From: Flagellimonas marinaquae
GTDB lineage: Bacteria > Bacteroidota > Bacteroidia > Flavobacteriales > Flavobacteriaceae
Assembly (NCBI RefSeq): GCF_003992675.1
Contig: NZ_RZMZ01000004.1
Span: 131,501-195,500 of the forward strand
DNA: 64,000 nt
Direction: 5' to 3'
How positions within the stretch are numbered: position 1 is the first letter of the stretch; each line of letters opens with the position of its first letter. Below the pieces are notes generated by a model. That model worked only from the letters and a program-made list of their open reading frames with translations. It ran no database searches and had not been told where the DNA came from. Positions 1 to 64,000 of the stretch are shown in pieces. The translations under genes were made by a program, and so were the position numbers.

Positions 1-288
1 GAAAAAGAGGTGGATATGGAGAGTTTTCAATATCCCGGACCCATCCCATTTTCCAAGGAGACGGCCATTTTGATGATGTCTGACGCTGTGGAGGCAGCAT
101 CGAAGAGCCTTAAGAACCCCACCTTTGCCATCATCGATGAGTTTGTAGAAAAAATTGTGAAAGGGCAGATGCAGGCCGACCAATACTTGAACGCCAATAT
201 TACACTAAAGGAAATCGAGATGGTAAAGAAAGTTCTGAAGCAAAAGCTTACGAATATCTATCATTTGCGGGTGGAATATCCTGAATAG
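1..288 (+). CDS. pgpH: C-terminal end of PgpH-type 7TM-HD phosphohydrolase (partial)
   Basis: The frame is open from base 1 to a stop at 286-288; the 5' part lies outside the window. The visible 95 residues contain the YPGPIPFSKETAILMMSDAVEAA stretch (split here as YPGPIPFSKETAI and LMMSDAVEAA), which is typical of the last part of the HD domain in 7TM-HD proteins, followed by a helical C-terminal region. Family knowledge: PgpH proteins are inner-membrane enzymes whose cytosolic HD domain hydrolyses cyclic di-AMP. The assignment rests only on the tail, so the catalytic HD residues cannot be checked. It lies upstream of the tRNA genes and is most likely a resident chromosomal gene marking the left flank of the island. 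Confidence 0.85.
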   Translation, partial: EKEVDMESFQYPGPIPFSKETAILMMSDAVEAASKSLKNPTFAIIDEFVEKIVKGQMQADQYLNANITLKEIEMVKKVLKQKLTNIYHLRVEYPE

Positions 289-400
289 CAGGGCAGTTGT
301 AAAAGTTCCGTCAAAAAAATGGAAAAATAGTTGCGATCTTGTAACTGAAAAGGTACATTTGCATCCGCATTTTCAGAATGCACGTTCATAATAATACAAA

Positions 401-484
401 GGAGAGGTGCCGGAGTGGTAACGGAGCAGATTGCTAATCTGTCAGCGCGTAAGTGCTGCCTGGGTTCGAGTCCCAGTCTCTCCG
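401..484 (+). tRNA. tRNA-Ser (anticodon GCT)
   Basis: Cloverleaf by eye: acceptor GGAGAGG pairs with TCTCTCC (one G-U pair). The anticodon stem is GCAGA/TCTGT with loop TTGCTAA, giving anticodon GCT at 433-435. A long variable arm is present, as expected for Ser, and the T-loop is GGTTCGAGTCCC. The discriminator is G484. CCA is not encoded. Confidence 0.95.
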
Positions 485-501
485 CTTTTTCCAAAATACT
501 T

Positions 502-576
502 CGGGGTGTAGCGTAGCCCGGTTATCGCGCCTGCTTTGGGAGCAGGAGGTCGCAGGTTCGAATCCTGCCACCCCGA
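502..576 (+). tRNA. tRNA-Pro (anticodon TGG), probable integration site of the island
   Basis: Acceptor CGGGGTG pairs with CACCCCG. The anticodon stem is CCTGC/GCAGG with loop TTTGGGA, giving anticodon TGG at 537-539. The T-arm is GCAGGTTCGAATCCTGC and the discriminator is A576. It lies 17 nt after tRNA-Ser and about 220 nt before an integrase gene in the same direction. This is the usual layout when an element has inserted into a tRNA 3' end, so the 3' half of this tRNA is the expected attL core. No second copy of it was found by eye. Confidence 0.95.
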
Positions 577-619
577 CAGACATGGTTTTTTTAACAACAA
601 ACTAAACCATAAATAATTG

Positions 620-653
620 AAAACCAGAAAATTAATTTTTTCTGGTTTTTTTT
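620..653 (+). terminator. Intrinsic terminator after the tRNA genes
   Basis: A 12-bp stem, AAAACCAGAAAA with TTTTCTGGTTTT, with a 5-nt loop, is followed by a run of T. It ends tRNA transcription before the integrase gene. If the island attL lies in tRNA-Pro, this hairpin belongs to the incoming element and not to the original tRNA locus. Confidence 0.8.
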
Positions 654-798
654 GTTTTGGTCTGAAATCAAGGGTGAGGATGTCCTATATGATGTCCTAT
701 TTTTGTCGGGGGAAATTCCTTATCTTGTATTTCCCGATTTGATATTTCGTGTGATTTGACTTTCGCTCAACGGATTGTTCCACTTAAGGCGAAAACAC

Positions 799-2085
799 AT
801 GAATAGCTCTAATTCATTCAGTATCAGCTTTTGGCTAAAAAAAACGGCCAAAAAAAAAGATGGCCGGATTCCCATTTATGCCCGTATAAGATTTGAGGGC
901 CGCTATTCCGACCTCAGTGTCCATAGATCAACTTTTGAAGAACGATGGTGTCCTATTTTGGGCAAAATCGATCATCGTGCCAATGAAGCGAACAGCATCA
1001 ACCGATATCTAGACGATGTTCACGCCAAACTCTTGGAGTGCCATCGGCAGTTAATAGGGGAGGGAGCGGTGATCAACGCAAAGATCATCAAATTGCGCTA
1101 CCTTGGAAAGGACAAGGTGGTCAGGACATTAAAGGATATCATCGAATTCCATCGCACCCATGAAATGCCAAAATTGGCAAAGGGCACGATCAAGAACTAC
1201 TCGGCCACGGAAACCTACCTAAAACGGTTCGTAAAGAAAAAGTTCAACTCACAGGACATAAGATTGTCCTTTATAGATTATGCCTTTTTGGTCGAATTCG
1301 AGAGCTTCCTTAGAAATTGCCCTCCGATCAATAAGGCCCAGCCATTGACCAATAATGGCATCATGAAGCACATGGAGCGGTTCAAGAAATTGGTGGGCAT
1401 AGCCTTCAAGTTCAGGTGCATCCCCCAAAACCCCTTCAACCAGTACAACATGAAGTTCGAGGATTACGACAGTGATTTTTTGGAAGAGGCCGAAATACAA
1501 CGCTTGATTTCCACTAAAATCAAGGATAGCGGCAAGGCCATTGTAAAGGATATATTTCTTTTTGCCTGTTATACAGGCCTAAGCTATATTGAGGTCAAGC
1601 TCTTAAAGAGAAGTGATATTGTAACAGGAATAGATGGAGAAGAGTGGATCAATGTCAAACGGAAAAAGACCAAGACACCTGTAAGGATTCCCCTGCTGTA
1701 TCATGCCAAGGCCATATTGGACAAGTATTCCGGTCATGCCAATGTCGATAATGACCATACGTTATTGCCTGTATATTCCAATCAAAAAGTAAACAAATAC
1801 CTAAAGGTGATTGCCACCAAGGCACAAATCGATAAGCACCTGACCTTTCATGTGGCCAGGCACACTTTTGCGACCACTATTACCCTAATGAACAATGTTC
1901 CCTTGGAAACGGTATCCAAGCTATTGGGGCACACCAAACTATCGACCACCCAAAAATATGCAAGGGTGGTGGAGAAAAAGATCAGCAAGGATATGGCCCA
2001 GTTGAAAGCGGTTCTCGAAAAAAGTCCCGAAAAGGAAGTAGTGAATGGCCAGAAACCTGGGGCCAACCTGCGGATCATAAGATAA
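799..2085 (+). CDS. Tyrosine recombinase / integrase (Bacteroidetes conjugative-element type)
   Basis: 428 residues from the ATG at 799; an upstream TTG at 775 is in frame but unlikely. An N-terminal arm-binding region (KKKDGRIPIYARI, about 15-35) and a SAM-like core-binding domain (about 110-220) precede the catalytic domain (about 235-410). Catalytic residues visible are H351, R354, H378 and nucleophile Y387, in HVARHTF and LGHTKLSTTQKYA. The first catalytic Arg of the family (TGLR) is Ser262 here (TGLS). IntDOT of CTnDOT is known for the same substitution. Its position next to tRNA-Pro and its direction fit site-specific insertion there. It probably catalyses excision and integration of the island that follows. 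Confidence 0.93.
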   Translation: MNSSNSFSISFWLKKTAKKKDGRIPIYARIRFEGRYSDLSVHRSTFEERWCPILGKIDHRANEANSINRYLDDVHAKLLECHRQLIGEGAVINAKIIKLRYLGKDKVVRTLKDIIEFHRTHEMPKLAKGTIKNYSATETYLKRFVKKKFNSQDIRLSFIDYAFLVEFESFLRNCPPINKAQPLTNNGIMKHMERFKKLVGIAFKFRCIPQNPFNQYNMKFEDYDSDFLEEAEIQRLISTKIKDSGKAIVKDIFLFACYTGLSYIEVKLLKRSDIVTGIDGEEWINVKRKKTKTPVRIPLLYHAKAILDKYSGHANVDNDHTLLPVYSNQKVNKYLKVIATKAQIDKHLTFHVARHTFATTITLMNNVPLETVSKLLGHTKLSTTQKYARVVEKKISKDMAQLKAVLEKSPEKEVVNGQKPGANLRIIR

Positions 2086-2136
2086 AATTTAATAGCTTAA
2101 CCAATATCATCGAAAGCTAAGCCCGCAAAAGTTTGT

Positions 2137-2258
2137 CGGACAAGGGACGGCATAAAGCCGCTCCTTTGTCCCTTTTTATTCCGTTTCCTTGCCGCTCCAA
2201 AATTTTGTCTACCACTTGTTACATGCTCAAATATTGTTTAATTAAAAATTCATTTAAC
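2137..2258 (+). promoter_or_regulatory. Shared leader, copy 1 (before the Lys-rich small protein)
   Basis: ORF-less stretch between the integrase stop and the next ATG. It contains GGACGGCATAAAGCCG (2145-2160, a CGGC/GCCG hairpin), then a block at 2172-2199 with core TTATTCCGTTTCCTTGCCGC, then CAAATATTGTTTAA (2228-2241) near the start codon. The first 24 nt and the 28-nt block are identical, base for base, to the leader at 35214-35272. A diverged version precedes the gene at 38356. Function is inferred only: a common 5' UTR or a promoter/operator of the mobile backbone. Confidence 0.65.
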
Positions 2259-2684
2259 ATGGAAACAAAAACAAAAGAGACCGGAACCAAGAAAACGGTA
2301 ACAAGACAAAAAGCATCCAACAAGGATGTCAAAGACCAACTGACCAAGGAGGCTACTGGTAACGCCAATGGTACTGAAAAGACCAAAGAAGCCAAGGCAC
2401 CGGTGGTGGTTCCCAAAATCAGCATCGACAGCCGGATCCAGAAGTTTGAAAAGTTGAGAGGCTTGGCGACCAACAGGGAACGCCTGAACCAGACCCTTGG
2501 AGAACTCACCAAGTTCAACTACAACCAGGACGGTTCCAGTTCATTTTACATCAGGGATTCCCATGGATTGGAATTCAAGACAACCAACAGCAATCTCATC
2601 AATTTGGTGACCACACAATTGCAGAATACCTTGGAGGAACGAAAGTCGGAGTTTGAGCAGGAGATTCTTGCATTCGAACTATAA
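2259..2684 (+). CDS. Small Lys/Thr-rich protein of unknown function (mobile-element backbone)
   Basis: 141 residues from the ATG at 2259. A longer reading from 2133 would translate the shared leader and is rejected. Residues 1-55 are Lys/Thr/Glu-rich and probably disordered. Residues about 60-141 look folded, with RIQKFEKLRGLATNRERLNQTL (two helices, split RIQKFEKLRG and LATNRERLNQ), a short beta segment SSSFYIRDSHGLEFKTTN and a final helix. I recognise no domain. It follows the integrase, shares its leader with the DUF932 gene 33 kb away, and ends at a good terminator. That suggests it belongs to the original element and not to the metal cargo. A role in DNA binding or element maintenance is possible but not shown. 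Confidence 0.75.
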   Translation: METKTKETGTKKTVTRQKASNKDVKDQLTKEATGNANGTEKTKEAKAPVVVPKISIDSRIQKFEKLRGLATNRERLNQTLGELTKFNYNQDGSSSFYIRDSHGLEFKTTNSNLINLVTTQLQNTLEERKSEFEQEILAFEL

Positions 2685-2702
2685 TAGATCAAAAAATCTC
2701 AA

Positions 2703-2737
2703 AACCCATTCGATAATTCGGATGGGTTATTTTTTTG
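2703..2737 (+). terminator. Intrinsic terminator of the small-protein gene
   Basis: AACCCATTC pairs with GGATGGGTT (one G-T pair) around an 8-nt loop, followed by ATTTTTTT. It closes the integrase-side unit just before the composition changes to the AT-richer metal block. Confidence 0.8.
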
Positions 2738-2940
2738 TCAATCCAAAACTGCAAATGCAATTTTATTGACAAATAAAAATCGTCCAATAAATAGCCCGAC
2801 AAAAGGGAGGGTTACACATATAACAACAGCTTTTGTTTTTCAAGGTTTTTTTGCGACATAAAACATTCCCTTATAAAACTTTTCATCGATTGATTGCCTT
2901 AAACTTAACTTAAAGTAATGCGGTTAATTCCAAAATTTTG

Positions 2941-2948
2941 TAATTTTG
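2941..2948 (+). promoter_or_regulatory. -7 element TAATTTTG in front of the metal block
   Basis: TAATTTTG matches the Bacteroidetes -7 consensus TAnnTTTG. It ends only five bases before the preferred ATG at 2954, so the transcript would be leaderless or nearly so. The same spacing is seen at the DUF6660 gene (19384-19396). No convincing -33 TTTG was seen. Confidence 0.4.
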
Positions 2949-2953
2949 CAACG

Positions 2954-3373
2954 ATGAAAGAGGTTTTCCATAAAATATTATCTATTTCGATGGCTTTTGT
3001 AGTGATGTTCTCTACAATGTCATTTACTGTGGATATGCATTATTGTGGGGACAATTTGGTCGATTTTAGTTTATTCTCAAAAGCTGAAGGTTGTGGAATG
3101 GAAAAAGCACAACCAGTTAAAAGTTGTGAGAATCCTAAAATGACTGAGAAATCTTGTTGTTCTGACGAGCAAATTGTAAAGGAAGGCAAAGACGACCTTA
3201 AAATATCTTTTGACACGCTTTCTTTTGAGCAGCAAACGTTCATCGCTGCTTTTACATACTCTTATATAAACCTATTTGAAGGAACCGAATCTGAAGAAGT
3301 TCCTTTTGAAGATTACCCGCGACCCTTTGTCAAACGGGATGTGCAAGTGCTGCACCAGACTTTCTTAATTTGA
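2954..3373 (+). CDS. HYC_CC_PP-type secreted metal-locus protein
   Basis: 139 residues from the ATG at 2954 (MKEVFHKILSISM). An in-frame ATG at 2918 would put the -7 element inside the gene. An N-terminal hydrophobic segment (about 5-25) looks like a signal or anchor. The motifs MHYCGD, EGCGME, ESC-type KSCENP and KSCCSDE follow, and the tail ends with a proline-bearing VPFEDYPRPF segment. This HYC...CC...PP pattern is the signature of a small family regularly found beside Bacteroidetes copper pumps. The Cys residues suggest metal binding in the periplasm, but the biochemical role is unknown. First gene of the copper block, 108 nt before cusA. Confidence 0.75.
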   Translation: MKEVFHKILSISMAFVVMFSTMSFTVDMHYCGDNLVDFSLFSKAEGCGMEKAQPVKSCENPKMTEKSCCSDEQIVKEGKDDLKISFDTLSFEQQTFIAAFTYSYINLFEGTESEEVPFEDYPRPFVKRDVQVLHQTFLI

Positions 3374-3394
3374 TTTGTTAGATTTTTTGAATGA

Positions 3395-3421
3395 AGCCCA
3401 ATAGCTATGCTGTAGTGGGCT
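3395..3421 (+). other. Hairpin in the cusA leader
   Basis: AGCCCA (3395-3400) pairs with TGGGCT (3416-3421) in the 108-nt gap before cusA. No T-run follows, so a simple terminator is unlikely. It may be an mRNA stability or attenuation element. Confidence 0.35.
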
Positions 3422-3481
3422 AAAACTCGTGTTTGCCATATTCTGCAACACGTAATTCCAATTATCTAATAATCAAATGCT

Positions 3482-6400
3482 ATGCTGAATAAGAGCATTA
3501 AATTTCTCATAGAAAACAAACTTGTTGCCGTTCTACTACTTGCCCTATTCGTGGGTTGGGGCGTGGTCAACGCACCCTTTAATTGGGAAACGGGCTTTTT
3601 ACCTACAGACCCAGTTGCCGTTGATGCCATACCTGATATTGGCGAGAACCAGCAAATTGTTTTTACCAAGTGGCAAGGGCGCTCGCCACAGGACATTGAA
3701 GACCAAATCACATATCCTCTTACCACTTCGCTTCTCGGTATTCCAGGCGTGAAAACCATCCGTAGTTCTTCTATGTTTGGATTTTCAAGCATCTATATCA
3801 TTTTTGAAGAAGACATCGAGTTCTACTGGTCACGCAGTCGCATACTTGAAAAACTGAACTCACTTCCTGCAAACCTATTACCTGATGGTGTCAATCCATC
3901 ATTAGGGCCAGATGCCACAGGTCTTGGACAGATATTTTGGTACACGCTGGAAGGTCGTGATAAAGATGGCAACGTTACTGGCGGTTGGGATTTACAGGAA
4001 TTGCGTAGTATTCAGGATTACTATGTGAAATATGGGTTATCATCTGCAAGCGGTGTTTCTGAAGTGGCTTCCATAGGTGGGTATGTTCAGGAATACCAAG
4101 TGGATATTGACCCAGAAAAAATGCGCCAGTACAATGTAAGTATGGGCGATGTGGTCAAGGCTGTAAAGCAGAGCAATCAGGACATAGGCGCACAAACCCT
4201 CGAAATCAATCAAGCTGAATATCTCGTGCGCGGATTGGGTTATGTAAAATCTATCGCAGATATCGAAAATGCCGTGGTTGATTCAGAAAACTTTACTTCT
4301 ATTCGTATCAAGGACGTGGCAAATGTTCATTTGGGACCTGCTACCAGACGTGGAATTCTCGACAAGGAAGGTGCCGAAGTCGTAGGTGGTGTCGTAGTTG
4401 CTCGCTACGGTGCAAATCCGCTGGAAGTCATTAACAATGTTAAGGCACAAATTGCTGAAATAAGCGCTGGACTTCCCACAAAAACATTGAAAGATGGTCG
4501 CACTTCACAAGTAACCATCGTACCGTTTTATGACCGTACCGAACTCATACAAGAAACGTTGGGCACGCTCAACGAAGCCTTGACTTTGGAAATCTTGATT
4601 ACCATTTTGGTCATTATCATAATGGTGTTCAACCTACGTGCATCCATCCTTATTTCAGGATTGTTGCCCGTAGCCGTCTTGATGGTTTTTATCACGATGA
4701 AGCTCTTTAATGTAGATGCAAACATCGTCGCCCTTTCGGGTATTGCCATTGCCATCGGTACAATGGTGGACGTAGGCGTGATACTCGCCGAAAATATGAT
4801 TCGGCACTTGGAAGATAAAAAGTTACGCCTTAATGAAAACGGTAACGAGTACACAACGAACGAAATCATCTACAACGCAACGGCTGAAGTTTCTGGTGCT
4901 ATTCTAACAGCTGTTTTAACGACTATTATTAGTTTCCTGCCTGTATTCACGATGATTGGTGCCGAAGGAAAACTGTTCCGCCCGCTTGCATTTACTAAAA
5001 CAATGGCACTCACGGCATCCCTTATCATTGCGCTGTTTATAATTCCACCCATTGCGGCATTCCTTTTCCGTAAGACGAATGTGCGTGAACGGACACAGCA
5101 TGCCATCAATGGCTTACTTGTTTTATTGGGAATTCTCGCCATCGTTTACGGCTTTTGGTTGGGGCTAATTCTTATCGCTTTTGCTGCAACATCATTTTTA
5201 AAAATGCGCGATACGCTTTCGCGAAAGCGTAAAAACCTTCTGTACATCATCATTTCATCGGTCGCCATCGTATTCCTACTCGCTACCTATTGGCGACCAT
5301 TAGGCTTTGACCGAAGTATTGTGATGAACTTGATATTTGTGTCCATTATCTGTTTTGGACTACTTGGTGTGTTCTCGATTTTCAGGATATACTATGAGCG
5401 TATTTTGCGATGGGCACTTCAAAACCGATATCTATTCTTAATCGTTCCGGCTACGGTGCTCACGTTGGGTATCATTATTATGCGAAACACAGGCAAAGAG
5501 TTTATGCCAGCGCTGAATGAAGGTTCATTCTTGCTGATGCCTACATCCTTACCACACGCAGGCGTTGAAGAAAACAAACGTGTTCTACAACAACTTGATA
5601 TGGCTGTGGCGAGCATCCCTGAAATCGAAACCGTAGTAGGAAAAGCGGGAAGAACGGAAAGCGCACTCGACCCAGCACCGCTCTCGATGTATGAGAATGT
5701 CATTCAGTATAAATCGGAATATATGCGGAATAGTTATGGCGAGCGACAACGCTACAAGGTCAATGACGATGGATTATTTGTACTGAAGAATAACAAATTC
5801 ATTATCAACCCAAACAATGAGATAGATGAAGGCGTCAACTATGCCGAAACATCGCTAAAAACGACTGCTACACGCGAAGACTTGATTGAAGATGACGATG
5901 GCGAGTACTACCGAAACTGGCGACCGGACATTGAAAGTCCAGATGATATTTGGAACGAGATAGTTCGAGTAACCAAATTACCAGGCGTTACATCGGCACC
6001 CAAGCTGCAACCTATCGAAACACGACTGGTAATGCTACAAACAGGTATGCGCGCACCTATGGGCATCAAGGTAAAAGGTCCCGATTTAAAGTCTATTGAA
6101 AGTTTTGGACTGGAATTGGAAGATATCCTAAAACAAGCCGAAGGCGTTAAGGAACAAGCTGTTTTTGCAGACCGAATCGTGGGCAAACCCTACTTGCTCA
6201 TAGATATTAAGCGAGACCAATTGGCTCGATATGGTGTGTCCATAATGGAAGTTCAGGAAATCCTTCAAGTGGCCGTGGGCGGAATGCCACTCACGCAAAC
6301 TGTTGAAGGTCGTGAGCGTTATGCGGTGCGTGTGCGTTATCCACGAGAGTTACGGGCAGACCCAGACGACCTTAAAAATATCTATGTTCCAGTGGAAAAA

Positions 6401-7234
6401 GGTAGCCCTGTACCGTTGGGCGAATTGGTAGATATACGCTACGAACAAGGTCCACAAGTCATTAAAAGTGAAGACACTTTTCTAATTGGCTACGTGCTGT
6501 TTGATAAACTCGACGGCTTTGCCGAAGTGGATGTGGTAGAAAATGCCCAAGCGCTGATTCAACAAAATATTGATAAGGGTTCGCTGGTCGTACCACAGGG
6601 CGTGAGCTATCGTTTTACGGGAACATATGAAAATCAGTTACGGGCAGAAAAAACGCTATCGGTTGTCGTACCGCTTTGTTTGCTCGTCATTTTCTTGATT
6701 TTGTATTTCCAGTTCAGGTCCGTCTCTACGTCTCTTATGGTGTTTACTGCAATCGCCGTGGCCTTTGCAGGTGGCTTTATAATGATATGGCTGTACGGGC
6801 AAGATTGGTTTTTCAACTTCGGCTTTTTTGGCGAAAATCTGCGGGACTTGTTCAATATGAAAACCATCAATTTAAGTGTGGCCGTTTGGGTAGGTTTTAT
6901 TGCCCTCTTCGGTATTGCTACGGATGATGGTGTGGTAATGGCCACCTATTTAGACCAATCTTTCAAAAGCAACGAACCAGACAATAAAAAGGGCATTCGT
7001 CTCGCCACTTTGGAAGCCGCAGGTAAACGCATTCGTCCATGTTTAATGACTACTGTAACTACGGTGTTGGCACTACTTCCCGTACTCACATCCACAGGAA
7101 AGGGAAGCGATATAATGATACCGATGGCAATTCCCATTTTTGGCGGAATGATAATCGATGTCACGTCCTATTTCCTATTGCCAGTCCTGTACAGCTGGAA
7201 AAAGGAATACCAACTTAAAAAAGCAAACAGATGA
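3482..7234 (+). CDS. cusA: CusA-type Cu(I)/Ag(I) RND efflux pump, inner-membrane subunit
   Basis: 1250 residues; a full RND permease with TM1 at about 10-30, two periplasmic porter regions, and the middle (about 365-560, 590-670) and C-terminal (about 1060-1240) membrane bundles. The TM4 motif near residues 419-438 reads GIAIAIGTMVDVGVILAEN. It lacks the DFGxxxDGAV form of divalent-cation pumps and is closer to the CusA (monovalent copper/silver) subclass. Family knowledge: proton-driven trimer that exports metal from the periplasm through CusB and CusC. It is longer than E. coli CusA because of an insert near 540-640. The tolC gene overlaps its stop by 4 nt (ATGA); the adaptor lies 10 kb further on. 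Palindrome CGCTTTCGCGAAAGCG is embedded at 5213-5230. Confidence 0.93.
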   Translation: MLNKSIKFLIENKLVAVLLLALFVGWGVVNAPFNWETGFLPTDPVAVDAIPDIGENQQIVFTKWQGRSPQDIEDQITYPLTTSLLGIPGVKTIRSSSMFGFSSIYIIFEEDIEFYWSRSRILEKLNSLPANLLPDGVNPSLGPDATGLGQIFWYTLEGRDKDGNVTGGWDLQELRSIQDYYVKYGLSSASGVSEVASIGGYVQEYQVDIDPEKMRQYNVSMGDVVKAVKQSNQDIGAQTLEINQAEYLVRGLGYVKSIADIENAVVDSENFTSIRIKDVANVHLGPATRRGILDKEGAEVVGGVVVARYGANPLEVINNVKAQIAEISAGLPTKTLKDGRTSQVTIVPFYDRTELIQETLGTLNEALTLEILITILVIIIMVFNLRASILISGLLPVAVLMVFITMKLFNVDANIVALSGIAIAIGTMVDVGVILAENMIRHLEDKKLRLNENGNEYTTNEIIYNATAEVSGAILTAVLTTIISFLPVFTMIGAEGKLFRPLAFTKTMALTASLIIALFIIPPIAAFLFRKTNVRERTQHAINGLLVLLGILAIVYGFWLGLILIAFAATSFLKMRDTLSRKRKNLLYIIISSVAIVFLLATYWRPLGFDRSIVMNLIFVSIICFGLLGVFSIFRIYYERILRWALQNRYLFLIVPATVLTLGIIIMRNTGKEFMPALNEGSFLLMPTSLPHAGVEENKRVLQQLDMAVASIPEIETVVGKAGRTESALDPAPLSMYENVIQYKSEYMRNSYGERQRYKVNDDGLFVLKNNKFIINPNNEIDEGVNYAETSLKTTATREDLIEDDDGEYYRNWRPDIESPDDIWNEIVRVTKLPGVTSAPKLQPIETRLVMLQTGMRAPMGIKVKGPDLKSIESFGLELEDILKQAEGVKEQAVFADRIVGKPYLLIDIKRDQLARYGVSIMEVQEILQVAVGGMPLTQTVEGRERYAVRVRYPRELRADPDDLKNIYVPVEKGSPVPLGELVDIRYEQGPQVIKSEDTFLIGYVLFDKLDGFAEVDVVENAQALIQQNIDKGSLVVPQGVSYRFTGTYENQLRAEKTLSVVVPLCLLVIFLILYFQFRSVSTSLMVFTAIAVAFAGGFIMIWLYGQDWFFNFGFFGENLRDLFNMKTINLSVAVWVGFIALFGIATDDGVVMATYLDQSFKSNEPDNKKGIRLATLEAAGKRIRPCLMTTVTTVLALLPVLTSTGKGSDIMIPMAIPIFGGMIIDVTSYFLLPVLYSWKKEYQLKKANR
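5213..5230. repeat. Intragenic palindrome, copy 1
   Basis: ACGCTTTCGCGAAAGCGT, a perfect 18-bp palindrome inside cusA, read as LSRKRK between two membrane segments. Confidence 0.85.
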
Positions 7235-8448
7235 AAAAATTAAAATATATACTGGTGTTCTTGTTTGTTACTGCTTTCGCGAAAGCGCAACAATTACAAT
7301 CCTACATTCAGGAAGCTGAAGCCAACAATCCAGAAATTCAAGCCTTTGAATTGCGATACAACATCGCCGAAGAAAAGGTAAACGAAGCCAACTGGATTCC
7401 AAATACCGAAGTAAGTGCCGGCTACTTTGTGAGCGAGCCTGAAACAAGAGTGGGTGCGCAACGTGCACGAATAGGCGTAAAACAGATGTTGCCGTGGTTC
7501 GGTACTATTACAGCTCGTGAAAATTATGCCACCGCAATGGCAGATGCCGAATATGTGGACATTACGATTGCAAAGCGTAAGCTGGCACTTTCGGTCGCAC
7601 AATCCTATTATCGTCTATTTGCCATAAGAGCCAAGCAAGCCGTACTGGATGAAAATATACAGCTACTGGAAACCTACGAACGACTTGCACTCACATCTGT
7701 AGAAGTGGGCAAAGCGAGTGCCGTAGATGTGTTGCGACTTCAGATTAGACAAAATGAATTACAACAACAAAAGGAAGTGCTGGAAGAAGAATTTACAGCA
7801 GAACAAACGACTTTTAACAATTTGCTCAACCGTGATGCAATGATGACGGTTGACGTTGTTCCAGAAATGGAAATTCCACAGGAAGACCCATTTTATACTA
7901 ATGAAGCGCTATCACTCAATCCCGAACTGCTCAAATATGACAAACTCTATGAATCGGTAGCACAATCTGAACTGCTCAACCAGCGCGAGAGTTTGCCTAT
8001 GATTGGTTTTGGTTTAGACTACCTGCCCGTAACGGAACGCAGCGATGTCAATTTCAGCGATAATGGGAAAGATGTATTGATGCCGATGGTGTCGGTTTCC
8101 ATCCCCATTTTCAACAATCGCTACAAATCCATTTCAAGGCAAAATGAACTGCGACAGCAAGAAATAGAAACCCAACGGGAACAGCGATTGAATGTGCTGG
8201 AATCCGCTTTCGCGAAAGCGCAATCACAACGTAACCAAGCACGCATAGCATACAACACACAAGCTCGTAACCTGAAACAAGCCAAAGATGCCGAAGAAAT
8301 TCTGGTAAAGAACTATGAGACCGTCACTATCGATTTTAATGATGTGCTGGACATTCAGGAATTGCAATTAAAGTTTCAAATAAACCAAATAGAATCTGTG
8401 AAGACCTACTATGTGCAAAGTACAATCATTAATTATTTAATTAAGTAA
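7231..8448 (+). CDS. TolC-family outer-membrane channel (CusC-like)
   Basis: 405 residues, with a signal peptide ending near AFAKAQ (about 18-22) and two outer-membrane-efflux repeats of long coiled helices (about 25-200 and 225-400). Family knowledge: trimeric outer-membrane duct for RND or other tripartite pumps. The start codon overlaps the cusA stop (ATGA), so the two are translationally coupled and presumably form one pump. The codons at the signal-peptide cleavage region are built from the 14-bp palindrome core at 7273-7286, and a full palindrome lies near the C-terminal helices at 8205-8220. Its first 20 or so nucleotides nearly match those of the czcB gene at 24261. Confidence 0.9.
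   Translation: MKKLKYILVFLFVTAFAKAQQLQSYIQEAEANNPEIQAFELRYNIAEEKVNEANWIPNTEVSAGYFVSEPETRVGAQRARIGVKQMLPWFGTITARENYATAMADAEYVDITIAKRKLALSVAQSYYRLFAIRAKQAVLDENIQLLETYERLALTSVEVGKASAVDVLRLQIRQNELQQQKEVLEEEFTAEQTTFNNLLNRDAMMTVDVVPEMEIPQEDPFYTNEALSLNPELLKYDKLYESVAQSELLNQRESLPMIGFGLDYLPVTERSDVNFSDNGKDVLMPMVSVSIPIFNNRYKSISRQNELRQQEIETQREQRLNVLESAFAKAQSQRNQARIAYNTQARNLKQAKDAEEILVKNYETVTIDFNDVLDIQELQLKFQINQIESVKTYYVQSTIINYLIK
7273..7286. repeat. Intragenic palindrome, copy 2 (14-bp core)
   Basis: GCTTTCGCGAAAGC, flanked by T on the left and G on the right. It encodes the AFAKA part of the predicted signal-peptide cleavage site of the TolC protein. Confidence 0.8.
8205..8220. repeat. Intragenic palindrome, copy 3
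   Basis: CGCTTTCGCGAAAGCG, perfect 16-bp palindrome in the tolC gene, read as SAFAKAQ in a coiled-coil helix. Confidence 0.85.
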
Positions 8449-8451
8449 ACA

Positions 8452-10737
8452 ATGAAAACACTTAACACAATACTTCTCTTATTCTTAACTTCAATTACAT
8501 TCGCCCAAGTTGGGACAAATGGTGAAGATAGAAAAGAAGAAGGTCGAAACATAAAAGAATATAACCTTACTATCGAAGAAAATGAAATAACCCTTGCAGG
8601 TGTAACCGCAAACGGAATGACAATTAATGGTGGCATTCCAGGTCCTACATTAGAATTTAATGAAGGTGACCTTGCCATTATTAACGTAACCAATAAAATG
8701 GATGAAGAAACCTCTGTACATTGGCACGGTTTAATACTTCCTAATTTTTATGATGGTGTGCCTTATTTAACTACGCCACCTATAAAACCAAATACTACAT
8801 TTCAATATAGAATACCTATAAACCAATCTGGTACATATTGGTATCATTCCCATACGATGTTACAAGAGCAAAAAGGAGTTTATGGCTCAATCGTCATTCA
8901 TCCTAAAGAAAAGACTTTGGACTACGACAAAGATTTGGTTGTAGTGTTATCTGACTGGACCAACGAAAAACCAATGAATGTGTTGCGAAACCTTAAACGA
9001 GGAAACGAATGGTATCAGGTTAAAAAAGGGACAGCAGTACCATTAAGTAGAGTGATTAAAGAAGGTGCACTGGGAGCACAATTTAATTTTTGGCGTGATA
9101 GAATGGAAGGTGCAGATATTGCAGACATCTACTATCCTGCGTTCTTGTCCAATGGTAAAAAACTTGCAGAATATCCAGAGTTTAAAACAGGTGAAAAAGT
9201 ACGACTACGTTTTATCAATGCATCTGCTTCATCTTATTATTGGGTGGATTTTGGTGGTGGTAACCCGATGATAGTTGCGAGTGATGGTGTGGATGTAACA
9301 CCAGAATATAAAAACCGATTTCTTTTTGCAATTGCCGAAACCTATGATGTCATTGTAACCATTCCAGAAGGCACTTTAGAAATTACTGCCACAGCGCAAG
9401 ATGGTTCTGGTAGTACATCCATTCACTTGGGTAGCGGAAAATTGTATCCAGCAACTGTAATAGACAGACCAGATAAAGTGGCTATGATGAAGCAAATGGC
9501 AAAAATGGATATGAAGATGGGTGCACCTGCTTTAGTGGGAAATAAAAATAGAAATACACCCGAAGCCCTAATGCAGAAATATGGAATGAAGATGAATATG
9601 GATATGAAAGACGGACAGATGAAGATGGAGAATGAAATGAATATGGAAATGAAAAAGGATGCGACGCCAATGAATCATAAGATGTCTACGATGCAAAAGG
9701 ACACCGCTTCATTTAATTATGATACACGTAAAACTTATTTCAATTATGATTTTTTAAAGGCAAAGGAAAACACCACTTTTAAGACTGATGTGCCAGTAAA
9801 TGAAATTTTACTGAATCTAACAGGTAATATGCAGCGCTATGTTTGGAGTATGAATGGCGTACCACTTTCGGAAACAGACAAAATTAAAATTAAAAGTGAT
9901 GAGGTTACAAGGATTACCTTAAATAATCTGACAATGATGCACCACCCAATGCACTTGCACGGTCATTATTTTAGGGTGATTAATGAAAATGGAGAGCGTT
10001 CACCATTAAAGCACACGGTTAACGTACCACCAATGCAAAAAGTGGTCATCGAATTTTATAACGAAGAATATGGTGATTGGTTCTTTCATTGTCACGTACT
10101 ATATCATATGATGGGTGGTATGGCAAGAGTATTTAGCTATGATACACCACGAGATGAAAGGATGAAACCTTATCCAGTACAAAACCTAATTGACGAGACA
10201 GACCATTACTATTCGTGGGGAATGCTTCGTGGAGGTTCAAACTTTAATGAACTTTTATTGATGTCGAGCAACATCCGCAACGAATTTGGACTACGTGCCG
10301 AGTTTGATTATAACCAAAATGCCGAGATAGAAGTGAATTATAATAGATATCTCAATGATTGGGTACGCGTGTACGCAGGCGTAAATACTGAAACTTCAAC
10401 ACCAGATTCTTATGATACATTCAATACTGTGGGATTGGTTGGAGTTAAATATTTCACGCCTTATAGGTTTAATGTGGATGTGAGTATTGACCATCAACTT
10501 CGCCCAAGAATACGTCTGGACAGGGAGTTGTTGATTTTTCCAAGAATTTTCTTGGAAGGTGAATATGAGTACAGAGCAGATTTTGGATGGGTCAATGAGT
10601 TAGAAAATAACAAATCTTATGAAGGTGAAACTCAATGGTTAATTGGAGCTTCATATATCTTATCCCGCAACTTTTCAATACAAGGAAATTATAATAACAG
10701 ATATGGCTGGGGTGGCGGTCTTTTAGCCCGATTTTAA
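8452..10737 (+). CDS. Multicopper oxidase (CopA-like) with fused C-terminal CopB-like beta-barrel
   Basis: 761 residues with signal peptide (1-18). The cupredoxin copper ligands are all present: HWHG near 93, WYHSH near 129, HHPMHLHGH near 503, and HCHVLYHMMGGM near 547 with the axial Met. A Met-rich stretch (about 345-412, MKMNMDMKDGQMKMENEM and similar) is typical of copper-handling oxidases. From about 590 the protein changes to amphipathic beta strands (MLRGGSNFNELLLMSSN onward) and ends in ...LLARF, as outer-membrane barrels do and as CopB does. Family knowledge: CopA/PcoA-type enzymes oxidise periplasmic Cu(I). The fusion would tether the oxidase at the outer membrane; this is inference. 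It sits 3 nt after tolC. Confidence 0.88.
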   Translation: MKTLNTILLLFLTSITFAQVGTNGEDRKEEGRNIKEYNLTIEENEITLAGVTANGMTINGGIPGPTLEFNEGDLAIINVTNKMDEETSVHWHGLILPNFYDGVPYLTTPPIKPNTTFQYRIPINQSGTYWYHSHTMLQEQKGVYGSIVIHPKEKTLDYDKDLVVVLSDWTNEKPMNVLRNLKRGNEWYQVKKGTAVPLSRVIKEGALGAQFNFWRDRMEGADIADIYYPAFLSNGKKLAEYPEFKTGEKVRLRFINASASSYYWVDFGGGNPMIVASDGVDVTPEYKNRFLFAIAETYDVIVTIPEGTLEITATAQDGSGSTSIHLGSGKLYPATVIDRPDKVAMMKQMAKMDMKMGAPALVGNKNRNTPEALMQKYGMKMNMDMKDGQMKMENEMNMEMKKDATPMNHKMSTMQKDTASFNYDTRKTYFNYDFLKAKENTTFKTDVPVNEILLNLTGNMQRYVWSMNGVPLSETDKIKIKSDEVTRITLNNLTMMHHPMHLHGHYFRVINENGERSPLKHTVNVPPMQKVVIEFYNEEYGDWFFHCHVLYHMMGGMARVFSYDTPRDERMKPYPVQNLIDETDHYYSWGMLRGGSNFNELLLMSSNIRNEFGLRAEFDYNQNAEIEVNYNRYLNDWVRVYAGVNTETSTPDSYDTFNTVGLVGVKYFTPYRFNVDVSIDHQLRPRIRLDRELLIFPRIFLEGEYEYRADFGWVNELENNKSYEGETQWLIGASYILSRNFSIQGNYNNRYGWGGGLLARF

Positions 10738-10771
10738 AAAAAACGATTAATAACTTTTAAACAAACAAAAA

Positions 10772-11395
10772 ATGAGCAAATTAAAATTAGTATTAGGAGT
10801 GGTTGCAATAGCATTTGTAACCTTAACAGTAGTGTCTTGTAAAGATGCTAAAACAGAAAGCAGTACCAATTCTGAAACGAGTACTGAGGAAGACCATTCA
10901 AAAATGAACCACGATAATTCCGATGGGCATCATGATAGCGAGAAAAAGGAAATGGCAATGAACGGAGATGGGAATGCACAAGCGGTTCTTAATGACTATT
11001 TCAGTCTTAAAGATGCCCTCGTAGGCGATGATAATGATAAAGCAAAGGAAATGGGAGGCACATTGGTTAAATCTCTTAAATCTTTTGATGCATCAAAATA
11101 TTCTGAAAGTGAAAAATCAGAATTGAATGACATTATCGAAGATGCTACGGAACACGCAGAGCATATTTCAGAAAGTGACATCAAACATCAGCGTGAGCAT
11201 TTCAAAGTATTGAGTAAAGATGTTACAGATATGGTTGCCATTACGGGAACAGGGATGAAGCTTTATGAGCAATTCTGCCCAATGTATGATAACAATAAAG
11301 GTGGTGCTTGGCTTAGTATGAACGAAGAAATTAGAAACCCCTATTTCGGTGATAAAATGTTGAAATGCGGTAAAGTACAGCGAGAAATCAACTAA
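10772..11395 (+). CDS. DUF3347 domain lipoprotein
   Basis: 207 residues. A lipoprotein signal ends at VVSCKD (Cys23), then comes a His/Asp/Ser-rich linker ([16 protein letters not shown]) that could bind metal. The DUF3347 domain (about 68-205) has the conserved end [19 protein letters not shown] and [16 protein letters not shown]. The same domain is the C-terminus of the CusB adaptor at 17612, whose matching end reads CPMANNNKGAVWLSMEEE. Family knowledge: DUF3347 accompanies copper pumps in Bacteroidetes; its function is unproven, with metal binding by Cys, His and Met residues suspected. Probable periplasmic location, anchored by lipid. Confidence 0.85.
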
Positions 11396-11851
11396 TTGAA
11401 GTTTTTAAAAATCATAGCGTGGCTTGCCCTTGTGGCATTGGTAGTGATTCAGTTCTTTCCAATAATCCTGAACGAGAGCGATTATGTACCGCAAAGTGAT
11501 TTTATGGTCGAAAATCAAGTGCCTGCAACGATAAAAAATCGGTTGCAGGTTTCTTGCTACGATTGCCACAGTAATAATACAGATTATCCGTGGTATAGTA
11601 AGATACAGCCTGCGGCTTGGTTTCTGGAAGATCACATACAAGAAGGTAAGGACGAACTTAATTTTAATGAATGGGCAACATATTCAGACCGGCGAAAGAA
11701 TAGTAAACTTCGGTCTATCATAAGCCAAATCGAAGAAGATAAAATGCCCTTGGATTCTTATACACTCATTCATAAAGATGCAATTCTTTCAGATGAAGAT
11801 AAGAGGATGATAATAGATTATATGACAGCGTTAAAAGACAGTTTGGAATAA
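11396..11851 (+). CDS. Haem-binding domain protein (single CxxCH, membrane anchored)
   Basis: 151 residues from a TTG start placed directly after the preceding TAA. No ATG gives a better start. One N-terminal membrane segment (about 4-24) is followed by the CYDCH motif (about 54-58), a c-type haem attachment site, and a helical domain with the NNTDYPWYSKIQP motif typical of the Bacteroidetes haem-binding domain family. It is likely periplasmic, anchored to the inner membrane. It may pass electrons or sense redox during copper detoxification next to the multicopper oxidase; that link is inference from position only. Confidence 0.82.
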   Translation: MKFLKIIAWLALVALVVIQFFPIILNESDYVPQSDFMVENQVPATIKNRLQVSCYDCHSNNTDYPWYSKIQPAAWFLEDHIQEGKDELNFNEWATYSDRRKNSKLRSIISQIEEDKMPLDSYTLIHKDAILSDEDKRMIIDYMTALKDSLE

Positions 11852-11854
11852 AGT

Positions 11855-11912
11855 CCTGATATGGGAAGGGAAAGTTGATGGTTGGTTAGTTAGTAGCCCT
11901 TCCCTTGTCAGG
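11855..11912. repeat. Long inverted repeat after the haem-binding gene
   Basis: CCTGATATGGGAAGGG (11855-11870) pairs with CCCTTCCCTTGTCAGG (11897-11912) over 16 positions with few mismatches around a 26-nt loop. No T-run follows. It probably separates two transcripts or stabilises the upstream mRNA. Confidence 0.5.
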
Positions 11913-11985
11913 CACAATAAAAAATATTAGAAAGATGAATAATGATATAAATGAATTTGAGTAAAAATTCTTAAAAATAAACAGG

Positions 11986-12462
11986 ATGAATGCACTTAGA
12001 AAAACTACAATATTCGCATTAATTATAATAGCAACAAGCCAAGTGTTCGGACAAGATACAAACACAGAAAAGCAAGCCGTGCTTAAAGTAATGAAAACCT
12101 ACAAAGATGCGCTACAAAACTTGACAACCGAAGGTACTTTTGACTTATTTACAGAAGATTCCGAGGTTTTTGAATCTGGTGGTGTTGAAGGCACCTATGC
12201 CCACTATATAGAACATCATTTGGGTCCAGAATTGGGGCATTTCAAGAAGTTTGAATTTTCAGATTATGAAATTGATGCAGAAGTAGATTTGCCCTATGCG
12301 TTTACTACCGAAACTTATGTCTACACCATAGTTCTCAATCCCGATGATAAAGCCAATACTCGAACCATAAAGAAAAAAGGGGTGGCGACTTCTATCCTTA
12401 AGAAGATAGATGAAAAATGGCAGATAGTAAAAACACATTCATCATCAAGAAATGTTAAATAA
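11986..12462 (+). CDS. SnoaL/NTF2-like secreted protein
   Basis: 158 residues with a signal peptide ending near SQVFGQ (about 22). The rest (about 28-155) has the layout of the cone-shaped NTF2/DUF4440 fold: helix KQAVLKVMKTYKDALQNL, strand TFDLFTEDSEVFESGG, and a C-terminal sheet ending WQIVKTHSSSR. Such proteins have varied roles and no catalytic motif is clear. It lies 18 nt before copA and so is probably co-transcribed with it. A periplasmic accessory role in copper handling is inferred from position only. Confidence 0.75.
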   Translation: MNALRKTTIFALIIIATSQVFGQDTNTEKQAVLKVMKTYKDALQNLTTEGTFDLFTEDSEVFESGGVEGTYAHYIEHHLGPELGHFKKFEFSDYEIDAEVDLPYAFTTETYVYTIVLNPDDKANTRTIKKKGVATSILKKIDEKWQIVKTHSSSRNVK

Positions 12463-12480
12463 TTTTTAGCCAATCATAAA

Positions 12481-14982
12481 ATGAAACACACCTACCACAT
12501 ACACGGAATGACCTGCAATGGTTGTCGAAGTCACGTAGAGGAAACGCTGTCTAAAGTGGATGGTGTTTCAAAAGTAACAGTTGATTTAGAAAAAGCCGAA
12601 GCGACCATAGAAATGGAATCCCATATTCCAATAGAGAAATTTCAAGAGGCGCTTAAAGCCGATGGTGGGCAATACAGTATCCATCAAAATGGCGAACATC
12701 AGCATACCCACGATAAGAAGAAAGTTGAGAAACCCAAAGGTCAAGGAACGGGAACATTTTACTGTCCGATGCATTGCGAGGGCGACAAGACTTACGACAA
12801 ACCAGGCGACTGTCCTGTTTGCGGAATGGATTTGGTTGAAGAAGTTAACCTAACGGCTACTTCCGACACCCAATATACCTGTCCGATGCATCCCGAAATT
12901 ATTAAGGATGAACCGGGAAGCTGTCCAATTTGTGGGATGGATTTAGTGCCTATGGAACCCGATTTATCCGCAGAGGAAAAGACCTATAAAAAACTTCTTA
13001 AAAAGTTCTGGATAGCGGTCGCTTTCACATTGCCCATTTTTATCATTGCAATGTCCGAAATGCTGCCCAACAACCCCTTATATGATGTTTTAGAATTAAA
13101 ATATTGGAACTGGATTCAATTTGCGCTTTCTATTCCTGTGGTATTCTACGCTACTTGGATGTTCTTTGAACGTGCCTACCGCAGTATAAAGACTTGGAAC
13201 TTAAATATGTTTACGCTTATCGGTATCGGTGCTGGCGTTGCTTGGCTCTTCAGCGTGTTCGGGATGCTCGTACCCGATTTTTTCCCTGACCAATTCAAGA
13301 CCGAAGCCGGTACGGTTCACGTCTATTTTGAGGCTGCTACGGTGATTCTAACTTTGGTTCTACTTGGTCAAGTCCTCGAAGCTCGTGCGCATAGCAAGAC
13401 CAATTCCGCAGTCAAGGAACTTTTAAAATTGGCACCTAACAAGGCTATAAAGGTAGTTGATGGGGAAGAACAGGAAGTGGCCATCGATGAAATTGAATTG
13501 GGCGATATCCTACGTGTGAAGCCGGGCGATAAGATTCCTGTGGATGGCGTTATTACCGAAGGCGAAACTTCCATCGATGAATCGATGATTACAGGCGAAC
13601 CCATTCCTGTAAACAAATCAGTAGATGATAAAGTAAGTAGCGGAACTATCAACGGCAATCAGTCCTTCTTGATGAAAGCTGAAAAGGTTGGGTCTGACAC
13701 CCTGTTATCACAGATTATACAGATGGTCAATGATGCCAGTCGAAGCCGTGCACCCATCCAAAAGTTGGCCGATACCGTTTCGGGATATTTCGTGCCAATC
13801 GTGGTCATCATCGCTGCTGTGACATTCGGCGTTTGGGCGATTTGGGGCCCAGAGCCAGCCTATGTTTATGCTTTGGTCAATGCGATTGCCGTATTAATTA
13901 TCGCCTGTCCGTGTGCTTTGGGGCTTGCGACACCTATGTCCGTAATGGTCGGTGTTGGTAAAGGCGCACAAAATGGGGTGCTTATCAAGAATGCTGAAGC
14001 CCTTGAGAAAATGGATAAGGTAGATACTCTCATTGTCGATAAGACCGGAACGATAACCGAAGGAAAACCTACAGTTGAGAAAGTGGGTTCTTTTGAGAAG
14101 GGTTTTACCGAAACCGAAGTACTACAATACATTGTTTCCTTGAACAGCCAAAGTGAACATCCGCTGGCGGAAGCCACCGTAAAATATGGAAAAGAACAAA
14201 ACGCAGAGTTTTTAAAAGCAGATGGATTTAACGCAGTTACTGGAAAAGGCGTTGAAGGTAAAGTGAACAATAAAAAAGTAGCCTTGGGTAATGCTAAAAT
14301 GATGGAACAGGGCAATGCCACACTTACCGAAGCTATGGAAAACGAGGCACAATCCTACCAAAAACAAGGGAAAACGGTTTCCTATCTCGCTGTAGAAGGT
14401 CAAGTTGTAGGCTACGTGGTCATAGGTGATAAAATCAAGGAAACGAGTGCAAAAGCTATCAAGGATTTGCAGAATAAGGGAATTGCGGTCATTATGCTTA
14501 CTGGTGATAATCACGATACAGCCAAAGCTGTCGCAGATGAACTTAACCTTGCCGATTTTCAAGCAAGTATGCTACCGGAAAACAAATTACAAGAAGTCGA
14601 GAAATTACAAGGACAGGGTAAAGTGGTTGCAATGGCAGGCGACGGAATAAACGATGCACCTGCACTCGCTAAAAGTGATGTAGGTATCGCAATGGGAACA
14701 GGAACGGACGTTGCCATTGAAAGTGCAGCCATTTCCTTGGTGAAAGGCGATTTACACGGTATCGTAAAGGCAAGAAACCTAAGTGATGCAGTAATGCGCA
14801 ATATCAAACAAAACCTCTTTTTTGCAATGATTTATAACACGCTGGGTATCCCTATTGCAGCAGGACTACTGTACCCGTTTTTCGGAATACTCTTATCGCC
14901 AATGATTGCGGCCTTGGCAATGAGCTTTAGTTCGGTTTCGGTAATTGCCAACTCATTACGTCTAAAAAGTAAAAACATATAA
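12481..14982 (+). CDS. copA: Cu(I)-exporting P1B-type ATPase with HMA and two Cys-rich metal-binding domains
   Basis: 833 residues. The N-terminal HMA domain has MTCNGC (C12, C15). Two small heavy-metal-binding domains follow, near 92-118 (YCPMH...CPVCGMD) and 132-158 (YTCPMHPE...CPICGMD). Then come eight membrane helices with TGEP in the actuator, the CPC ion site (near 473-480, ACPCALGL), DKTGT phosphorylation site (about 519), HP motif (SEHPLAEA) and the hinge GDGIND. TM7 IYNTLGIP and TM8 MSFSSVS match the Cu(I) subclass P1B-1. Role: ATP-driven export of Cu(I) from cytosol to periplasm, where the oxidase and Cus pump act. Confidence 0.95.
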   Translation: MKHTYHIHGMTCNGCRSHVEETLSKVDGVSKVTVDLEKAEATIEMESHIPIEKFQEALKADGGQYSIHQNGEHQHTHDKKKVEKPKGQGTGTFYCPMHCEGDKTYDKPGDCPVCGMDLVEEVNLTATSDTQYTCPMHPEIIKDEPGSCPICGMDLVPMEPDLSAEEKTYKKLLKKFWIAVAFTLPIFIIAMSEMLPNNPLYDVLELKYWNWIQFALSIPVVFYATWMFFERAYRSIKTWNLNMFTLIGIGAGVAWLFSVFGMLVPDFFPDQFKTEAGTVHVYFEAATVILTLVLLGQVLEARAHSKTNSAVKELLKLAPNKAIKVVDGEEQEVAIDEIELGDILRVKPGDKIPVDGVITEGETSIDESMITGEPIPVNKSVDDKVSSGTINGNQSFLMKAEKVGSDTLLSQIIQMVNDASRSRAPIQKLADTVSGYFVPIVVIIAAVTFGVWAIWGPEPAYVYALVNAIAVLIIACPCALGLATPMSVMVGVGKGAQNGVLIKNAEALEKMDKVDTLIVDKTGTITEGKPTVEKVGSFEKGFTETEVLQYIVSLNSQSEHPLAEATVKYGKEQNAEFLKADGFNAVTGKGVEGKVNNKKVALGNAKMMEQGNATLTEAMENEAQSYQKQGKTVSYLAVEGQVVGYVVIGDKIKETSAKAIKDLQNKGIAVIMLTGDNHDTAKAVADELNLADFQASMLPENKLQEVEKLQGQGKVVAMAGDGINDAPALAKSDVGIAMGTGTDVAIESAAISLVKGDLHGIVKARNLSDAVMRNIKQNLFFAMIYNTLGIPIAAGLLYPFFGILLSPMIAALAMSFSSVSVIANSLRLKSKNI

Positions 14983-15001
14983 TCCAACTAATTGAATACT
15001 T

Positions 15002-15586
15002 ATGAAATATAAAATTTTGATAATCCTATTGGTAGTTGTTGTCATCGGTTGTAAAAACGAAGAAAAGAACAATCCCAAAATAGAGACAGAACACGATCAT
15101 ACCCAGAGTGAACCTAAATCTGAGAACAAAAAAACCCTAAGTCCACATACATCGGCAATGGCGATGATAGGTGATGCTCATATCCATATAGATTATTCGT
15201 CGCCAGGCGTAAGGGATAGAATTATTTTCGGTGGACTGTTGGCGTACGACCAAGTCTGGCAGGCTGGTGCCCATATGGCTACTTGGTTGGAAACAAATAA
15301 GGATTTAGAAATTGACGGCAAGGTATTGAAAGCCGGGAAATATGGATTTTTTGTAATTCCGAATGAAGAAGAATGGACTGTCATTTTCAACAGGAATTGG
15401 AACCAACACGGTAAGGACGACTATACTGAAAATGATGATGTATTACGATTTAAAGTAACACCTAAAATTTCCGAAAAAATCAAGGAACATTTAGAGTATA
15501 AAGTAAACAAAACAACAGAGACTTCAGGAAAAATCTCAATGGGTTGGGAAAAAGTCACGATTGGATTTCCTTTTGAAATAAAGTAA
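15002..15586 (+). CDS. DUF2911 lipoprotein
   Basis: 194 residues. The lipoprotein signal ends at VVIGCKN (about 17). A His/Glu-rich linker is followed by a DUF2911 domain (about 45-190) with the typical IDYSSPGVRDRIIFGGLL-type opening (split IDYSSPGVR, DRIIFGGLL) and GKYGFFVIPNEEEWTVIFN core. The function of the family is unknown; it is a small beta-sandwich secreted protein. It stands 19 nt after copA and 1 nt before the PepSY gene, so it belongs to the copper transcript. Confidence 0.82.
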   Translation: MKYKILIILLVVVVIGCKNEEKNNPKIETEHDHTQSEPKSENKKTLSPHTSAMAMIGDAHIHIDYSSPGVRDRIIFGGLLAYDQVWQAGAHMATWLETNKDLEIDGKVLKAGKYGFFVIPNEEEWTVIFNRNWNQHGKDDYTENDDVLRFKVTPKISEKIKEHLEYKVNKTTETSGKISMGWEKVTIGFPFEIK

Positions 15587-15587
15587 A

Positions 15588-16295
15588 ATGGTGAACAGAA
15601 AAACAGCGAAATGGATTAGAAAAGCACACCGCTATTTGGGTGTTTTTTTAGGTGTTCAGTTTTTGATGTGGACAATTAGCGGGATGTATTTCAGCTGGAC
15701 GGACATTGACGAGATACACGGCGACCATTTTAAGAAAGCGGCACCTGTGCAGACCTCTTTTGATAATTTGCTCGGCACATCCCAACTGGCCATAAAAGAA
15801 CCCGTCCAATCTTTGGAACTACTGGAAATAGCAAATGAACCTTACTATTGGATTAATGAAGCACGGCTTTATAATGCAAAAACGGGGCAAAGGAAAAATG
15901 GAATTTCTAAAAAAGAGGCACAACAAGTTGCAAGTAGGTATATGTTGAACGATTTGGAAATAGTACAAATTCAATTAGTCGATTCTGTAGGGCCACATCA
16001 CGAATATCGCGGTCGCCCACTTCCAGCTTATGAAATCTCGTATGAGACACCACAAAATTTAAAAGCCTATGTGGCGGTTGAAAATGGCGCTTTTCAAACG
16101 GTGAGACACAGGGATTGGCGCTGGTTTGATTTTCTTTGGATGACCCATACAATGGATTATCAGGGAAGGGATAATTTCAACACATTGTTGTTAAGGGCAT
16201 TTTCACTTTTGGGATTGATAACCGTCTTAAGCGGTTTCGTTTTATGGTATATCAGTTCCCCATCAATCAGAAAACTGAAAAAGAAAATTAAATAA
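15588..16295 (+). CDS. PepSY-domain membrane protein
   Basis: 235 residues with an N-terminal membrane helix (about 18-40, YLGVFLGVQFLMWTISGMYF), a periplasmic PepSY-like region (about 45-180) including WRWFDFLWMTHTMDY, and a C-terminal helix (about 198-222). PepSY-TM proteins of this layout occur beside iron and copper genes and may carry electrons or reduce metal; that is not shown here. It starts 1 nt after the DUF2911 stop and is followed by DUF305, a combination typical of copper loci. Confidence 0.82.
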   Translation: MVNRKTAKWIRKAHRYLGVFLGVQFLMWTISGMYFSWTDIDEIHGDHFKKAAPVQTSFDNLLGTSQLAIKEPVQSLELLEIANEPYYWINEARLYNAKTGQRKNGISKKEAQQVASRYMLNDLEIVQIQLVDSVGPHHEYRGRPLPAYEISYETPQNLKAYVAVENGAFQTVRHRDWRWFDFLWMTHTMDYQGRDNFNTLLLRAFSLLGLITVLSGFVLWYISSPSIRKLKKKIK

Positions 16296-16320
16296 TTGGT
16301 AACAAATAAAACCAAAAATT

Positions 16321-16809
16321 ATGGATGCAAACGAACACACAAATTCAGGAAAATCAAAAAATCATTACACACGTTTTGTAGCGATGCTCGCTTGCTCTTT
16401 TGTAGCAATGTATATTACAATGTATTTAAACACCTATGAATGGGACCATGTATGGTTCAGCCTTACGCGTTTCTATATGGTCTGTCTCGGTATCGCTGCC
16501 ATGGCCATTATAATGTTTGTAGCAATGCGCGGTATGTATCAAAACAAAAAAAAGAATATTGCCATAGTCTTGGGAAGTATCGTTCTCTTTGTAGGTGCAT
16601 TGGGACTGGTACGCGACCAAAAATCCACCGTGGGCGATGTACTTTGGATGAAAGCAATGATACCACACCATTCCATTGCAATTTTAACAAGTGAACGAGC
16701 AGATATTGAAGACCCTGAAGTCAAAAAATTGGCTGAAGAAATCATTAAAGCGCAACGTAGGGAAATTGCTGAAATGAAGGCGATGATTGAGCGTTTAGAA
16801 AACGAGTAA
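16321..16809 (+). CDS. DUF305 membrane protein
   Basis: 162 residues with three membrane segments (about 22-38, 45-65, 76-92) and a C-terminal DUF305 part: MKAMIPHHSIAILTSERA followed by amphipathic helix KKLAEEIIKAQRREIAEMKAM. The MIPHHSxAI motif is the family signature, with His and Met as candidate metal ligands. Family knowledge: DUF305 proteins occur in copper resistance loci; their activity is unknown. It lies between the PepSY gene and a CDF transporter in the same transcript. Confidence 0.85.
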   Translation: MDANEHTNSGKSKNHYTRFVAMLACSFVAMYITMYLNTYEWDHVWFSLTRFYMVCLGIAAMAIIMFVAMRGMYQNKKKNIAIVLGSIVLFVGALGLVRDQKSTVGDVLWMKAMIPHHSIAILTSERADIEDPEVKKLAEEIIKAQRREIAEMKAMIERLENE

Positions 16810-16815
16810 AACAAA

Positions 16816-17607
16816 GTGGATAAATCAATATTCAAAATAGTGAGAATGGATTGTCCTTCTGAGGAATCTATGATTCGGATGAAGTTGGATTCAGTTGGTC
16901 GAATTTCAAAATTGGATTTCGATATTCCCAACAGAAAACTTACGGTTTTCCATAATGGCAACTTGGAAGAAATTCAGGAAGCCATTGCAGACCTGAAGTT
17001 TAATGAAGAATTGATTTCCTCAGAACCAACCGATGAAGTAATTGCGGAAGAAGCAAGCAACCAGAGTAGGCTACTGTGGTCAGTTTTGATTATCAATTTT
17101 ATGTTTTTTGTCATTGAAATGACTACAGGATTGATTTCAAAATCAATGGGGCTTGTTGCAGACAGTCTGGATATGCTGGCAGATTCATTTGTATATGGTT
17201 TAAGTCTTTTTGCAGTAGGCGGTTCCCAACTACTTAAAAAAAGAATAGCGACCACTGCCGGTTATTTTCAGATACTTCTTGCGGTTATAGGAATTGTAGA
17301 AATAGTGAGAAGGTTTATAAATCCAACCGAAGTTCCGGATTTTAAAACAATGATTATAGTCTCAATATTGGCGCTATTGGCCAACGGGCTATGTCTATTT
17401 CTTCTTCAAAAATCTAAAAGTAAGGAAGCCCATATGCAGGCCAGTATGATTTTCACATCAAATGATGTTATCATTAACTCCGGGGTTATTGTTGCTGGGG
17501 TTTTGGTACTATGGACTGGCTCACGATTGCCTGATTTGATTGTAGGCGCAATCGTTTTTATAGTAGTTGTCCGTGGCGCTCTTAATATTTTGAAATTAGG
17601 AAAATAA
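16816..17607 (+). CDS. CDF-type cation transporter with N-terminal HMA-like domain (paralogue 1)
   Basis: 263 residues from a GTG start. Residues 1-70 have a ferredoxin-like fold pattern with RMDCPSEESMIRMKL, a degenerate HMA domain that keeps a single Cys rather than CxxC. The transporter part (about 85-262) has LVADSLDMLADS, the CDF metal-site motif (HxxxD replaced by DxxxD), six predicted helices and a second site FTSNDVIINSG. Family knowledge: proton-coupled export of divalent cations. It is closely related to the gene at 26575, over its whole length. It is the last transporter before the CusB adaptor. Confidence 0.85.
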   Translation: MDKSIFKIVRMDCPSEESMIRMKLDSVGRISKLDFDIPNRKLTVFHNGNLEEIQEAIADLKFNEELISSEPTDEVIAEEASNQSRLLWSVLIINFMFFVIEMTTGLISKSMGLVADSLDMLADSFVYGLSLFAVGGSQLLKKRIATTAGYFQILLAVIGIVEIVRRFINPTEVPDFKTMIIVSILALLANGLCLFLLQKSKSKEAHMQASMIFTSNDVIINSGVIVAGVLVLWTGSRLPDLIVGAIVFIVVVRGALNILKLGK

Positions 17608-17611
17608 AATT

Positions 17612-19348
17612 ATGAATATGAAAAAGAACATTTTATATATAGTAATAGCCGTTATCATAGGTTTGGGCGCAGGCTGGCTCATTTTTGGAAATAGCTCAGA
17701 CAATGCAGCAAATAAGGATACGTCTGATATGTCCGACCACGACCACTCTGGCGAGAGCGCAGAACAGATGTGGACGTGCTCTATGCACCCACAGATTATG
17801 CAACCCGAAGCTGGTGATTGCCCAATATGTGGAATGGACTTAATCCCTGCTGAAGCTGGTGCAGATGGTCTCGCTGCAAACGAGATAAAAATGACTGAAA
17901 ACGCAATGGCGTTAGCAAATATCCAGACTACTATTGTAGGAAATGCAAAAGCTGGCGATGATGATGGGATGATATCCCTTTCGGGAAAAATAGCGGCAAA
18001 CGAAGAAAACAATACCGTACAATCCAGCTATTTCAAAGGTAGGATAGAACAACTCAACGTTAACTATGAAGGTCAGCAAGTAAACCGTGGTCAGCTATTG
18101 GCAACCATTTACGCACCAGACCTTGTAGCGGCACAGCAGGAACTGATTACCGCAGCATCACTTAAGGAATCGCAACCAGCTTTATACAAAGCTGTTCGCA
18201 GCAAGCTCAAAAACTGGAAACTATCAGATACGCAAATCAATGCCATAGAAGAAAGTGGAACGGTACGTGAGAATTTCCGGATTTATGCAACGGTTTCCGG
18301 AACGGTTTCAGAAGTAATGGCAGCACAGGGCGATTATGTAAATCAAGGACAGCCTATTTTAAAGTTGAGCAACCTCAATTCGGTTTGGGCAGAATTTGAT
18401 GCCTATGAAAATCAAATAGCACAATTCAACGTTGGGCAAAAAATCAATATCACGACTAACGCCTTTCCAAACAAAGAATTTGAGGGAACAATTTCATTTA
18501 TTGACCCAATTTTAAATAATGCGACACGAACGGTAACGGTGCGGGCAACGCTTCAAAATAGAGAAGACCTATTTAAGCCAGGAATGTTTGTTACAGGTAA
18601 GGTTGAAGGGGCAACACAAACTATGGAAAATACACTTTCTGTTCCTGCAAGTGCTGTACTATGGACGGGCGAGCGCTCATTGGTATATGTAAAAACCAAT
18701 CCTAACGAGCCTGTATTTGAAATGCGCGAAGTAACCTTGGGCAATCGCTCTGGCGAAACTTACCAATTATCGGCTGGATTAGATAACGGCGATGAAATTG
18801 TTACCAATGGAACGTTTACGGTAGATGCAGCAGCACAATTACAGGGTAAAAAATCAATGATGAATCAGCAGATGATGCAGGATGAATCGGCTATGATGGG
18901 TGATATGGAAATGAGTTTCAGTAATGCGTTTAGTTCTGATTTCGACAAAGCATTACCATCATATCTCAAAATGAAAGATGCCCTTGTAGCAAGCGATGCA
19001 AGTCAAGTTTCCGCTTTCGCGAAAGCGACATCAGAAAAATTAAAAGCAATATCGACTGATGATTTAGGTACGATGGAAAAACAACATTTAACCAAAAGTA
19101 TTGAGATGCTGGATGCCATTGCAAACAATGATAATCTGGAAAACCAGCGCGCTCACTTCGTCATTCTAAACGAGAATATCGTGCCTATTGCAATGAGCAT
19201 AGAAAACTCGACAAATTATTACATTCAGAAATGCCCTATGGCAAATAACAATAAAGGTGCGGTATGGTTAAGTATGGAAGAAGAAATAAGAAATCCATAC
19301 TATGGCGATGCAATGTTGACTTGCGGAAGTGTGATTGATTCGTTGTAA
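17612..19348 (+). CDS. CusB-like periplasmic adaptor with Cys-rich N-terminal domain and C-terminal DUF3347
   Basis: 578 residues. An N-terminal anchor (about 5-25) is followed by a His/Asp-rich linker, then a heavy-metal-binding domain (about 50-76, TCSMHPQ...CPICGMDLIP) as in copA. The adaptor core (about 85-410) has the barrel-sandwich hybrid, hairpin (VAAQQELITAASL) and beta-barrel. A Met-rich linker (MNQQMMQDESAMMGDMEM) leads to DUF3347 (about 440-577) ending NNNKGAVWLSMEEE. Family knowledge: couples CusA to TolC and delivers Cu(I) to the pump. It is 10 kb away from cusA, separated by the other copper genes. Palindrome copy 4 is at 19012-19027. Confidence 0.9.
   Translation: MNMKKNILYIVIAVIIGLGAGWLIFGNSSDNAANKDTSDMSDHDHSGESAEQMWTCSMHPQIMQPEAGDCPICGMDLIPAEAGADGLAANEIKMTENAMALANIQTTIVGNAKAGDDDGMISLSGKIAANEENNTVQSSYFKGRIEQLNVNYEGQQVNRGQLLATIYAPDLVAAQQELITAASLKESQPALYKAVRSKLKNWKLSDTQINAIEESGTVRENFRIYATVSGTVSEVMAAQGDYVNQGQPILKLSNLNSVWAEFDAYENQIAQFNVGQKINITTNAFPNKEFEGTISFIDPILNNATRTVTVRATLQNREDLFKPGMFVTGKVEGATQTMENTLSVPASAVLWTGERSLVYVKTNPNEPVFEMREVTLGNRSGETYQLSAGLDNGDEIVTNGTFTVDAAAQLQGKKSMMNQQMMQDESAMMGDMEMSFSNAFSSDFDKALPSYLKMKDALVASDASQVSAFAKATSEKLKAISTDDLGTMEKQHLTKSIEMLDAIANNDNLENQRAHFVILNENIVPIAMSIENSTNYYIQKCPMANNNKGAVWLSMEEEIRNPYYGDAMLTCGSVIDSL
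19012..19027. repeat. Intragenic palindrome, copy 4
   Basis: CGCTTTCGCGAAAGCG inside the DUF3347 part of the adaptor gene, read as SAFAKATS. Confidence 0.85.
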
Positions 19349-19356
19349 AAATCATT

Positions 19357-19391
19357 TGCAACACAGTTGCACCAAAATATTTTTATCTTTG
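19357..19391 (+). promoter_or_regulatory. Promoter with dyad operator before the DUF6660 gene
   Basis: TGCAAC-ACA-GTTGCA (19357-19371) is a perfect 6+6 dyad, and 12 nt further on TATCTTTG (19384-19391) matches TAnnTTTG. The start codon GTG is at 19396. The dyad lies where a repressor would block polymerase. The Fur-family protein encoded at 26131 is a candidate regulator (inference). Confidence 0.5.
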
Positions 19392-19395
19392 CATT

Positions 19396-19713
19396 GTGAA
19401 AGTTGTAGCAATCGTAGCAATCATTTTATCGTTTTATTTCTTGGCACTCAATGTAGTGCCTTGTAGCGATGCGACAAATAGTGCCGATGATACCCAAGTT
19501 GTTACAGTAATTGATATTGATGGCGACCACGACCAAGACTGTGAGTTATGCTCGCCTTTCTGTCAATGTCATTGTTGTCACGTTCACACGATAAATTTTG
19601 GGCTTGTTGCATTTCAACCGCTACAGCCTGCTATTCCTCAAGAATTCTTTGCCCATTTCGATGACCTTGGCAAAGATATTCCCCATTCCCTTTTTCAGCC
19701 ACCTCGGGCATAA
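19396..19713 (+). CDS. DUF6660-type small Cys-rich protein
   Basis: 105 residues from a GTG. An N-terminal hydrophobic signal or anchor (about 1-22) ends at NVVPCSD. An acidic segment DIDGDHDQDCELC is followed by the cluster SPFCQCHCCHVHTI, with six Cys and several His in about 20 residues. The tail is FFAHFDDLGKDIPHSLFQPP. The pattern matches the DUF6660 family that precedes metal pumps in Bacteroidetes. The Cys/His cluster suggests periplasmic metal binding or sensing, which is untested. It opens the CzcA transcription unit after its own promoter. Confidence 0.78.
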   Translation: MKVVAIVAIILSFYFLALNVVPCSDATNSADDTQVVTVIDIDGDHDQDCELCSPFCQCHCCHVHTINFGLVAFQPLQPAIPQEFFAHFDDLGKDIPHSLFQPPRA

Positions 19714-19820
19714 TTCAGTTTTCATAGGATAACTATATCCTTTTTTGAAGTTTTCCTAATGGGAATGCTCAACTATGTTTTTGCTACGCGAAAACGCAAA
19801 CTCGTTTTTTAACTGAATTA
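19711..19820 (+). other. Structured leader between DUF6660 and czcA
   Basis: TAATTCAGTT (19711-19720) and AACTGAATTA (19811-19820) are perfect 10-bp inverted arms around 90 nt. Inside, AGGAT/ATCCT (19726-19741) is followed by TTTTTT, resembling a weak terminator. The two foldings could compete, as in an attenuator (inference). Confidence 0.4.
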
Positions 19821-19832
19821 ATACATTAATCT

Positions 19833-22800
19833 ATGATTAACAGAATCATTGATTTTTCAATCAATAACAAATTCATCATTGGTCTGTTCACGTTGACTCT
19901 TATAGGAGTTGGCATTTGGTCAATGGCAACAGTAAACCTTGGGTCTGTCCCAGATATTACCAATAATCAGGTGCAGGTCATCACGCAATCGCCCAATCTG
20001 GGAACGGAAGATATTGAACAGTTCGTAACCTATCCCGTAGAACTATCTATGGGTAATTTACCAGGCGTTACAGAAATAAGATCTATCTCACGCTTTGGCC
20101 TTTCCGTAGTTACTATCGTTTTTGAAGACGATATGGGAACCTATCTTCCTCGACAGCTGGTACAGGAAAAACTAAACGAACTGGGCGAATCTATCCCTGA
20201 AAAATTTGGAAGTCCATCTATGGGTCCCATCTCTACTGGTTTAGGTCAAATCTATGAATACACTATAAAGCCAGAGGAGGGTTTTGAAAACAAGTATTCG
20301 CCTATGGAACTGCGCACCGTGCAAGATTGGGTTATCAAACGACAACTCACATTACTGGAAGGCGTGGTAGAGGTCAACTCTTATGGAGGCAGTATTAAAC
20401 AGTACGAGGTCGCTGTCAACCCAGATAAGTTGAATAGTTTGGGTATTAGTATTTCACAAGTGTATGAGGCTCTCGCTCGGAACAATGTGAATACAGGCGG
20501 TGCTTACATAGAAAAAAATAAAATGTCAAATTTCATAAGAGGTGAAGGTCTTATTCGCTCTTTGGAAGACATTAAAGATATTTCGATTATTAACGAGGGC
20601 AACATTCCCGTAACTATTGGAGATGTTGCAACACGCGTCCATTTTGGGAATCAGGTACGTTATGGTGCTTTTACGCAAGACGGTAAGGAAGCCGTGGGAG
20701 GAATAATAATGATGCTAAAAGGTTCAAACCCTAATGCGGTTATTCAAAATGTTAAGAATCGTATGGCAGAAATTGAAAAATCCCTGCCAGAAGGTCTCAC
20801 TATCGCCCCTATCATTGATCGTAGTGAGCTAATTGCCAGAACGACCGATACCGTTAAAACCAATTTACTGGAAGGCGCCCTAATCGTGATATTTGCCCTT
20901 GTTTTATTGTTGGGTAGTTTAAGAGGTGGCATCATAACGGCCACGACCATACCGTTGTCCTTGCTTTTTGCCTTTATATTAATGAAGCAATTTAATGTAT
21001 GGGCAAACTTAATGAGCTTGGGAGCTATAGACTTTGGGATTATTATAGATGGTGCCGTGATTATTATAGAAGGAACGGTGTATGAGATCCAAAAACGGAT
21101 TAGGTCTGGAAAGCTAAAATTCAATCAAGGCGTAATGGATAAAGTAGCCTATGATGCCGGAACCACGATGATGGGTTCTGCTTTTTTCGGGCAGATCATT
21201 ATCCTTATAGTTTTTACACCTATACTTTTCCTTACAGGTGTAGAAGGTAAAATGTTCAAACCGATGGCATACACCTTTGGTTTTGCTATGATAGGTGCAA
21301 TTATTCTGTGTCTTACCTATGTCCCAATGATGTCTGCGCTTTTTATGAAACCAGTTCAAAACACCAAAAGCTGGTTTGGCAAATTTGAGCGTTGGCTTGA
21401 AAAGATAAGTGATAAAATTATTGGTGCTATACATAGTGCTTATAAGCCATTATTAAAAGGTGCACTGCGGCTTAAGCTTATCGTGTTATCATCTTCTGCT
21501 GTTCTACTTATTATTGCTGGTTTTATATTTTCTAATATGGGTGGAGAATTTGTGCCGCAGCTCGATGAAGGAGATATAGCAATGCAGGCGTTTATAAGAC
21601 CAGGAAGCTCGCTCACAGAATCCATTGAAGTTTCAAAGAAAATAGAAACTATCCTATTAGAAAATTTTCCTGAAATTAAAACGGTAACAGCACGTATAGG
21701 TGTGGCAGATATACCTACAGATCCTATGCCTATGGATATTGCAGATATGTACATCATTCTCAATAAGGATATGGACGAGTGGACAACTGCTTCTACTAAA
21801 GAAGGTTTGATTGAAGCCATAAGGGATAAACTGGATGATGAACTCGTCGGGGTTAATTTATCATTTACCCAACCGGTCGAATTAAGATTTAATGAGCTTT
21901 TAGAAGGCGTAAGAGAGGATATTGCAGTAAAGCTATATGGCGAAGATTTAGAGGTGTTATCAGACAAGGTTCAGGAAATGGCAGCTATTATAAAGACCGT
22001 TCCTGGCGCGGGCGATGTGAGTGCAGAACGTACAGCTGGACTACCACAAATGACCGTAAAGTTCAGACGAGATAAAATGGCGCAATATGGACTGGATATT
22101 CAAAAAGTAAATGATTACATAAGTACTGCTTTTGCAGGTGGTACCGCTGGCGTCATTTTTGAAGGCGAGAAACGATTTGATCTGGTGGTACGATTTGATG
22201 AAAGCCATAGAAAAAGTATTGATGACCTGCGCACGATGTACATCGATCTTAAGGATGGAAGCCAGGTACCCATTATTGAAATAGCAGAGATTGAATACGT
22301 GCCTGGACCTATGCAAATCTCACGTGACAATACGTATAGAAGAACCTATGTAGGTGTAAATGCACGAGGCAGAGATGTGGAGTCTGTTGTAAAAGATATA
22401 CAACAAAAGTTAGATGAAGAACTGGACTTGCCATCAGGATATTATATTACCTATGGTGGAGAGTTTGAAAACCTACAAAGCGCTAAGGATCGTTTAACAA
22501 TTGTTGTGCCCATCGCCCTGTTCTTGATATTTGTACTGTTATACTTTGCCTTAAAATCCTTTTCACAATCGCTAATGATTTACATCGCGATACCCTTGGC
22601 GGCCATTGGTGGTGTGTTTGCTTTATGGCTTCGAGATATGCCATTTAGTATTTCGGCAGGTGTAGGATTTATTGTGCTATTTGGTGTCGCAGTTCTTAAC
22701 GGGCTGGTACTTATTAACCGATTTAATTCTTTAAAGGAAGAAGGTGTTACAAGCATAAAGGATAGAATATTTCAAGGGACTAAAGAACGTATTCGCCCCA

Positions 22801-24254
22801 TTATGCTCACGGCTACCACAGATATTTTTGGGTTTTTACCTATGGCATTTTCCACATCAGCCGGTGCAGAGGTGCAACAACCGCTCGCTACGGTAGTTAT
22901 TGGTGGGATGCTTACGGCCACCCTACTCACGTTGATAGTACTTCCTGTACTCTATATCTTTATAGAAAAGCGACGTGAGCGCAAAGACCAGAACAAGATT
23001 GGTTCGTTTAATCCGCAAGCATTGACCACGATTTTAATACTTGGTTTTATGTTAGGTGGTACCGCTTTGGCGAAAGCGCAACAAACACAAGCACCTGTGC
23101 CAGACCTCATTGTTCAGGATAGCATTACACCCATTACCTTATCTCGGGCTGTAGAAATTGCCAAAGAGAATTATCCAGCACTCAAGACGAGCCAACTCGA
23201 AATAGAAAGACAGAGCGCACTCACGGGCAATGCCTATGACTTCGGTAATACTAAAGTATTTACAGGTGGCGAAGAAGTGGCAGATGGTCAGGGCATTTAT
23301 ACCTTGATAGGTATCGGTCAACAAAATATTGATCTATTGGGAATAGGTGCCAAAAAACGCTTGCAACAACAACGCATCCAGTTAGCCGAAACAGCTTTTG
23401 ACCTATCTGAAATCCAGATAGAACTGGAAGTCAAAAAAGCCTGGTCAGAAGCTTTTCAGGCAAAGAAGAAATTTGTTCTTTATCGAGAACTGGACAGCAT
23501 TTATGGTCAATTTGCACAATCTGTAGAACTCAATTTTGAAGTCGAAGCCATTTCGAGACTGGAATATGCTGCTGCGCGCAATCAAGCGTTACAGATAACC
23601 AACAGGTTTCAGCAGGCAGAAACAGATTATTTAATCGCATTACAAAAACTCAATCTTTGGTTGACACCAGATACGATGTACACCGTAGCTGATGAATTTG
23701 AAGCTACCGAAATTTCGGTGTTAGAGACTGATGATACATTGGATGAACATCCCGAGTTATCGCTTTCGCGAAAGCGTATAGACGAAGCACAAGCAAGCTA
23801 TGATGCAGCAAGGGCAAGCTTACTGCCCCAGTTTAATCTGCAAGGTGGCCTGCAACGTGTAAATGGCGATAGTGGTTTCTACACCTATCAGGCAGGGATT
23901 TCCATACCGCTGTTTTCTGGCCCAGACCGCAGCCGCGCAAAAGCTGCTAAACTGGATGCACAGATTGCAGAAACCAATGCCGCATTCAAACAACGCGAGC
24001 TGCAATCCCAATATACACAAGCACAGCAAAATTATACACGATGGCGAGATACTTGGTTTTTCTATAAAACCGAAGCTCTGCCACTTGCCATAGACCAGCG
24101 CAAAGGCGCATTGCTCGCCTACAAAGAAGGTGCGCTTGATTATGCAGCATTCACGCAAATTATACGTGATGCCATACAGACCGAAATGGATGCACTGGAC
24201 GCACTCGATAATTATTTAGAAGCCTTGTTTAAACTACAATATTTCCAAAACTAA
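19833..24254 (+). CDS. CzcA-type divalent-cation RND pump fused to a TolC-like outer-membrane factor
   Basis: 1473 residues. Residues 1-1045 form a complete RND permease with the TM4 motif LGAIDFGIIIDGAVIIIEG (about 395-414), close to the DFGxxxDGAVxxxEN signature of Co/Zn/Cd/Ni pumps, with Gly in place of the last Asn. After a hydrophobic segment (about 1062-1083, ending TALAKAQQ) comes a full TolC-like region (about 1100-1473) of long helices (AVEIAKENYPALKTSQLE onward). The fusion joins an inner-membrane pump to an outer-membrane channel. The adaptor gene follows 6 nt later. A one-mismatch palindrome lies exactly at the fusion joint (23063-23078) and a perfect one in the TolC part (23761-23776). 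Confidence 0.92.
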   Translation: MINRIIDFSINNKFIIGLFTLTLIGVGIWSMATVNLGSVPDITNNQVQVITQSPNLGTEDIEQFVTYPVELSMGNLPGVTEIRSISRFGLSVVTIVFEDDMGTYLPRQLVQEKLNELGESIPEKFGSPSMGPISTGLGQIYEYTIKPEEGFENKYSPMELRTVQDWVIKRQLTLLEGVVEVNSYGGSIKQYEVAVNPDKLNSLGISISQVYEALARNNVNTGGAYIEKNKMSNFIRGEGLIRSLEDIKDISIINEGNIPVTIGDVATRVHFGNQVRYGAFTQDGKEAVGGIIMMLKGSNPNAVIQNVKNRMAEIEKSLPEGLTIAPIIDRSELIARTTDTVKTNLLEGALIVIFALVLLLGSLRGGIITATTIPLSLLFAFILMKQFNVWANLMSLGAIDFGIIIDGAVIIIEGTVYEIQKRIRSGKLKFNQGVMDKVAYDAGTTMMGSAFFGQIIILIVFTPILFLTGVEGKMFKPMAYTFGFAMIGAIILCLTYVPMMSALFMKPVQNTKSWFGKFERWLEKISDKIIGAIHSAYKPLLKGALRLKLIVLSSSAVLLIIAGFIFSNMGGEFVPQLDEGDIAMQAFIRPGSSLTESIEVSKKIETILLENFPEIKTVTARIGVADIPTDPMPMDIADMYIILNKDMDEWTTASTKEGLIEAIRDKLDDELVGVNLSFTQPVELRFNELLEGVREDIAVKLYGEDLEVLSDKVQEMAAIIKTVPGAGDVSAERTAGLPQMTVKFRRDKMAQYGLDIQKVNDYISTAFAGGTAGVIFEGEKRFDLVVRFDESHRKSIDDLRTMYIDLKDGSQVPIIEIAEIEYVPGPMQISRDNTYRRTYVGVNARGRDVESVVKDIQQKLDEELDLPSGYYITYGGEFENLQSAKDRLTIVVPIALFLIFVLLYFALKSFSQSLMIYIAIPLAAIGGVFALWLRDMPFSISAGVGFIVLFGVAVLNGLVLINRFNSLKEEGVTSIKDRIFQGTKERIRPIMLTATTDIFGFLPMAFSTSAGAEVQQPLATVVIGGMLTATLLTLIVLPVLYIFIEKRRERKDQNKIGSFNPQALTTILILGFMLGGTALAKAQQTQAPVPDLIVQDSITPITLSRAVEIAKENYPALKTSQLEIERQSALTGNAYDFGNTKVFTGGEEVADGQGIYTLIGIGQQNIDLLGIGAKKRLQQQRIQLAETAFDLSEIQIELEVKKAWSEAFQAKKKFVLYRELDSIYGQFAQSVELNFEVEAISRLEYAAARNQALQITNRFQQAETDYLIALQKLNLWLTPDTMYTVADEFEATEISVLETDDTLDEHPELSLSRKRIDEAQASYDAARASLLPQFNLQGGLQRVNGDSGFYTYQAGISIPLFSGPDRSRAKAAKLDAQIAETNAAFKQRELQSQYTQAQQNYTRWRDTWFFYKTEALPLAIDQRKGALLAYKEGALDYAAFTQIIRDAIQTEMDALDALDNYLEALFKLQYFQN
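23063..23078. repeat. Intragenic palindrome, copy 5 (one mismatch)
   Basis: CGCTTTGGCGAAAGCG at the joint between the RND and TolC parts, encoding the ALAKA cleavage-like site. One base differs from the consensus. Confidence 0.65.
23761..23776. repeat. Intragenic palindrome, copy 6
   Basis: CGCTTTCGCGAAAGCG inside the TolC-like part, read as LSRKRI. This is the same reading frame as copy 1. Confidence 0.85.
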
Positions 24255-24260
24255 AAAAAG

Positions 24261-25490
24261 ATGAAAAAATTAAAATATATACCGATTACCACAATGCTTA
24301 TGGCATTGACATTATTCAGCTGTGGCGAGTCAAAAACTGAAGATGGCCACGATGAAGCCACCCATTCTGAAACAGAAGAAAATCACTCTGAAGGGGAAGA
24401 TGAAGAAGATAATATGGAAGGCGAAGCTAAGGAAGTAATGCTCACGGCACAGCAGTTTGAAGCCTTACAGATGGAAATTGACACGCTCTCACAACGTTAT
24501 ATGAGCGGTTATGTAGAAACAAATGGCACGCTGGAAGTACCACCCCAAAACGAAGCATCCATTACCGCCATAACAGGAGCAAATGTGGCATCCATAGAAG
24601 TAATAGAAGGTGATGAAGTGAAAAAAAATCAAGCGGTTGCCTATCTCTCACATCCCAGCATCATACAGATACAGAGCGATTACTTAAATGCACACAGCAA
24701 CAGTCGGTTTTTAAAACAAGAATACGAACGTCAAAAAAGGCTTTATGAAGCTGGTGTGGCATCTGGTATGAATTTCCAAAAGGCAACGGCAGACTATCAG
24801 TCATCTACCGCAATGGTAAACGGGCTGGAAGCACAATTGCGACAGTACAACATCAATGTGAATGGCGTGCGCAATGGCACTATCTACCAGCGTGTTGCAT
24901 TGCGCAGTCCCATTGCAGGGGTTGTAGAAAAAGTTTTTATAAAAACTGGACAATATGTGGAGCCACAGACCAACCTAATGGAAATAGTAGATACAGACCA
25001 CGTACACGCAGATTTAATGGTTTTCGAAAAAGATGTTGATAGGGTAAAAAAAGGTCAACAAGTACGATTTAGCGTTCAATCAAGACCAGGAACGGAACTC
25101 GTTGCCGAAATTTATTCAGTAGGAAAAACCTTCGAGCAAGATCCTAAAGCGGTGCACGTACACGCAGAAATTGAGAACAAAGGTGGTGGTCTTATCTCAG
25201 GAATGTACATTAAAGGTAGGATTGAAGTTGATAACGATGAAACCGCTGAAACCGCATTACCAGAAAGTGCCATTATTACAGAAGGTGGTAGGGATTATGT
25301 GTTTAAAGCGCAAAGGGAAGGCAACACTTGGAGTTTTATACCAGTAGAAGTCACTACGGGCGAGAAGGATGGTGACTGGATAGCCATACGTTTTTTTGAA
25401 ACCCCAGACCCAAATACTCATTTTGCCTTTAATAATGCCTATTACCTTATGGGAGAGATGAAAAAAGGGGAACTTGGTGACGATGATTAA
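24261..25490 (+). CDS. CzcB-like periplasmic adaptor lipoprotein
   Basis: 409 residues. The lipoprotein signal ends at LFSCGES (Cys21). A very acidic, His-bearing linker (about 25-55) could collect cations. The membrane-fusion core spans about 75-395: a lipoyl-type half (ANVASIEVIEGDEVKKNQ), helical hairpin (SRFLKQEYERQKRLYEAGVA), second lipoyl half (LRSPIAGVVEKVFIKTGQYV) and beta-barrel. Family knowledge: links the RND pump to its outer-membrane factor. It starts 6 nt after the fused czcA-tolC gene, so this pump is encoded by two genes. Confidence 0.9.
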   Translation: MKKLKYIPITTMLMALTLFSCGESKTEDGHDEATHSETEENHSEGEDEEDNMEGEAKEVMLTAQQFEALQMEIDTLSQRYMSGYVETNGTLEVPPQNEASITAITGANVASIEVIEGDEVKKNQAVAYLSHPSIIQIQSDYLNAHSNSRFLKQEYERQKRLYEAGVASGMNFQKATADYQSSTAMVNGLEAQLRQYNINVNGVRNGTIYQRVALRSPIAGVVEKVFIKTGQYVEPQTNLMEIVDTDHVHADLMVFEKDVDRVKKGQQVRFSVQSRPGTELVAEIYSVGKTFEQDPKAVHVHAEIENKGGGLISGMYIKGRIEVDNDETAETALPESAIITEGGRDYVFKAQREGNTWSFIPVEVTTGEKDGDWIAIRFFETPDPNTHFAFNNAYYLMGEMKKGELGDDD

Positions 25491-25496
25491 AATGGA

Positions 25497-26138
25497 ATGA
25501 AAGAAAAAAGAAAGAAAAACTTAAAAGTAGCAAGAACCTTACAGATTTGGAACGTCATCTACGATGTTATTGAAGTTGCGGTCTCGCTTATTGCTGGATT
25601 TACGGCAAATAGTTCGGCTCTGATAGGTTGGGGATTGGACAGCACGATTGAAGTGGTTAGTGCGGGAACATTAGGCTGGCGACTACACGGCGAGATTAAA
25701 GGTATCGATGAAGAAAAAGTAAAACGAAGACAAAAAATCACGTTAAACGTAATTGCAGTTTCCTTTACGCTCATCTGTATTTTCATTTCCTACGATTCCA
25801 TTACAAAGCTTATAAATAAAGAAACCGCAAACTGGAGCACGATGGGACTGATTATATTATTGGTTTCCCTGGTTGTAAATCCTATCCTGATCTATTTCAA
25901 AAGAAAGTATGGAAAGAAATTAGACAGTCCAGCCTTGCTGGCTGATGCTAAAGACACCTTTATTTGCTTATACCAAACCGTGGTCGTACTTATAGGATTG
26001 CTATTGGTCAACTGGTTAGGCTGGTGGTGGGCAGATCCTGTGGCGGCATTACTTATCGTTCCGTACGCTGCAAAAGAAGGCTATGAAGCCTACAATAAAG
26101 CTAAAAATATCAATTATAACACCGCACAAAATGACTGA
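25497..26138 (+). CDS. CDF-like cation transporter (short form)
   Basis: 213 residues, about five predicted membrane helices. The opening NVIYDVIEVAVSLIAGF and SALIGWGLDSTIEVVSAG carry the CDF helix-2 pattern with Asp, and LADAKDTFICLYQTVV carries the helix-5 pattern with Asp. It lacks the large cytosolic C-terminal domain of usual CDF exporters, ending soon after the last helix. Probable divalent-cation exporter of the inner membrane. It stands 6 nt after czcB and overlaps the Fur-like gene by 8 nt. Confidence 0.8.
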   Translation: MKEKRKKNLKVARTLQIWNVIYDVIEVAVSLIAGFTANSSALIGWGLDSTIEVVSAGTLGWRLHGEIKGIDEEKVKRRQKITLNVIAVSFTLICIFISYDSITKLINKETANWSTMGLIILLVSLVVNPILIYFKRKYGKKLDSPALLADAKDTFICLYQTVVVLIGLLLVNWLGWWWADPVAALLIVPYAAKEGYEAYNKAKNINYNTAQND

Positions 26139-26553
26139 AATTGAAAAAACATTAAATGACCATAACGTGCGTCCCACCGCAATGCGCATCTTGATTTATA
26201 AGTATATGGCCGATAGGGATGCCGCCATCGCCCTGACTGATATTGAGAATGCTTTCGCAAAAGCGGATAGAACCACATTGTACCGAACCCTAAAAACGTT
26301 TGAAGAAAAAAACGTGGTGCATCACATAGATGACGGAACTGGAATCTCTAAATACGCACTTTGTGAAGAAGGCTGTAATTGTGAAATAGAACAGGATTTG
26401 CATTTACATTTTCATTGCACTAACTGTGACGAAACAGTTTGTTTAACGGAACAAAAAATCCCGCATATCAATTTGCCAGATGGATATTTGGCAGAGGATG
26501 TTAATCTCGTGGTTACGGGAATATGCGAAAAATGCAGCAGTAATTTACTTTAA
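26131..26553 (+). CDS. Fur-family transcriptional regulator
   Basis: 140 residues from the ATG at 26131, which overlaps the CDF stop. A longer reading from 26083 is rejected. The winged-helix part (about 1-80) has the family motif RPTAMRILIYKYM and DRTTLYRTLKTFEEKNVVHHI. The dimer and metal part (about 85-140) has HLHFHCTNCDETVCL and CEKCSSN, i.e. two CxxC pairs for structural zinc, and His residues for sensing. The sensed metal cannot be told from sequence; Zur- or Fur-like are both possible. Embedded in the czc transcript, it may autoregulate it through the dyad at 19357 (inference). A one-mismatch palindrome is at 26251-26264. Confidence 0.9.
   Translation: MTEIEKTLNDHNVRPTAMRILIYKYMADRDAAIALTDIENAFAKADRTTLYRTLKTFEEKNVVHHIDDGTGISKYALCEEGCNCEIEQDLHLHFHCTNCDETVCLTEQKIPHINLPDGYLAEDVNLVVTGICEKCSSNLL
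26251..26264. repeat. Intragenic palindrome, copy 7 (one mismatch)
   Basis: GCTTTCGCAAAAGC in the Fur-like gene, encoding AFAKA. One base differs from the 14-bp core. Confidence 0.6.
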
Positions 26554-26574
26554 TAAACAAACGAACAAATTAGA

Positions 26575-27372
26575 TTGATTTTGAAAAAAAGCACTTTTAT
26601 AATAACTAAAATGGACTGCCCTTCAGAAGAGCAGATGATTCGGATGAAGTTAGAGTCTTATGCTCAAGTAAAACACTTGGATTTTGATATTCCAAACAGA
26701 AAATTGGAAGTATATCACGTGGACGACGTCAAGGCGATAAAAACGTCTATAGCCAGCTTAAAACTTGGGGATTCCTTAGAAGGAACCACAGAAGCCGAAC
26801 CACCCGTAATGGAAGACCAATCCAAACAAAAAAGAATCCTATGGTGGGTCTTGGGCATCAACTTTGGCTTTTTCGTTATCGAAATGACCACCGGTTGGAT
26901 TTCTTCTTCGATGGGTCTTGTGGCAGACTCATTAGATATGCTGGCAGATTCCATCGTATATGCATTAAGCCTATTTGCGGTAGGCGGTGCCATTTCAAGA
27001 AAAAAGAAGGTTGCGAAATACAGCGGATACTTTCAGATGGCATTGGCAACACTTGGGTTTGCAGAGGTCTTGAGAAGGTTTTTTAGCAATACCGAAACAC
27101 CCTTGTTTCAATGGATGATTATCGTTTCAATTTTCGCATTGGCAGGTAATTTGATATCGCTCTGGCTCATCAACAAGGCAAAGAGTCAAGAGGCTCATAT
27201 GAAGGCAAGTGCCATTTTTACATCCAATGATATTATTGTTAATGGTGGTGTTATAGTAGCTGGGGTGCTGGTTTATTTTCTGAATAGTAAATGGCCCGAT
27301 TTAGTGATTGGCGGCATCGTTTTCACTTTTGTAATGCGCGGTGCATTGAGAATATTGAAATTATCGAAGTAG
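26575..27372 (+). CDS. CDF-type cation transporter with N-terminal HMA-like domain (paralogue 2)
   Basis: 265 residues from a TTG (a second in-frame TTG is two codons on). It is closely similar to the protein encoded at 16816 over its whole length: KMDCPSEEQMIRMKLE, LDFDIPNRKLEVYH, LVADSLDMLADS and FTSNDIIVNGG all recur. The HMA-like half keeps a single Cys. Predicted to export divalent cations from the cytosol. One copy sits with the copper genes, the other with the zinc/cadmium genes, so the pair may differ in substrate. It lies 21 nt after the Fur-like gene and 33 nt before the ZntA-type ATPase. Confidence 0.85.
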   Translation: MILKKSTFIITKMDCPSEEQMIRMKLESYAQVKHLDFDIPNRKLEVYHVDDVKAIKTSIASLKLGDSLEGTTEAEPPVMEDQSKQKRILWWVLGINFGFFVIEMTTGWISSSMGLVADSLDMLADSIVYALSLFAVGGAISRKKKVAKYSGYFQMALATLGFAEVLRRFFSNTETPLFQWMIIVSIFALAGNLISLWLINKAKSQEAHMKASAIFTSNDIIVNGGVIVAGVLVYFLNSKWPDLVIGGIVFTFVMRGALRILKLSK

Positions 27373-27405
27373 TTTTTAAAATGATATCAAACTTGATTAG
27401 AACAT

Positions 27406-29370
27406 ATGAAAAAGAAAAAAATAAACTTACGTGACTTAGAACCAAAAAAACAACAAGGCGAGCACAGTCACGACGATGGCCATAACCATAGCAGCCCTGA
27501 AGAAATTTCAAATTTTAGAACCTATCTACCGGCTATTTTCAGCTTTGTGATGTTGATAGCCGGAATCGCTATTGATTACTTTGATGCGTTTCCTTTCTTC
27601 AAAGGATGGATTCGCATAGTATGGTACACGGTAGCCTATATCCCTGTTGGTTTTCCGGTGATAAGAGAAGGCTGGAAAAGTATTAAAAATGGTGATTTCT
27701 TTACCGAATTTTTCTTGATGTCCATAGCCACTTTAGGGGCGTTCGCTATCGGCGAATATCCAGAAGGCGTAGCCGTAATGTTATTTTATGCTGTGGGCGA
27801 ACTGTTCCAGAATGCGGCCGTTAACCGTGCGAAGGGAAATATAAAAGCCTTACTCGATGTAAGACCAAATGAGGCTTTGGTTTATCGTGATGGTGATTTT
27901 GTTTCAGTAAATCCCGAGACTGTTGAAATCGGTGAAAAGATACAGGTACGTGTAGGCGAAAAAGTTCCTCTTGATGGCATTATACTTTCTGAAAAGGGTT
28001 CTTTTAATACTGCTGCCTTGACAGGCGAAAGCAAACCTGATACAATTGCTAAAGGCGATACCGTTTTTGCTGGAAGCATCAACCTTGATGGTGTAATCGA
28101 AATCGAGACGACCAAGGAATTCAAGGATAGTTCCATTGCACGAATTCTGGATATGGTACAGAATGCAACTGCCAGAAAATCAAAGACCGAACTGTTCATC
28201 AGAAAATTTGCTCGGATTTATACGCCAATCGTTGTATTCCTTGCCATCGGACTGACGTTTCTACCTTACTTTTTTGTAGATGATTATGTTTTTAGGGATT
28301 GGCTCTATCGAGCATTAATATTCCTTGTGATATCCTGTCCTTGTGCTTTAGTCATCTCTATACCGCTGGGCTATTTTGGCGGTTTGGGTGCGGCATCCCG
28401 CAACGGTATTCTTTTTAAAGGTGCATCCTTTTTAGATGCAATGACCCAAGTAAACACGGTCGTAATGGACAAAACAGGAACCGTTACCAAAGGGGTTTTT
28501 AAAATCAAAGAAATCAATTCCATCACATTTGAGGAAGCCGAATTTATGAAGTACTTGATGGCAATGGAAGAGCAATCTACCCATCCTATTGCAAAAGCGA
28601 TTCTCGAATATAAAGCAGACGGTTCGGATTACGAGGCGACCGATGTTTCAGAAGTTGCAGGAAAAGGTTTAAAAGGAACGGTCAATGGGAAAACGGTATT
28701 GGTAGGTAATAAAGCTTTGATGACCTCAAATGGCATAGAAGTCCCTTCGGAAACAGATGGTATTGTAGAATCCATCGTTATGGTGTCCATAGATGGAACA
28801 TTCGCAGGTTATGTAACCATTGCAGATGAACTGAAGGATGATGCGCACCAAGCCATTAAACAAATTCGAGATTCGGGAATTTCAAAGATTATAATGCTAT
28901 CAGGCGACAAAGACTCAATTACACAACAGGTTGCAAAAGAGTTAAATATCGATTGGGCAAAAGGTGGTTTGTTACCTGAAGATAAACTCAATGAGGTTGA
29001 AGAGCTCAAAAAGCAACCCGAAACCAAAGTAGCCTTTATCGGTGATGGTATTAATGATGCACCCGTTTTAGCAGCAAGTGATGTAGGTATTGCGATGGGT
29101 GGTTTAGGAAGTGATGTCGCCATCGAAACAGCCGATGTTATCATTCAGACCGATCAACCGAGTAAGATTGCAAGAGCAATAAAAATTGGTCGTTCAACGC
29201 GAAGAATCGTATGGCAGAATATTGGGCTTGCATTTGGGGTCAAGGTCATTGTCCTCATTCTCGGTGCTGGTGGCTTGGCCACGATGTGGGAAGCCGTATT
29301 TGCTGATGTAGGTGTTGCGCTGCTTGCTATCCTCAATGCCGTTAGATTGCAGAAAATGAAGTGGCAATAG
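27406..29370 (+). CDS. Zn/Cd/Pb-exporting P1B-type ATPase (ZntA-like)
   Basis: 654 residues. There is no CxxC domain; the N-terminus is Lys-rich then His-rich (HSHDDGHNHSS, about 20-30). The core has TGES in the actuator, the CPC ion site (SCPCALVIS, about 310-318), DKTGT (about 355), HP (STHPIAKA) and GDGIND. TM7 carries FGVK (Lys) and TM8 FADVGVALLAI (Asp), the P1B-2 pattern for Zn(II)/Cd(II)/Pb(II). It thus complements the Cu(I) ATPase at 12481. Last gene of the + strand metal block. Confidence 0.93.
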   Translation: MKKKKINLRDLEPKKQQGEHSHDDGHNHSSPEEISNFRTYLPAIFSFVMLIAGIAIDYFDAFPFFKGWIRIVWYTVAYIPVGFPVIREGWKSIKNGDFFTEFFLMSIATLGAFAIGEYPEGVAVMLFYAVGELFQNAAVNRAKGNIKALLDVRPNEALVYRDGDFVSVNPETVEIGEKIQVRVGEKVPLDGIILSEKGSFNTAALTGESKPDTIAKGDTVFAGSINLDGVIEIETTKEFKDSSIARILDMVQNATARKSKTELFIRKFARIYTPIVVFLAIGLTFLPYFFVDDYVFRDWLYRALIFLVISCPCALVISIPLGYFGGLGAASRNGILFKGASFLDAMTQVNTVVMDKTGTVTKGVFKIKEINSITFEEAEFMKYLMAMEEQSTHPIAKAILEYKADGSDYEATDVSEVAGKGLKGTVNGKTVLVGNKALMTSNGIEVPSETDGIVESIVMVSIDGTFAGYVTIADELKDDAHQAIKQIRDSGISKIIMLSGDKDSITQQVAKELNIDWAKGGLLPEDKLNEVEELKKQPETKVAFIGDGINDAPVLAASDVGIAMGGLGSDVAIETADVIIQTDQPSKIARAIKIGRSTRRIVWQNIGLAFGVKVIVLILGAGGLATMWEAVFADVGVALLAILNAVRLQKMKWQ

Positions 29371-29563
29371 GTCTTTTAATAAAGGGACTTATAGAAATAC
29401 AGCCCCATAAATTAAACATTTTATGAAACGCAACGAATCCAGAAAAGAGATACTTAAAAAGACCAAATAAACAGAATGTTTGCGAACACCTACAATTTTA
29501 AGTGGTTGGATTTTGTATGCGATGTTTGTGCTCATTATTTTTTAAGTTTTCTTTACAAATATA

Positions 29564-29587
29564 GACCGTGGAGTATAGTCAACGGTC
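29564..29587 (+). promoter_or_regulatory. MerR-type operator candidate
   Basis: GACCGT (29564-29569) and ACGGTC (29582-29587) form a perfect 6-bp dyad with 12-nt spacing and GGAGTATAGTC inside, resembling MerR-family promoters. It lies 37 nt before the broken merR-like gene at 29625. Confidence 0.45.
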
Positions 29588-29624
29588 AAGCGAAATGTAG
29601 ACTTTATTTTTAAGGTATATGCAA

Positions 29625-29958
29625 ATGGGCCAGTTGTCCAAGAAAACAAGGTTTTCCGGTGATACCATATGCTTTTATAAAAGAAGGGTTTGATGCCGAT
29701 GTCTCAAAGGAAGATGAATGCAACAGTTATAGGAATTACTCCGATGGAACTTTGGAAAAACTTCTTGTCAATGATGAAATGAAAGGCTTTGGGGTTACCT
29801 TAAATGAGATTTCAGATTTTTTGGGGCTATTGGAATTCAATACAGCTGCGTGTGAGAATGTATCACAAAAAATGCTTGAAAAGGTAAGGTTGATCGATAA
29901 GAAAATAAAAGAGTTGAAAGAAATGAAGAGCCTGATTATTGGAAGCTTGGATTCCTGA
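29625..29958 (+). pseudogene. MerR-family regulator broken by a frameshift
   Basis: From the ATG at 29625 the reading MGQLSKKTRFSGDTICFYKR is a clear MerR N-terminal helix-turn-helix, but it stops after two more residues. In another frame the protein resumes from about 29675: KEGFDADVSKEDECNSYRNY, then YSDGTLEKLL, then VTLNEISDFLGL and the dimerisation helix ending at 29958. The segment has the usual MerR order and about the usual length (near 110 residues), so a single indel near 29675-29690 explains it. A Cys near the start of the dimer helix (NTAACENVS) is where metal ligands occur in this family. An intact gene misread by sequencing cannot be excluded. Confidence 0.75.
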
Positions 29959-30231
29959 GCGTCCCAAGAAAGCAAATCGGAAAATTGCCCCTTGATTTCA
30001 GTAAATTTTTAGTTGAACGCTCAATTTTTCAGAGTAGCACATAACTTCTAACGGAACTCCATTCGGTATATATCCTCTATTTGGTGGTGCAAGATTTGAT
30101 AATCCTTTAGCCTATCAAACCGATTAAAGGTGCCCTGCAATAATATTTTTTAGAAAGAATAGACCAAATATTTTCATAAAAAGATGCTATTGTTACGTAA
30201 AGTATTTTTTTAAGGAACCAGTGATACATTA
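29959..30231. other. Intergenic stretch with a decayed coding trace
   Basis: 273 nt between the broken merR gene and the NHL gene. A short open stretch at about 30049-30127 reads TPFGIYPLFGGARFDNPLAY and ends in a stop. It looks like a protein tail, but no start or family is evident. No terminator was recognised. Confidence 0.3.
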
Positions 30232-31053
30232 CTATCTTAAAGACCAGATTAAAATTGAGTTTTCCTTAAAATTTGTGATGTAAAGTTTGTTCCTGTCGAA
30301 CAGAACATCAGTTGGATATACGATGTTTTCTGTCAATATCTGAAGCAGTTGGCCCTGATGGTCAAAAATTAATACCCGACTATTTTCTTGGTCGGTGATG
30401 GCCAATTCATTGACGTTTAAAGCAATTCCTGAAGCCACGTTTATTTTCTCATTTTGTCCGATGGTGGCAATATGGTTGCCTTCAAAATCAAAAATCTGGA
30501 TCCTGTGGTTATAGGCATCAGCCACGTAAACCTTGCCGTTTTTCATCTTTACATCTATAGGATAGTATAGTTTCCCATCCTTATGTCCCTGTTTACCGAT
30601 GGTAAAACTTTTATTAGGGGTCTCCACAATAATACGATGGTTATAAAAATCAGCGACCAAAATGGTGTCCCCATATACGGAAACACCTGCCGGTGCCTGT
30701 GGAGTCTTATTTATTTTCATGGGGCTTAACCTGCTATTTTTATATTTCCAAATGGAATCGGTCAAAAACTCTGGAATATAAAGTGTACCCTTTTCAAAAT
30801 GGATGTTCATCGGTCGTTGGATGCCCGTGATGGAATCCAATACTTTTCCGTTCAGGTCTATTTTATACAGCCGGAAATAATCGGGGTCCGTAAACCAGAT
30901 GACATCCCTATCCTTTGCCAACGCCAAGGGACGGGATTCTTCGGGAAGCGTAATCTTTCGTTCAAGCTGCCACTGTTTTTTGTGCCTCTCACAACCGGAT
31001 ATGAAAAGAACCAAGAAAACAATTGAGAGGACACTAACTAGTTTAGAATTCAT
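30232..31053 (-). CDS. NHL-repeat beta-propeller lipoprotein
   Basis: 273 residues. The lipoprotein signal ends at FISGCER (about 21). The rest is a run of about six blades: SRPLALAKDRDVIWFTDPDY, PMNIHFEKGTLYIPEF, PAGVSVYGDTILVADFYNHR, PIDVKMKNGKVYVADAYNHR, VASGIALNVNELAITDQENS and PTDVLFDRNKLYITNF. This is an NHL/6-bladed propeller, a fold used for binding proteins or small ligands. It overlaps the MerT-like gene by 11 nt and ends the CsoR-led operon. Its role in metal handling is unknown; an outer surface or periplasmic position is expected. Confidence 0.85.
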   Translation of the reverse strand: MNSKLVSVLSIVFLVLFISGCERHKKQWQLERKITLPEESRPLALAKDRDVIWFTDPDYFRLYKIDLNGKVLDSITGIQRPMNIHFEKGTLYIPEFLTDSIWKYKNSRLSPMKINKTPQAPAGVSVYGDTILVADFYNHRIIVETPNKSFTIGKQGHKDGKLYYPIDVKMKNGKVYVADAYNHRIQIFDFEGNHIATIGQNEKINVASGIALNVNELAITDQENSRVLIFDHQGQLLQILTENIVYPTDVLFDRNKLYITNFKENSILIWSLR

Positions 31054-31384
31054 ATAAGTAGTTTAAGACGATAAAAATCAGGACCAGCGAGGTAACCGTC
31101 CATAAAGACCATGAATTGATACTGCATTTGCCAACGGTATTTTCGCACGGTTTCCCTTTGTTGCACTTTCTTGAACCTTTGAAATTTTTGTAGTGGGCGA
31201 TCCCAAGAACAACTACCGAAAAGGTGCTCAGATAGGATTGTGCGGGATGCAGCCATTCAAAGTTTCCGGCCAAAACTCCCAATCCTGCCCCGAACGATAA
31301 AAATGCGGGCACAAGACAGCACATCAGGGGTAGAAAAGAGGTAAGCAAGCTTGTGCTCAACATCAATTTTAAAGTGGTCCTCAT
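31043..31384 (-). CDS. MerT/MerC-like small membrane protein
   Basis: 113 residues from the ATG at 31384, which overlaps the preceding stop as ATGA. The longer reading from 31420 is rejected. Three membrane helices are predicted: LMCCLVPAFLSFGAGLG (about 18-40) with the vicinal CysCys seen in mercuric transporters, LSTFSVVVLGIAHY (about 50-65), and the C-terminal SLWTVTSLVLIFIVL. The loop between helices 2 and 3 carries CNKGKPCENTVGKC. Family knowledge: MerT/MerC bring Hg(II) across the inner membrane via Cys pairs. The substrate here is not known. Confidence 0.75.
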   Translation of the reverse strand: MRTTLKLMLSTSLLTSFLPLMCCLVPAFLSFGAGLGVLAGNFEWLHPAQSYLSTFSVVVLGIAHYKNFKGSRKCNKGKPCENTVGKCSINSWSLWTVTSLVLIFIVLNYLYEF

Positions 31385-31878
31385 TGAATCCGTTCCATTT
31401 TTGATATCGTAAGTATCCATTGGCTTGGAAGATTGTCATCTTCCACATCGTCCACCGTGCCACTCACCGTGACGTTGCCCTCCGTCATTTTTTCAAGATA
31501 TTCTGTAGAAGTGGCCTGCGACACCAAAAATTGTTCCCGGGGGGTGGCTACCAACCATTGGCCATTTTCTTTACTTAGTTTGCCCGAAACGGTCACCGCT
31601 GCTTTTTTAGCGGAAAACCCGTTCTTTTTCACTTCCTCTTGAATGGCCCCCAAAGTGAGTTCGTTCTCAGCGGCCAGGTCAAGATAGGCCCTTCCATCAT
31701 TGAGACTGACACGGACCTTCTGAAGACCGTCCATCTTTTTCAGTCCCCGTTCCAGGCCATAGGCACAAGGGGCACAATCCATCCCGTACACTTCCTGGTC
31801 CACGTAGGTTATCTGGGCGTTTAGAGTGCCCACAACCAACAAGACCATTATTATCACCAATACACTATTTTTCATCAT
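31381..31878 (-). CDS. Periplasmic HMA-domain protein
   Basis: 165 residues from the ATG at 31878. A signal peptide (about 1-22, ending TLNAQ) is followed by an HMA domain (about 25-92) with GMDCAPCAYGLERGL, the metal-binding CxxC. A second domain (about 95-165) of beta strands follows (VTVSGKLSKENGQWLVATPR, VTVSGTVDDVED) and may be an OB fold. The protein would carry a thiophilic metal in the periplasm and pass it to the MerT-like protein encoded next, whose ATG overlaps its stop. No close analogue with this two-domain layout is known to me. Confidence 0.82.
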   Translation of the reverse strand: MMKNSVLVIIMVLLVVGTLNAQITYVDQEVYGMDCAPCAYGLERGLKKMDGLQKVRVSLNDGRAYLDLAAENELTLGAIQEEVKKNGFSAKKAAVTVSGKLSKENGQWLVATPREQFLVSQATSTEYLEKMTEGNVTVSGTVDDVEDDNLPSQWILTISKMERIQ

Positions 31879-31906
31879 ACTCAACTTTTTAAAAATTTAT
31901 CGCTAT

Positions 31907-32776
31907 CTATAACCAATAGCTCAGATTTATCGCTACTCGGTATTTTTCCCTTACAGCTCCTGGAGTCAGGTTCTGTACCGCCGGGAACATAGCGCCAAAG
32001 GATATGCCCCATGCACCGTACAGTCCCAAAAAAGATGGGCCGACCAGAACCTTCGTGCTTCTCGTGCCAGAATCGTTCAGGTTTCCCTCATAGATGGCCT
32101 CACCGGGAAACTCGGCCAACGATTCAATGAAAATGCGCCAATCGGGTTTTGGATAATCACCCATAAAAATATTGGGGCGATACCCCACAACGGCAGAGGC
32201 ATAGGGCAAATCCCCCAATTGTTCGCCGTTTTTCCCGAAATAATAGTGGTATCCTCCCCCGAGCCATCCATACCAGGTCCGTGAAGCATAGCCAGTTGAA
32301 ATGGCGGCGTGTACGGATTGGCCGACGTTGACCTGTCCGCGTACATCATCGGTAGGTGTGGAAACACCAAAAACAGCGGTTGACTCAAAGCGCTTGCCCA
32401 CACCAAAGGCATTGGAAAAAAAACGGTACCAAAGAGAAGCCTCGATATCTCCGTTTGCGGGCATATTGCTGTTGCCCCGGGTCCTCGGTGCGTTATCCAA
32501 ACGCCCGATCATTGTCGGTGTGGTCAAATTGACCTGCAAATCTTCGGTAATTCCATAGGAAAATAGATAACGCAACATATACAAGGTTTCATCTTCCGTG
32601 CTTAGGGTCATACCAGCCACATTCAGATCCACTCCGCCCTTGGCAAGGGTCGGGGTCTGTAGACCATACAAGGGGCCGTGGCCTTGAGCCACCGCTACCC
32701 CCGTGAAAGCCAATTGGAATATCAATACCAGATAGTTGATTCTTGCCGGTAACTTCGTGATTTTTTTGACAATCAT
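31907..32776 (-). CDS. Outer-membrane beta-barrel protein of the CsoR-led operon
   Basis: 289 residues from the ATG at 32776. The upstream reading would overlap the thioredoxin-like gene. Signal peptide ends near VAVAQG. The mature part alternates amphipathic beta strands (LYMLRYLFSYGITEDLQVNL, ASLWYRFFSNAFGVG, GWLGGGYHYYFGKNG, YRVAINLSYWL) and ends in an aromatic strand, as expected of a 12-14-strand barrel of the transporter or MetA-type kind. Ligand unknown. It lies between a cytosolic thioredoxin-like gene and the periplasmic HMA gene, which points to a metal path through the outer membrane (inference). Confidence 0.75.
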   Translation of the reverse strand: MIVKKITKLPARINYLVLIFQLAFTGVAVAQGHGPLYGLQTPTLAKGGVDLNVAGMTLSTEDETLYMLRYLFSYGITEDLQVNLTTPTMIGRLDNAPRTRGNSNMPANGDIEASLWYRFFSNAFGVGKRFESTAVFGVSTPTDDVRGQVNVGQSVHAAISTGYASRTWYGWLGGGYHYYFGKNGEQLGDLPYASAVVGYRPNIFMGDYPKPDWRIFIESLAEFPGEAIYEGNLNDSGTRSTKVLVGPSFLGLYGAWGISFGAMFPAVQNLTPGAVREKYRVAINLSYWL

Positions 32777-32789
32777 TTTTAGCTGGTTT

Positions 32790-33062
32790 TTATGAGATCT
32801 GTCCAATGCCCGCCTCCGTCAACCTTTCTTTGGTAATGGACGAGTCCTTACAACAATCCAACAATTTTCCGTTGACCGCAACCGCCGGTATTTTATGTAC
32901 TCCGTATTCATTCATCTTAGCGAGACAGGTCTTATCGCTGAATTGCTCAACCAAATCGTATGTGGTTACTTCACATTCATCACAAGCCAGTTCCCGAACC
33001 ATTTCGACGACAGGGTCACAGATCGGACAATTGGCGGTAAAAACTTCTACTTGACGTTTCAT
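32790..33062 (-). CDS. Thioredoxin-like small protein with CPIC motif
   Basis: 90 residues from the ATG at 33062; the longer reading from 33155 would cover the promoter. No signal peptide. A thioredoxin fold is suggested by VEVFTANCPICDPVVEMV (active-site-like CPIC), VTTYDL, the YGVHKIPAVAVNGK cis-proline segment and a final helix. Extra Cys pairs occur (ACDECE, DCCKD). It may reduce or bind a thiophilic metal or a Cys-rich partner in the cytosol. First gene after its own promoter, 157 nt beyond the CsoR-like gene. Confidence 0.8.
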   Translation of the reverse strand: MKRQVEVFTANCPICDPVVEMVRELACDECEVTTYDLVEQFSDKTCLAKMNEYGVHKIPAVAVNGKLLDCCKDSSITKERLTEAGIGQIS

Positions 33063-33122
33063 CTTTCTGTTTTTGAATTGTTTATTTCTTCTTTCCATTG
33101 TCATCGGATCCAAACAACGAAT

Positions 33123-33163
33123 CAAATGTAGGAAGGAGGGTAGGGTGGTCTCCAAACAATATT
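33123..33163 (-). promoter_or_regulatory. Promoter and candidate CsoR-like operator of the thioredoxin/HMA operon
   Basis: On the minus strand, TTTG (33153-33156), a 22-nt spacer and TACATTTG (33123-33130) match the Bacteroidetes promoter. The motif GGGTGGTCTCCAAACAATAT (+ strand, within 33142-33163) overlaps the -33 box. A copy with 3 differences in 22 bases lies at 33618-33639 before the CsoR-like gene. Confidence 0.6.
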
Positions 33164-33218
33164 AAAAAAAAATGTCCCTTTTTTTTGGGCCATTGATCGT
33201 ATTGCTTTTTGGTAAAGT

Positions 33219-33581
33219 TTATTTGTCCCTATAGTCTTCCAGTTTGGCCTTAAGGGAGGCTATTTCCTTCATTTTGTCCGTAAGACTGTCCAATTCCAGA
33301 TTAGGGAACTGCTTCCTGATAAATTCAATACGGTCTTCATTGCCACAATTCCCAGGGCAGGCTTCCACGGTTTCTGAAATCTTGATGGCAAGTGCCTTTC
33401 GATAGGTTTCGTCAAGCAACAGGAAGTAGGCCTTCTCCAGTCCCTTCTGGGCTGCCTTGAACTGTATCAGTATCTTCTCCGGGTCCGTATCCTCATCCAG
33501 CATTTTAACGAGACCGCTTATTTGCCCATTGATACTTTGCAACCTCGTTTTTATGTCCTTGCTTAAATCTCGTGGTATCAT
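33219..33581 (-). CDS. CsoR/RcnR-type metal-responsive repressor (atypical ligands)
   Basis: 120 residues from the ATG at 33581. The all-helical DUF156 fold is recognised from TRLQSINGQISGLVKMLDE, the family signature in helix 1, and KAAQKGLEKAYFLLLDE in helix 2. The usual Cu(I) ligands (Cys in helix 2 before the AAxxxL stretch, then HxxxC) are absent: the positions read ILIQF and ETYRKAL. A C-terminal extension has CPGNCG and a coiled coil. It therefore may sense another metal or use the CPGNC pair. The operator candidate in its own promoter (33618-33639) recurs in front of the next operon, so it probably controls both. Confidence 0.85.
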   Translation of the reverse strand: MIPRDLSKDIKTRLQSINGQISGLVKMLDEDTDPEKILIQFKAAQKGLEKAYFLLLDETYRKALAIKISETVEACPGNCGNEDRIEFIRKQFPNLELDSLTDKMKEIASLKAKLEDYRDK

Positions 33582-33599
33582 TGATTTTGAATTTTGTGA

Positions 33600-33639
33600 C
33601 AAAGTAATGAGGCTCCCAGGGTGGTCCCCAAATAATTTT
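33600..33639 (-). promoter_or_regulatory. Promoter and candidate operator of the CsoR-like gene
   Basis: On the minus strand, TTTG (33629-33632) and TACTTTG (33600-33606) lie about 22 nt apart. The motif GGGTGGTCCCCAAATAATTT lies within 33618-33639, in the 64-nt gap after the zinc-ribbon gene. It has the same layout as the promoter at 33123-33163. Confidence 0.55.
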
Positions 33640-33645
33640 TCAAAT

Positions 33646-33855
33646 TTACTCGCAACATAGAGAGCCTTCCTGAACGGATGGACAGGCAACGGTGCCATAC
33701 GAGCAAAAGACACAGCAATCGCCCGCTTTTGGCCTTAAAACCTCCTTGCAATTTTCACAATCGTAAAAGAATTGGCAAGCCGTGGTCGGCATCAGTTCTT
33801 TCTTGCGGTGTCCGCATTTGGGACACGTAATGGTGGATTCTAACACAGTTTTCAT
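33646..33855 (-). CDS. Small Cys-rich zinc-ribbon protein of the mer-like operon
   Basis: 69 residues. A zinc ribbon is formed by CPKCGHRK (11-18) and CENCKE (33-38), followed by the conserved tail GDCCVFCSYGTVACPSVQ with five Cys. The start codon overlaps the merTP stop (TAATG), so translation is coupled. This GDCCVFCSYG protein is a frequent companion of MerTP in Bacteroidetes. It is cytosolic by sequence. Its function is unknown; carrying or buffering of a thiophilic metal is likely. Confidence 0.8.
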   Translation of the reverse strand: MKTVLESTITCPKCGHRKKELMPTTACQFFYDCENCKEVLRPKAGDCCVFCSYGTVACPSVQEGSLCCE

Positions 33856-34457
33856 TATTCGATGATCTTATATCCGGTTTTTTTAATGGCAGATGCTATA
33901 TCATTGGCACTTACCTTACTGTTATCAAACTTTACGACAGTCAGGGATGTCCCATAATTTGCATCTACTTCCAAAATGCCCTCTAGTTTGTTGACCTCGT
34001 TTTCAATATGGGCCTCGCAACCTGCACATGTCATTCCCTCTATGGAATAAGTCAATTCACTTACGTTACTTTCAGATACAAATACGACTTGCTTTTCAAC
34101 ATTGGAGTTGGAATAATACATATGTGAATAGTAAGGGAATGCCAACATTATACCTGCAAAAATGGTAATCAAAAACAGGAAAGTCTTGGATTGTATGAAC
34201 TTAGGTCTATCATCTTCACAGGCGCAATCAATATCCTGTGGACGTGGTTTTAATTTTTGATACCACGCAAATCCAAGAATCAAAACGGTCACACCCATTA
34301 AAATAGGTCTGTACGGCTCTATCCAAGAAAATGTGGAAGCAATTCCAGTAGTGCCGGAAAGCAGAGCCAAGACAGGGGTGATACAGCACAGTGAGGCCAC
34401 GAAAGCTGAAAATAATCCAGTAAATGCCATTCGGTTGGATGTCATCGTTTTTTTCAT
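33855..34457 (-). CDS. merTP: MerTP-type mercuric transport protein (MerT fused to MerP-like HMA)
   Basis: 200 residues from the ATG at 34457, 1 nt after the arsR stop. Membrane helices: about 10-30 (with SLCCITPVLALLSG, the MerT CysCys pair), 38-58 and 95-115. A loop has CACEDDRP. The C-terminal 70 residues form an HMA domain with IEGMTCAGCEAHIENEV (CxxC). Family knowledge: uptake of Hg(II) into the cytosol for reduction by MerA. No MerA or MerB is present in this window, so either the reductase is elsewhere or the substrate is not mercury. Confidence 0.88.
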   Translation of the reverse strand: MKKTMTSNRMAFTGLFSAFVASLCCITPVLALLSGTTGIASTFSWIEPYRPILMGVTVLILGFAWYQKLKPRPQDIDCACEDDRPKFIQSKTFLFLITIFAGIMLAFPYYSHMYYSNSNVEKQVVFVSESNVSELTYSIEGMTCAGCEAHIENEVNKLEGILEVDANYGTSLTVVKFDNSKVSANDIASAIKKTGYKIIE

Positions 34458-34458
34458 G

Positions 34459-34830
34459 TTATGCAATTTTCCTTTCAGAGACCACATTGCTCAAAATAGC
34501 AGCCAAGAACGCTTGGTTTTCCTTTGAAATACTATAAAAGATAGTTTGACCTTCTCTACGGGTGGAAATGACATTTACATCCCTCATCTTACGTAAGTGC
34601 TGGGAAATAGCGGGAACGCTCATTTCCAGAATATCCGCAAAGTCGCAAGGACATAATTCAGTTTCCCGCTGTAACAAAAACAATATCTTAAACCTAACTT
34701 CATTGCCGGCCAGTGCCATAATTTTACTTATGGCTTCAATGGAAGTTGATACAGCGTTCAAATCTTCTTTACAGCGAAGAATTTGAACATGGTCGGCTTC
34801 TGCCCTGATACAACTGGTTTCAAATTTCAT
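34459..34830 (-). CDS. ArsR/SmtB-family metal-responsive repressor
   Basis: 123 residues from the ATG at 34830. The winged helix-turn-helix spans about 35-110: NEVRFKILFLLQRETELCPC, DFADILEMSVPAISQHLRKM, RREGQTIFYSI. The ELCPCD motif in the helix before recognition is the Cys pair used for metal sensing in ArsR/CadC-type proteins. Cys residues in the N-terminal arm (SCIRAE, LRCKED) may complete a thiolate site. It heads the arsR-merTP-zinc-ribbon operon and should repress it through the dyad at 34867-34886. Confidence 0.88.
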   Translation of the reverse strand: MKFETSCIRAEADHVQILRCKEDLNAVSTSIEAISKIMALAGNEVRFKILFLLQRETELCPCDFADILEMSVPAISQHLRKMRDVNVISTRREGQTIFYSISKENQAFLAAILSNVVSERKIA

Positions 34831-34845
34831 ATGTATTCTTTCCGA

Positions 34846-34886
34846 CAAAGTTACATGTATATAATAATTTAAGCAAATACTTAAAT
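34846..34886 (-). promoter_or_regulatory. Promoter and operator of the arsR-merTP operon
   Basis: On the minus strand, TTTG (34874-34877), a 20-nt spacer and TAACTTTG (34846-34853) are a textbook Bacteroidetes promoter, about 16 nt before the ATG. ATTTAAG-N6-CTTAAAT (34867-34886), a perfect 7+7 dyad, covers the -33 box as a repressor site would. Confidence 0.65.
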
Positions 34887-35213
34887 ATGTAATTTCTATC
34901 CACGACCGTTTTTCTTAAGGATGGAATCCAAACGAATGATCTTCTATTGGAGTTTTTGTTCTTTTCCTTAGTATTCTGGTTGGATAAGCTTTTTTGGATT
35001 ATCAATGATCCTTGATTTTAAAGCCTAAGATATATATGCTCAACCCACCACTTGATTCACTTTGCTGGGATAAATCGAAAACATCGGAACAAACTTTTAT
35101 ACTCGGGTCTTTACCCAAGTGGTTCAGATCATATGGTTTTCCACTTTGAATGACACCATGGCCCAACACCCCGACCAATCCTTTGCACCAAGGTAAACGT
35201 CGCATCCTGTCAC

Positions 35214-35325
35214 CGGACAAGGGACGGCATAAAGCCGCCAATCGCTTTTTATTCCGTTTCCTTGCCGCTCCACAGCCTGCCTCCCGTTTGGATTTCCATG
35301 CAAATATTGTTTAACCTTAAATCCA
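35214..35325 (+). promoter_or_regulatory. Shared leader, copy 2 (before DUF932)
   Basis: Bases 35214-35237 equal 2137-2160 and bases 35245-35272 equal 2172-2199. CAAATATTGTTTAA recurs at 35301-35314. It is preceded by about 320 nt without genes between the arsR operator and this point, holding only a small hairpin at 35101-35120. Confidence 0.65.
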
Positions 35326-36168
35326 ATGATTATGTATTTAGACAGATTGCAACAGGACGAGGTCTTCGTACCGACCCAGGTAAGACCGTTAAATGAACTG
35401 ACCCCAATGCCCTCCCGTAAAGGGCTGGAACGCGCCATTGTCAGCAATGGCAAGATTGTCAATATTGTGTCCAAGAGCTATGGGCACATCGCCAACGAGC
35501 TTTTCTTCAAAAAAGCGGAACAGATGCTCATCGATGCGGGTCTTGACTACCACCGCCAGACCATCAACCGCTCGGACCGTACCTTCTGCATGGACTTTAT
35601 CCTTTCCGACAGCTCCCAGTTCTCGGTGGGCAATGGAGAGGATACCATTCTGCCGATGCTGCGGTTTACCAACTCCTACGATGGGAGCGAGCGCACCTCG
35701 GGACATTTTGGGTTCTACCGCCAAGTATGCTCCAATGGCCTGCACGTGGCACAGGCAGAGATTGCCTTTTCCATCAAGCACAGCACCAACGGCGCCCACT
35801 TGATCATGCCCGAGATGGAGGGGCTGTTCAAAAAGTTCATGGACAACGAGTTCTATACCATCTCCGACAGGTTCAGCCAAATGATGGCCGTCGAACTGGT
35901 GGACACCAAGACCTTCGTAAGGGAAGTGCTGGAACGTACCAAACTGTTCCGTTATGAGTGCAGCGACAAGAACGCAAACCCGTCCAAAAAGGCCCGTGAG
36001 GTCATCGACATATTGGACAATGAGGCCGTATTGTTGGGCACTGCCCCAAACCTCTGGTTGGGCTACAATGCCTTCAATGCCGTATTGCACGGTACCCTGA
36101 AACGAAGCTTTTCACGTCAAGAGCGTCTGGACAAACAACTCTTCCAGACCGTCCTTGACATGGCCTAA
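35326..36168 (+). CDS. DUF932 protein (phage/plasmid-like)
   Basis: 280 residues; a second ATG two codons on is equally likely as start. DUF932 covers about 50-275, with GKIVNIVSKSYGHIANELFF, LRFTNSYDGSERTSGHFGFY and CSNGLHVAQAE recognisable. The family is common on phages, plasmids and integrative elements, often single-copy near replication or transfer genes; its function is unknown. Composition is close to the mob genes and unlike the metal block. It follows the shared leader and ends at a strong terminator, so it is a transcription unit by itself. Confidence 0.88.
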   Translation: MIMYLDRLQQDEVFVPTQVRPLNELTPMPSRKGLERAIVSNGKIVNIVSKSYGHIANELFFKKAEQMLIDAGLDYHRQTINRSDRTFCMDFILSDSSQFSVGNGEDTILPMLRFTNSYDGSERTSGHFGFYRQVCSNGLHVAQAEIAFSIKHSTNGAHLIMPEMEGLFKKFMDNEFYTISDRFSQMMAVELVDTKTFVREVLERTKLFRYECSDKNANPSKKAREVIDILDNEAVLLGTAPNLWLGYNAFNAVLHGTLKRSFSRQERLDKQLFQTVLDMA

Positions 36169-36230
36169 GTGTCCCGGTCGGTCATCAAGAGGGCACAACC
36201 CATGAAGGGATCGCCATTGCCAATACATCG

Positions 36231-36263
36231 ACTCCCGGTACCTGAAGTATCGGGAGTTTTTTT
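36231..36263 (+). terminator. Intrinsic terminator of the DUF932 gene
   Basis: ACTCCCGGTAC pairs with GTATCGGGAGT (11 bp, one G-T) around CTGAA, followed by TTTTTTT. Confidence 0.85.
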
Positions 36264-36824
36264 GTTCGGTCATCAAAGCATTTAAATACTATCAGGAATC
36301 GGTCAAACAAGGAAGCCCAACGTCCAGTGCTTTTTCACGTCATCCCCGGCAAACCCTTCTTGGGGCTTTGCTCGTGGATTCCTAAAGCCCTGTCGTTGGT
36401 CTGGTGATTTTAAGGGGTTCATAATAAAAGAAGCCTTTGGTTGTTTTTCGGGGCATCGAAAAACAGGGCAGTGCCCAAGGACTTCCAATCAGGACGCCAT
36501 CCCCTTAGCTCGCTTAACTTTCCGTACGCTCGCACGGGTCTGGGTCGGAAGGAATTCCTAGGGCCCTTATGGAACCCGTCAAGGCCAAGCGGGTTTTGCT
36601 CACAAATAGGGTTTCCACTTCCTAGTTTTTAGCCCTTCGGTAAAAACCACGTCGCAGAGCCTCCCGATTTCCTCCCAAAAGCCTTGACTGAACCCCCTTC
36701 TTTTATTGTGCTGCGCACCCAAGAAGCAAACAAACACCCCTTAAAATCCGCACACAATTGCATGGAGATACGGGGAAATCAGTAACCCGTCTGCCAAGAG
36801 GGCAGGCATTTAAAACCTTTTATT
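36264..36824. other. 560-nt ORF-less region before ssb
   Basis: No reading frame here looks like a protein. A 7-bp hairpin GTTTTTA/TAAAAAC (36625-36647) and CTGCC/GGCAG just before ssb (about 36790-36805) are visible, and the region is rich in CCC/GGG runs. It could hold an origin, oriT or a small RNA. Nothing more specific is supported. Confidence 0.4.
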
Positions 36825-37172
36825 ATGAGCAGTTTAAGAAACAAAGTACAGTTGATCGGTAACGTGGGGCAAGACCCAGTGATCACCAACTTGGAAAATG
36901 ACAAAAAAGTTGCCCGTTTGTCCTTGGCGACCAATGAGCATTACAGGAACAAAAAGGGCGAAAAGGTCACCAATACCGAATGGCACAACGTGACCGCCTG
37001 GGGCAAGACCGCCGACATCATCGAAAAGTTTGTAATCAAGGGAAAGGAACTTGCCATTGAGGGAAAACTGACCTCCCGATCCTATGAGGACAAAGAGGGC
37101 AACAAGCGCCATGTGACCGAAGTGGTAGCGAGTGAGATTTTACTGTTGGGTGGAACCACCAGCGAGGAATAG
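36825..37172 (+). CDS. ssb: Single-stranded DNA-binding protein
   Basis: 115 residues, an OB fold from start to about 105: NKVQLIGNVGQDPVITNL, TNTEWHNVTAWGKTADIIEKF (split TNTEWHNVTAWGKT, ADIIEKF), VIKGKELAIEGKLTSRSY. It is short compared with chromosomal SSB and lacks the acidic C-terminal tip that recruits partners (ends LLLGGTTSEE), as mobile-element SSBs often do. Probably protects single strands during transfer of the element. First of a series of small genes running to radC. Confidence 0.92.
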   Translation: MSSLRNKVQLIGNVGQDPVITNLENDKKVARLSLATNEHYRNKKGEKVTNTEWHNVTAWGKTADIIEKFVIKGKELAIEGKLTSRSYEDKEGNKRHVTEVVASEILLLGGTTSEE

Positions 37173-37242
37173 AGGTTACGGGTGCCCTGTCTTTCTTTGG
37201 ATTGGGCGCCCCATTCCTTTTTTAACCTGTAACAAGAAAAAG

Positions 37243-37692
37243 ATGGAACTCAAAGTCAACGAAATACAGATCAGTTATCGGGAAAAGCTCTCTACCCTCA
37301 AATCCCTGTCGGTGACCAACTCCAAGGAGGTGGCGGAACTGTTGTTCCAAAATTGGGACAATCAGACCATAGGCCTGTACGAAACTTTTAAGATCGTATT
37401 GCTGAACCAGTCCAACAAGGTCAAGGGCATTTATCCGCTCTCCCATGGGGGCATCACGGGAACCTTGGTGGATGTGCGCATCCTGTTTGCCCTAGTACTG
37501 AAAACCCTTTCCGTGGGGGTCATCCTGGCACACAACCATCCCTCTGGGCAGCTCAAGGCAAGTTACCAGGACAAACAATTGACCCAAAAAATCAAAGAGG
37601 CCGCACAGCTTTTTGATGTCAAGGTATTGGACCATATCATTCTGGCACCCGATGGACGGTATTACAGTTTCGCAGATAACGGAATCCTATAA
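37243..37692 (+). CDS. RadC/JAB-domain protein
   Basis: 149 residues from the ATG at 37243. A JAMM metalloprotease-like fold is shown by the metal motif AHNHPSGQLKASYQD (HxHxxxG...D, about 90-106) and the upstream Glu in LYETFKIVLLN. It lacks the N-terminal helix-hairpin-helix of chromosomal RadC, being the short form usual on plasmids and integrative elements. Function is uncertain; in mobile elements it may help with anti-restriction or replication. It lies 70 nt after ssb. Confidence 0.9.
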   Translation: MELKVNEIQISYREKLSTLKSLSVTNSKEVAELLFQNWDNQTIGLYETFKIVLLNQSNKVKGIYPLSHGGITGTLVDVRILFALVLKTLSVGVILAHNHPSGQLKASYQDKQLTQKIKEAAQLFDVKVLDHIILAPDGRYYSFADNGIL

Positions 37693-37703
37693 ATGTTGTA
37701 GAA

Positions 37704-37808
37704 ATGGACGAAAAGACAACAACATCCGAGCCTGAAAATGCAGAAGCATATCAACATGACCCAAGGGACTATCCCGATGGGTTCGATCCGAGCCTTTATG
37801 ATTTGTAA
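37704..37808 (+). CDS. Very small acidic protein
   Basis: 34 residues, MDEKTTTSEPENAEAYQHDP followed by RDYPDGFDPSLYDL. It starts 11 nt after the radC stop, has element-like codon use and is strongly acidic. No family is recognised. It may be a real small protein or a chance frame; its length makes it easy to miss. Confidence 0.45.
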   Translation: MDEKTTTSEPENAEAYQHDPRDYPDGFDPSLYDL

Positions 37809-37833
37809 ACAATGAATTTTTAAACATTGAAAC

Positions 37834-37989
37834 ATGGTCTATTTGAATTTTACAAACCTCGATAGCGAAACCCAGGAACGTTTGCTTTCCAGTTCCAAGG
37901 AAGATGTGGAATATCGTTCCGGGACCGAATTGCGCCAATTTGCAGAAATCCATGATAAGGACTATGAAGCCCTCTTGGGCCTGCCCTGA
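37834..37989 (+). CDS. Small protein ending inside an interspersed repeat
   Basis: 51 residues: MVYLNFTNLDSETQERLLSS, then SKEDVEYRSGTELRQFAEIH, then DKDYEALLGLP. The helix pattern and acidic nature look real. The stop codon TGA is part of the repeat CCCTGAGCGGAGTCGAAGGG (37984-38003), so the original C-terminus may have been longer and cut by the repeat. No family known. It is 25 nt after the preceding small gene and shares its direction. Confidence 0.5.
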   Translation: MVYLNFTNLDSETQERLLSSSKEDVEYRSGTELRQFAEIHDKDYEALLGLP

Positions 37990-38003
37990 GCGGAGTCGAA
38001 GGG
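37984..38003. repeat. Interspersed repeat CCCTGAGCGGAGTCGAAGGG
   Basis: A 20-nt imperfect palindrome of the type scattered through Bacteroidetes genomes. A relative, CCCTGAGCCTGCCGAAGGG, lies at 47041 inside hsdS. Confidence 0.7.
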
Positions 38004-38068
38004 AAGCGATGCGAAATCTATACAATTATGATTTTGTATTTAATATGTGAACCCTAAACACACTATCC

Positions 38069-38097
38069 AAGCCCATCCATTATGATGGGCTTTTTTT
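38069..38097 (+). terminator. Intrinsic terminator after the small-gene cluster
   Basis: AAGCCCATC pairs with GATGGGCTT around CATTAT, followed by TTTTTT. It ends the ssb-radC unit before leader copy 3. Confidence 0.85.
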
Positions 38098-38242
38098 ATG
38101 GGTTCATGGTTTGTTTTTAGGTGGGTCGAACACCCAAAAACCAATTAGGGAAATTCTTGTTTGTAAAGTACTGGGCAACCTCAAAGAATACCTATCCCTT
38201 ATTTGACCGCAAGTTCGCCCTTCAAAAATGTTCCCATCAAAA

Positions 38243-38355
38243 GACTACGGCATAAACCGTTCGTACCTCACTATTTATTCCGTTTCCTTTTGAGCCGAAA
38301 TTTTTGGGAAGTGCGGGGATGCCATCAAATAATTGATAACTTAAAATCATGTATT
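38243..38355 (+). promoter_or_regulatory. Shared leader, copy 3 (diverged)
   Basis: GACTACGGCATAAACCGT (38243-38260) keeps the hairpin of copies 1 and 2 with changed bases, and TTTATTCCGTTTCCTT is conserved near 38274-38289. AT-rich sequence and ATG follow as in the other copies. Confidence 0.5.
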
Positions 38356-38535
38356 ATGAAAGCAATTGTAAAAAAGTCGTTGGAGATCCCGGCAAAGAAA
38401 CACCCAAAGAAAAGCGTTGTCAAAAAGACAGCTGATGCCACGGTGGACAAAACCTACTCCCTGGTGGTCAATCTCTGGATATTCCGGTATGAATATTACA
38501 GGGAACAGACCGACACCGTCCCATCGGAGGACTGA
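38356..38535 (+). CDS. Small basic protein (59 aa)
   Basis: From the ATG at 38356: a Lys-rich N-terminus (MKAIVKKSLEIPAKKHPKKS, VVKKTADATVDK) and the short end TYSLVVNLWIFRYEYYREQT. It follows leader copy 3 and stops 8 nt before a terminator stem, so it forms a monocistronic unit. The longer reading from 38203 is leader sequence and is rejected. No family recognised; a DNA-binding or regulatory peptide is possible. Confidence 0.6.
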   Translation: MKAIVKKSLEIPAKKHPKKSVVKKTADATVDKTYSLVVNLWIFRYEYYREQTDTVPSED

Positions 38536-38543
38536 CTGGAACA

Positions 38544-38570
38544 AGGCCCTTGAAAAAGGGTCTTTTTTTT
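38544..38570 (+). terminator. Intrinsic terminator
   Basis: AGGCCC pairs with GGGTCT around a short loop, followed by nine T residues. Confidence 0.75.
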
Positions 38571-39007
38571 TGGCGTTCCGGGGGAACACCTGACGTTGTG
38601 GAAACCCAGAAATGCCCGTTCCATATATTCCGTGGGCAAATGATGCCATTTGCCCACAGAACGCATTTTTGTACCCCGGGGAATGTGGGTATATTTAAGA
38701 TGCTGCACCGCAGCACAGTTTGCACGGCATCCCAACCTGATTTGACTTTCCCAAAGTCCGTGCTCCATAAGGTATAATATGATAAGGGACGGCGGTCTTT
38801 TCAAGACGGCTTGTGCGATGCTTTTTTGGGCCGCTGCACAAAAAGGAGGAGCAAGAGGGTAGCACGCTCGCGCGTCCTTCCGATCATAGTTGCTGCGCAA
38901 GACCCCTGTTTATGGGGGTTTGTGATATTTTAAAAAATAGGGTCCTTGGCGTTTTTAGCGTAAAAATCCGCTGGGGCCAATAAAACCAAGGAATTTTTAA
39001 GCTAAAA
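38571..39007. other. ORF-less region before the mob genes, oriT candidate
   Basis: 437 nt without a convincing gene. Inverted repeats: TGCTG-CACCG-CAGCA (about 38700-38714), GTCTT-TTC-AAGAC (about 38793-38805) and ACCCC-N8-GGGGT (about 38899-38916). AAGGGACGGC near 38782 echoes the shared leaders. Transfer origins commonly lie just before mob genes, but no nick site is identified. Confidence 0.4.
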
Positions 39008-39592
39008 ATGGATAGAGGATACGAAAAGGAAGCGTTTCGGACCGTGTGCATCAAAATATCGGTGCTCGCCAAATTCAAGGGCTTTTCCAAGCGGCAAGGG
39101 AAATCCCATTCCATGACGCTATTGGCCATGGTGGAGTTTTTTGAGCACAACGGGATCTCCCCGGACGAACGGATGCACGAGACGATCGCCAGCCTCAAAT
39201 ACCTGATCAAACGCCGCTTCAATGCCATGGTCGCCATTATGCGCAGCATTGAAAAGGAACAGACCCTGCCCACCGTTAGCATGATCCAGGCCCTCTTTGA
39301 ACAGGAGCTGGCATCCGATGATGAGGAATGGGACAGCGATTTTGATTTTATCGAACAGCAATTGACCGAGGCCAAGCCATCCAAGGAGATGGAATCTTTT
39401 GATGTGGAGGTCACCGTGCCCAAGATCCGTTATGACCGTTTGGAAGAACAAATGGAGGAGCTCAAGGAGGATTTTACCTATGTGCTGGACCATGTGAGCG
39501 TATACCACAACCGCTTTGGGAAGGACCACCTCAAATTGGACCTCAATCCCGAGGCCATTGAAAAATACCGTACAAAACTTAAAAAGAAGTAA
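39008..39592 (+). CDS. BfmA/BtgA-type mobilisation accessory protein
   Basis: 194 residues. An N-terminal ribbon-helix-helix-like segment (about 10-50: FRTVCIKISVLAKFKGFSKR, HSMTLLAMVEFFEHNGI) is followed by helical and acidic regions (about 85-150) and a coiled coil with DRLEEQMEELKEDFTYVLDH. It matches the BfmA/BtgA family, which binds oriT and works with the MobB relaxase in Bacteroides mobilisable elements. The relaxase gene follows after 2 nt. Confidence 0.88.
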   Translation: MDRGYEKEAFRTVCIKISVLAKFKGFSKRQGKSHSMTLLAMVEFFEHNGISPDERMHETIASLKYLIKRRFNAMVAIMRSIEKEQTLPTVSMIQALFEQELASDDEEWDSDFDFIEQQLTEAKPSKEMESFDVEVTVPKIRYDRLEEQMEELKEDFTYVLDHVSVYHNRFGKDHLKLDLNPEAIEKYRTKLKKK

Positions 39593-39594
39593 TT

Positions 39595-40614
39595 ATGTAC
39601 ATCGCCATCACACGCCAACAACTGGGGGACAATTTTAAGGGGAGTGCCCGGGATTTTGTCAACTATCTGGAAAAGGAGAACGAAGGGAGGGAACCGGAAC
39701 TACAGGAAGGGTATTTCAATCAGGAAGAGAACAACATCGATGCGGAGCGGGTCATTGCCGAGATCGACGCCAATACGGCCAAGCTCAAGAAACGGGAGCC
39801 CAAATTCTATTCCCTGGTGGTGAGCCCTTCCCAAAGGGAACTCCAGCATATCGGAAACGACCCCGAGAAACTGAGGCAATATACCCGGCAGGTTATGAAT
39901 ACCTATGCGGCCTCCTTTTATCGGGACCGTGAAGTGACCGTCAAGGACATCCTCTATTTTGCCAAACTGGAACGGGAACGCACCTATTCCGAAAAGGATC
40001 GCGAGGTCAAGGAAAACCAGGCCCATGCCAGCAAGATATTGGAACTGCAACACCGGGTCAGGGCCATTAAGGAAGGGCGGGAGCAAGGGGAAATTGCCAA
40101 GCTCCGGGAAAAGATAAATGTACTGGAAGGAGAGGCCCCACACCAATTGAACGGGAAGCGCATCGTACCCGGTATGGCCAAGGAAGGCTACCAGAGCCAT
40201 ATCCATATCATCGTGAGCCGAATGGATAGGACCAATACCCATAGCCTTTCCCCGGGGTCCAAGTTCCGAACTTCCGAGACCACGCTCCATGGGCAGACCG
40301 TCAAACAGGGCTTTGATCGGGACAAGTTCTATCGGGCAGCGGAAAAGACCTTTGACCAACAATTCAATTACCGAAGGAACTTTGTGGAGACCTACCATGC
40401 CCGTAACCTCTTGGACAAGGATCCCGAACGCTTCTTTTCCGCATTATTGGGATTGCCGACGAATGAACGGCAGGCGGCCAAGCAATTGTTGTTCAAGGCG
40501 GGCATCAAGGTGCCGACCATCCCTACCAACAAGGCGCAATTGGCCTATAAGGCGATGATGCAGCTCAAAAAAGGGATTGGAAAGGCCTTGGAATCGGGAT
40601 CGATTGGAATTTAA
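39595..40614 (+). CDS. mobB: MobB-type relaxase
   Basis: 339 residues. Relaxase features: N-terminal MYIAITRQQLGDN with FVNYLEKEN, a central coiled coil (about 140-185) and the metal-binding triad region GYQSHIHIIVSRMDRTN (about 198-214; HxH plus following basic residues). FRTSETTLHGQTVKQGFDRD and a C-terminal part follow. It resembles the MobB proteins that nick oriT in Bacteroidetes elements. Candidate catalytic tyrosines are in the first 30 and around 260-275 residues; which is used cannot be told. It is followed 11 nt later by the coupling protein. Confidence 0.88.
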   Translation: MYIAITRQQLGDNFKGSARDFVNYLEKENEGREPELQEGYFNQEENNIDAERVIAEIDANTAKLKKREPKFYSLVVSPSQRELQHIGNDPEKLRQYTRQVMNTYAASFYRDREVTVKDILYFAKLERERTYSEKDREVKENQAHASKILELQHRVRAIKEGREQGEIAKLREKINVLEGEAPHQLNGKRIVPGMAKEGYQSHIHIIVSRMDRTNTHSLSPGSKFRTSETTLHGQTVKQGFDRDKFYRAAEKTFDQQFNYRRNFVETYHARNLLDKDPERFFSALLGLPTNERQAAKQLLFKAGIKVPTIPTNKAQLAYKAMMQLKKGIGKALESGSIGI

Positions 40615-40625
40615 ATATATGGGTT

Positions 40626-42221
40626 ATGGATAGTTTAGGATGGATTGAAATTGGAATTGGTTTGTTGATTGGGGGCTTAATCTCTTTTGTGGCCAATCGT
40701 TACCTCAAGTATGGCTTTCTGTATTATCTCGGTATCCTGCTTATGGTGGCAATTGCCATTGGAGGGATATTCGGCTGGGACCTACTTTTGAAGCAGTCGA
40801 TGGGCCTATGGCTCCCCTTGTTTTTTCTGCATACCGTCATCTATGGGCTGGTGGATTATCATAAGGATACGAGTAAACCTTCAAAGGTGTTCGAGGTCAA
40901 ATTAAAGGTCAAGGGCAGGTCCCTGGTCCTAGGGAACATCCGCAGGGGGGTATCCGTGATGGCCTCCGCAGGGAGCGGGAAGACCGAAAGTGTCATCTAT
41001 GGCTTCTTGGAGCATTTTAAGCAGCAGCGGTTTTCCGGGGTCATCCACGATTACAAGGATTTTGAGATCACGGAAATGGCCTGTCCCCTTTGGAAAGATC
41101 AAAAGGTACCCTTCCATATCGTGTCCTTTGGGCCGATCTACCATCGGGTGAATCCCATTGCACCCCGTTACCTGCCCGATGAGGAGAGTGTCCACGAGGT
41201 GTCCCGGGTATTGTTGGAAAACCTGATGGAACATCGAGATTCGGATGAGAACAGTACCTCCCGTTTTTTTAAGGATGCTGCTGAGGGCTTGATCAGCGGA
41301 CTGATCTGGCGGCTCAAGACCGATTATCCCGATTTTTGTACCCTGCCCCATGTGATGGCCCTCTACCAGCAGTTGGGCACCAAGAGCCTGATCAAGTTTC
41401 TGAAGGGGAACCTTACCTCACGTGCCATGGCCGATGCCTTTATCAGTGGGGTGGGGTCGGAACGGCAGACCGCTGGGGTGATGAGTACCTTGGCCAATGC
41501 CATCAAAAAGATCAGTACCCGAAAGGTTTTTATGGTATTGTCCGCCGATGAGATTCCGCTGGACATCAATAATGCCGAAAACCCCTCGGTTATTGCCTTG
41601 GTAAACAATCCCCAGAAAGATGCTTCCCTGTCCCCGGTGATCGCCACCATTATGCATACCATTTCCAAACAGATGAGCCAACGCAACCGAAAGCCCTCCT
41701 TTATGCTGTTGGAAGAGGCCTCCACCTTACGCTTGTTGAATATGCACCGCATCCCGGCCACGCTGCGGAGCTACGATATTGTGAGCGTATATGTGCTACA
41801 GGATAAGGTTCAGAACGATATGATGTACGGGGAAAAGGCCAGTAAGGCCATTTTGTCCAATCTGTCCTATCAGTTCTTTGGGAAGGTGAACGATCCGGAT
41901 ACGGCCCGCTATTATGAGCGGTTCTTTGAACTGGTCAAGATGCCGACACGGAGTGTGAGCAAGAGTTCAGGCTTGAGTTTGGAGCGACGGATTACGGAAG
42001 GGGAAAAAGAAGTATCCAAACGCAGGGCAGAGGTGTTTTTTCGGTTGAAGCAGGGGGAGTTTGTGGTGTTTGCGGATGGGAAGGATCGAAAGGTGCAGTT
42101 CCACAGGCCTGAAATTCCAAAAGGCTTGCCCAAGCCCCTTGAAATCAAGGAGGGGGATTTGGAGCGGCATTATTTAAAAGTCCATCGGGAGGTCAGGTCG
42201 ATATTTGAACCCGATAAGTAA
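40626..42221 (+). CDS. VirD4/TraG-like type IV coupling protein (MobC-type)
   Basis: 531 residues. Two or three membrane helices (about 8-25, 32-50, 60-75), then a cytosolic ATPase with Walker A ASAGSGKT (113-120), Walker B FMLLEEAS (about 362) and DYKDFEITEM. The C-terminus interacts with substrate in this family. Role: connect the MobB-DNA complex to a mating channel. No other conjugation genes are in the window, so transfer would need the channel of another element. It ends the mobilisation operon BfmA-MobB-MobC. Confidence 0.9.
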   Translation: MDSLGWIEIGIGLLIGGLISFVANRYLKYGFLYYLGILLMVAIAIGGIFGWDLLLKQSMGLWLPLFFLHTVIYGLVDYHKDTSKPSKVFEVKLKVKGRSLVLGNIRRGVSVMASAGSGKTESVIYGFLEHFKQQRFSGVIHDYKDFEITEMACPLWKDQKVPFHIVSFGPIYHRVNPIAPRYLPDEESVHEVSRVLLENLMEHRDSDENSTSRFFKDAAEGLISGLIWRLKTDYPDFCTLPHVMALYQQLGTKSLIKFLKGNLTSRAMADAFISGVGSERQTAGVMSTLANAIKKISTRKVFMVLSADEIPLDINNAENPSVIALVNNPQKDASLSPVIATIMHTISKQMSQRNRKPSFMLLEEASTLRLLNMHRIPATLRSYDIVSVYVLQDKVQNDMMYGEKASKAILSNLSYQFFGKVNDPDTARYYERFFELVKMPTRSVSKSSGLSLERRITEGEKEVSKRRAEVFFRLKQGEFVVFADGKDRKVQFHRPEIPKGLPKPLEIKEGDLERHYLKVHREVRSIFEPDK

Positions 42222-42279
42222 TGGTCAGGAAACAGAATGCTATCTGATGGTGAGAGTAGGTGTTATATTAGCGGGTTCA

Positions 42280-42363
42280 TTGCCACACCACGCTGTCTTT
42301 ATCAGCCGTCTGTGCCCCCACCACCCGCAAGGTGCTGGCCCATTCTTGACCGCGGTGTGGCAA
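42280..42363. repeat. Nested inverted repeat at the mob/restriction boundary
   Basis: TTGCCACACC (42280-42289) and GGTGTGGCAA (42354-42363) are perfect 10-bp arms. Inside, CCACCACC and GGTGCTGG (7 of 8 pairs) fold around CGCAA. The 84-nt element could be a structured RNA or a recombination site. It separates the convergent mob and hsd units. Confidence 0.55.
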
Positions 42364-42443
42364 CTATATGGTAAATTTACAAAAAAGGGTTGGGGGCAAC
42401 TTTATTATAGGCGATAATAAAGGACTTTCTTACTCTGAACTGT

Positions 42444-45278
42444 CTATCCCATCCCATCAATAAAAGTTTCCACAAAGTCTTTTACCTTACCTAATATTCT
42501 GTCAGATGAAGTAGCTCTATCTCTTAGGCTGGGTCTTTCGTTCATAACGGCAATAATCGAATCCCGTAAGGGTTCTTTTTCCGTGAACAGGTAATTGCTG
42601 ACCAAATCAACCAACTTCTGGTAATCCAAGTTTTCTTCTTTGGCCAATCGAAGTATGGCTTTTTTCTTCTCCACCGTCCAAAAGGATTCAAATTCATTGG
42701 CCACCAGTTCGGAGTCGGTTATCAACGGTAGATTTTCTGCTATAAACTTCTCAATCAATTCTTTTTTGCTTCTTAATTGAGATTCTGAGGACAATATATC
42801 TGAAATCGCTTTGCGCTGTTCTTCTTGCTCCTTTGGTTCTGAATCGTGAAGTTTGGCCAGTAAGGTTAATATATAGGTAACATTTATTTCATCCCTTCGG
42901 ATCAGTTCCAATTCAAAATCTATATCGTTTAGAATAGATACTTTCTCCTTCTGGGTTTCCGATTTTATGGTGTCATATAAATCCAAGTACTTGCTCTTGT
43001 AGTTCTCAAAGGTTTGTTCGTCAATTCCCAAATCCTCAAAACTAAATTCGGTGAATGTTCCAAGTACATTTTTTACGCGCATCAATTCCCTAAAGGCCTT
43101 TACAAATTCCAGTTCTTCTGCTTCAGAAGCCAAATCGTTCACACTATCAAAGGTTGGTGCAATGGCCTTTACACGCTCAACGGCTTCATCAAACTTTTCA
43201 ATGTAATCATCATAGGGTTGCACTATGATCTCTTCAATGGCTTCTTTATTGGAAAACAGGGTTATGGCCTCGTCAGTGGGTTCTTTAAGGTTTCTAAAGG
43301 CCACAACATTTCCCTGGGATTTCACCTCATCCAATATTCTATTGGTACGGGAATAGGCCTGTATCAAGCCATGGTACTTTAGGTTTTTGTCCACATAGAT
43401 TGTGTTTAGCAACTTACTATCAAAACCTGTCAAGAACATATTGACCACCAACAAAACATCTACTTGTCTGTTCTTAACTCGTTTTCCAATATCCTTGTAA
43501 TAGGAATAAAATTCATTGGTGGAATAATTGGTTTTGAACATCCCGTTATAGTCAGCCATAAACGCTTCCAATTTATCCCTTGTATGTTTTGTATCGTACC
43601 TTGATGGGGGCTCGGCCGCAAAATCATCATAATCCTCATCGGGGATAAAACCCTGTGCATCCTCATCCAATTGGTTGGCTTTGTAGGAGAAGATGGTGGC
43701 TACTTTTAAATCGTGTTCGCCTGCTTCTTTTTTGGTTTGAAACAATTCATAATACTTTATCAACGTCTTTACATTCTGAACGCAAAAAATGGCCGTGTAA
43801 CGTCGATTATGGGTTTTACGGTTGTGATTGTTGATTATAAAATCAACATTGTTCTCCAATCGCTCAGGAGCCTCCAAAACCTCTGCGGTATTGATGTCCT
43901 CCACTTTTATATCAACAACATCATCTTTAGGTTTTACAGTGTTCATATATTCGATAGAGAACTTTAAAACGTTCCTGTCCCGTATGGCATCGGTGATGAC
44001 GTATTTATGCAGACACTCTTCAAACAAATCCTTGGTGGTTCTTCTACCCAGCTTGTTTTTTACTGAATTATCGGCGAAAATGGGAGTGCCCGTAAAACCG
44101 AACATTTGGGCATTGCCAAAGTAGTTTTTAATGGCATTATGGGTATCGCCAAACTGGCTACGGTGGCATTCATCGAAAATAAATACGATGCGCTCGTTTT
44201 TTAGCTTATCCACTTTGGCCATGTGTTTTGGTTTGGAAATGGCCGTATTCAATTTTTGGATGGTGGTAACAATGAGCTTGGTGTCATCGGAGAGCTGTTT
44301 CACCAAAGTACTTGTATTGTTCGTGGCATCAATGCTACCTTCGCTAAAGCTATTGAACTCTTTGATAGTTTGGTAGTCCAAATCCTTTCGGTCTACCACA
44401 AAGACCACTTTGAGCACATCCTCTAAATTAGTGAGGATTTGTGCCGCTTTAAATGATGTCAATGTTTTGCCCGAACCCGTGGTATGCCATATATAACCAA
44501 ACTTTTTGCTGTTTTTAACACGCTCCACGATGGCTTCTGTGGCATAATACTGGTATGGGCGTAATACCATTAAGGTATTAGCCGTGTTCAGCACGATGTA
44601 TTTGGTGATCATTTTGGAGAGATGGCATGGCTCCAAAAATGCTTTGGCAAACTCACTTAATTGGGTAATGATGTTGTTCTCCCTATCCGCCCAAAAGAAG
44701 GTTTGTTTAAAGGAACGTGCTTTTACAGGGTTGTTGGCAAAATACTTTGTGTTGACCCCATTACTGATGACAAAGAGCTGCACGTATTGGAACAAACCAC
44801 TTCCTGAACCAAACGAATGCCGCTCATAACGGTTGATTTGATTGAAGGCCTCTTTCATTTCCAAGCCCCGTTTTTTCAGCTCTATTTGCACCAAGGGCAG
44901 ACCGTTGATGAGTATGGTAACATCATAACGGTTTTTGTAAGAACCCTCCATGGTGATTTGGTGGGTGACCTGATACTGGTTTTTGCACCAATGCACTTGG
45001 TTGATCAACTCCACATAGCCCGTTTCCCCATTGTCCTTGGCATAGGTAATACGGTCACGGAGGGTTTTGGCCTTTTCATAAATGTTGCCCTTGGAGAGCT
45101 GATTCAATATTTGCTTAAACTCTGCATCCGAAAAGGAGGTCCGGTTATGTTTTTCCATCTGCCTTTTTAAGTTGGCAACCAACTCAGTCTCATCTTTTAT
45201 GTTGACTTTTGAATAGCCTAAGTTCTGTAGCTGTTCTACGAGGTTCTCTTCTAAAATGTATTCCGGTTGGGTGGTCAT
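42444..45278 (-). CDS. hsdR: Type I restriction endonuclease subunit R
   Basis: 944 residues. Nuclease domain with D119...E133-L-K135 (NRYDVTILI...QIELKK), a PD-(D/E)XK core. Motor: Walker A TTGSGKT (266-272), DECH box (369-372), and helicase motifs SRTNRIL and similar in the C-terminal half. A helical part that contacts the methylase ends the protein. Family knowledge: ATP-driven translocation and cleavage of unmodified DNA in complex with HsdM2-HsdS. Its start codon overlaps the stop of the membrane-protein gene by one base (TAATG), so expression of the nuclease is coupled to that gene and not directly to hsdS. Confidence 0.95.
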   Translation of the reverse strand: MTTQPEYILEENLVEQLQNLGYSKVNIKDETELVANLKRQMEKHNRTSFSDAEFKQILNQLSKGNIYEKAKTLRDRITYAKDNGETGYVELINQVHWCKNQYQVTHQITMEGSYKNRYDVTILINGLPLVQIELKKRGLEMKEAFNQINRYERHSFGSGSGLFQYVQLFVISNGVNTKYFANNPVKARSFKQTFFWADRENNIITQLSEFAKAFLEPCHLSKMITKYIVLNTANTLMVLRPYQYYATEAIVERVKNSKKFGYIWHTTGSGKTLTSFKAAQILTNLEDVLKVVFVVDRKDLDYQTIKEFNSFSEGSIDATNNTSTLVKQLSDDTKLIVTTIQKLNTAISKPKHMAKVDKLKNERIVFIFDECHRSQFGDTHNAIKNYFGNAQMFGFTGTPIFADNSVKNKLGRRTTKDLFEECLHKYVITDAIRDRNVLKFSIEYMNTVKPKDDVVDIKVEDINTAEVLEAPERLENNVDFIINNHNRKTHNRRYTAIFCVQNVKTLIKYYELFQTKKEAGEHDLKVATIFSYKANQLDEDAQGFIPDEDYDDFAAEPPSRYDTKHTRDKLEAFMADYNGMFKTNYSTNEFYSYYKDIGKRVKNRQVDVLLVVNMFLTGFDSKLLNTIYVDKNLKYHGLIQAYSRTNRILDEVKSQGNVVAFRNLKEPTDEAITLFSNKEAIEEIIVQPYDDYIEKFDEAVERVKAIAPTFDSVNDLASEAEELEFVKAFRELMRVKNVLGTFTEFSFEDLGIDEQTFENYKSKYLDLYDTIKSETQKEKVSILNDIDFELELIRRDEINVTYILTLLAKLHDSEPKEQEEQRKAISDILSSESQLRSKKELIEKFIAENLPLITDSELVANEFESFWTVEKKKAILRLAKEENLDYQKLVDLVSNYLFTEKEPLRDSIIAVMNERPSLRDRATSSDRILGKVKDFVETFIDGMG

Positions 45279-46486
45279 TATCTAAATTTTCTAAAGGCTT
45301 GTATGGTTTGATAAATCCCATAGCCAGTTACAATTCTACCAAATAGGTCAAAAAAATAAAACCAATTATTGAATGAATATTTATCTCCAAACTCTTCGCC
45401 AAGAAAATCAAACCTATGCGTAGGTAATAAGTAAGAACTATAAGTTGGAATATTTTCATAAAAAATGTTCCAATCGAAGTTCATGGCCATTTCGTATTTT
45501 GAGGTACTGAGTATTGTGAAATAGTAGAACAAGCCCCCAAAAATTAGCGTAAAAAAGGCCGCTTGGAAATATGACACTCCAAATCTACTGGAGAGCCAAT
45601 TTAATGATAGGACAAACAAATTGGATACACAGGAAACAATTGATTCCCCTCTGAGTAATTTGGAAATGTTTTCTTTTAAATAGGTTTCATTCTCAAGGGT
45701 TTTATACTCTATGCTGTGTACCACATTATTTTGGGAAATATGCTCTTGTTTTAAAATTCTGAATGTTTCCCTTTTGTTTTTGATTGGTATTTCAGCATTT
45801 TGAGCGATTGCCCTTTCATAGGCTTCTTCATCAAGTTTTTTGTTTAAAGATTTGAAATCCTGAACATGAAAATCAAAGATGCCCATTTCGCCTGAGCGGA
45901 TAGCCGTGGATATGTCAAAACCCTTTTCAATTTTTGTTCCCCTAAAAAGAATGAGTTTGTCTATGAGGCTATAGGTGAAAAGAACATTTTCTTTAAAAGT
46001 TGTAGCACTGAAAACTGTGGTCCCTATAAATTCGGTTTTGAAGAAAATTGTTGGTGGATAAAAAATACTTCTCCAAAAATCAGCCAATTCATAAAATGTT
46101 GTATTTCTAAAATTAACCCAGTTATAAAAATGACATTCCCTAAATCGTATTTTACCACTCAAATGTTTGTTTTCCGCATCAACACCATTAAATTGACAGT
46201 TATCAAAGTGAAGATTGCTTTCAGAATCTTTGAACTCGAGCAAAAGGTCAAATTTGCAATTAGAAAATGCAAAATGTTGCTTGGAATTATTAATTGAAAA
46301 TCCAACCTGCCTTTCTTCAATAGCTGATTTGGGTATTATTCTTTCTTCACTTATAGGTAGGGTCAATGGGAAGTTTATTGCTAAGTTTTTTACACCAAAA
46401 TAGAAATCCTCATCAGCTTTAAAATAGTTTTGTTTGAATAATTCCTCAAGTTCTTTCTCGCTATTTACTGGTATTAATTCTTCCAT
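45278..46486 (-). CDS. Beta-helix / membrane protein embedded in the hsd operon
   Basis: 402 residues of unassigned family. The N-terminal half (about 60-215) has pentapeptide-repeat-like strands: AFSNCKFDLLLEFKD, HFDNCQFNGVDAEN, RFRECHFYNWVNFRNTTFYE, ADFWRS, FFKTEFIGTTVFSATTFKEN. A helical linker (about 225-290, KKLDEEAYERAIAQNAE and others) follows. The C-terminus has membrane helices near 312-332 and a last segment FDLFGRIVTGYGIYQTIQAF near 378-397 like the end of ion-channel-type pentapeptide membrane proteins. Start lies 2 nt after the hsdS stop; its stop overlaps the hsdR start. It thus belongs to the restriction operon and may act as a membrane effector or anchor (inference). Confidence 0.85.
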   Translation of the reverse strand: MEELIPVNSEKELEELFKQNYFKADEDFYFGVKNLAINFPLTLPISEERIIPKSAIEERQVGFSINNSKQHFAFSNCKFDLLLEFKDSESNLHFDNCQFNGVDAENKHLSGKIRFRECHFYNWVNFRNTTFYELADFWRSIFYPPTIFFKTEFIGTTVFSATTFKENVLFTYSLIDKLILFRGTKIEKGFDISTAIRSGEMGIFDFHVQDFKSLNKKLDEEAYERAIAQNAEIPIKNKRETFRILKQEHISQNNVVHSIEYKTLENETYLKENISKLLRGESIVSCVSNLFVLSLNWLSSRFGVSYFQAAFFTLIFGGLFYYFTILSTSKYEMAMNFDWNIFYENIPTYSSYLLPTHRFDFLGEEFGDKYSFNNWFYFFDLFGRIVTGYGIYQTIQAFRKFR

Positions 46487-46488
46487 TT

Positions 46489-47676
46489 CTACACAAACAT
46501 CTGCTGCAACAGGCCTTTTTTAAATTGCTGGGTATGTTCTATTTGAGTTTGAACTACGGCTATTTTTTTATCGATGGCACTTAAAAAGTTGGCGATTTGA
46601 GTTTGTTCAGCTATCGATGGCAACATAATCTTCATTTTTTGAAACATAGGTAATCTTAAGGACTTAACCGTAGAACCTACAGCTTGCGAATAAAAATAAT
46701 GTCGATTTTTATGAATTAGATAATACAAAAACTTGCCATTTGACTTTTTAAAATCCATGATAGCATAAGTTCTTTGATGTAAATCAAACTTGCCAACAAA
46801 ATATTTGGGAATAAATTCTTGACCCTCTCCTGCAACAATTATTGCTTCACCATCGAAGAGATAAATACTACTTGTTCTAATATCTTGAGATCTATCAAAA
46901 AAGGTGTATTTACCATCTAAACTGGAATCAACCCTATTGGAGTTTCCAGTCGTTATCTTAGTAATCTCCCCCAACCGTTTCTCCTCCCAATCAGTATAAG
47001 CACTCCCATCTTCTCGAGTAAACCGCAATTGTGGAACTTGCCCTGAGCCTGCCGAAGGGAACATTTGCTGCATCACACCCTTTTTGTACTGCTCTAAAAG
47101 GGTTTTCTTTTGTTGTAATTGCGCTATTTTTTTATCAACCGATGAAAGGAAAGAGGCTATTTTTTGTTGTTCTCTAATACTTGGAAGTATTAAAGTTGTT
47201 TCTTTTATGGTCTTTAACGATAGGTTTTTTATAGTACTTCCTGTCAATTCTGAGTTGAAATAGTTTTTAACCCTAGAGGTTTGAAGAGACAAATAAAAAA
47301 AGTACTTCGGATATTTACTTTTTATGTTAATATAACATGCGCTTTTTCCAAGAACAATATCTTCATTGTTATAAAATGCCAAATTACCAATAGTTCCATT
47401 GATGGAAATTAGTATGGTATCTTCATTGAGTTCTCTTTTATGTTTAAGATATTCATTCTCTGTTAGGCGTTTTGTATTTTCATTTATAAAAATGTTGCCA
47501 TCAACTAGATTATTCCCATTAACAAAATAGTAATTTCCTTCATCATTATATTTTGGAGTCGAATGTATTCCATCACTAATTTTATCACACACTTTAGAAA
47601 ATTGTATTTTCTCCCATTCCCCCGAAAACTCAGCAAACCGCAATTTCGGCACCCGTTTTTGTTCCTTCATAATCAA
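46489..47676 (-). CDS. hsdS: Type I restriction specificity subunit S
   Basis: 395 residues with two target-recognition halves. Half 1 starts FAEFSGEWEKIQFSKV; half 2 starts YTDWEEKRLGEI. Each ends in a conserved coiled segment: SIREQQKIASFLSSVDKKIA and SIAEQTQIANFLSAIDKKIA, both followed by a FKKG/YKKG xLLQQMF end. Each half recognises part of a bipartite target. The linker between halves contains SAGSGQ, encoded by an interspersed repeat (47041-47059). Start codon overlaps the hsdM stop by 4 nt (ATGA). Confidence 0.93.
   Translation of the reverse strand: MIMKEQKRVPKLRFAEFSGEWEKIQFSKVCDKISDGIHSTPKYNDEGNYYFVNGNNLVDGNIFINENTKRLTENEYLKHKRELNEDTILISINGTIGNLAFYNNEDIVLGKSACYINIKSKYPKYFFYLSLQTSRVKNYFNSELTGSTIKNLSLKTIKETTLILPSIREQQKIASFLSSVDKKIAQLQQKKTLLEQYKKGVMQQMFPSAGSGQVPQLRFTREDGSAYTDWEEKRLGEITKITTGNSNRVDSSLDGKYTFFDRSQDIRTSSIYLFDGEAIIVAGEGQEFIPKYFVGKFDLHQRTYAIMDFKKSNGKFLYYLIHKNRHYFYSQAVGSTVKSLRLPMFQKMKIMLPSIAEQTQIANFLSAIDKKIAVVQTQIEHTQQFKKGLLQQMFV
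47041..47059. repeat. Interspersed repeat inside hsdS
   Basis: CCCTGAGCCTGCCGAAGGG, related to the repeat at 37984. On the coding strand it reads in frame as PSAGSG in the linker between the two recognition halves. Confidence 0.75.
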
Positions 47677-49235
47677 AACGGTGTTTTAAGGTTCAGTTGT
47701 TGGCAGAAGTCGGCAATGAGGGTATCCGTTTCGGCCATGTCCTTCTCCAAGTCTTTTAAATCAGTGGCCACTTGGTCCAAGTCCACAGGCTCCTCTTCCT
47801 CAAAGGTGTCCACGTAGCGGGGTATGTTGAGGTTGTAATCATTTTCCGCTACCTCTTCCAAACTCGCTACGTAACTAAATTTGTCCTTGGTGCTACGGGT
47901 GCGGTAGGTGTCTATAATGGCATCGATATGTTCCTCGGTCAGCCTGTTCTTATTGCCATCTTTTTCAAAACCCTGTGAGGCATCAATAAACAAAATGTCA
48001 TCGTTGTGTACCCTGCATTTGCTCAGCACCAAAATACAGGTGGGGATGCTTGTGCCGTAAAATACATTGGCGGGCAGGCCTATCACCGCATCCAAATAAT
48101 TTAGTTCCTTTATCAGGTATTCCCTAATGGTGCCTTCGGCACTCCCTCGAAACAACACGCCATGGGGCAACACGCAGGCCATGGTGCCGTTTTCCGCCAA
48201 TTGGTACAGCATGTGCTGCACAAAGGCAAAATCGGCTTTACTGGTGGGTGCCAAACGCCCGTATTGGCTAAAACGCTCGTCGTTTTCGTTTAATGGGTTG
48301 TTCTTCCCTTTCCATTTGGCGGAAAATGGCGGGTTGGCCACAATGGCCTCAAAACGTATATCCAAATGTTGGGGTTGTTCCAAAGTGTCCTCCTGCCTAA
48401 TATCGAAATGCCTAAAATGAACATCGTGCAAGATCATGTTCATCCGTGCCAAATTGTAGGTGGTCCGGTTCAGTTCCTGCCCAAAAAAATCATCCACGGG
48501 CACTTCCCTGCTCACACGCAACAGCAAGGAGCCAGAGCCACAAGTGGGATCGTACACGCTTTTCAGGCGTTTTTTGCCCGTGGTCACTATTTTGGCCAAT
48601 ATTTTGGAGACTTGTTGTGGGGTGTAAAACTCTCCTGCTTTTTTACCTGCACCGCTGGCAAATTGGGAAATAAGATACTCGTAAGCATCGCCCAGCACAT
48701 CCGCTTCGGCATCCTCCAAGGCAAAATCTATTTTGTCCAAATGAAACAGCACTTTGGAGATGAGGCTGTTTCGGGCATCGGTGCTCCTGCCCAGTTTGGT
48801 GCTGTTGAGGTCCAGATCCTCAAAAAGCTTGTTGAAATCGTCCTCGCTTTCCGTACCCATGGTACTTTGCTCAATACTGTTGAGAATGCTTTCCAGATCG
48901 GCCAGGATAAAGTTACTCTCGTTCTCGGTATTGGCATTGCCCTTTTTGGCGATGGAGCTAAAGAGTTCATCAGGTTTTAGGTAGTACCCCAATTTTAATA
49001 GGGATTCCTCTTTAATGGCTTTCAAATCGTCTGCATTCGTAACCAAAAGGTAATCCTTAATTTCCTCGGTTTCCAATAATTTATTGGCGTACAGGTATTG
49101 CTTTTCGGAAAGGTATTTGTAGAAAATAAAGCCTAGAATATAATCTCTAAACTCATCGGCATCCATTTTGCCTCTTAACTCATTGGCAATGTTCCATAAT
49201 TGCGTTTCGAGCAGTTTCTTTTGTTCTTCGGACAT
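47673..49235 (-). CDS. hsdM: Type I DNA methyltransferase subunit M
   Basis: 520 residues. An N-terminal helical domain (about 1-165) precedes the methylase core: SAM site DPTCGSGSLLLR (229-240) and catalytic NPPF (301-304), giving N6-adenine methylation. GEFYTPQQVSKILAKI marks the start of the core as in other HsdM. The C-terminal part is helical. First gene of the hsdM-hsdS-membrane protein-hsdR operon. It has a promoter-like TATATTTG on the minus strand 42-49 nt upstream. Confidence 0.95.
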   Translation of the reverse strand: MSEEQKKLLETQLWNIANELRGKMDADEFRDYILGFIFYKYLSEKQYLYANKLLETEEIKDYLLVTNADDLKAIKEESLLKLGYYLKPDELFSSIAKKGNANTENESNFILADLESILNSIEQSTMGTESEDDFNKLFEDLDLNSTKLGRSTDARNSLISKVLFHLDKIDFALEDAEADVLGDAYEYLISQFASGAGKKAGEFYTPQQVSKILAKIVTTGKKRLKSVYDPTCGSGSLLLRVSREVPVDDFFGQELNRTTYNLARMNMILHDVHFRHFDIRQEDTLEQPQHLDIRFEAIVANPPFSAKWKGKNNPLNENDERFSQYGRLAPTSKADFAFVQHMLYQLAENGTMACVLPHGVLFRGSAEGTIREYLIKELNYLDAVIGLPANVFYGTSIPTCILVLSKCRVHNDDILFIDASQGFEKDGNKNRLTEEHIDAIIDTYRTRSTKDKFSYVASLEEVAENDYNLNIPRYVDTFEEEEPVDLDQVATDLKDLEKDMAETDTLIADFCQQLNLKTPF

Positions 49236-49276
49236 GAAGTGTATTTAATTTTGGGTAGGGGAAATCTTATTCTTCC

Positions 49277-49284
49277 CAAATATA
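49277..49284 (-). promoter_or_regulatory. -7 element before hsdM
   Basis: TATATTTG on the minus strand matches TAnnTTTG, 42-49 nt before the hsdM ATG. No clear -33 box. A 9-bp hairpin CTCCGTCAT/AATGGCGGAG (49343-49363) lies further upstream, between this promoter and the ATPase gene, without a T-run. Confidence 0.45.
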
Positions 49285-49390
49285 TGGAAACATTCGGTTT
49301 TAAGGGTAGCTTACAGAGGGGCGCGGTGGTATGAGGGGTACACTCCGTCATTTAATGGCGGAGCCGTCCACTTGATTGTGAGCAGTGTTT

Positions 49391-51787
49391 TTATTCTTCA
49401 TCTTGAATTTCTATTCCGATACTCGATAATAAGGCTTCATATTGTTCATTATCTTTTTCTTTTATTTTATCTAGAATAAACTCTGCAGTTTTTTTCATTT
49501 CAGGTATGTCTATCGGTGTCATACTTCTTTCAAACAACCCCTCTAAATGTGAAAATTCGTTGTTAATTCTATCAGTCATTATCGAGGCTTGTCTATTATT
49601 CCCAAAGAACTTTGTTAGTTTATCAACTTGTTTGATAGTATTTGGGTATTTGTAGTATAGAAAAGCCTCTAGGAATTTCCGTGTATTATTTCCGAAATTA
49701 TAGTATAAATTATGTTGATTTTCATCATCTGTCTCAGCAATCGAGCACTGATAAATTTGGTGGAAAAGGAAATTAAACTCTGTTACATAATCTTTTAAAT
49801 ACCTTGGCATTAATGTGATTTTACTTATTTCATTTTCTCTTGAAATCAAAAAATAGTTACAATGATTTTTGTTTAAAGCACTTGGCAATCTTTTTAAGTA
49901 TTTTAAGAAGTCTAAATTATGAGTGGAAATAAATATCTGTTCATACTCTTGACTTGTGAAAATTTCTGCATTGATAAGACTATAAACGAAAAAAATATGA
50001 TTACTATCTAAACTCGAAATTGGATCGTCAATCCAAATTATTGGCTTACTTCCCTTTGTTTCGACATCTTCAAGCTTTGCCATAAAATAACAAAACGCAA
50101 TTAGACTGCTTTCACCTTCACTTAAATGATGTGCCTTGTTTCCGTTCCTTACAATTTCAAATTTTATTTTCTTCCCTCCAAACTCATCAGTATCCTCTAA
50201 TGCTTGTAGTGTCAAAAAAGCGTGACCAAAAAAATTATTTAAATATTCATTTACTTTAATTGCCCCTTTTTCTTCATCATTCATCAACCGCTCTTTAGCT
50301 TCGATTTGAGCAATTTGTCGCTTGATTTTTTCCTCCACATCATTCTTGGATTGAGTTTCAGTATCTGAAGTGTCTTTTAAAGATTGCACTCTTGCTTTTA
50401 CAGTTGAAAATTGAATGTCAGTAGTAAAATCGCTTACCTCTCTCAATCTCAAAAGCTTCTTTGCTTTTGTCTGTTCGGTTTCCAAGGAACTACTGTATTC
50501 GTTCGCTTCTGTCCTAAAAGTTTCATATTTTTTCCAACAATCCTCTAGTAATTTACTGTTATCAGTTACATCATTGTACGATTTAGAATTGAGTAGGTCA
50601 TCTTTGCGTTCAACAAGCTTTTCTTTTATAGTATTTAAATCTGATTTTAATACATCAATCGCTTGTTCTCTTTCTTCTATTAAAGTGTCCAAGTCTGAAT
50701 GAAACTTTGAGTAAAACAAATTTTTGTCAATTACTAGTATGGTCTCAATCTTCCGAATTGAATTTTCCGTTTCAGAAATTAAAGAATCAATTTCCTTTTC
50801 TAGTTTTTCCGATTCTTCATCAAAATGACTTTCTAATGCATTCCAACGTTCTTGTGAAATATCATTACCACAAAAAGAGCATTTTTCAAGCTTGTCCTTG
50901 TGTAATTGGCGACCTTCTTTTACCCAACGATTTAAAATTGCGTCTTTTAAAAGCTGCTCAATTTTATTGGAATTGCTAATTGATTTAGTTACGAGTTCTT
51001 TTGCCTTTCTATTTAGTGTATTTAAATCAAAAGTTGGTTTTTCAATTTCTGGAATGTTTGCGTTTGTACTTTCATTGAGCAAATTCAATTTCGCTGTTAC
51101 TTCTTGATCAGTTAATGGCTGAAAAGAGGTGTCCGAAACGGTTTTTACGTCACTTAGTAGTTTGGTGATATTATAGTTTTGGTCTCCAAACTTATCGGAT
51201 TTGTATTTTATACCATTCGGATTGTTTGTTGCTTTATACCTTAATTGGTCATTTAAGCTATTGTTTGCGGTTTGATATGCTTGTAATGCAGTTGTTGCTC
51301 TCAATGAAGCATTTTTTAATTCAAGATAAAATCCTGTAGCATCAATTTCTTCTTCAGGATTTTCTTTCACACCCAGTTCATTTTTTAAAGTTTGAATTTC
51401 AGCTTCAATTGTAGCATTCCCACCAATTATGGCAAAAGGTGCTATGCTTTCATCAGGATTTACGATGAAACGAAGATTAGCCTTTACAAAGTCCTCATTG
51501 AAAACTCTGATTTTTTTTCCGTGTGCAGTTAAATTATTTGGTGTACTATCAGCAACGTCAGTTATGCTAACTTCAAATTCAGGGTTTTCATATTTGTCGG
51601 ATAAATTGCCTGTTTCTAAAGCTCTTACAATACGCGACAAAGTAGTTTTTCCCGAATAATTCCGACCATAAAAAATATTGATTAGTTTAAATAGAACAAC
51701 ATTATTTCCGCTATCACGCATAGTTGAATCCCAATCAAAATTTTGAAATACAGCAAGATTATTTATTGATTTAAACTTTTTAATCAT
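49391..51787 (-). CDS. PrrC/RloC-like AAA ATPase, putative anticodon nuclease
   Basis: 798 residues. ABC-type ATPase: Walker A GRNYSGKT (41-48), signature LSEGES (555-560), Walker B IIWIDDPISSLD (583-594), with long coiled coils between. CSFCG (C303, C306) at the apex of the coiled coil is a zinc-hook motif, as in RloC. The C-terminal part has R703-x3-E707 (RKFLE) and H747 (EFSH), matching the R-x3-E...H triad of PrrC/RloC anticodon nucleases; the E-to-H spacing is 40, against 32 in PrrC. Family knowledge: these cut tRNA when the neighbouring type I restriction enzyme or DNA is disturbed by phage. It lies just upstream of hsdM in the same direction. Confidence 0.82.
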   Translation of the reverse strand: MIKKFKSINNLAVFQNFDWDSTMRDSGNNVVLFKLINIFYGRNYSGKTTLSRIVRALETGNLSDKYENPEFEVSITDVADSTPNNLTAHGKKIRVFNEDFVKANLRFIVNPDESIAPFAIIGGNATIEAEIQTLKNELGVKENPEEEIDATGFYLELKNASLRATTALQAYQTANNSLNDQLRYKATNNPNGIKYKSDKFGDQNYNITKLLSDVKTVSDTSFQPLTDQEVTAKLNLLNESTNANIPEIEKPTFDLNTLNRKAKELVTKSISNSNKIEQLLKDAILNRWVKEGRQLHKDKLEKCSFCGNDISQERWNALESHFDEESEKLEKEIDSLISETENSIRKIETILVIDKNLFYSKFHSDLDTLIEEREQAIDVLKSDLNTIKEKLVERKDDLLNSKSYNDVTDNSKLLEDCWKKYETFRTEANEYSSSLETEQTKAKKLLRLREVSDFTTDIQFSTVKARVQSLKDTSDTETQSKNDVEEKIKRQIAQIEAKERLMNDEEKGAIKVNEYLNNFFGHAFLTLQALEDTDEFGGKKIKFEIVRNGNKAHHLSEGESSLIAFCYFMAKLEDVETKGSKPIIWIDDPISSLDSNHIFFVYSLINAEIFTSQEYEQIFISTHNLDFLKYLKRLPSALNKNHCNYFLISRENEISKITLMPRYLKDYVTEFNFLFHQIYQCSIAETDDENQHNLYYNFGNNTRKFLEAFLYYKYPNTIKQVDKLTKFFGNNRQASIMTDRINNEFSHLEGLFERSMTPIDIPEMKKTAEFILDKIKEKDNEQYEALLSSIGIEIQDEE

Positions 51788-51937
51788 CTATTCGTATTGT
51801 TCTGGTTACATTGTTCACAACGGTCCGCAGCTAAGAAACGTGGAGCTTTCGAAACTCTTACTTGTCCGTCCGTGACAAATTTAGCCACGAAGAGCGAAAC
51901 CACTAACTGCCCCTTGTTTTCTTAGGTACTGTTGTTT

Positions 51938-52861
51938 TTAGTTTTCTGTTATTCCAATTGCATCTGCTAATTCTTTTAATCTACCAATTAAAAGTCCTGC
52001 TTTATTCCCCCAATACTTTATTTTCGAAATTTTATCTTTTAACCACTCAAGTTTAGGGTTCTTCTCTTTTAGAACTGTTTCGATCAAATCTTCAATAATC
52101 TCTTTGTCTGAGCCTTCTACATCTTTAGACTGTAACTCTTCTTTTAATTTTTTAAGTTCATCATCTAAATCAGGTTTAACCCATTTGACTAAATTCTCGT
52201 TTGAAATGGAAATGTTTCCTGTTTTGGCGGTATTTTGATTCAAGTTATTAATTGTAATTCTTCCTATACCTTCAATCTTCTGCGCTAAATCTTTAATATC
52301 TGATTCTATTCTAGAATACTGTTGAGAAAGAATTGTCATTTGTGATTTTAAGTCGACATACATTGATATGTCCAATCCAGGTTGACCATAATTATTGCTT
52401 TCAATATTATTATCCCCTTTCTTTTCTTCCTTTCCTTCTTTAGGCTTAATATTAATCATACTCAATGTTGAAGAAAGCATACTCTTTTGTTTGCCAAGAT
52501 TCCGCAAGAGATTATTTTCGAACTTGCTCTTATCTTGACTCCAAATCTGTTCTTTCAGTTCAATAATGTCTTTATTCTTTTCATACAAATCGACCAAATC
52601 AGGTTTTCGAGAAGGCATAATATTCGAAATAATTTGGCTGGTTTGGGAATACCAATCTTCATATTTGTCAATCAATTCCAATTGGGTATTTAAAGTGTCC
52701 CCGGAAGGCTCAACCCAAGAATAGTCAGAGAATCCAATTACTACTACGCTCCCACCTCCTGTGGGAGAGTATTTAACCTGTACTTTTTGAAAGAATGCTT
52801 TAGCTAGCTCTTCTATTTCGGGAACCTTTTTCAGTAGGTCTTCTATTTGTTTCTTATTCAT
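51938..52861 (-). CDS. Uncharacterised protein beside the anticodon-nuclease gene
   Basis: 307 residues, no recognised domain. N-terminal helical part (about 1-120, MNKKQIEDLLKKVPEIEELA; KYEDWYSQTSQIISNIMPSR; IELKEQIWSQDKS). A low-complexity segment KPKEGKEEKKGDNNIESNN (about 140-158) is followed by a coiled coil (SQMTILSQQYSRIESDIKDL). An acidic helix stretch and a final amphipathic end WGNKAGLLIGRLKELADAI follow. It lacks signal peptide or membrane helices. It is 150 nt upstream of the ATPase in the same direction and AT-rich like the module, so a defence-related accessory or partner is plausible. No function is claimed. Confidence 0.7.
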   Translation of the reverse strand: MNKKQIEDLLKKVPEIEELAKAFFQKVQVKYSPTGGGSVVVIGFSDYSWVEPSGDTLNTQLELIDKYEDWYSQTSQIISNIMPSRKPDLVDLYEKNKDIIELKEQIWSQDKSKFENNLLRNLGKQKSMLSSTLSMINIKPKEGKEEKKGDNNIESNNYGQPGLDISMYVDLKSQMTILSQQYSRIESDIKDLAQKIEGIGRITINNLNQNTAKTGNISISNENLVKWVKPDLDDELKKLKEELQSKDVEGSDKEIIEDLIETVLKEKNPKLEWLKDKISKIKYWGNKAGLLIGRLKELADAIGITEN

Positions 52862-53097
52862 CTGTCTATTTTAATTAAGCACAACTTATTTATATACCCA
52901 GTTCTTCAGTATACACCGCCAAAATAGTTGGCCATGCCTAAGCCACGCCTCATAATGGTAGGCACAGCTTTTTTATCGTTCAACAAAGTTTTGGGGGAGT
53001 ACAGGAACTAAATGTAAGAATTTTCTAGAAAAGGAAAATGCGAATTTCTGTAAGGAATTTAAAAAAGAGAAAGGGAATTAGTTCGAGGAAATTAGAA

Positions 53098-53352
53098 TTA
53101 TTGATTCTTAAATGAGTCTGAAGCAAAAAATTCTTTTAGGCTTATATTAACCATTTTGCAAAATTTACTGATTGTGTGTATTGAAACTCCTCGGTTGTCA
53201 TTAACACTTTCCCACCTGTTTAAAGTTTGCCTTTCCAAATCATTGTTTTCTGCAAACCTTTTTTGATTAGGGTCAGCCTTTATTCGCAATTCCTTGATTC
53301 TATGCGCAATTTTATTGTTCAATGCAATATCCTCTGGTTTTAGCTTACCCAT
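53098..53352 (-). CDS. XRE-type helix-turn-helix regulator
   Basis: 84 residues. Helix-turn-helix about 15-70: NKIAHRIKELRIKADPNQKR, FAENNDLERQTLNRWES, VSIHTISKFCKMVNISLKEF. It is a small Cro/C1-type protein without any effector domain. Placed at the outer end of the defence module in the same direction, it could regulate the module or be a stand-alone control gene. The TTTG/TAnnTTTG promoter on the other strand (53393-53425) is divergent from it and may be its target (inference). Confidence 0.85.
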   Translation of the reverse strand: MGKLKPEDIALNNKIAHRIKELRIKADPNQKRFAENNDLERQTLNRWESVNDNRGVSIHTISKFCKMVNISLKEFFASDSFKNQ

Positions 53353-53392
53353 ATTGCAATTTTCATTTAATTGTAAAAAAACATGTAAGCCA

Positions 53393-53425
53393 TTTGGATT
53401 ACATTTTTATATTTCGTTATATTTG
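53393..53425 (+). promoter_or_regulatory. Strong promoter-like signal reading into an ORF-less region
   Basis: TTTG (53393-53396), a 21-nt spacer and TATATTTG (53418-53425) fit the Bacteroidetes consensus. A second TACATTTG follows at 53438-53445. No credible gene begins downstream until SusC. Confidence 0.55.
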
Positions 53426-53445
53426 GAACTGAATACATACATTTG

Positions 53446-54094
53446 CGATTCTTCGTATAGACAATATTTGAAGCTTTCGCTTAGAGTCCTTAAATAGAAA
53501 ACTGGTAATTTTTGCAACAGGACAATAAGCAGATGGCTCACGACCCGGGCGTGGGCTCTCTTATCGTTGCACGGTATCACCAGTACCTCTATTTAGATAA
53601 GTTGAGTCCCGCGCCTTTTTTAGGTGTATTGGTTCATTGCAACTTTCTTCTTAGCGTTTGGTTTCTTTGGTCCTTTCGGGGTTTCGCCCAACCAACGGGT
53701 TATGGGAAACATTTGGCAATTTTTTTTTGTAGGGTTCACACCGTGTTATTGTCCTGTTTTTGGGGCATCGCACTCGGTGTTCGATATCCTGTTTAAAAAG
53801 AAGCCCAAGAACCCCGTATAATCCCAAGGCCACGGTTGTGGGATACACGTTACACACTTTTCCGGTTCACGATATCCTTTTGTCCCACTACCAACGACTA
53901 CACTTTTAGGGCAACCGGCCCAATCACGAAACCATGGTCTTTTTTGGTTTAGGAATCCTATTTCTGGGTAAGTTTTCACCCGGGCAGGATGGCCTATGTC
54001 CGAACCTTGATGTCCTAAGGTAAGTTACGACTTTGTCGGGACTTCGTGGGCAGTGTGGAGAATAACTAACGCTTTAATTAAAAGAACTCAATTT
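53446..54094. other. 650-nt ORF-less region, possible island end or RNA
   Basis: Short frames exist but show no protein-like composition. A dyad ATCCCA-N12-TGGGAT (53821-53844) and CCCGGGC motifs (about 53545 and 53979) are visible. The change from AT-rich defence genes to GC-richer SusC/SusD occurs here. No copy of the tRNA-Pro 3' end was found. Confidence 0.4.
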
Positions 54095-57000
54095 ATGCAA
54101 CTCATAACAATACGCATGCGCAGGGCATCCCTGTTCGTGCTCCTATATGCTTTATTAATGCCCTTTTGTACTTTTTATATGCAGGCGGGCACTTTCTTGG
54201 AACCACCACAGGCCACCGTTTCCGGCACCGTCACCGATAGCGCGGGAGAGCCCTTGGCCGGGGTGAACCTTGTGGTGGAATCCAAGGATATCGGGACCAT
54301 GTCCGGTCTGGATGGTTCCTTTTCCATTACTGCCGGTCCTTCCGATGTTCTGGTCTTTTCCATGGTGGGTTTCAAGACCCTTACCGTGCCTATTGCGGGT
54401 AGGGAAGAGGTTTCGGTCATTATGGAAGAGGATGTGACGGTATTGGGCGAAGTGGTGCTCAATGCGGGTTACTATACCGTTTCCGAGCGGGAACGTACCG
54501 GGAACATTGCCACAATCAAGGCTGAAATGATGGAAAAGCAGCCTGTGGGCAATCCCTTGGCGGCCATGCAAGGGCAACTATCCGGGGTGAACATTGTTCA
54601 AAACACGGGCGTGCCCGGTGGGGGCTTTACCATTGATATCCGTGGCAGGAACTTTATCAATGGGGCTTCCGACCCCCTTTTTATCGTGGACGGGGTGCCC
54701 ATCAGTTCACAGTCCTTGGGGTCCAACGATGTTTCCGGGCAGATATTGGGCGGGAACACCAGTCCGCTGAATGCCATTAATCCCAACGACATTGAGAGCA
54801 TAGAGGTGCTCAAGGATGCCGATGCCACCGCCATTTATGGTTCCCGTGGGGCCAATGGGGTGGTACTGATCACCACCAAGAAGGGTAGGGTCGGGGAGAC
54901 CCGGTTCAATGCCCAAATGAGCTCTTCGTTGGGAAGGGTCACCAATTTTCTGGAGTTGTTGAATACCCAACAATACCTGGAGCTCCGCCGTGAAGGGGTG
55001 GTCAATGATGGGTTTGGGGACTTTTTGGAGAATCCCGCCTTTGATTTTGCATGGCCGGATATCAAGACTTGGGACAATGATCGGTATACCGATTGGCAGG
55101 AAGAACTGATTGGGGGTACCGCCTATCGGAACAATCTGCAATTGTCCGTTTCCGGAGGCAGTGAACGCACCCAGTTCCTGATCAGTGGGTCCTACCTAAA
55201 GGAGACCACGGTTTTTCCTGGAGATGCGAATTATAAAAAGGCCAATGTGAACAGCAATCTGTCGCATCGATCCGATAATGGGCGGTTCAAGATCAATCTG
55301 TCCACCCTCTATACCCGAGAGGACAACTTGATGCCACGCTCCGATCTGACGAGCGTTGCCTACACCTTGGAGCCCAATGCCCCTGAGATCTATGATGATG
55401 AGGGCAACCTCAATTGGGAGGACAATACCTTTGACAATCCTTTTGCTGCCTTGGAGGAGCGGTTCGGACAGGCAAGCCAGACCCTTATTTCCAATGCGTT
55501 GTTGTCCTATGCGCTATGGCCCGATCTTGAGGTTCGGACCAGTTTGGGATATAATAGGTACCAATTGGATTCCTATCGTACCTTGCCCAGTTCCGCAGTG
55601 AACCCCGGACGTGGATTGACGCCACAGACCTATTCTTCCTTGACGCTGAATACGGCCGATCGTGAATCTTGGATCGTGGAGCCCCAGATCAGTTGGAATC
55701 CCACATGGAACACCTTCGATGTAGAAGTGTTGTTGGGTACTACCTTTCAAAAGGAAACCGCCCAGCAGTTTGTGCAAAGGGGGACGGGCTATCCCAATGA
55801 CCTGTTGATCCAAAACCTTGCCGCGGCCAGTACCGTGGAGGTATTGGGGGACACTGATAGCGAATATGCCTATACCGCGGTATTCGGTAGGGTCAACGTC
55901 AATTTCCTGGACCGCTATATCCTGAACCTGACGGGTAGGCGTGACGGTTCTTCCCGATTTGGACCGGGCAGGCAGTTCGGCAATTTTGGGGCCGTTGGAT
56001 TGGCCTGGTTGTTTTCCGAGGAAAAGCCTTTTGCCAATAGCAGCTGGTTGAGCTTTGGGAAGCTTCGTGGCAGCTATGGGACCACGGGCAGTGACAATAT
56101 CGGGGATTACCGCTTTTTGGACACCTATGATGTGACGGGTTTTGATTACAACGGTATCAGCATTTTGGAGCCCACGGGCATTTTCAATCCCTTGTTTGGA
56201 TGGGAATCGAATACGAAATTGGAAGTGGGCCTGGAACTGGGGTTCTTTCGTGATAGGTTGCGATTGGAGACCTCCTTTTTTCGGAACCGCTCCAGCAACC
56301 AGTTGATCGGTATCCCCTTGGCAGCGACCACTGGTTTTTCGGAACTGACCGGGAATTTTGATGCCACGGTGGAGAATACCGGGGTGGAAGTAGATCTCAA
56401 TGCCATGATGTTCCAAGGGAAGGATTTTGGATGGTCCACCCGCTTTACCTTGACGGTCCCCGAAAATAAACTAATTGCCTTTGATGGTCTGGAAGATTCC
56501 ACCTTTGCCGATCGCTACATCATCGGGGAGCCCTTGACCATCGTTCGATTGTACGAGTCCCTTGGGGTGGACCCTGAAACGGGCATCTATCAATTCGAGG
56601 ACTTCAACGGGGACGGGGAGATCACCAGTCTAGGCGACCGGGAGTGGTTGGAGGACCTAGCCCCGGAATTCTACGGGGGTTTTGGGCAAAATATCCGATG
56701 GGGCAATTTGGGGCTGGATTTCTTTTTCCAGTTCAAGAAACAAAAGGCCTATAATGAGCTCCGGGCCTTTTCGGTGCCGGGCGCGCGCAGGAACCTGCCC
56801 ATCCGTTTGTTGGATAGATGGCAAGAGCCCGGTGATGAGGCCACCGTTCAATTGGCCTCTGCCGGACTTGCTCCCGGGGAGGACACGGGAGCACTTCAGT
56901 CCAGGAGCAATGCGGCGGTATCGGACGCCTCCTTCATCCGGCTTAGGAACATCACCCTCAATTATAGGGTCCCGAACCTTGGGGATCGTCTGGACATCAA

Positions 57001-57127
57001 TGTTTACCTACAGGGACAGAACCTTTGGACGATCACCGACTATACCGGGCCCGATCCGGAGCAGCCCTCCACCGTGCGTTTACCGCAGTTACGGCAGTTG
57101 ACCTTGGGACTACAGTTGGGATTTTAA
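54095..57127 (+). CDS. SusC/RagA-type TonB-linked outer-membrane transporter
   Basis: About 1010 residues from the ATG at 54095; a GTG at 54053 and an ATG at 54116 are alternatives. Signal segment LFVLLYALLMPFCTFYMQAG, a carboxypeptidase-like domain (ATVSGTVTDSAGEPLAGVNL, about 40-115), the TonB plug (about 125-260, with GRNFINGASDPLFIVDGVPI and IESIEVLKDADATAIYGSRG) and a long barrel ending LRQLTLGLQLGF. Family knowledge: with SusD it takes up large nutrients such as glycans or peptides. The partner metalloprotease downstream suggests peptide or protein substrates (inference). Confidence 0.93.
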   Translation: MQLITIRMRRASLFVLLYALLMPFCTFYMQAGTFLEPPQATVSGTVTDSAGEPLAGVNLVVESKDIGTMSGLDGSFSITAGPSDVLVFSMVGFKTLTVPIAGREEVSVIMEEDVTVLGEVVLNAGYYTVSERERTGNIATIKAEMMEKQPVGNPLAAMQGQLSGVNIVQNTGVPGGGFTIDIRGRNFINGASDPLFIVDGVPISSQSLGSNDVSGQILGGNTSPLNAINPNDIESIEVLKDADATAIYGSRGANGVVLITTKKGRVGETRFNAQMSSSLGRVTNFLELLNTQQYLELRREGVVNDGFGDFLENPAFDFAWPDIKTWDNDRYTDWQEELIGGTAYRNNLQLSVSGGSERTQFLISGSYLKETTVFPGDANYKKANVNSNLSHRSDNGRFKINLSTLYTREDNLMPRSDLTSVAYTLEPNAPEIYDDEGNLNWEDNTFDNPFAALEERFGQASQTLISNALLSYALWPDLEVRTSLGYNRYQLDSYRTLPSSAVNPGRGLTPQTYSSLTLNTADRESWIVEPQISWNPTWNTFDVEVLLGTTFQKETAQQFVQRGTGYPNDLLIQNLAAASTVEVLGDTDSEYAYTAVFGRVNVNFLDRYILNLTGRRDGSSRFGPGRQFGNFGAVGLAWLFSEEKPFANSSWLSFGKLRGSYGTTGSDNIGDYRFLDTYDVTGFDYNGISILEPTGIFNPLFGWESNTKLEVGLELGFFRDRLRLETSFFRNRSSNQLIGIPLAATTGFSELTGNFDATVENTGVEVDLNAMMFQGKDFGWSTRFTLTVPENKLIAFDGLEDSTFADRYIIGEPLTIVRLYESLGVDPETGIYQFEDFNGDGEITSLGDREWLEDLAPEFYGGFGQNIRWGNLGLDFFFQFKKQKAYNELRAFSVPGARRNLPIRLLDRWQEPGDEATVQLASAGLAPGEDTGALQSRSNAAVSDASFIRLRNITLNYRVPNLGDRLDINVYLQGQNLWTITDYTGPDPEQPSTVRLPQLRQLTLGLQLGF

Positions 57128-57144
57128 CCTTATACAAATGAATT

Positions 57145-58551
57145 ATGAGACAGATATTTTATAGCAAAAAACAATTTTTGATGGGCCTGATGTGGAAGGC
57201 TTGTCCATGGATAGTACTGTTGGGCACCCTTGGCTGCTCGGATTTTGTGGAGGTGGACCCTCCCAAGAATACCTTGGTCGCCCAAAGGGTGTTCGATGAC
57301 CCCTCCACGGTGGAATCGGCCCTGGCCAATCTCTATTTCTCCCTAAGGGAAGATGGGATGGTGTCCGGGAATTCGGGATTTACGACCCTATTGGGTATCT
57401 ATGCCGACGAGCTGGATTATTACGCTTTCAACGGTGATTTTGTCCAATTGTACCGTCATACGGTGACACCACAGAATGCGGTGCTCTTGGGATGGTGGAC
57501 ACAGGGCTATCAGGTCATTTATGCCGCCAATGACATCATTGCGGGATTGGAAGCGTCGGAGGGACTGAGCGCGATGGAAGTGGAACGCTACAAGGGACAG
57601 GCGCTGTTTGTCCGGGCCTATGTGCACAGTTTACTGGTGGGTGTTTTTGGGGATGTTCCCTATATCACCACCACGGATTATGTGGTGAACACCAACACTT
57701 CACGGTTGGAGACAGCGCTGGTGTATGAAGCCATTGTTGCGGACCTTGAGCAAGCGGTCGCTTTGATGGACGGTGCGGATATTCCCGTGGGGGATAGGGT
57801 GGTGCCCGATGCCGATGTGGCCCGTGCCCTGTTGGCCCGAATGGCCCTGTATACACAGCAGTGGGAGTTGGCCGCTGCCACTGCTGGGGAACTGATCGCT
57901 GCCTTTCCCTTGGAACCCGATTTGGACCGGGTATTTCTTAAGGAATCGGGGGAGACCATTTGGCAGTTCAAACCTGGCAATGACCTTAGCAATACCCAAG
58001 AGGCCAATCAATTGGTGATCCAGTTCATTCCCGGGCAGCGCTTTGCGCTTACGCCCTCCCTGTTGGATGCTTTTGAAGTGGGGGATGGCCGTTTGGAGCG
58101 TTGGACCGATGAAATATCGGATGCCGATGGTACCCTTACGCTGTCCTATGCCCATAAGTACAAGGCGTTGTTCAATGAAACGGCATCCTTGGAGCATTCC
58201 ATTGTGTTCCGATTGGCGGAGCAATACCTGATCCGGGCGGAGGCCAGGGCACAGTTGGGGAATCTGGACGGGGCCCGACAGGACCTCAATGCGGTACGCA
58301 ATCGTGCCGGTCTGGGGGATGTGAATTTGGTCGGGCAAACGGAACTGCTGGAGGCCATATACCAAGAAAGACGCGTGGAACTCTTTGCGGAGCAGGGATT
58401 GCGCTGGATGGACCTGAAACGTACCGGACGGGCAACAGAGGTGATGGCACCCTTAAAGGCCAATTGGGAGGATACCCATGTACTGTTGCCCATTCCCGAG
58501 AGTGAATTGGAGATCAATCCCAATCTCTTGCCACAAAACCCTGGATATTAA
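57145..58551 (+). CDS. SusD/RagB-type surface lipoprotein
   Basis: 468 residues. Lipoprotein signal ends LGTLGCSDF (about Cys31). The TPR-like helical body has AANDIIAGLEASEG, KGQALFVRAYVHSLLVGVFG and DVPYITT, all typical. The C-terminal end WMDLKRTGRATEVM and LLPIPESELEINPNLLPQNP is diagnostic. It caps the SusC barrel and binds substrate at the cell surface. It starts 17 nt after susC; the next gene's first possible ATG overlaps its stop. Confidence 0.95.
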   Translation: MRQIFYSKKQFLMGLMWKACPWIVLLGTLGCSDFVEVDPPKNTLVAQRVFDDPSTVESALANLYFSLREDGMVSGNSGFTTLLGIYADELDYYAFNGDFVQLYRHTVTPQNAVLLGWWTQGYQVIYAANDIIAGLEASEGLSAMEVERYKGQALFVRAYVHSLLVGVFGDVPYITTTDYVVNTNTSRLETALVYEAIVADLEQAVALMDGADIPVGDRVVPDADVARALLARMALYTQQWELAAATAGELIAAFPLEPDLDRVFLKESGETIWQFKPGNDLSNTQEANQLVIQFIPGQRFALTPSLLDAFEVGDGRLERWTDEISDADGTLTLSYAHKYKALFNETASLEHSIVFRLAEQYLIRAEARAQLGNLDGARQDLNAVRNRAGLGDVNLVGQTELLEAIYQERRVELFAEQGLRWMDLKRTGRATEVMAPLKANWEDTHVLLPIPESELEINPNLLPQNPGY

Positions 58552-58574
58552 TGTTTGACAAAAGAATTCATAGG

Positions 58575-60869
58575 ATGAAAAAGTTGGTTTATATATTGGT
58601 ATGGATGATACCCTTATGGGCGGTGAATGGCTACTCGCAAATGGTGAAGGATTTAGATGGTATAGCATCCGATGTAACAACTCCTTTTCTTACGGCACAA
58701 GTAGTGGAGGGCAAATTATGGGTCGATGTTCCCTCGTCCCTTTTGGAAAAGACCCTATTATGGACAAGTACCGGGGATAGTGAATTTTATGATTCCAAGC
58801 ATGTGCAGTTCCGTAAGGAAGGGGAACGGCTGTATTTGGAGCAACCTCGTGTATGGTCGGAGATGGGAATCTGGTTGCCCTTGAATGGGGATATTTCCCT
58901 GGAAAGGATCTTTCTTGGGGAATTTCCGATCATGGCATATGATGGGAATGCCTATCGGATCGATATGACGTCAGTGGTATTGGATGGATCGATTCCTTGG
59001 CAGCATATGTCCTCCTTGCCCCGTTTGGGCCATCTCTCCGAGGTGGTCGGGGTAAAGCACAAGGATGGTGAACTGATGGTGCAAACCCGGATAGGGTTTT
59101 CCAAGGAGGGGGTCTCGTTTTTGGAATCTGTGTTTTTCAGCTTTCTGGTATTGCCCGAACCCATGGAGCCGAGGCCCTATGATTACCGTATGGCCTATTG
59201 GGTCGAGGACCAGGATAGGACCGGGGACCAAACGGAAAATAAGGTTGGTAGCATAGGGCGATGGCGATTGGCCAAAAAGTTTAAGGACCGTGAACGGAGT
59301 GTGCCCCAAAAGTCCATTACATTTTTGATATCACCTGATATTCCCGAGAAATGGAGGCCCTATGTCAAGGCCGGTGTTCTGGAATGGCTCCCTGCGTTTG
59401 AGGCGGCAGGATTTACAAATGCCATTATCGTAAAGGAGATGGATAGTTTGGATGCGTGGGAAAACCGTAGTTTGGGGAACTCCGTCCTCCGATGGGGAAG
59501 GTACCACAACGTCAGGGGCCGAGAAGCGTTAGGTGGAGGAGGGACGGTCACTTTGGTCGTTGACCATCGTTCTGGGGAAATCATAAAGTCGGATATTCTG
59601 TTGGGGACTTCACTACAGCGGTTACAGGACGAATATTTTGTGCGCTGTGCTGCTTTAGATCCAAGGGCGCGGTATCCCTTTCCCGATGCTCTTACAGGGG
59701 AGCTGATCCAATTTTTGACGGCGCATGAGACCGGGCATGCCCTCGGTATCAAGGATAACCACTTTGGGGAGTTCCAATACCCTTTGGAGCGTATGGGCGA
59801 TGCGCAGTGGCTCAAGGATATGGGACATACGCCCAGTGTGATGTCCTATGCCAGGCACAATAATATGGCACAGCCCAAAGATAGTGTTCCGCCGCATTTG
59901 TTGATCCAAAAGGTAGGTCCCACAGACCACTACTATATCCAATGGGCGTATACGGAGTTCCCCTCGGGATGGGGCAAAAAGCAGAAATCGGAGCGATTGG
60001 AAGAAATGATCCGATGGCAGGATTCCGTACCGTGGTATAGGTATAACGATAGTAATTATGAGATCATTGGCCCGGGAAACACCAATGAAGTGGTAGAGAC
60101 CAATGATCCCGTGGGAGGGGCAAAACGTGCCTTGGCCAATTTGGAGCGGGCATTGGCCCTCTTGCCCGATACCAACCAAGGGAGAACGGATATGGCGCGG
60201 AGCAAACGCATATATGCCCAGGGATTGGAACTTTGGTACCATACCATGCAAAATGTGCTTTCCATGGTCGGAGGTTATGAGGTGTTTTACAAATCCATGA
60301 ACCAAGAGGGAAACATGTACACCCCTGTTGATTTTACAAGGCAGCAGGAGGCCATGGATTATTTCATGGAACAGGCCTTTGACCCTCCCCAATGGTTGAC
60401 CCGTCCCGATCTGGGCATGGACATTCGGTATTCGAGCCATCCCGATCTTGTGCTAAACTATCAAAAACTGCTCTTGATGGAACTGATGAGACCACAACGG
60501 ATGAAACGCTTGGAGCATCTGGAAACCTTAGAGGGCTTTGAAGGGGCATTGGACTGGTATGTCGAGGAGCTGCAGCAGCGGCTTTTTAAGGAGTTGTTGG
60601 AGGGTACCGGGATGGTACCTGCCCGGAAGCAGGCCATTCAAGCGCTGTACTTGGAAAAATGGAACCAAAACTTTCAAAAGGAGCGGTTCCAATTTGGGGT
60701 GGATGAGATGGCCTTTGTGCATTCCGATCATTCATTAGGTGTCGTCATGGAACAACTGCTGGACCTGCAACGCCTGTTGCGGAAATCCTTAAAGCGCCAT
60801 AAGAATTTGGAATCCAGCGGGCATTGGGCCTGGTGCTTGGCCAAGTTGGAGGAGTTGACCGGTGGTTAA
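58575..60869 (+). CDS. Zinc-dependent metalloprotease (DUF5117/DUF4953 type)
   Basis: 764 residues from the ATG at 58575, which gives a normal signal peptide (MKKLVYILVWMIPLWAVNGY); an ATG at 58551 adds 8 residues. The N-terminal part (about 20-200) resembles the DUF5117-like region. The catalytic site reads TAHETGHALGIKDNH (HExxH with GxxD and a third His; near residue 395), a metzincin-like pattern with the following PSVMSYARHN as Met-turn-like. Predicted secreted or periplasmic. Encoded with SusC/SusD, it probably feeds that transporter with peptides or helps process substrates. Confidence 0.88.
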   Translation: MKKLVYILVWMIPLWAVNGYSQMVKDLDGIASDVTTPFLTAQVVEGKLWVDVPSSLLEKTLLWTSTGDSEFYDSKHVQFRKEGERLYLEQPRVWSEMGIWLPLNGDISLERIFLGEFPIMAYDGNAYRIDMTSVVLDGSIPWQHMSSLPRLGHLSEVVGVKHKDGELMVQTRIGFSKEGVSFLESVFFSFLVLPEPMEPRPYDYRMAYWVEDQDRTGDQTENKVGSIGRWRLAKKFKDRERSVPQKSITFLISPDIPEKWRPYVKAGVLEWLPAFEAAGFTNAIIVKEMDSLDAWENRSLGNSVLRWGRYHNVRGREALGGGGTVTLVVDHRSGEIIKSDILLGTSLQRLQDEYFVRCAALDPRARYPFPDALTGELIQFLTAHETGHALGIKDNHFGEFQYPLERMGDAQWLKDMGHTPSVMSYARHNNMAQPKDSVPPHLLIQKVGPTDHYYIQWAYTEFPSGWGKKQKSERLEEMIRWQDSVPWYRYNDSNYEIIGPGNTNEVVETNDPVGGAKRALANLERALALLPDTNQGRTDMARSKRIYAQGLELWYHTMQNVLSMVGGYEVFYKSMNQEGNMYTPVDFTRQQEAMDYFMEQAFDPPQWLTRPDLGMDIRYSSHPDLVLNYQKLLLMELMRPQRMKRLEHLETLEGFEGALDWYVEELQQRLFKELLEGTGMVPARKQAIQALYLEKWNQNFQKERFQFGVDEMAFVHSDHSLGVVMEQLLDLQRLLRKSLKRHKNLESSGHWAWCLAKLEELTGG

Positions 60870-60954
60870 AGGATGAAGCAAATTTGTTGTATTGTAGCAG
60901 AAGTTTTGGAAAGGACTGCGAGGCTTGAAGTTTCGTTGTGTTTTGAGTTAGTGA

Positions 60955-60980
60955 TAAAGGTGTCCCTAGGGACACCTTTA
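60955..60980. terminator. Bidirectional terminator between convergent genes
   Basis: TAAAGGTGTCCC-TA-GGGACACCTTTA is a 26-nt perfect palindrome between the metalloprotease and DUF6520 genes, with T/A flanks on both sides. Confidence 0.85.
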
Positions 60981-60996
60981 GTTTTGAAAGGATTAT

Positions 60997-61239
60997 CTAT
61001 TCGAACCTTTCGTACAATGGAATGGTGAGTGCAGGGTCCTTAAAGACCTGCCACTGTCCTTCCATACAGAGCACTTGTCCGGTTTCAGGGCAATCCGTCG
61101 GGATGGCCTGAACCCCCAAGATGGGATGGTTGTAATAGCCCGTTTGGGTGCTATTGGCCTCTTCCGTGGCAAATGCCATGCCGACCGCCATGATGATGGC
61201 AAAGGCCGGTAACAACAATTTGAAAAATTTAGCTTTCAT
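60997..61239 (-). CDS. DUF6520 small exported protein
   Basis: 80 residues. Signal peptide MKAKFFKLLLPAFAIIMAVG with end AFATEE. The short mature part has GYYNHPILGVQAIPTDCPET, CMEGQWQVFKDP and an aromatic end LYERFE, with two Cys that may pair. The pattern matches the DUF6520 family, small exported proteins of Flavobacteriia, of unknown role. It lies 84 nt after the MauE-like gene in the same direction, probably as the second gene of a pair. Confidence 0.82.
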   Translation of the reverse strand: MKAKFFKLLLPAFAIIMAVGMAFATEEANSTQTGYYNHPILGVQAIPTDCPETGQVLCMEGQWQVFKDPALTIPLYERFE

Positions 61240-61323
61240 AATGTTATGTATTAATAATGAATGCCTACTCTAGGTGAGGTTTTCGGCTTCCCCTCAGCTG
61301 CGCAGTTTTTTTGTTTTTGACGG

Positions 61324-61749
61324 TCATTTGGTCTGTCTCCTGGACTGCAGGATGGCCCCAAGGGCCATAAGCATAAAGGCCCCATTGAACAGTATGTGTT
61401 CCCGCCAACCCAATGTGGAGATGATACCCCCACAGGAACAGGGCGTGGGATGATCGGACGCCAGGACGGCGATGATGTATATCGAGAAGAGGCCAAGTAG
61501 GGCGAAGCTGGCATACAGCCCAAGGATGCGGAACTTGGGGGATAATAACAGGCCTGTTATGGTGAGTTCCGAAAAGGGAACTCCCCATTGGAGGAGATCG
61601 GCATGGGTAGAGAGGTGGGGCATTTGTGCCAACCGCCATTCGAAGGTGTCCAGGTCCAATAGTTTGCTGGTGGCCGTGTATACGAACAACAGGACCAATA
61701 GGAAACTGGCCGTGGGGACAAGGGTTCGATATATTTTTTTGGACACCAT
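61324..61749 (-). CDS. DoxX/MauE-like membrane protein
   Basis: 141 residues, four membrane helices (about 10-30, 50-70, 75-97, 115-135). The loop after helix 3 has PCSCGGI, the Cys motif of MauE-type redox proteins. Family knowledge: MauE relatives take part in disulphide transfer across the membrane. Here it could serve oxidative folding of the Cys-bearing DUF6520 protein encoded next (inference). Candidate AraC sites are at 61788-61826, 39-77 nt upstream of its start. Confidence 0.82.
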   Translation of the reverse strand: MVSKKIYRTLVPTASFLLVLLFVYTATSKLLDLDTFEWRLAQMPHLSTHADLLQWGVPFSELTITGLLLSPKFRILGLYASFALLGLFSIYIIAVLASDHPTPCSCGGIISTLGWREHILFNGAFMLMALGAILQSRRQTK

Positions 61750-61787
61750 ATCTTTTGATTTGATATGACAAAGTTCGGGAGTCCAAT

Positions 61788-61826
61788 TTATTTGAAACGG
61801 AGCATTCCTTGACCCAAAGGGAGTAA
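61788..61826 (-). promoter_or_regulatory. Two 21-bp spaced direct repeats (AraC-site candidate, weak pair)
   Basis: TTATTTGAAACGGAGCAT (61788-61805) and TTGACCCAAAGGGAGTAA (61809-61826) match TTGAYTGAAACGGARTAA at about 14 and 15 of 18 positions and begin 21 bp apart. The same pair, better conserved, is at 63292-63330. Confidence 0.5.
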
Positions 61827-61845
61827 TTTACGCATTTTGAAGGGG

Positions 61846-62772
61846 TTACCTCCTTAAATCGGTTGGGGTCTTACCGTATTTGTCCCGAAAGGCCCTGGAG
61901 AAATGGGCGGCGCTCTTGAAACCGTTCATGTGGGCGATTTCCTTTAGGGAAAGGTTGCTGTGCTGGATAAGGGTCTTTGACTTTCTAAGACGTTCCTGGG
62001 TCAGGAAACGGAAGATGGTGGTGCCATAGATCTGTTTGAAACCATATTTCAGTTTGTACTCGTTGGTCCCCATATGGAGGGCGAGGTCCTTGAGCGAGGG
62101 AAGATCCTTGTCCAAATTGTTGAGGATCGTGTCATGGACCTCCCGGATCATTTGGATGTCCTCCGGGGTCAAGGTGACCTTATGCTCCTTGATGCCCTTG
62201 GTCACTTTAAGCTTGTTTTTGGGCAGCCCCGTTTCAAAGGGTTCCCCTTTGGAAAAGAAAACGGAGTTCAACACGATTTTCTGACCGCTGCCATCCAAGG
62301 CCTGGTAGACCGATATTTGACAATCCTTGGCCAGGAAAAGACCATCGTTCGTAATGAATTCCAGGAACAGTACCGTTTCCGATCGGTCCCGTTTCAAATG
62401 TTTGGTCATCTTTTTTGACCAAGTCCTTTGGGAGTTTTCGGTCATGAGTTCGGTGATAGGCTTTCCGATAAGGTCTTTTGGCATACAGGACAACAGGGAG
62501 CAGGTTCCGTTGGTGACCAATTCAATTTGACCTTTGGCGTCCAAGATCAGGGACAGTTGGATGATACATTGCGGAGTGTTGTGCGCATTGGCAAAACCTT
62601 GGTGGATAAAGGCTGCCGCTATTTCCTCATTGACCATGTTCAGCATGACCACCAAAGAGGCGATATTGTCATTTTTATCGGAAGGCTCAAGGGAATAGAA
62701 GAAGTTGCCCTTGGCCATTTCCAAAAGCATCTTTTGGATGCGTTTTACCCTAAAATCATCGGTGTTCGGCAT
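61846..62772 (-). CDS. AraC-family transcriptional regulator with N-terminal PAS-like sensor
   Basis: 308 residues. The N-terminal helical part (1-50) is followed by a PAS-like region (about 70-190, CIIQLSLILDAKGQIELVTN; IGKPITELMTENSQ). The C-terminal AraC domain spans about 205-308: EDIQMIREVHDTILNNLDKD, LPSLKDLALHMGTNEYKLKY, GTTIFRFLTQERLRKSKTL and SLKEIAHMNGFKSAAHFSRA, the two helix-turn-helix units. AraC-type proteins bind direct repeats spaced by two helical turns. Such repeats occur on both sides of the gene (61788 and 63292), so they are good candidates for its targets. Confidence 0.9.
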   Translation of the reverse strand: MPNTDDFRVKRIQKMLLEMAKGNFFYSLEPSDKNDNIASLVVMLNMVNEEIAAAFIHQGFANAHNTPQCIIQLSLILDAKGQIELVTNGTCSLLSCMPKDLIGKPITELMTENSQRTWSKKMTKHLKRDRSETVLFLEFITNDGLFLAKDCQISVYQALDGSGQKIVLNSVFFSKGEPFETGLPKNKLKVTKGIKEHKVTLTPEDIQMIREVHDTILNNLDKDLPSLKDLALHMGTNEYKLKYGFKQIYGTTIFRFLTQERLRKSKTLIQHSNLSLKEIAHMNGFKSAAHFSRAFRDKYGKTPTDLRR

Positions 62773-62823
62773 GGTTGTCGGTTTTTAAACAGTGGGACGT
62801 TTGGATGGTCGGTGATTTCATAT

Positions 62824-63198
62824 TTAGCCATGTTTTTTTAAAAAGGCCAGGGCCTCGGATTTTTTGGTAAAGGACCGGGTGGGGATCGTTAGCGCATGGG
62901 TGCCCAAGTATATGCTGCTGATCACATCCGTCACAGGGGGATCGATCAAAAATGCCAAGGCGGTTATCCATTGTGACCCTTCCAAGGCCAAATAGTCCCG
63001 TGCCGGCTTATTGACCCTCCGTACCTCACGGATGTCGCAGAGCACGGGCATTTCCCTTGCGTTTTGTAGCATCATCCGATCTTGGACAATGAGTTGGGCG
63101 GCCCTGAGGTCGATACATAGGTCTTTTTTATAAATGATGTGCATCAACGCTTCGGTCATCAGGTAAACAGCGTATTTGTTTTCATGTGATCTTCTCAT
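62824..63198 (-). CDS. Small cytosolic protein, STAS-like fold suspected
   Basis: 124 residues from the ATG at 63198 (MRRSHENKYAVYLM). A longer reading from 63267 adds an unlikely basic stretch. Order of segments: beta VYLMTEALMHIIYKK, helix LRAAQLIVQDRMMLQNA, beta MPVLCDIREVRRVNKPARDY, helix LEGSQWITALAFLI, beta, and final helix KKSEALAFLKKH. This beta-alpha alternation resembles SpoIIAA/STAS-like proteins common in Flavobacteriia. No catalytic residues are evident. It lies between the AraC gene and the divergent aminotransferase gene, with the conserved direct repeats upstream of its start. Confidence 0.75.
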   Translation of the reverse strand: MRRSHENKYAVYLMTEALMHIIYKKDLCIDLRAAQLIVQDRMMLQNAREMPVLCDIREVRRVNKPARDYLALEGSQWITALAFLIDPPVTDVISSIYLGTHALTIPTRSFTKKSEALAFLKKHG

Positions 63199-63291
63199 GT
63201 GGCGAAAACTGGTAAAAACCCTGAATTTACAAAAATACTTTTTTCGGTATCGTAACATGGGGAACACTGTCCCAAATTAAAGGTATTTGAC

Positions 63292-63330
63292 TTGACTGAA
63301 ACGGAATAATACTTGATTGAAACGGAGTAA
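63292..63330. promoter_or_regulatory. Two 21-bp spaced direct repeats (AraC-site candidate, strong pair)
   Basis: TTGACTGAAACGGAATAA (63292-63309) and TTGATTGAAACGGAGTAA (63313-63330) differ at 2 of 18 positions and begin 21 bp apart, two turns of the helix. They lie between the divergent genes starting at 63198 (-) and 63398 (+). Confidence 0.65.
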
Positions 63331-63397
63331 ATGATTTGAGCATACCATTTAATCTGACAATTGCCATTACTTTTTAGGACAATTTAAACCAAACGAT

Positions 63398-64000
63398 ATG
63401 GCTAAGATCAAACACCACAATTTTTTGAACACCGTGCATGAAGTGTTCACCGATGCAAAACAGGCCGGGGTGCTGCACCTCTATGCCGGGGGAGAATCCT
63501 TTTCGGGCCGTACCATCCGGGTGGGCGGTAAGGATATGTTCCATTTTGGGACCACAGGCTATTTGGGGCTGGAACAGGATGTCCGATTAAAAGAGGCCGC
63601 CAAGGAGGCCATTGATAAATACGGGACCCAGTTTCCACTTTCCAAGTCCTATATCTCCAATCCGCTGTACGAAGCGCTGGAATCATCCATTGGGGAAATG
63701 TACGGACATCCCATTATCATTACCAAGAACAGCACCTTGGGCCATTTGGGGGTGATTCCCAGTGCCGTGGAAGATAGTGATGTCATTATTTTGGACCATC
63801 AGGTGCATTGGAGCGTCCAGAACGCGTCCAAGATGCTCAAGACACGGAGCGTGCCCATCGAAATGATACGGCACAACAATTTGGAGATGCTGGAGGACAA
63901 GATCAAGAAGTACCGGGATTCCAAGCGGCACATCTGGTATATGGCGGATGGGATCTACTCCATGTACGGGGACTATGCCCCGGTAAAGGAGCTGATGGAC
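63398..64000 (+). CDS. PLP-dependent aminotransferase-like enzyme, KBL/AONS/serine-palmitoyltransferase type (partial)
   Basis: 201 residues visible; the frame is open to the window end. Fold type I, alpha-oxoamine-synthase-like: HLYAGGESFSGRTIRVGGKD, then FGTTGYLGLEQD, YISNPLYEALESSI, MYGHPIIITKNSTLGHLGVI, and the segment HIWYMADGIYSMYGDYAPVK, where D of MADG would hold the PLP ring nitrogen. The PLP lysine lies beyond the window. Family members condense amino acids with acyl-CoA (biotin, sphingolipid or threonine catabolism); which one applies cannot be decided. Sphingolipid-type synthesis is common in Bacteroidetes. It starts 68 nt after the direct repeats. Confidence 0.85.
   Translation, partial: MAKIKHHNFLNTVHEVFTDAKQAGVLHLYAGGESFSGRTIRVGGKDMFHFGTTGYLGLEQDVRLKEAAKEAIDKYGTQFPLSKSYISNPLYEALESSIGEMYGHPIIITKNSTLGHLGVIPSAVEDSDVIILDHQVHWSVQNASKMLKTRSVPIEMIRHNNLEMLEDKIKKYRDSKRHIWYMADGIYSMYGDYAPVKELMD

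Follow-up and report, generated by a model that had tools for sequence, protein, structure and literature searches.

Within 64,000 nucleotides of the Flagellimonas marinaquae genome (the whole stretch analysed, hereafter the window), three genes of a mobile backbone encode unrelated proteins and are each preceded by a similar leader, which raises the question of what such a leader does. The first-pass annotation described it as a conserved, structured leader common to unrelated genes of the mobile backbone, a description borne out here. Direct comparison reproduced the identities reported between the first two copies, at 24 of 24 bases (2137-2160 and 35214-35237) and 28 of 28 bases (2172-2199 and 35245-35272), as well as CAAATATTGTTTAA after both near-identical leaders (positions 2229 and 35301). 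The three copies are as follows.

2112..2222, plus strand: copy 1 hairpin element (left arm 2112-2145, core 2148-2183, right arm 2187 to about 2220)
35188..35292, plus strand: copy 2 hairpin element (core 35225-35256, CCTTGCC 35260-35266)
38209..38313, plus strand: copy 3 hairpin element, GACTA form (core 38248-38282; 71.6 bits)

Exact matches to TTTATTCCGTTTCCTT number three in the window (2175, 35248 and 38274); with up to three mismatches there are seven, versus 1.4 expected, and AAGGGACGGCATAAAGCCG occurs twice at the same tolerance, versus 0.00 expected. The covariance model, run on the window, picks out exactly copies 1, 2 and 3 on the plus strand; a weak mirror match lies on the opposite strand of copy 3 (E 0.042), and at E 0.001 the whole genome holds no place beyond these three. 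Copy 3 had been taken for a diverged copy, against which stand its top covariance-model score (71.6 bits) and the frequency of its GACTA/TTTCC form among relatives. A weak fourth relative, previously placed at 38780-38850, has no covariance-model match; this stretch adjoins a conserved block directly before the mob genes and is probably oriT.

The covariance-model search of Bacteroidota genomes that had been proposed as a check found the element in 28 of 395 sampled genomes, a count from which genome G821, with a model match but no core, was left out. Across 296 Bacteroidota genomes there was one single CTTTCG-type copy (L220), with TACCTTCG on its left arm, and it is included in no count. The earlier statement that no described element has such a pattern also held, with no described match found. 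A literature search with the motif letters listed matches unrelated by title, Rfam at the gathering score gave no match in the whole window except tRNAs and a distant DUF805b, and at a relaxed threshold, applied to 34900-39100, Rfam gave nothing credible in the vicinity of copies 2 and 3.

The element is one long imperfect hairpin with covarying arms, and an RNA leader is not its best reading. Among the Bacteroidota copies the arm pairing score was 22.6 for a copy's own arms versus 12.4 for swapped arms, and in a set of plasmid copies from other phyla it was 23.9 versus 12.4. In copy 1, for example, GG(A)CAAGG (2138-2145) pairs with CCTTGCC (2187-2193), and in copy 3 CAAAAG (38238-38243) pairs with CTTTTG (38287-38292). 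The local CGGC/GCCG hairpin, said earlier to be kept, is absent from many divergent relatives; the conserved part is instead the long-range stem CGGCATAA/TTATTCCG together with the outer arms. A fold combining this local hairpin with a loop-TTTAT pseudoknot was rejected because divergent copies lose it. The minus strand folds more stably than the plus strand in 52 of 54 copies, a comparison given little weight as a test of strand because letter shuffles alone yield 1.5 of the 3.0 kcal/mol difference. Relative to shuffles, minus-strand folding had z scores of -0.9 in copy 1 (hardly better), -2.5 in copy 2 and -2.6 in copy 3; the corresponding plus-strand values were -1.8, -1.1 and -2.5.

Stem mismatches differ between the strands. 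Pairs selected in an mRNA would be kept in the plus strand, where we counted 37 A.C mismatches versus 13 G.T, with 505:516 in the swapped-arm control and 1402:1408 over all swapped pairs. The asymmetry (p < 0.001 at each of four redundancy cut-offs) suggests that selection acted on the minus strand rather than on the mRNA. In the plasmid set it has the same direction and is not significant (18:9, p 0.12; control 314:237).

Read on its minus strand, the left arm has a TA-anchored, TAnnTTTG-like -7 box in a constant position in 32 of the 54 non-redundant copies versus 3.3 expected, with at most 11 in 500 shuffles, and the same test on the right arm gave 3 of 54 versus 7.2 expected. For this count 145 copies were kept, after removal of those that contain N or lie too close to the end of a contig; 25 of 26 listed loci were added (L167 was excluded, being too near a contig end), and L153 (copy 3 of the window), L171, L181 and L182 were left out by hand. 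Adding L153 and L171 back gives 32 of 55 non-redundant copies with the box, and 37 A.C and 13 G.T mismatches. The box is missing from the tested interval in 22 of the 54 copies, some of which by eye have one further out, and 10 of the 32 box-bearing copies have no TTG at the expected place. The boxes in the window are these.

2112..2143, minus strand: copy 1 putative promoter (TTG 2143-2141, 21-nt spacer, -7 box TAGCTTTC 2119-2112)
35188..35220, minus strand: copy 2 putative promoter (TTG 35220-35218, 22-nt spacer, -7 box TACCTTGG 35195-35188)
38209..38240, minus strand: copy 3 weak box (TTG 38240-38238, 21-nt spacer, GAACTTGC 38216-38209)

The boxes of copies 1 and 2 each match five of the six defined positions of TAnnTTTG, and that of copy 3, a TAnnTTGY with T to G, falls outside the -7 box definition. 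Own-minus-swapped pairing across 34 copies is above zero from -36 to -12, at or below zero from -11 to -6, and above zero again from -5; it is also low (+0.05 to +0.11) at -31, -30, -24, -23, -18 and -17. An excess of pairing that ends at -11 is like a pre-melted promoter.

An ATG lies 60-75 nt past the core in 78 of 116 copies (redundancy kept). Downstream of the copies in the window are the following features.

2259..2684, plus strand: 141-aa protein without Pfam hit, downstream of copy 1
35326..36168 (start may be 35332), plus strand: DUF932 protein, downstream of copy 2
36825..37172, plus strand: single-strand binding protein SSB
37243..37692, plus strand: RadC-like JAB protein
38356..38535, plus strand: 59-aa protein, downstream of copy 3, resembling by eye those at L081 and L099
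38838..38872, strand unassigned: putative oriT, a conserved non-coding block AGCAAGAGGGTA preceding the mob genes, present at 7 of 10 loci
39595..40614, plus strand: DUF5712 relaxase
40626..42221, plus strand: Type IV coupling protein

Proteins sharing LDDRIQKFEKL with the 141-aa protein sit after the element elsewhere too. Among 70 of the 78 non-redundant downstream proteins (ParB-like L005, L009, L017 and L027 and the short L032, L082, L111 and L148 were left out), 39 match leading-region families, namely ParB_N (16), RadC (10), DUF932 (9) and ArdcN (4). In 43 of 46 genomes the nearest relaxase is encoded downstream of the element and in the same orientation, as it is for 102 of the 118 elements with a relaxase within 60 kb; the arrangement is different in 16 of the 118, and 39 of 157 elements have no relaxase within that distance. 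These counts draw on all 120 PF03432 rows and on 132 of the 134 for DUF5712 (the other two were short fragments). Some of this signal could come from backbone genes sharing one orientation.

We consider it probable, with good confidence, that each copy acts as a Frpo-like single-stranded DNA (ssDNA) promoter for a gene switched on at entry into the recipient, a type of promoter apparently undescribed in the Bacteroidota. This proposal draws directly on the hairpin and its covariation, the promoter motif and its position, the open region, the strand asymmetry, the gene content and the relaxase position observed here; the strand transferred by integrative elements (ICEs) of the window's type we infer from gene order. 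During conjugation the minus strand would enter the recipient as ssDNA with the oriT end leading, and would fold into the long hairpin. Its left arm would then be the non-template strand, offering TTG (-33) and TAnnTTTG (-7) to the host primary sigma factor, with the right arm as template. With the stem paired as far as -12 and unpaired between -11 and about -6, the promoter would be pre-melted, and RNA polymerase may start about 35 nt before the ATG, on DNA that is still single-stranded, transcribing DUF932, ParB, RadC, ArdC and other genes. The core CGGCATA...TATTCC, at about -40 to -60, may provide an upstream contact for the polymerase or another factor. In double-stranded DNA, where the fold would be missing, the arm facing the gene would offer only a degenerate -7 box, and the promoter would be silent.

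The fold and the selection on the minus strand, together with similar matches on small plasmids of 5-8 kb, would also suit a single-strand initiation site, a hairpin at which RNA polymerase or a primosome would prime the complementary strand, gene expression being a by-product. This is an unlikely reading, given the fixed distance to the ATG, the several copies per element, each ahead of its own gene, and a direction that leads into the gene. The Frpo paper of Masai and Arai 1997 reportedly covers both jobs, promoter and initiation site, in its title. A structured mRNA leader, riboswitch-like or the target of a shared RNA-binding regulator, would fit the conserved position ahead of start codons and a plus strand that is foldable as RNA. 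It is nevertheless highly improbable, as the mismatch asymmetry is on the wrong strand and the antisense promoter boxes are left unexplained. The unconserved local hairpin and the lack of an Rfam family tell against it as well and, with the asymmetry, against the two-state RNA suggested in the first-pass annotation; the predicted start would moreover lie inside the right arm, and the mRNA would therefore not contain the hairpin. As a third alternative, a common repressor might bind the palindrome as an operator in double-stranded DNA, the left arm holding an ordinary promoter that points leftward. This is scarcely credible even though the minus strand of that arm is a good promoter sequence in double-stranded DNA too, since the copy 1 promoter would run antisense into an integrase gene ending at 2085, many other copies (untallied) have a tandem upstream gene, and such an operator explains neither the covariation of arms whose sequence is not conserved nor the bias in mismatches.

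The ssDNA promoter reading sets the element beside Frpo1 and Frpo2 of F and the ssi sites of ColIb-P9, which excerpts of PMC9849209 and PMC11541004 describe as leading-region hairpins in the transferred strand that rebuild promoter boxes. On those excerpts, the two groups share the leading region, a transferred-strand hairpin with promoter boxes, more than one copy per element, and a place ahead of ssb genes or, by position, DUF932 genes. In the new element, a leading-region location with the gene toward oriT is indicated by proxy, through relaxase position and the leading-region place of F's own copy, with oriT itself putative; the folded transferred strand rebuilds promoter boxes, by sequence analysis, in the majority of copies and not in all; and the leading genes (SSB, anti-restriction, ParB, DUF932) are assigned to it by position only. 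Its boxes are of Bacteroidota type, whereas Frpo1 and Frpo2 have -35/-10 boxes, and inspection of the Frpo2 region revealed no CGGCATA core, which in the new element is part of a core found across phyla. Membership in the Frpo1/Frpo2 sequence family was not found, the R1 search having no match in the F leading region, which is a weak test because R1 also misses F's own core copy.

In the literature compared, as excerpted, demonstrated ssDNA promoters come from enterobacterial plasmids only (F, ColIb-P9). Samuel et al. 2024 predicted Frpo-like candidates in leading regions from structure and the E. coli -35/-10 consensus, and these, like the present copies, are predicted ssDNA promoters in leading regions; 'Bacteroid' occurs 0 times in the main text, and candidates of the CTTTCGCGGCATA type may be among them (PMC11541004). 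The EGeRS of pLS20-type plasmids are likewise repeated structured sequences ahead of conjugative-plasmid establishment genes, but their authors, in excerpts of PMC8708921, report that the fold contains no promoter and speak against activity as an ssDNA promoter, which is what we propose for the new element. Bacteroidota cis-regulatory RNA motifs in Rfam are also structured leaders before unrelated genes, but at the gathering score gave no match at any of the three copies.

The core CGGCATA...TATTCC occurs in four phyla, and in F outside Frpo1 and Frpo2. Hairpins in plasmids of other phyla carry a TT-anchored -35 and a TA-anchored -10 (sigma70-like) at the same place in 16 of 27 copies versus 4.0 expected (12 of 22 versus 3.8 when non-redundant), and right arms have such boxes in 7 of 27 versus 3.5 expected. 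The left arm is without a TA-anchored -10 in 11 of the 27, including those of F, E. coli, Serratia, Burkholderia and Bordetella. A relaxase lies downstream on the same strand also in all five other plasmids with a located relaxase gene. A named-plasmid search gave short matches to six records with copy 3 and four with L087, none from Bacteroidota except one Persicobacter (E 3). The Corynebacterium match in that search was the start of the cross-phylum lead.

We lean, by a little, toward one ancient, horizontally spread hairpin module that conjugative elements of at least four phyla use as an ssDNA promoter, with a near-invariant CGGCATA...TATTCC apex and stem boxes rewritten for the local sigma factor. 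Because the apex would be kept while the stem boxes change, its reader is probably shared by all hosts, either RNA polymerase itself or a protein travelling with the DNA. A core this short and easy to search for would flag leading regions across many phyla, indicate the T-strand and oriT, and single out unknown genes expressed first in the recipient, which are likely anti-defence genes; the element also makes the reading of a folded single strand by RNA polymerase testable.

In 20.5 kb of F, the relaxed core pattern occurs in one place only (L190:6014), outside Frpo1 and Frpo2 and within the leading region, whose SSB, ParB, antirestriction and DUF932 genes all lie on one strand. This copy, at about 54.0 kb of the plasmid, hints that F, a model conjugative plasmid, has a third ssDNA promoter or ssi site. 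Frpo1 and Frpo2 are 90% identical, and a DUF932 protein is also encoded downstream of Frpo1.

The repeated leaders reported in the first-pass annotation are present in the window where it placed them. R1, a covariance model of the core (the apex of the hairpin) built from 50 copies, matches three copies in the window, the same number as across the entire genome. The third, which had been called diverged, has the top score. The copies and neighboring features are as follows.

401-577: tRNA-Ser and tRNA-Pro, then a tyrosine integrase at 775-2085; probable ICE integration end
2112-2222 (+): copy 1
2259-2684: 141-aa protein with LDDRIQKFEKL, no Pfam match; type recurs downstream of the element
35188-35292 (+): copy 2
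38209-38313 (+): copy 3
38356-38535: 59-aa protein with WIFRYEY, no Pfam match; type recurs downstream of the element
38780-38872: putative oriT of DUF5712-relaxase elements, an inverted repeat adjoining AGCAAGAGGGTA that 7 of 10 fetched relatives retain ahead of their mob genes
61262-61296 (minus): Rfam DUF805b RNA motif, marginally over the gathering score

Recent duplication in this strain does not account for the copies, because the element is found in relatives, family genomes, and the wider Bacteroidota. The exact pattern CGGCATAAANCCG...TTTATTCCGTTTCCTT is shared by 25 of 99 relatives, a count that covers the window's own genome and lies wholly within its genus, and by 11 of 397 family genomes, again counting its own; the reversed control has no match in either set. 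A broader pattern is found in at least 117 stretches of the named genome collection. The 80 titles among the matches listed are mainly Bacteroidota (Flavobacteriia, Algoriphagus, Belliella, Pontibacter, Pedobacter, Olivibacter, and Draconibacterium); the Pelotomaculum and Parvularcula bins also among them may be mis-binned. Of 395 Bacteroidota genomes, R1 matched 29, and a recognisable core is present in 28 of these.

The small local hairpin is gone in divergent copies, which retain CGGCATAA/TTATTCCG and the outer stem. This stem varies on both sides (CAAAAG/CTTTTG, GCAAGA/TCTTGC, GG(A)CAAGG/CCTTGCC, GCAAGG/CCTTGC), and in 54 non-redundant copies (less than 75 percent arm identity) arm pairing is 22.6 within the same copy versus 12.4 between different copies; another scoring of 39 copies gave 26.4 versus 17.8. 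Isolated stem mismatches are G.T on the plus, mRNA-sense strand in 13 cases and A.C, equivalent to G.T on the minus strand, in 37, the opposite of the bias predicted by the structured mRNA leader that had been proposed. Swapped arms, taken from different copies, gave 516 G.T and 505 A.C (1408 and 1402 over all pairs). The plus-strand ratios are 19:51, 13:37, 10:32, and 8:29 at identity cut-offs of 90, 75, 65, and 58 percent (all p <0.001, from related copies that are not fully independent). In one copy outside the window (stretch L123, at 2125-2192 of that stretch, minus strand), arms like those of the Belliella copies are swapped and inverted, core direction is unchanged, and GGAAA replaces GACTA.

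The left arm, followed outward from the core along the minus strand, carries TAnnTTTG (one mismatch allowed, but not in the TA) or TAnnTTGY at 27-34 nt in 32 of 54 copies, versus 3.3 expected; a TA-anchored box is present on the right, gene-ward arm in 3 of 54, versus 7.2 expected. TTG lies 18-23 nt before the box in 22 of the 32 box-bearing copies and is absent there in the other 10. Window copies 1 and 2 carry the box as so defined; copy 3 does not. The boxes are those published for Bacteroidota promoters: sources describe TAnnTTTG at -12 to -5 and the TAnnTTGY variant in Flavobacterium psychrophilum (PMC9723704), and TAnnTTTG with a -33 TTTG in Bacteroides (PMC7366714).

In double-stranded DNA, a left-arm promoter would face away from the gene and, for copy 1, into the integrase gene. 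Were the minus strand to fold back, the left-arm box would form the non-template strand of a promoter running into the gene. With the -7 box as reference, pairing in excess of that between swapped arms (34 copies) is +0.36 at -13 and +0.26 at -12, falls to -0.01 at -11, -0.16 at -10, -0.11 at -9, and -0.04 to 0 at -8 to -6, and is back to +0.30 at -5. It is small (+0.05 to +0.11) at -31, -30, -24, -23, -18, and -17, and at or below zero only at -11 to -6, the region where sigma opens promoter DNA.

The window gene set near the element comprises the 141-aa protein, DUF932, SSB and RadC, the 59-aa protein, a conserved non-coding block, and the mob genes; the 141-aa and 59-aa proteins are candidate early or anti-defence proteins. 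Among 70 downstream proteins scanned (of 78 non-redundant), Pfam matches were ParB_N (16), RadC (10), DUF932 (9), ArdcN (4), DUF6266 (4), and N6 methylase (1), and many had no match. Bacteroidales-type copies in four stretches (L037, L048, L072, and L075) lie about 240 nt ahead of DUF6266-like genes, rather than at the spacing of about 70 nt to leading-type genes; the 240-nt spacing recurs in L120 and L127. In 62 genomes picked for holding the element, a relaxase gene lies within 60 kb of 118 of 157 elements: downstream on the same strand for 102, upstream on the same strand for 10, and on the opposite strand downstream for 2 and upstream for 4. The closest pair per genome has the relaxase downstream on the same strand in 43 of 46 genomes, and in 23 of 26 outside the window's genus.

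By structure, position, and gene set, the element is a putative single-stranded DNA promoter of the Frpo kind; it has no recognisable sequence kinship with Frpo. The F leading region carries methylase, antirestriction, SSB, ParB, PsiB, and DUF932 genes on the tra strand, before traM. Frpo1 precedes ygeA and ygeB, the latter being the DUF932 gene from position and annotation; early expression is reported to require Frpo1 and Frpo2, and a ygeB deletion to have been unobtainable (PMC9849209). Frpo-like promoters have been predicted in number from E. coli consensus boxes in a study whose main text does not contain "Bacteroid" (Samuel et al. 2024, PMC11541004). Regulatory sequences of another kind serve pLS20-type plasmids (PMC8708921). 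Our literature search, with most subscription papers, preprints, and supplements outside its scope, found none on Bacteroidota ssDNA promoters or on the core.

F itself (NC_002483) has a copy of the core CTTTCGCGGCATA...TATTCCACG at about 54.0 kb (L190:6014), before a DNA methylase and distinct from Frpo1 and Frpo2. Its left arm bears no recognisable -10, and the sequence is compatible with a possible third ssDNA promoter or an ssi site. The folded strand here is the T-strand, because the leading region enters first (PMC9849209).

A plasmid search found a hairpin with the same core in Corynebacterium callunae pCC2, its left arm reading TTGACA-N16-TAGAAT on the minus strand. Plasmids of Actinomycetota, Bacillota, and Pseudomonadota, as well as 12 IMG/VR contigs, carry a related form, TCAAG..CTTTCGCGGCATA...TATTCCACG..CTTGAC. 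This form precedes DNA methyltransferase genes in three stretches (L184, L187, and L188) and a run with DprA, ArdC, SSB, and ParA genes in another (L186). A similarity search with the Serratia copy matched 3,381 of 5,426 E. coli genomes, plasmid-borne in 4,890 of 4,944 places, with nearly all records at 60-80 percent identity and two inspected (L203 and L205). A TT-anchored -35 and TA-anchored -10, spaced 15-19, are on the left-arm minus strand in 16 of 27 distinct copies (4.0 expected), or 12 of 22 non-redundant copies (3.8 expected), and the -35 is at the same place in 15 of the 16. At least 8 of 12 box matches are reached on 11 of the 27 left arms (0.9 expected); 7 right arms have anchored boxes and 2 reach 8 of 12. 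The relaxase is downstream on the same strand in all five plasmids in which its gene was located (Oscillibacter pOBV01, pCC2, a Pseudomonas aeruginosa IncP plasmid, a Bordetella pseudohinzii plasmid, and Corynebacterium stationis pCstat1). In one copy from a Bacteroidota genome (L220, genome G584), the left arm bears a Bacteroidota-like TACCTTCG box and the core is of the CTTTCG type, found otherwise in other phyla.
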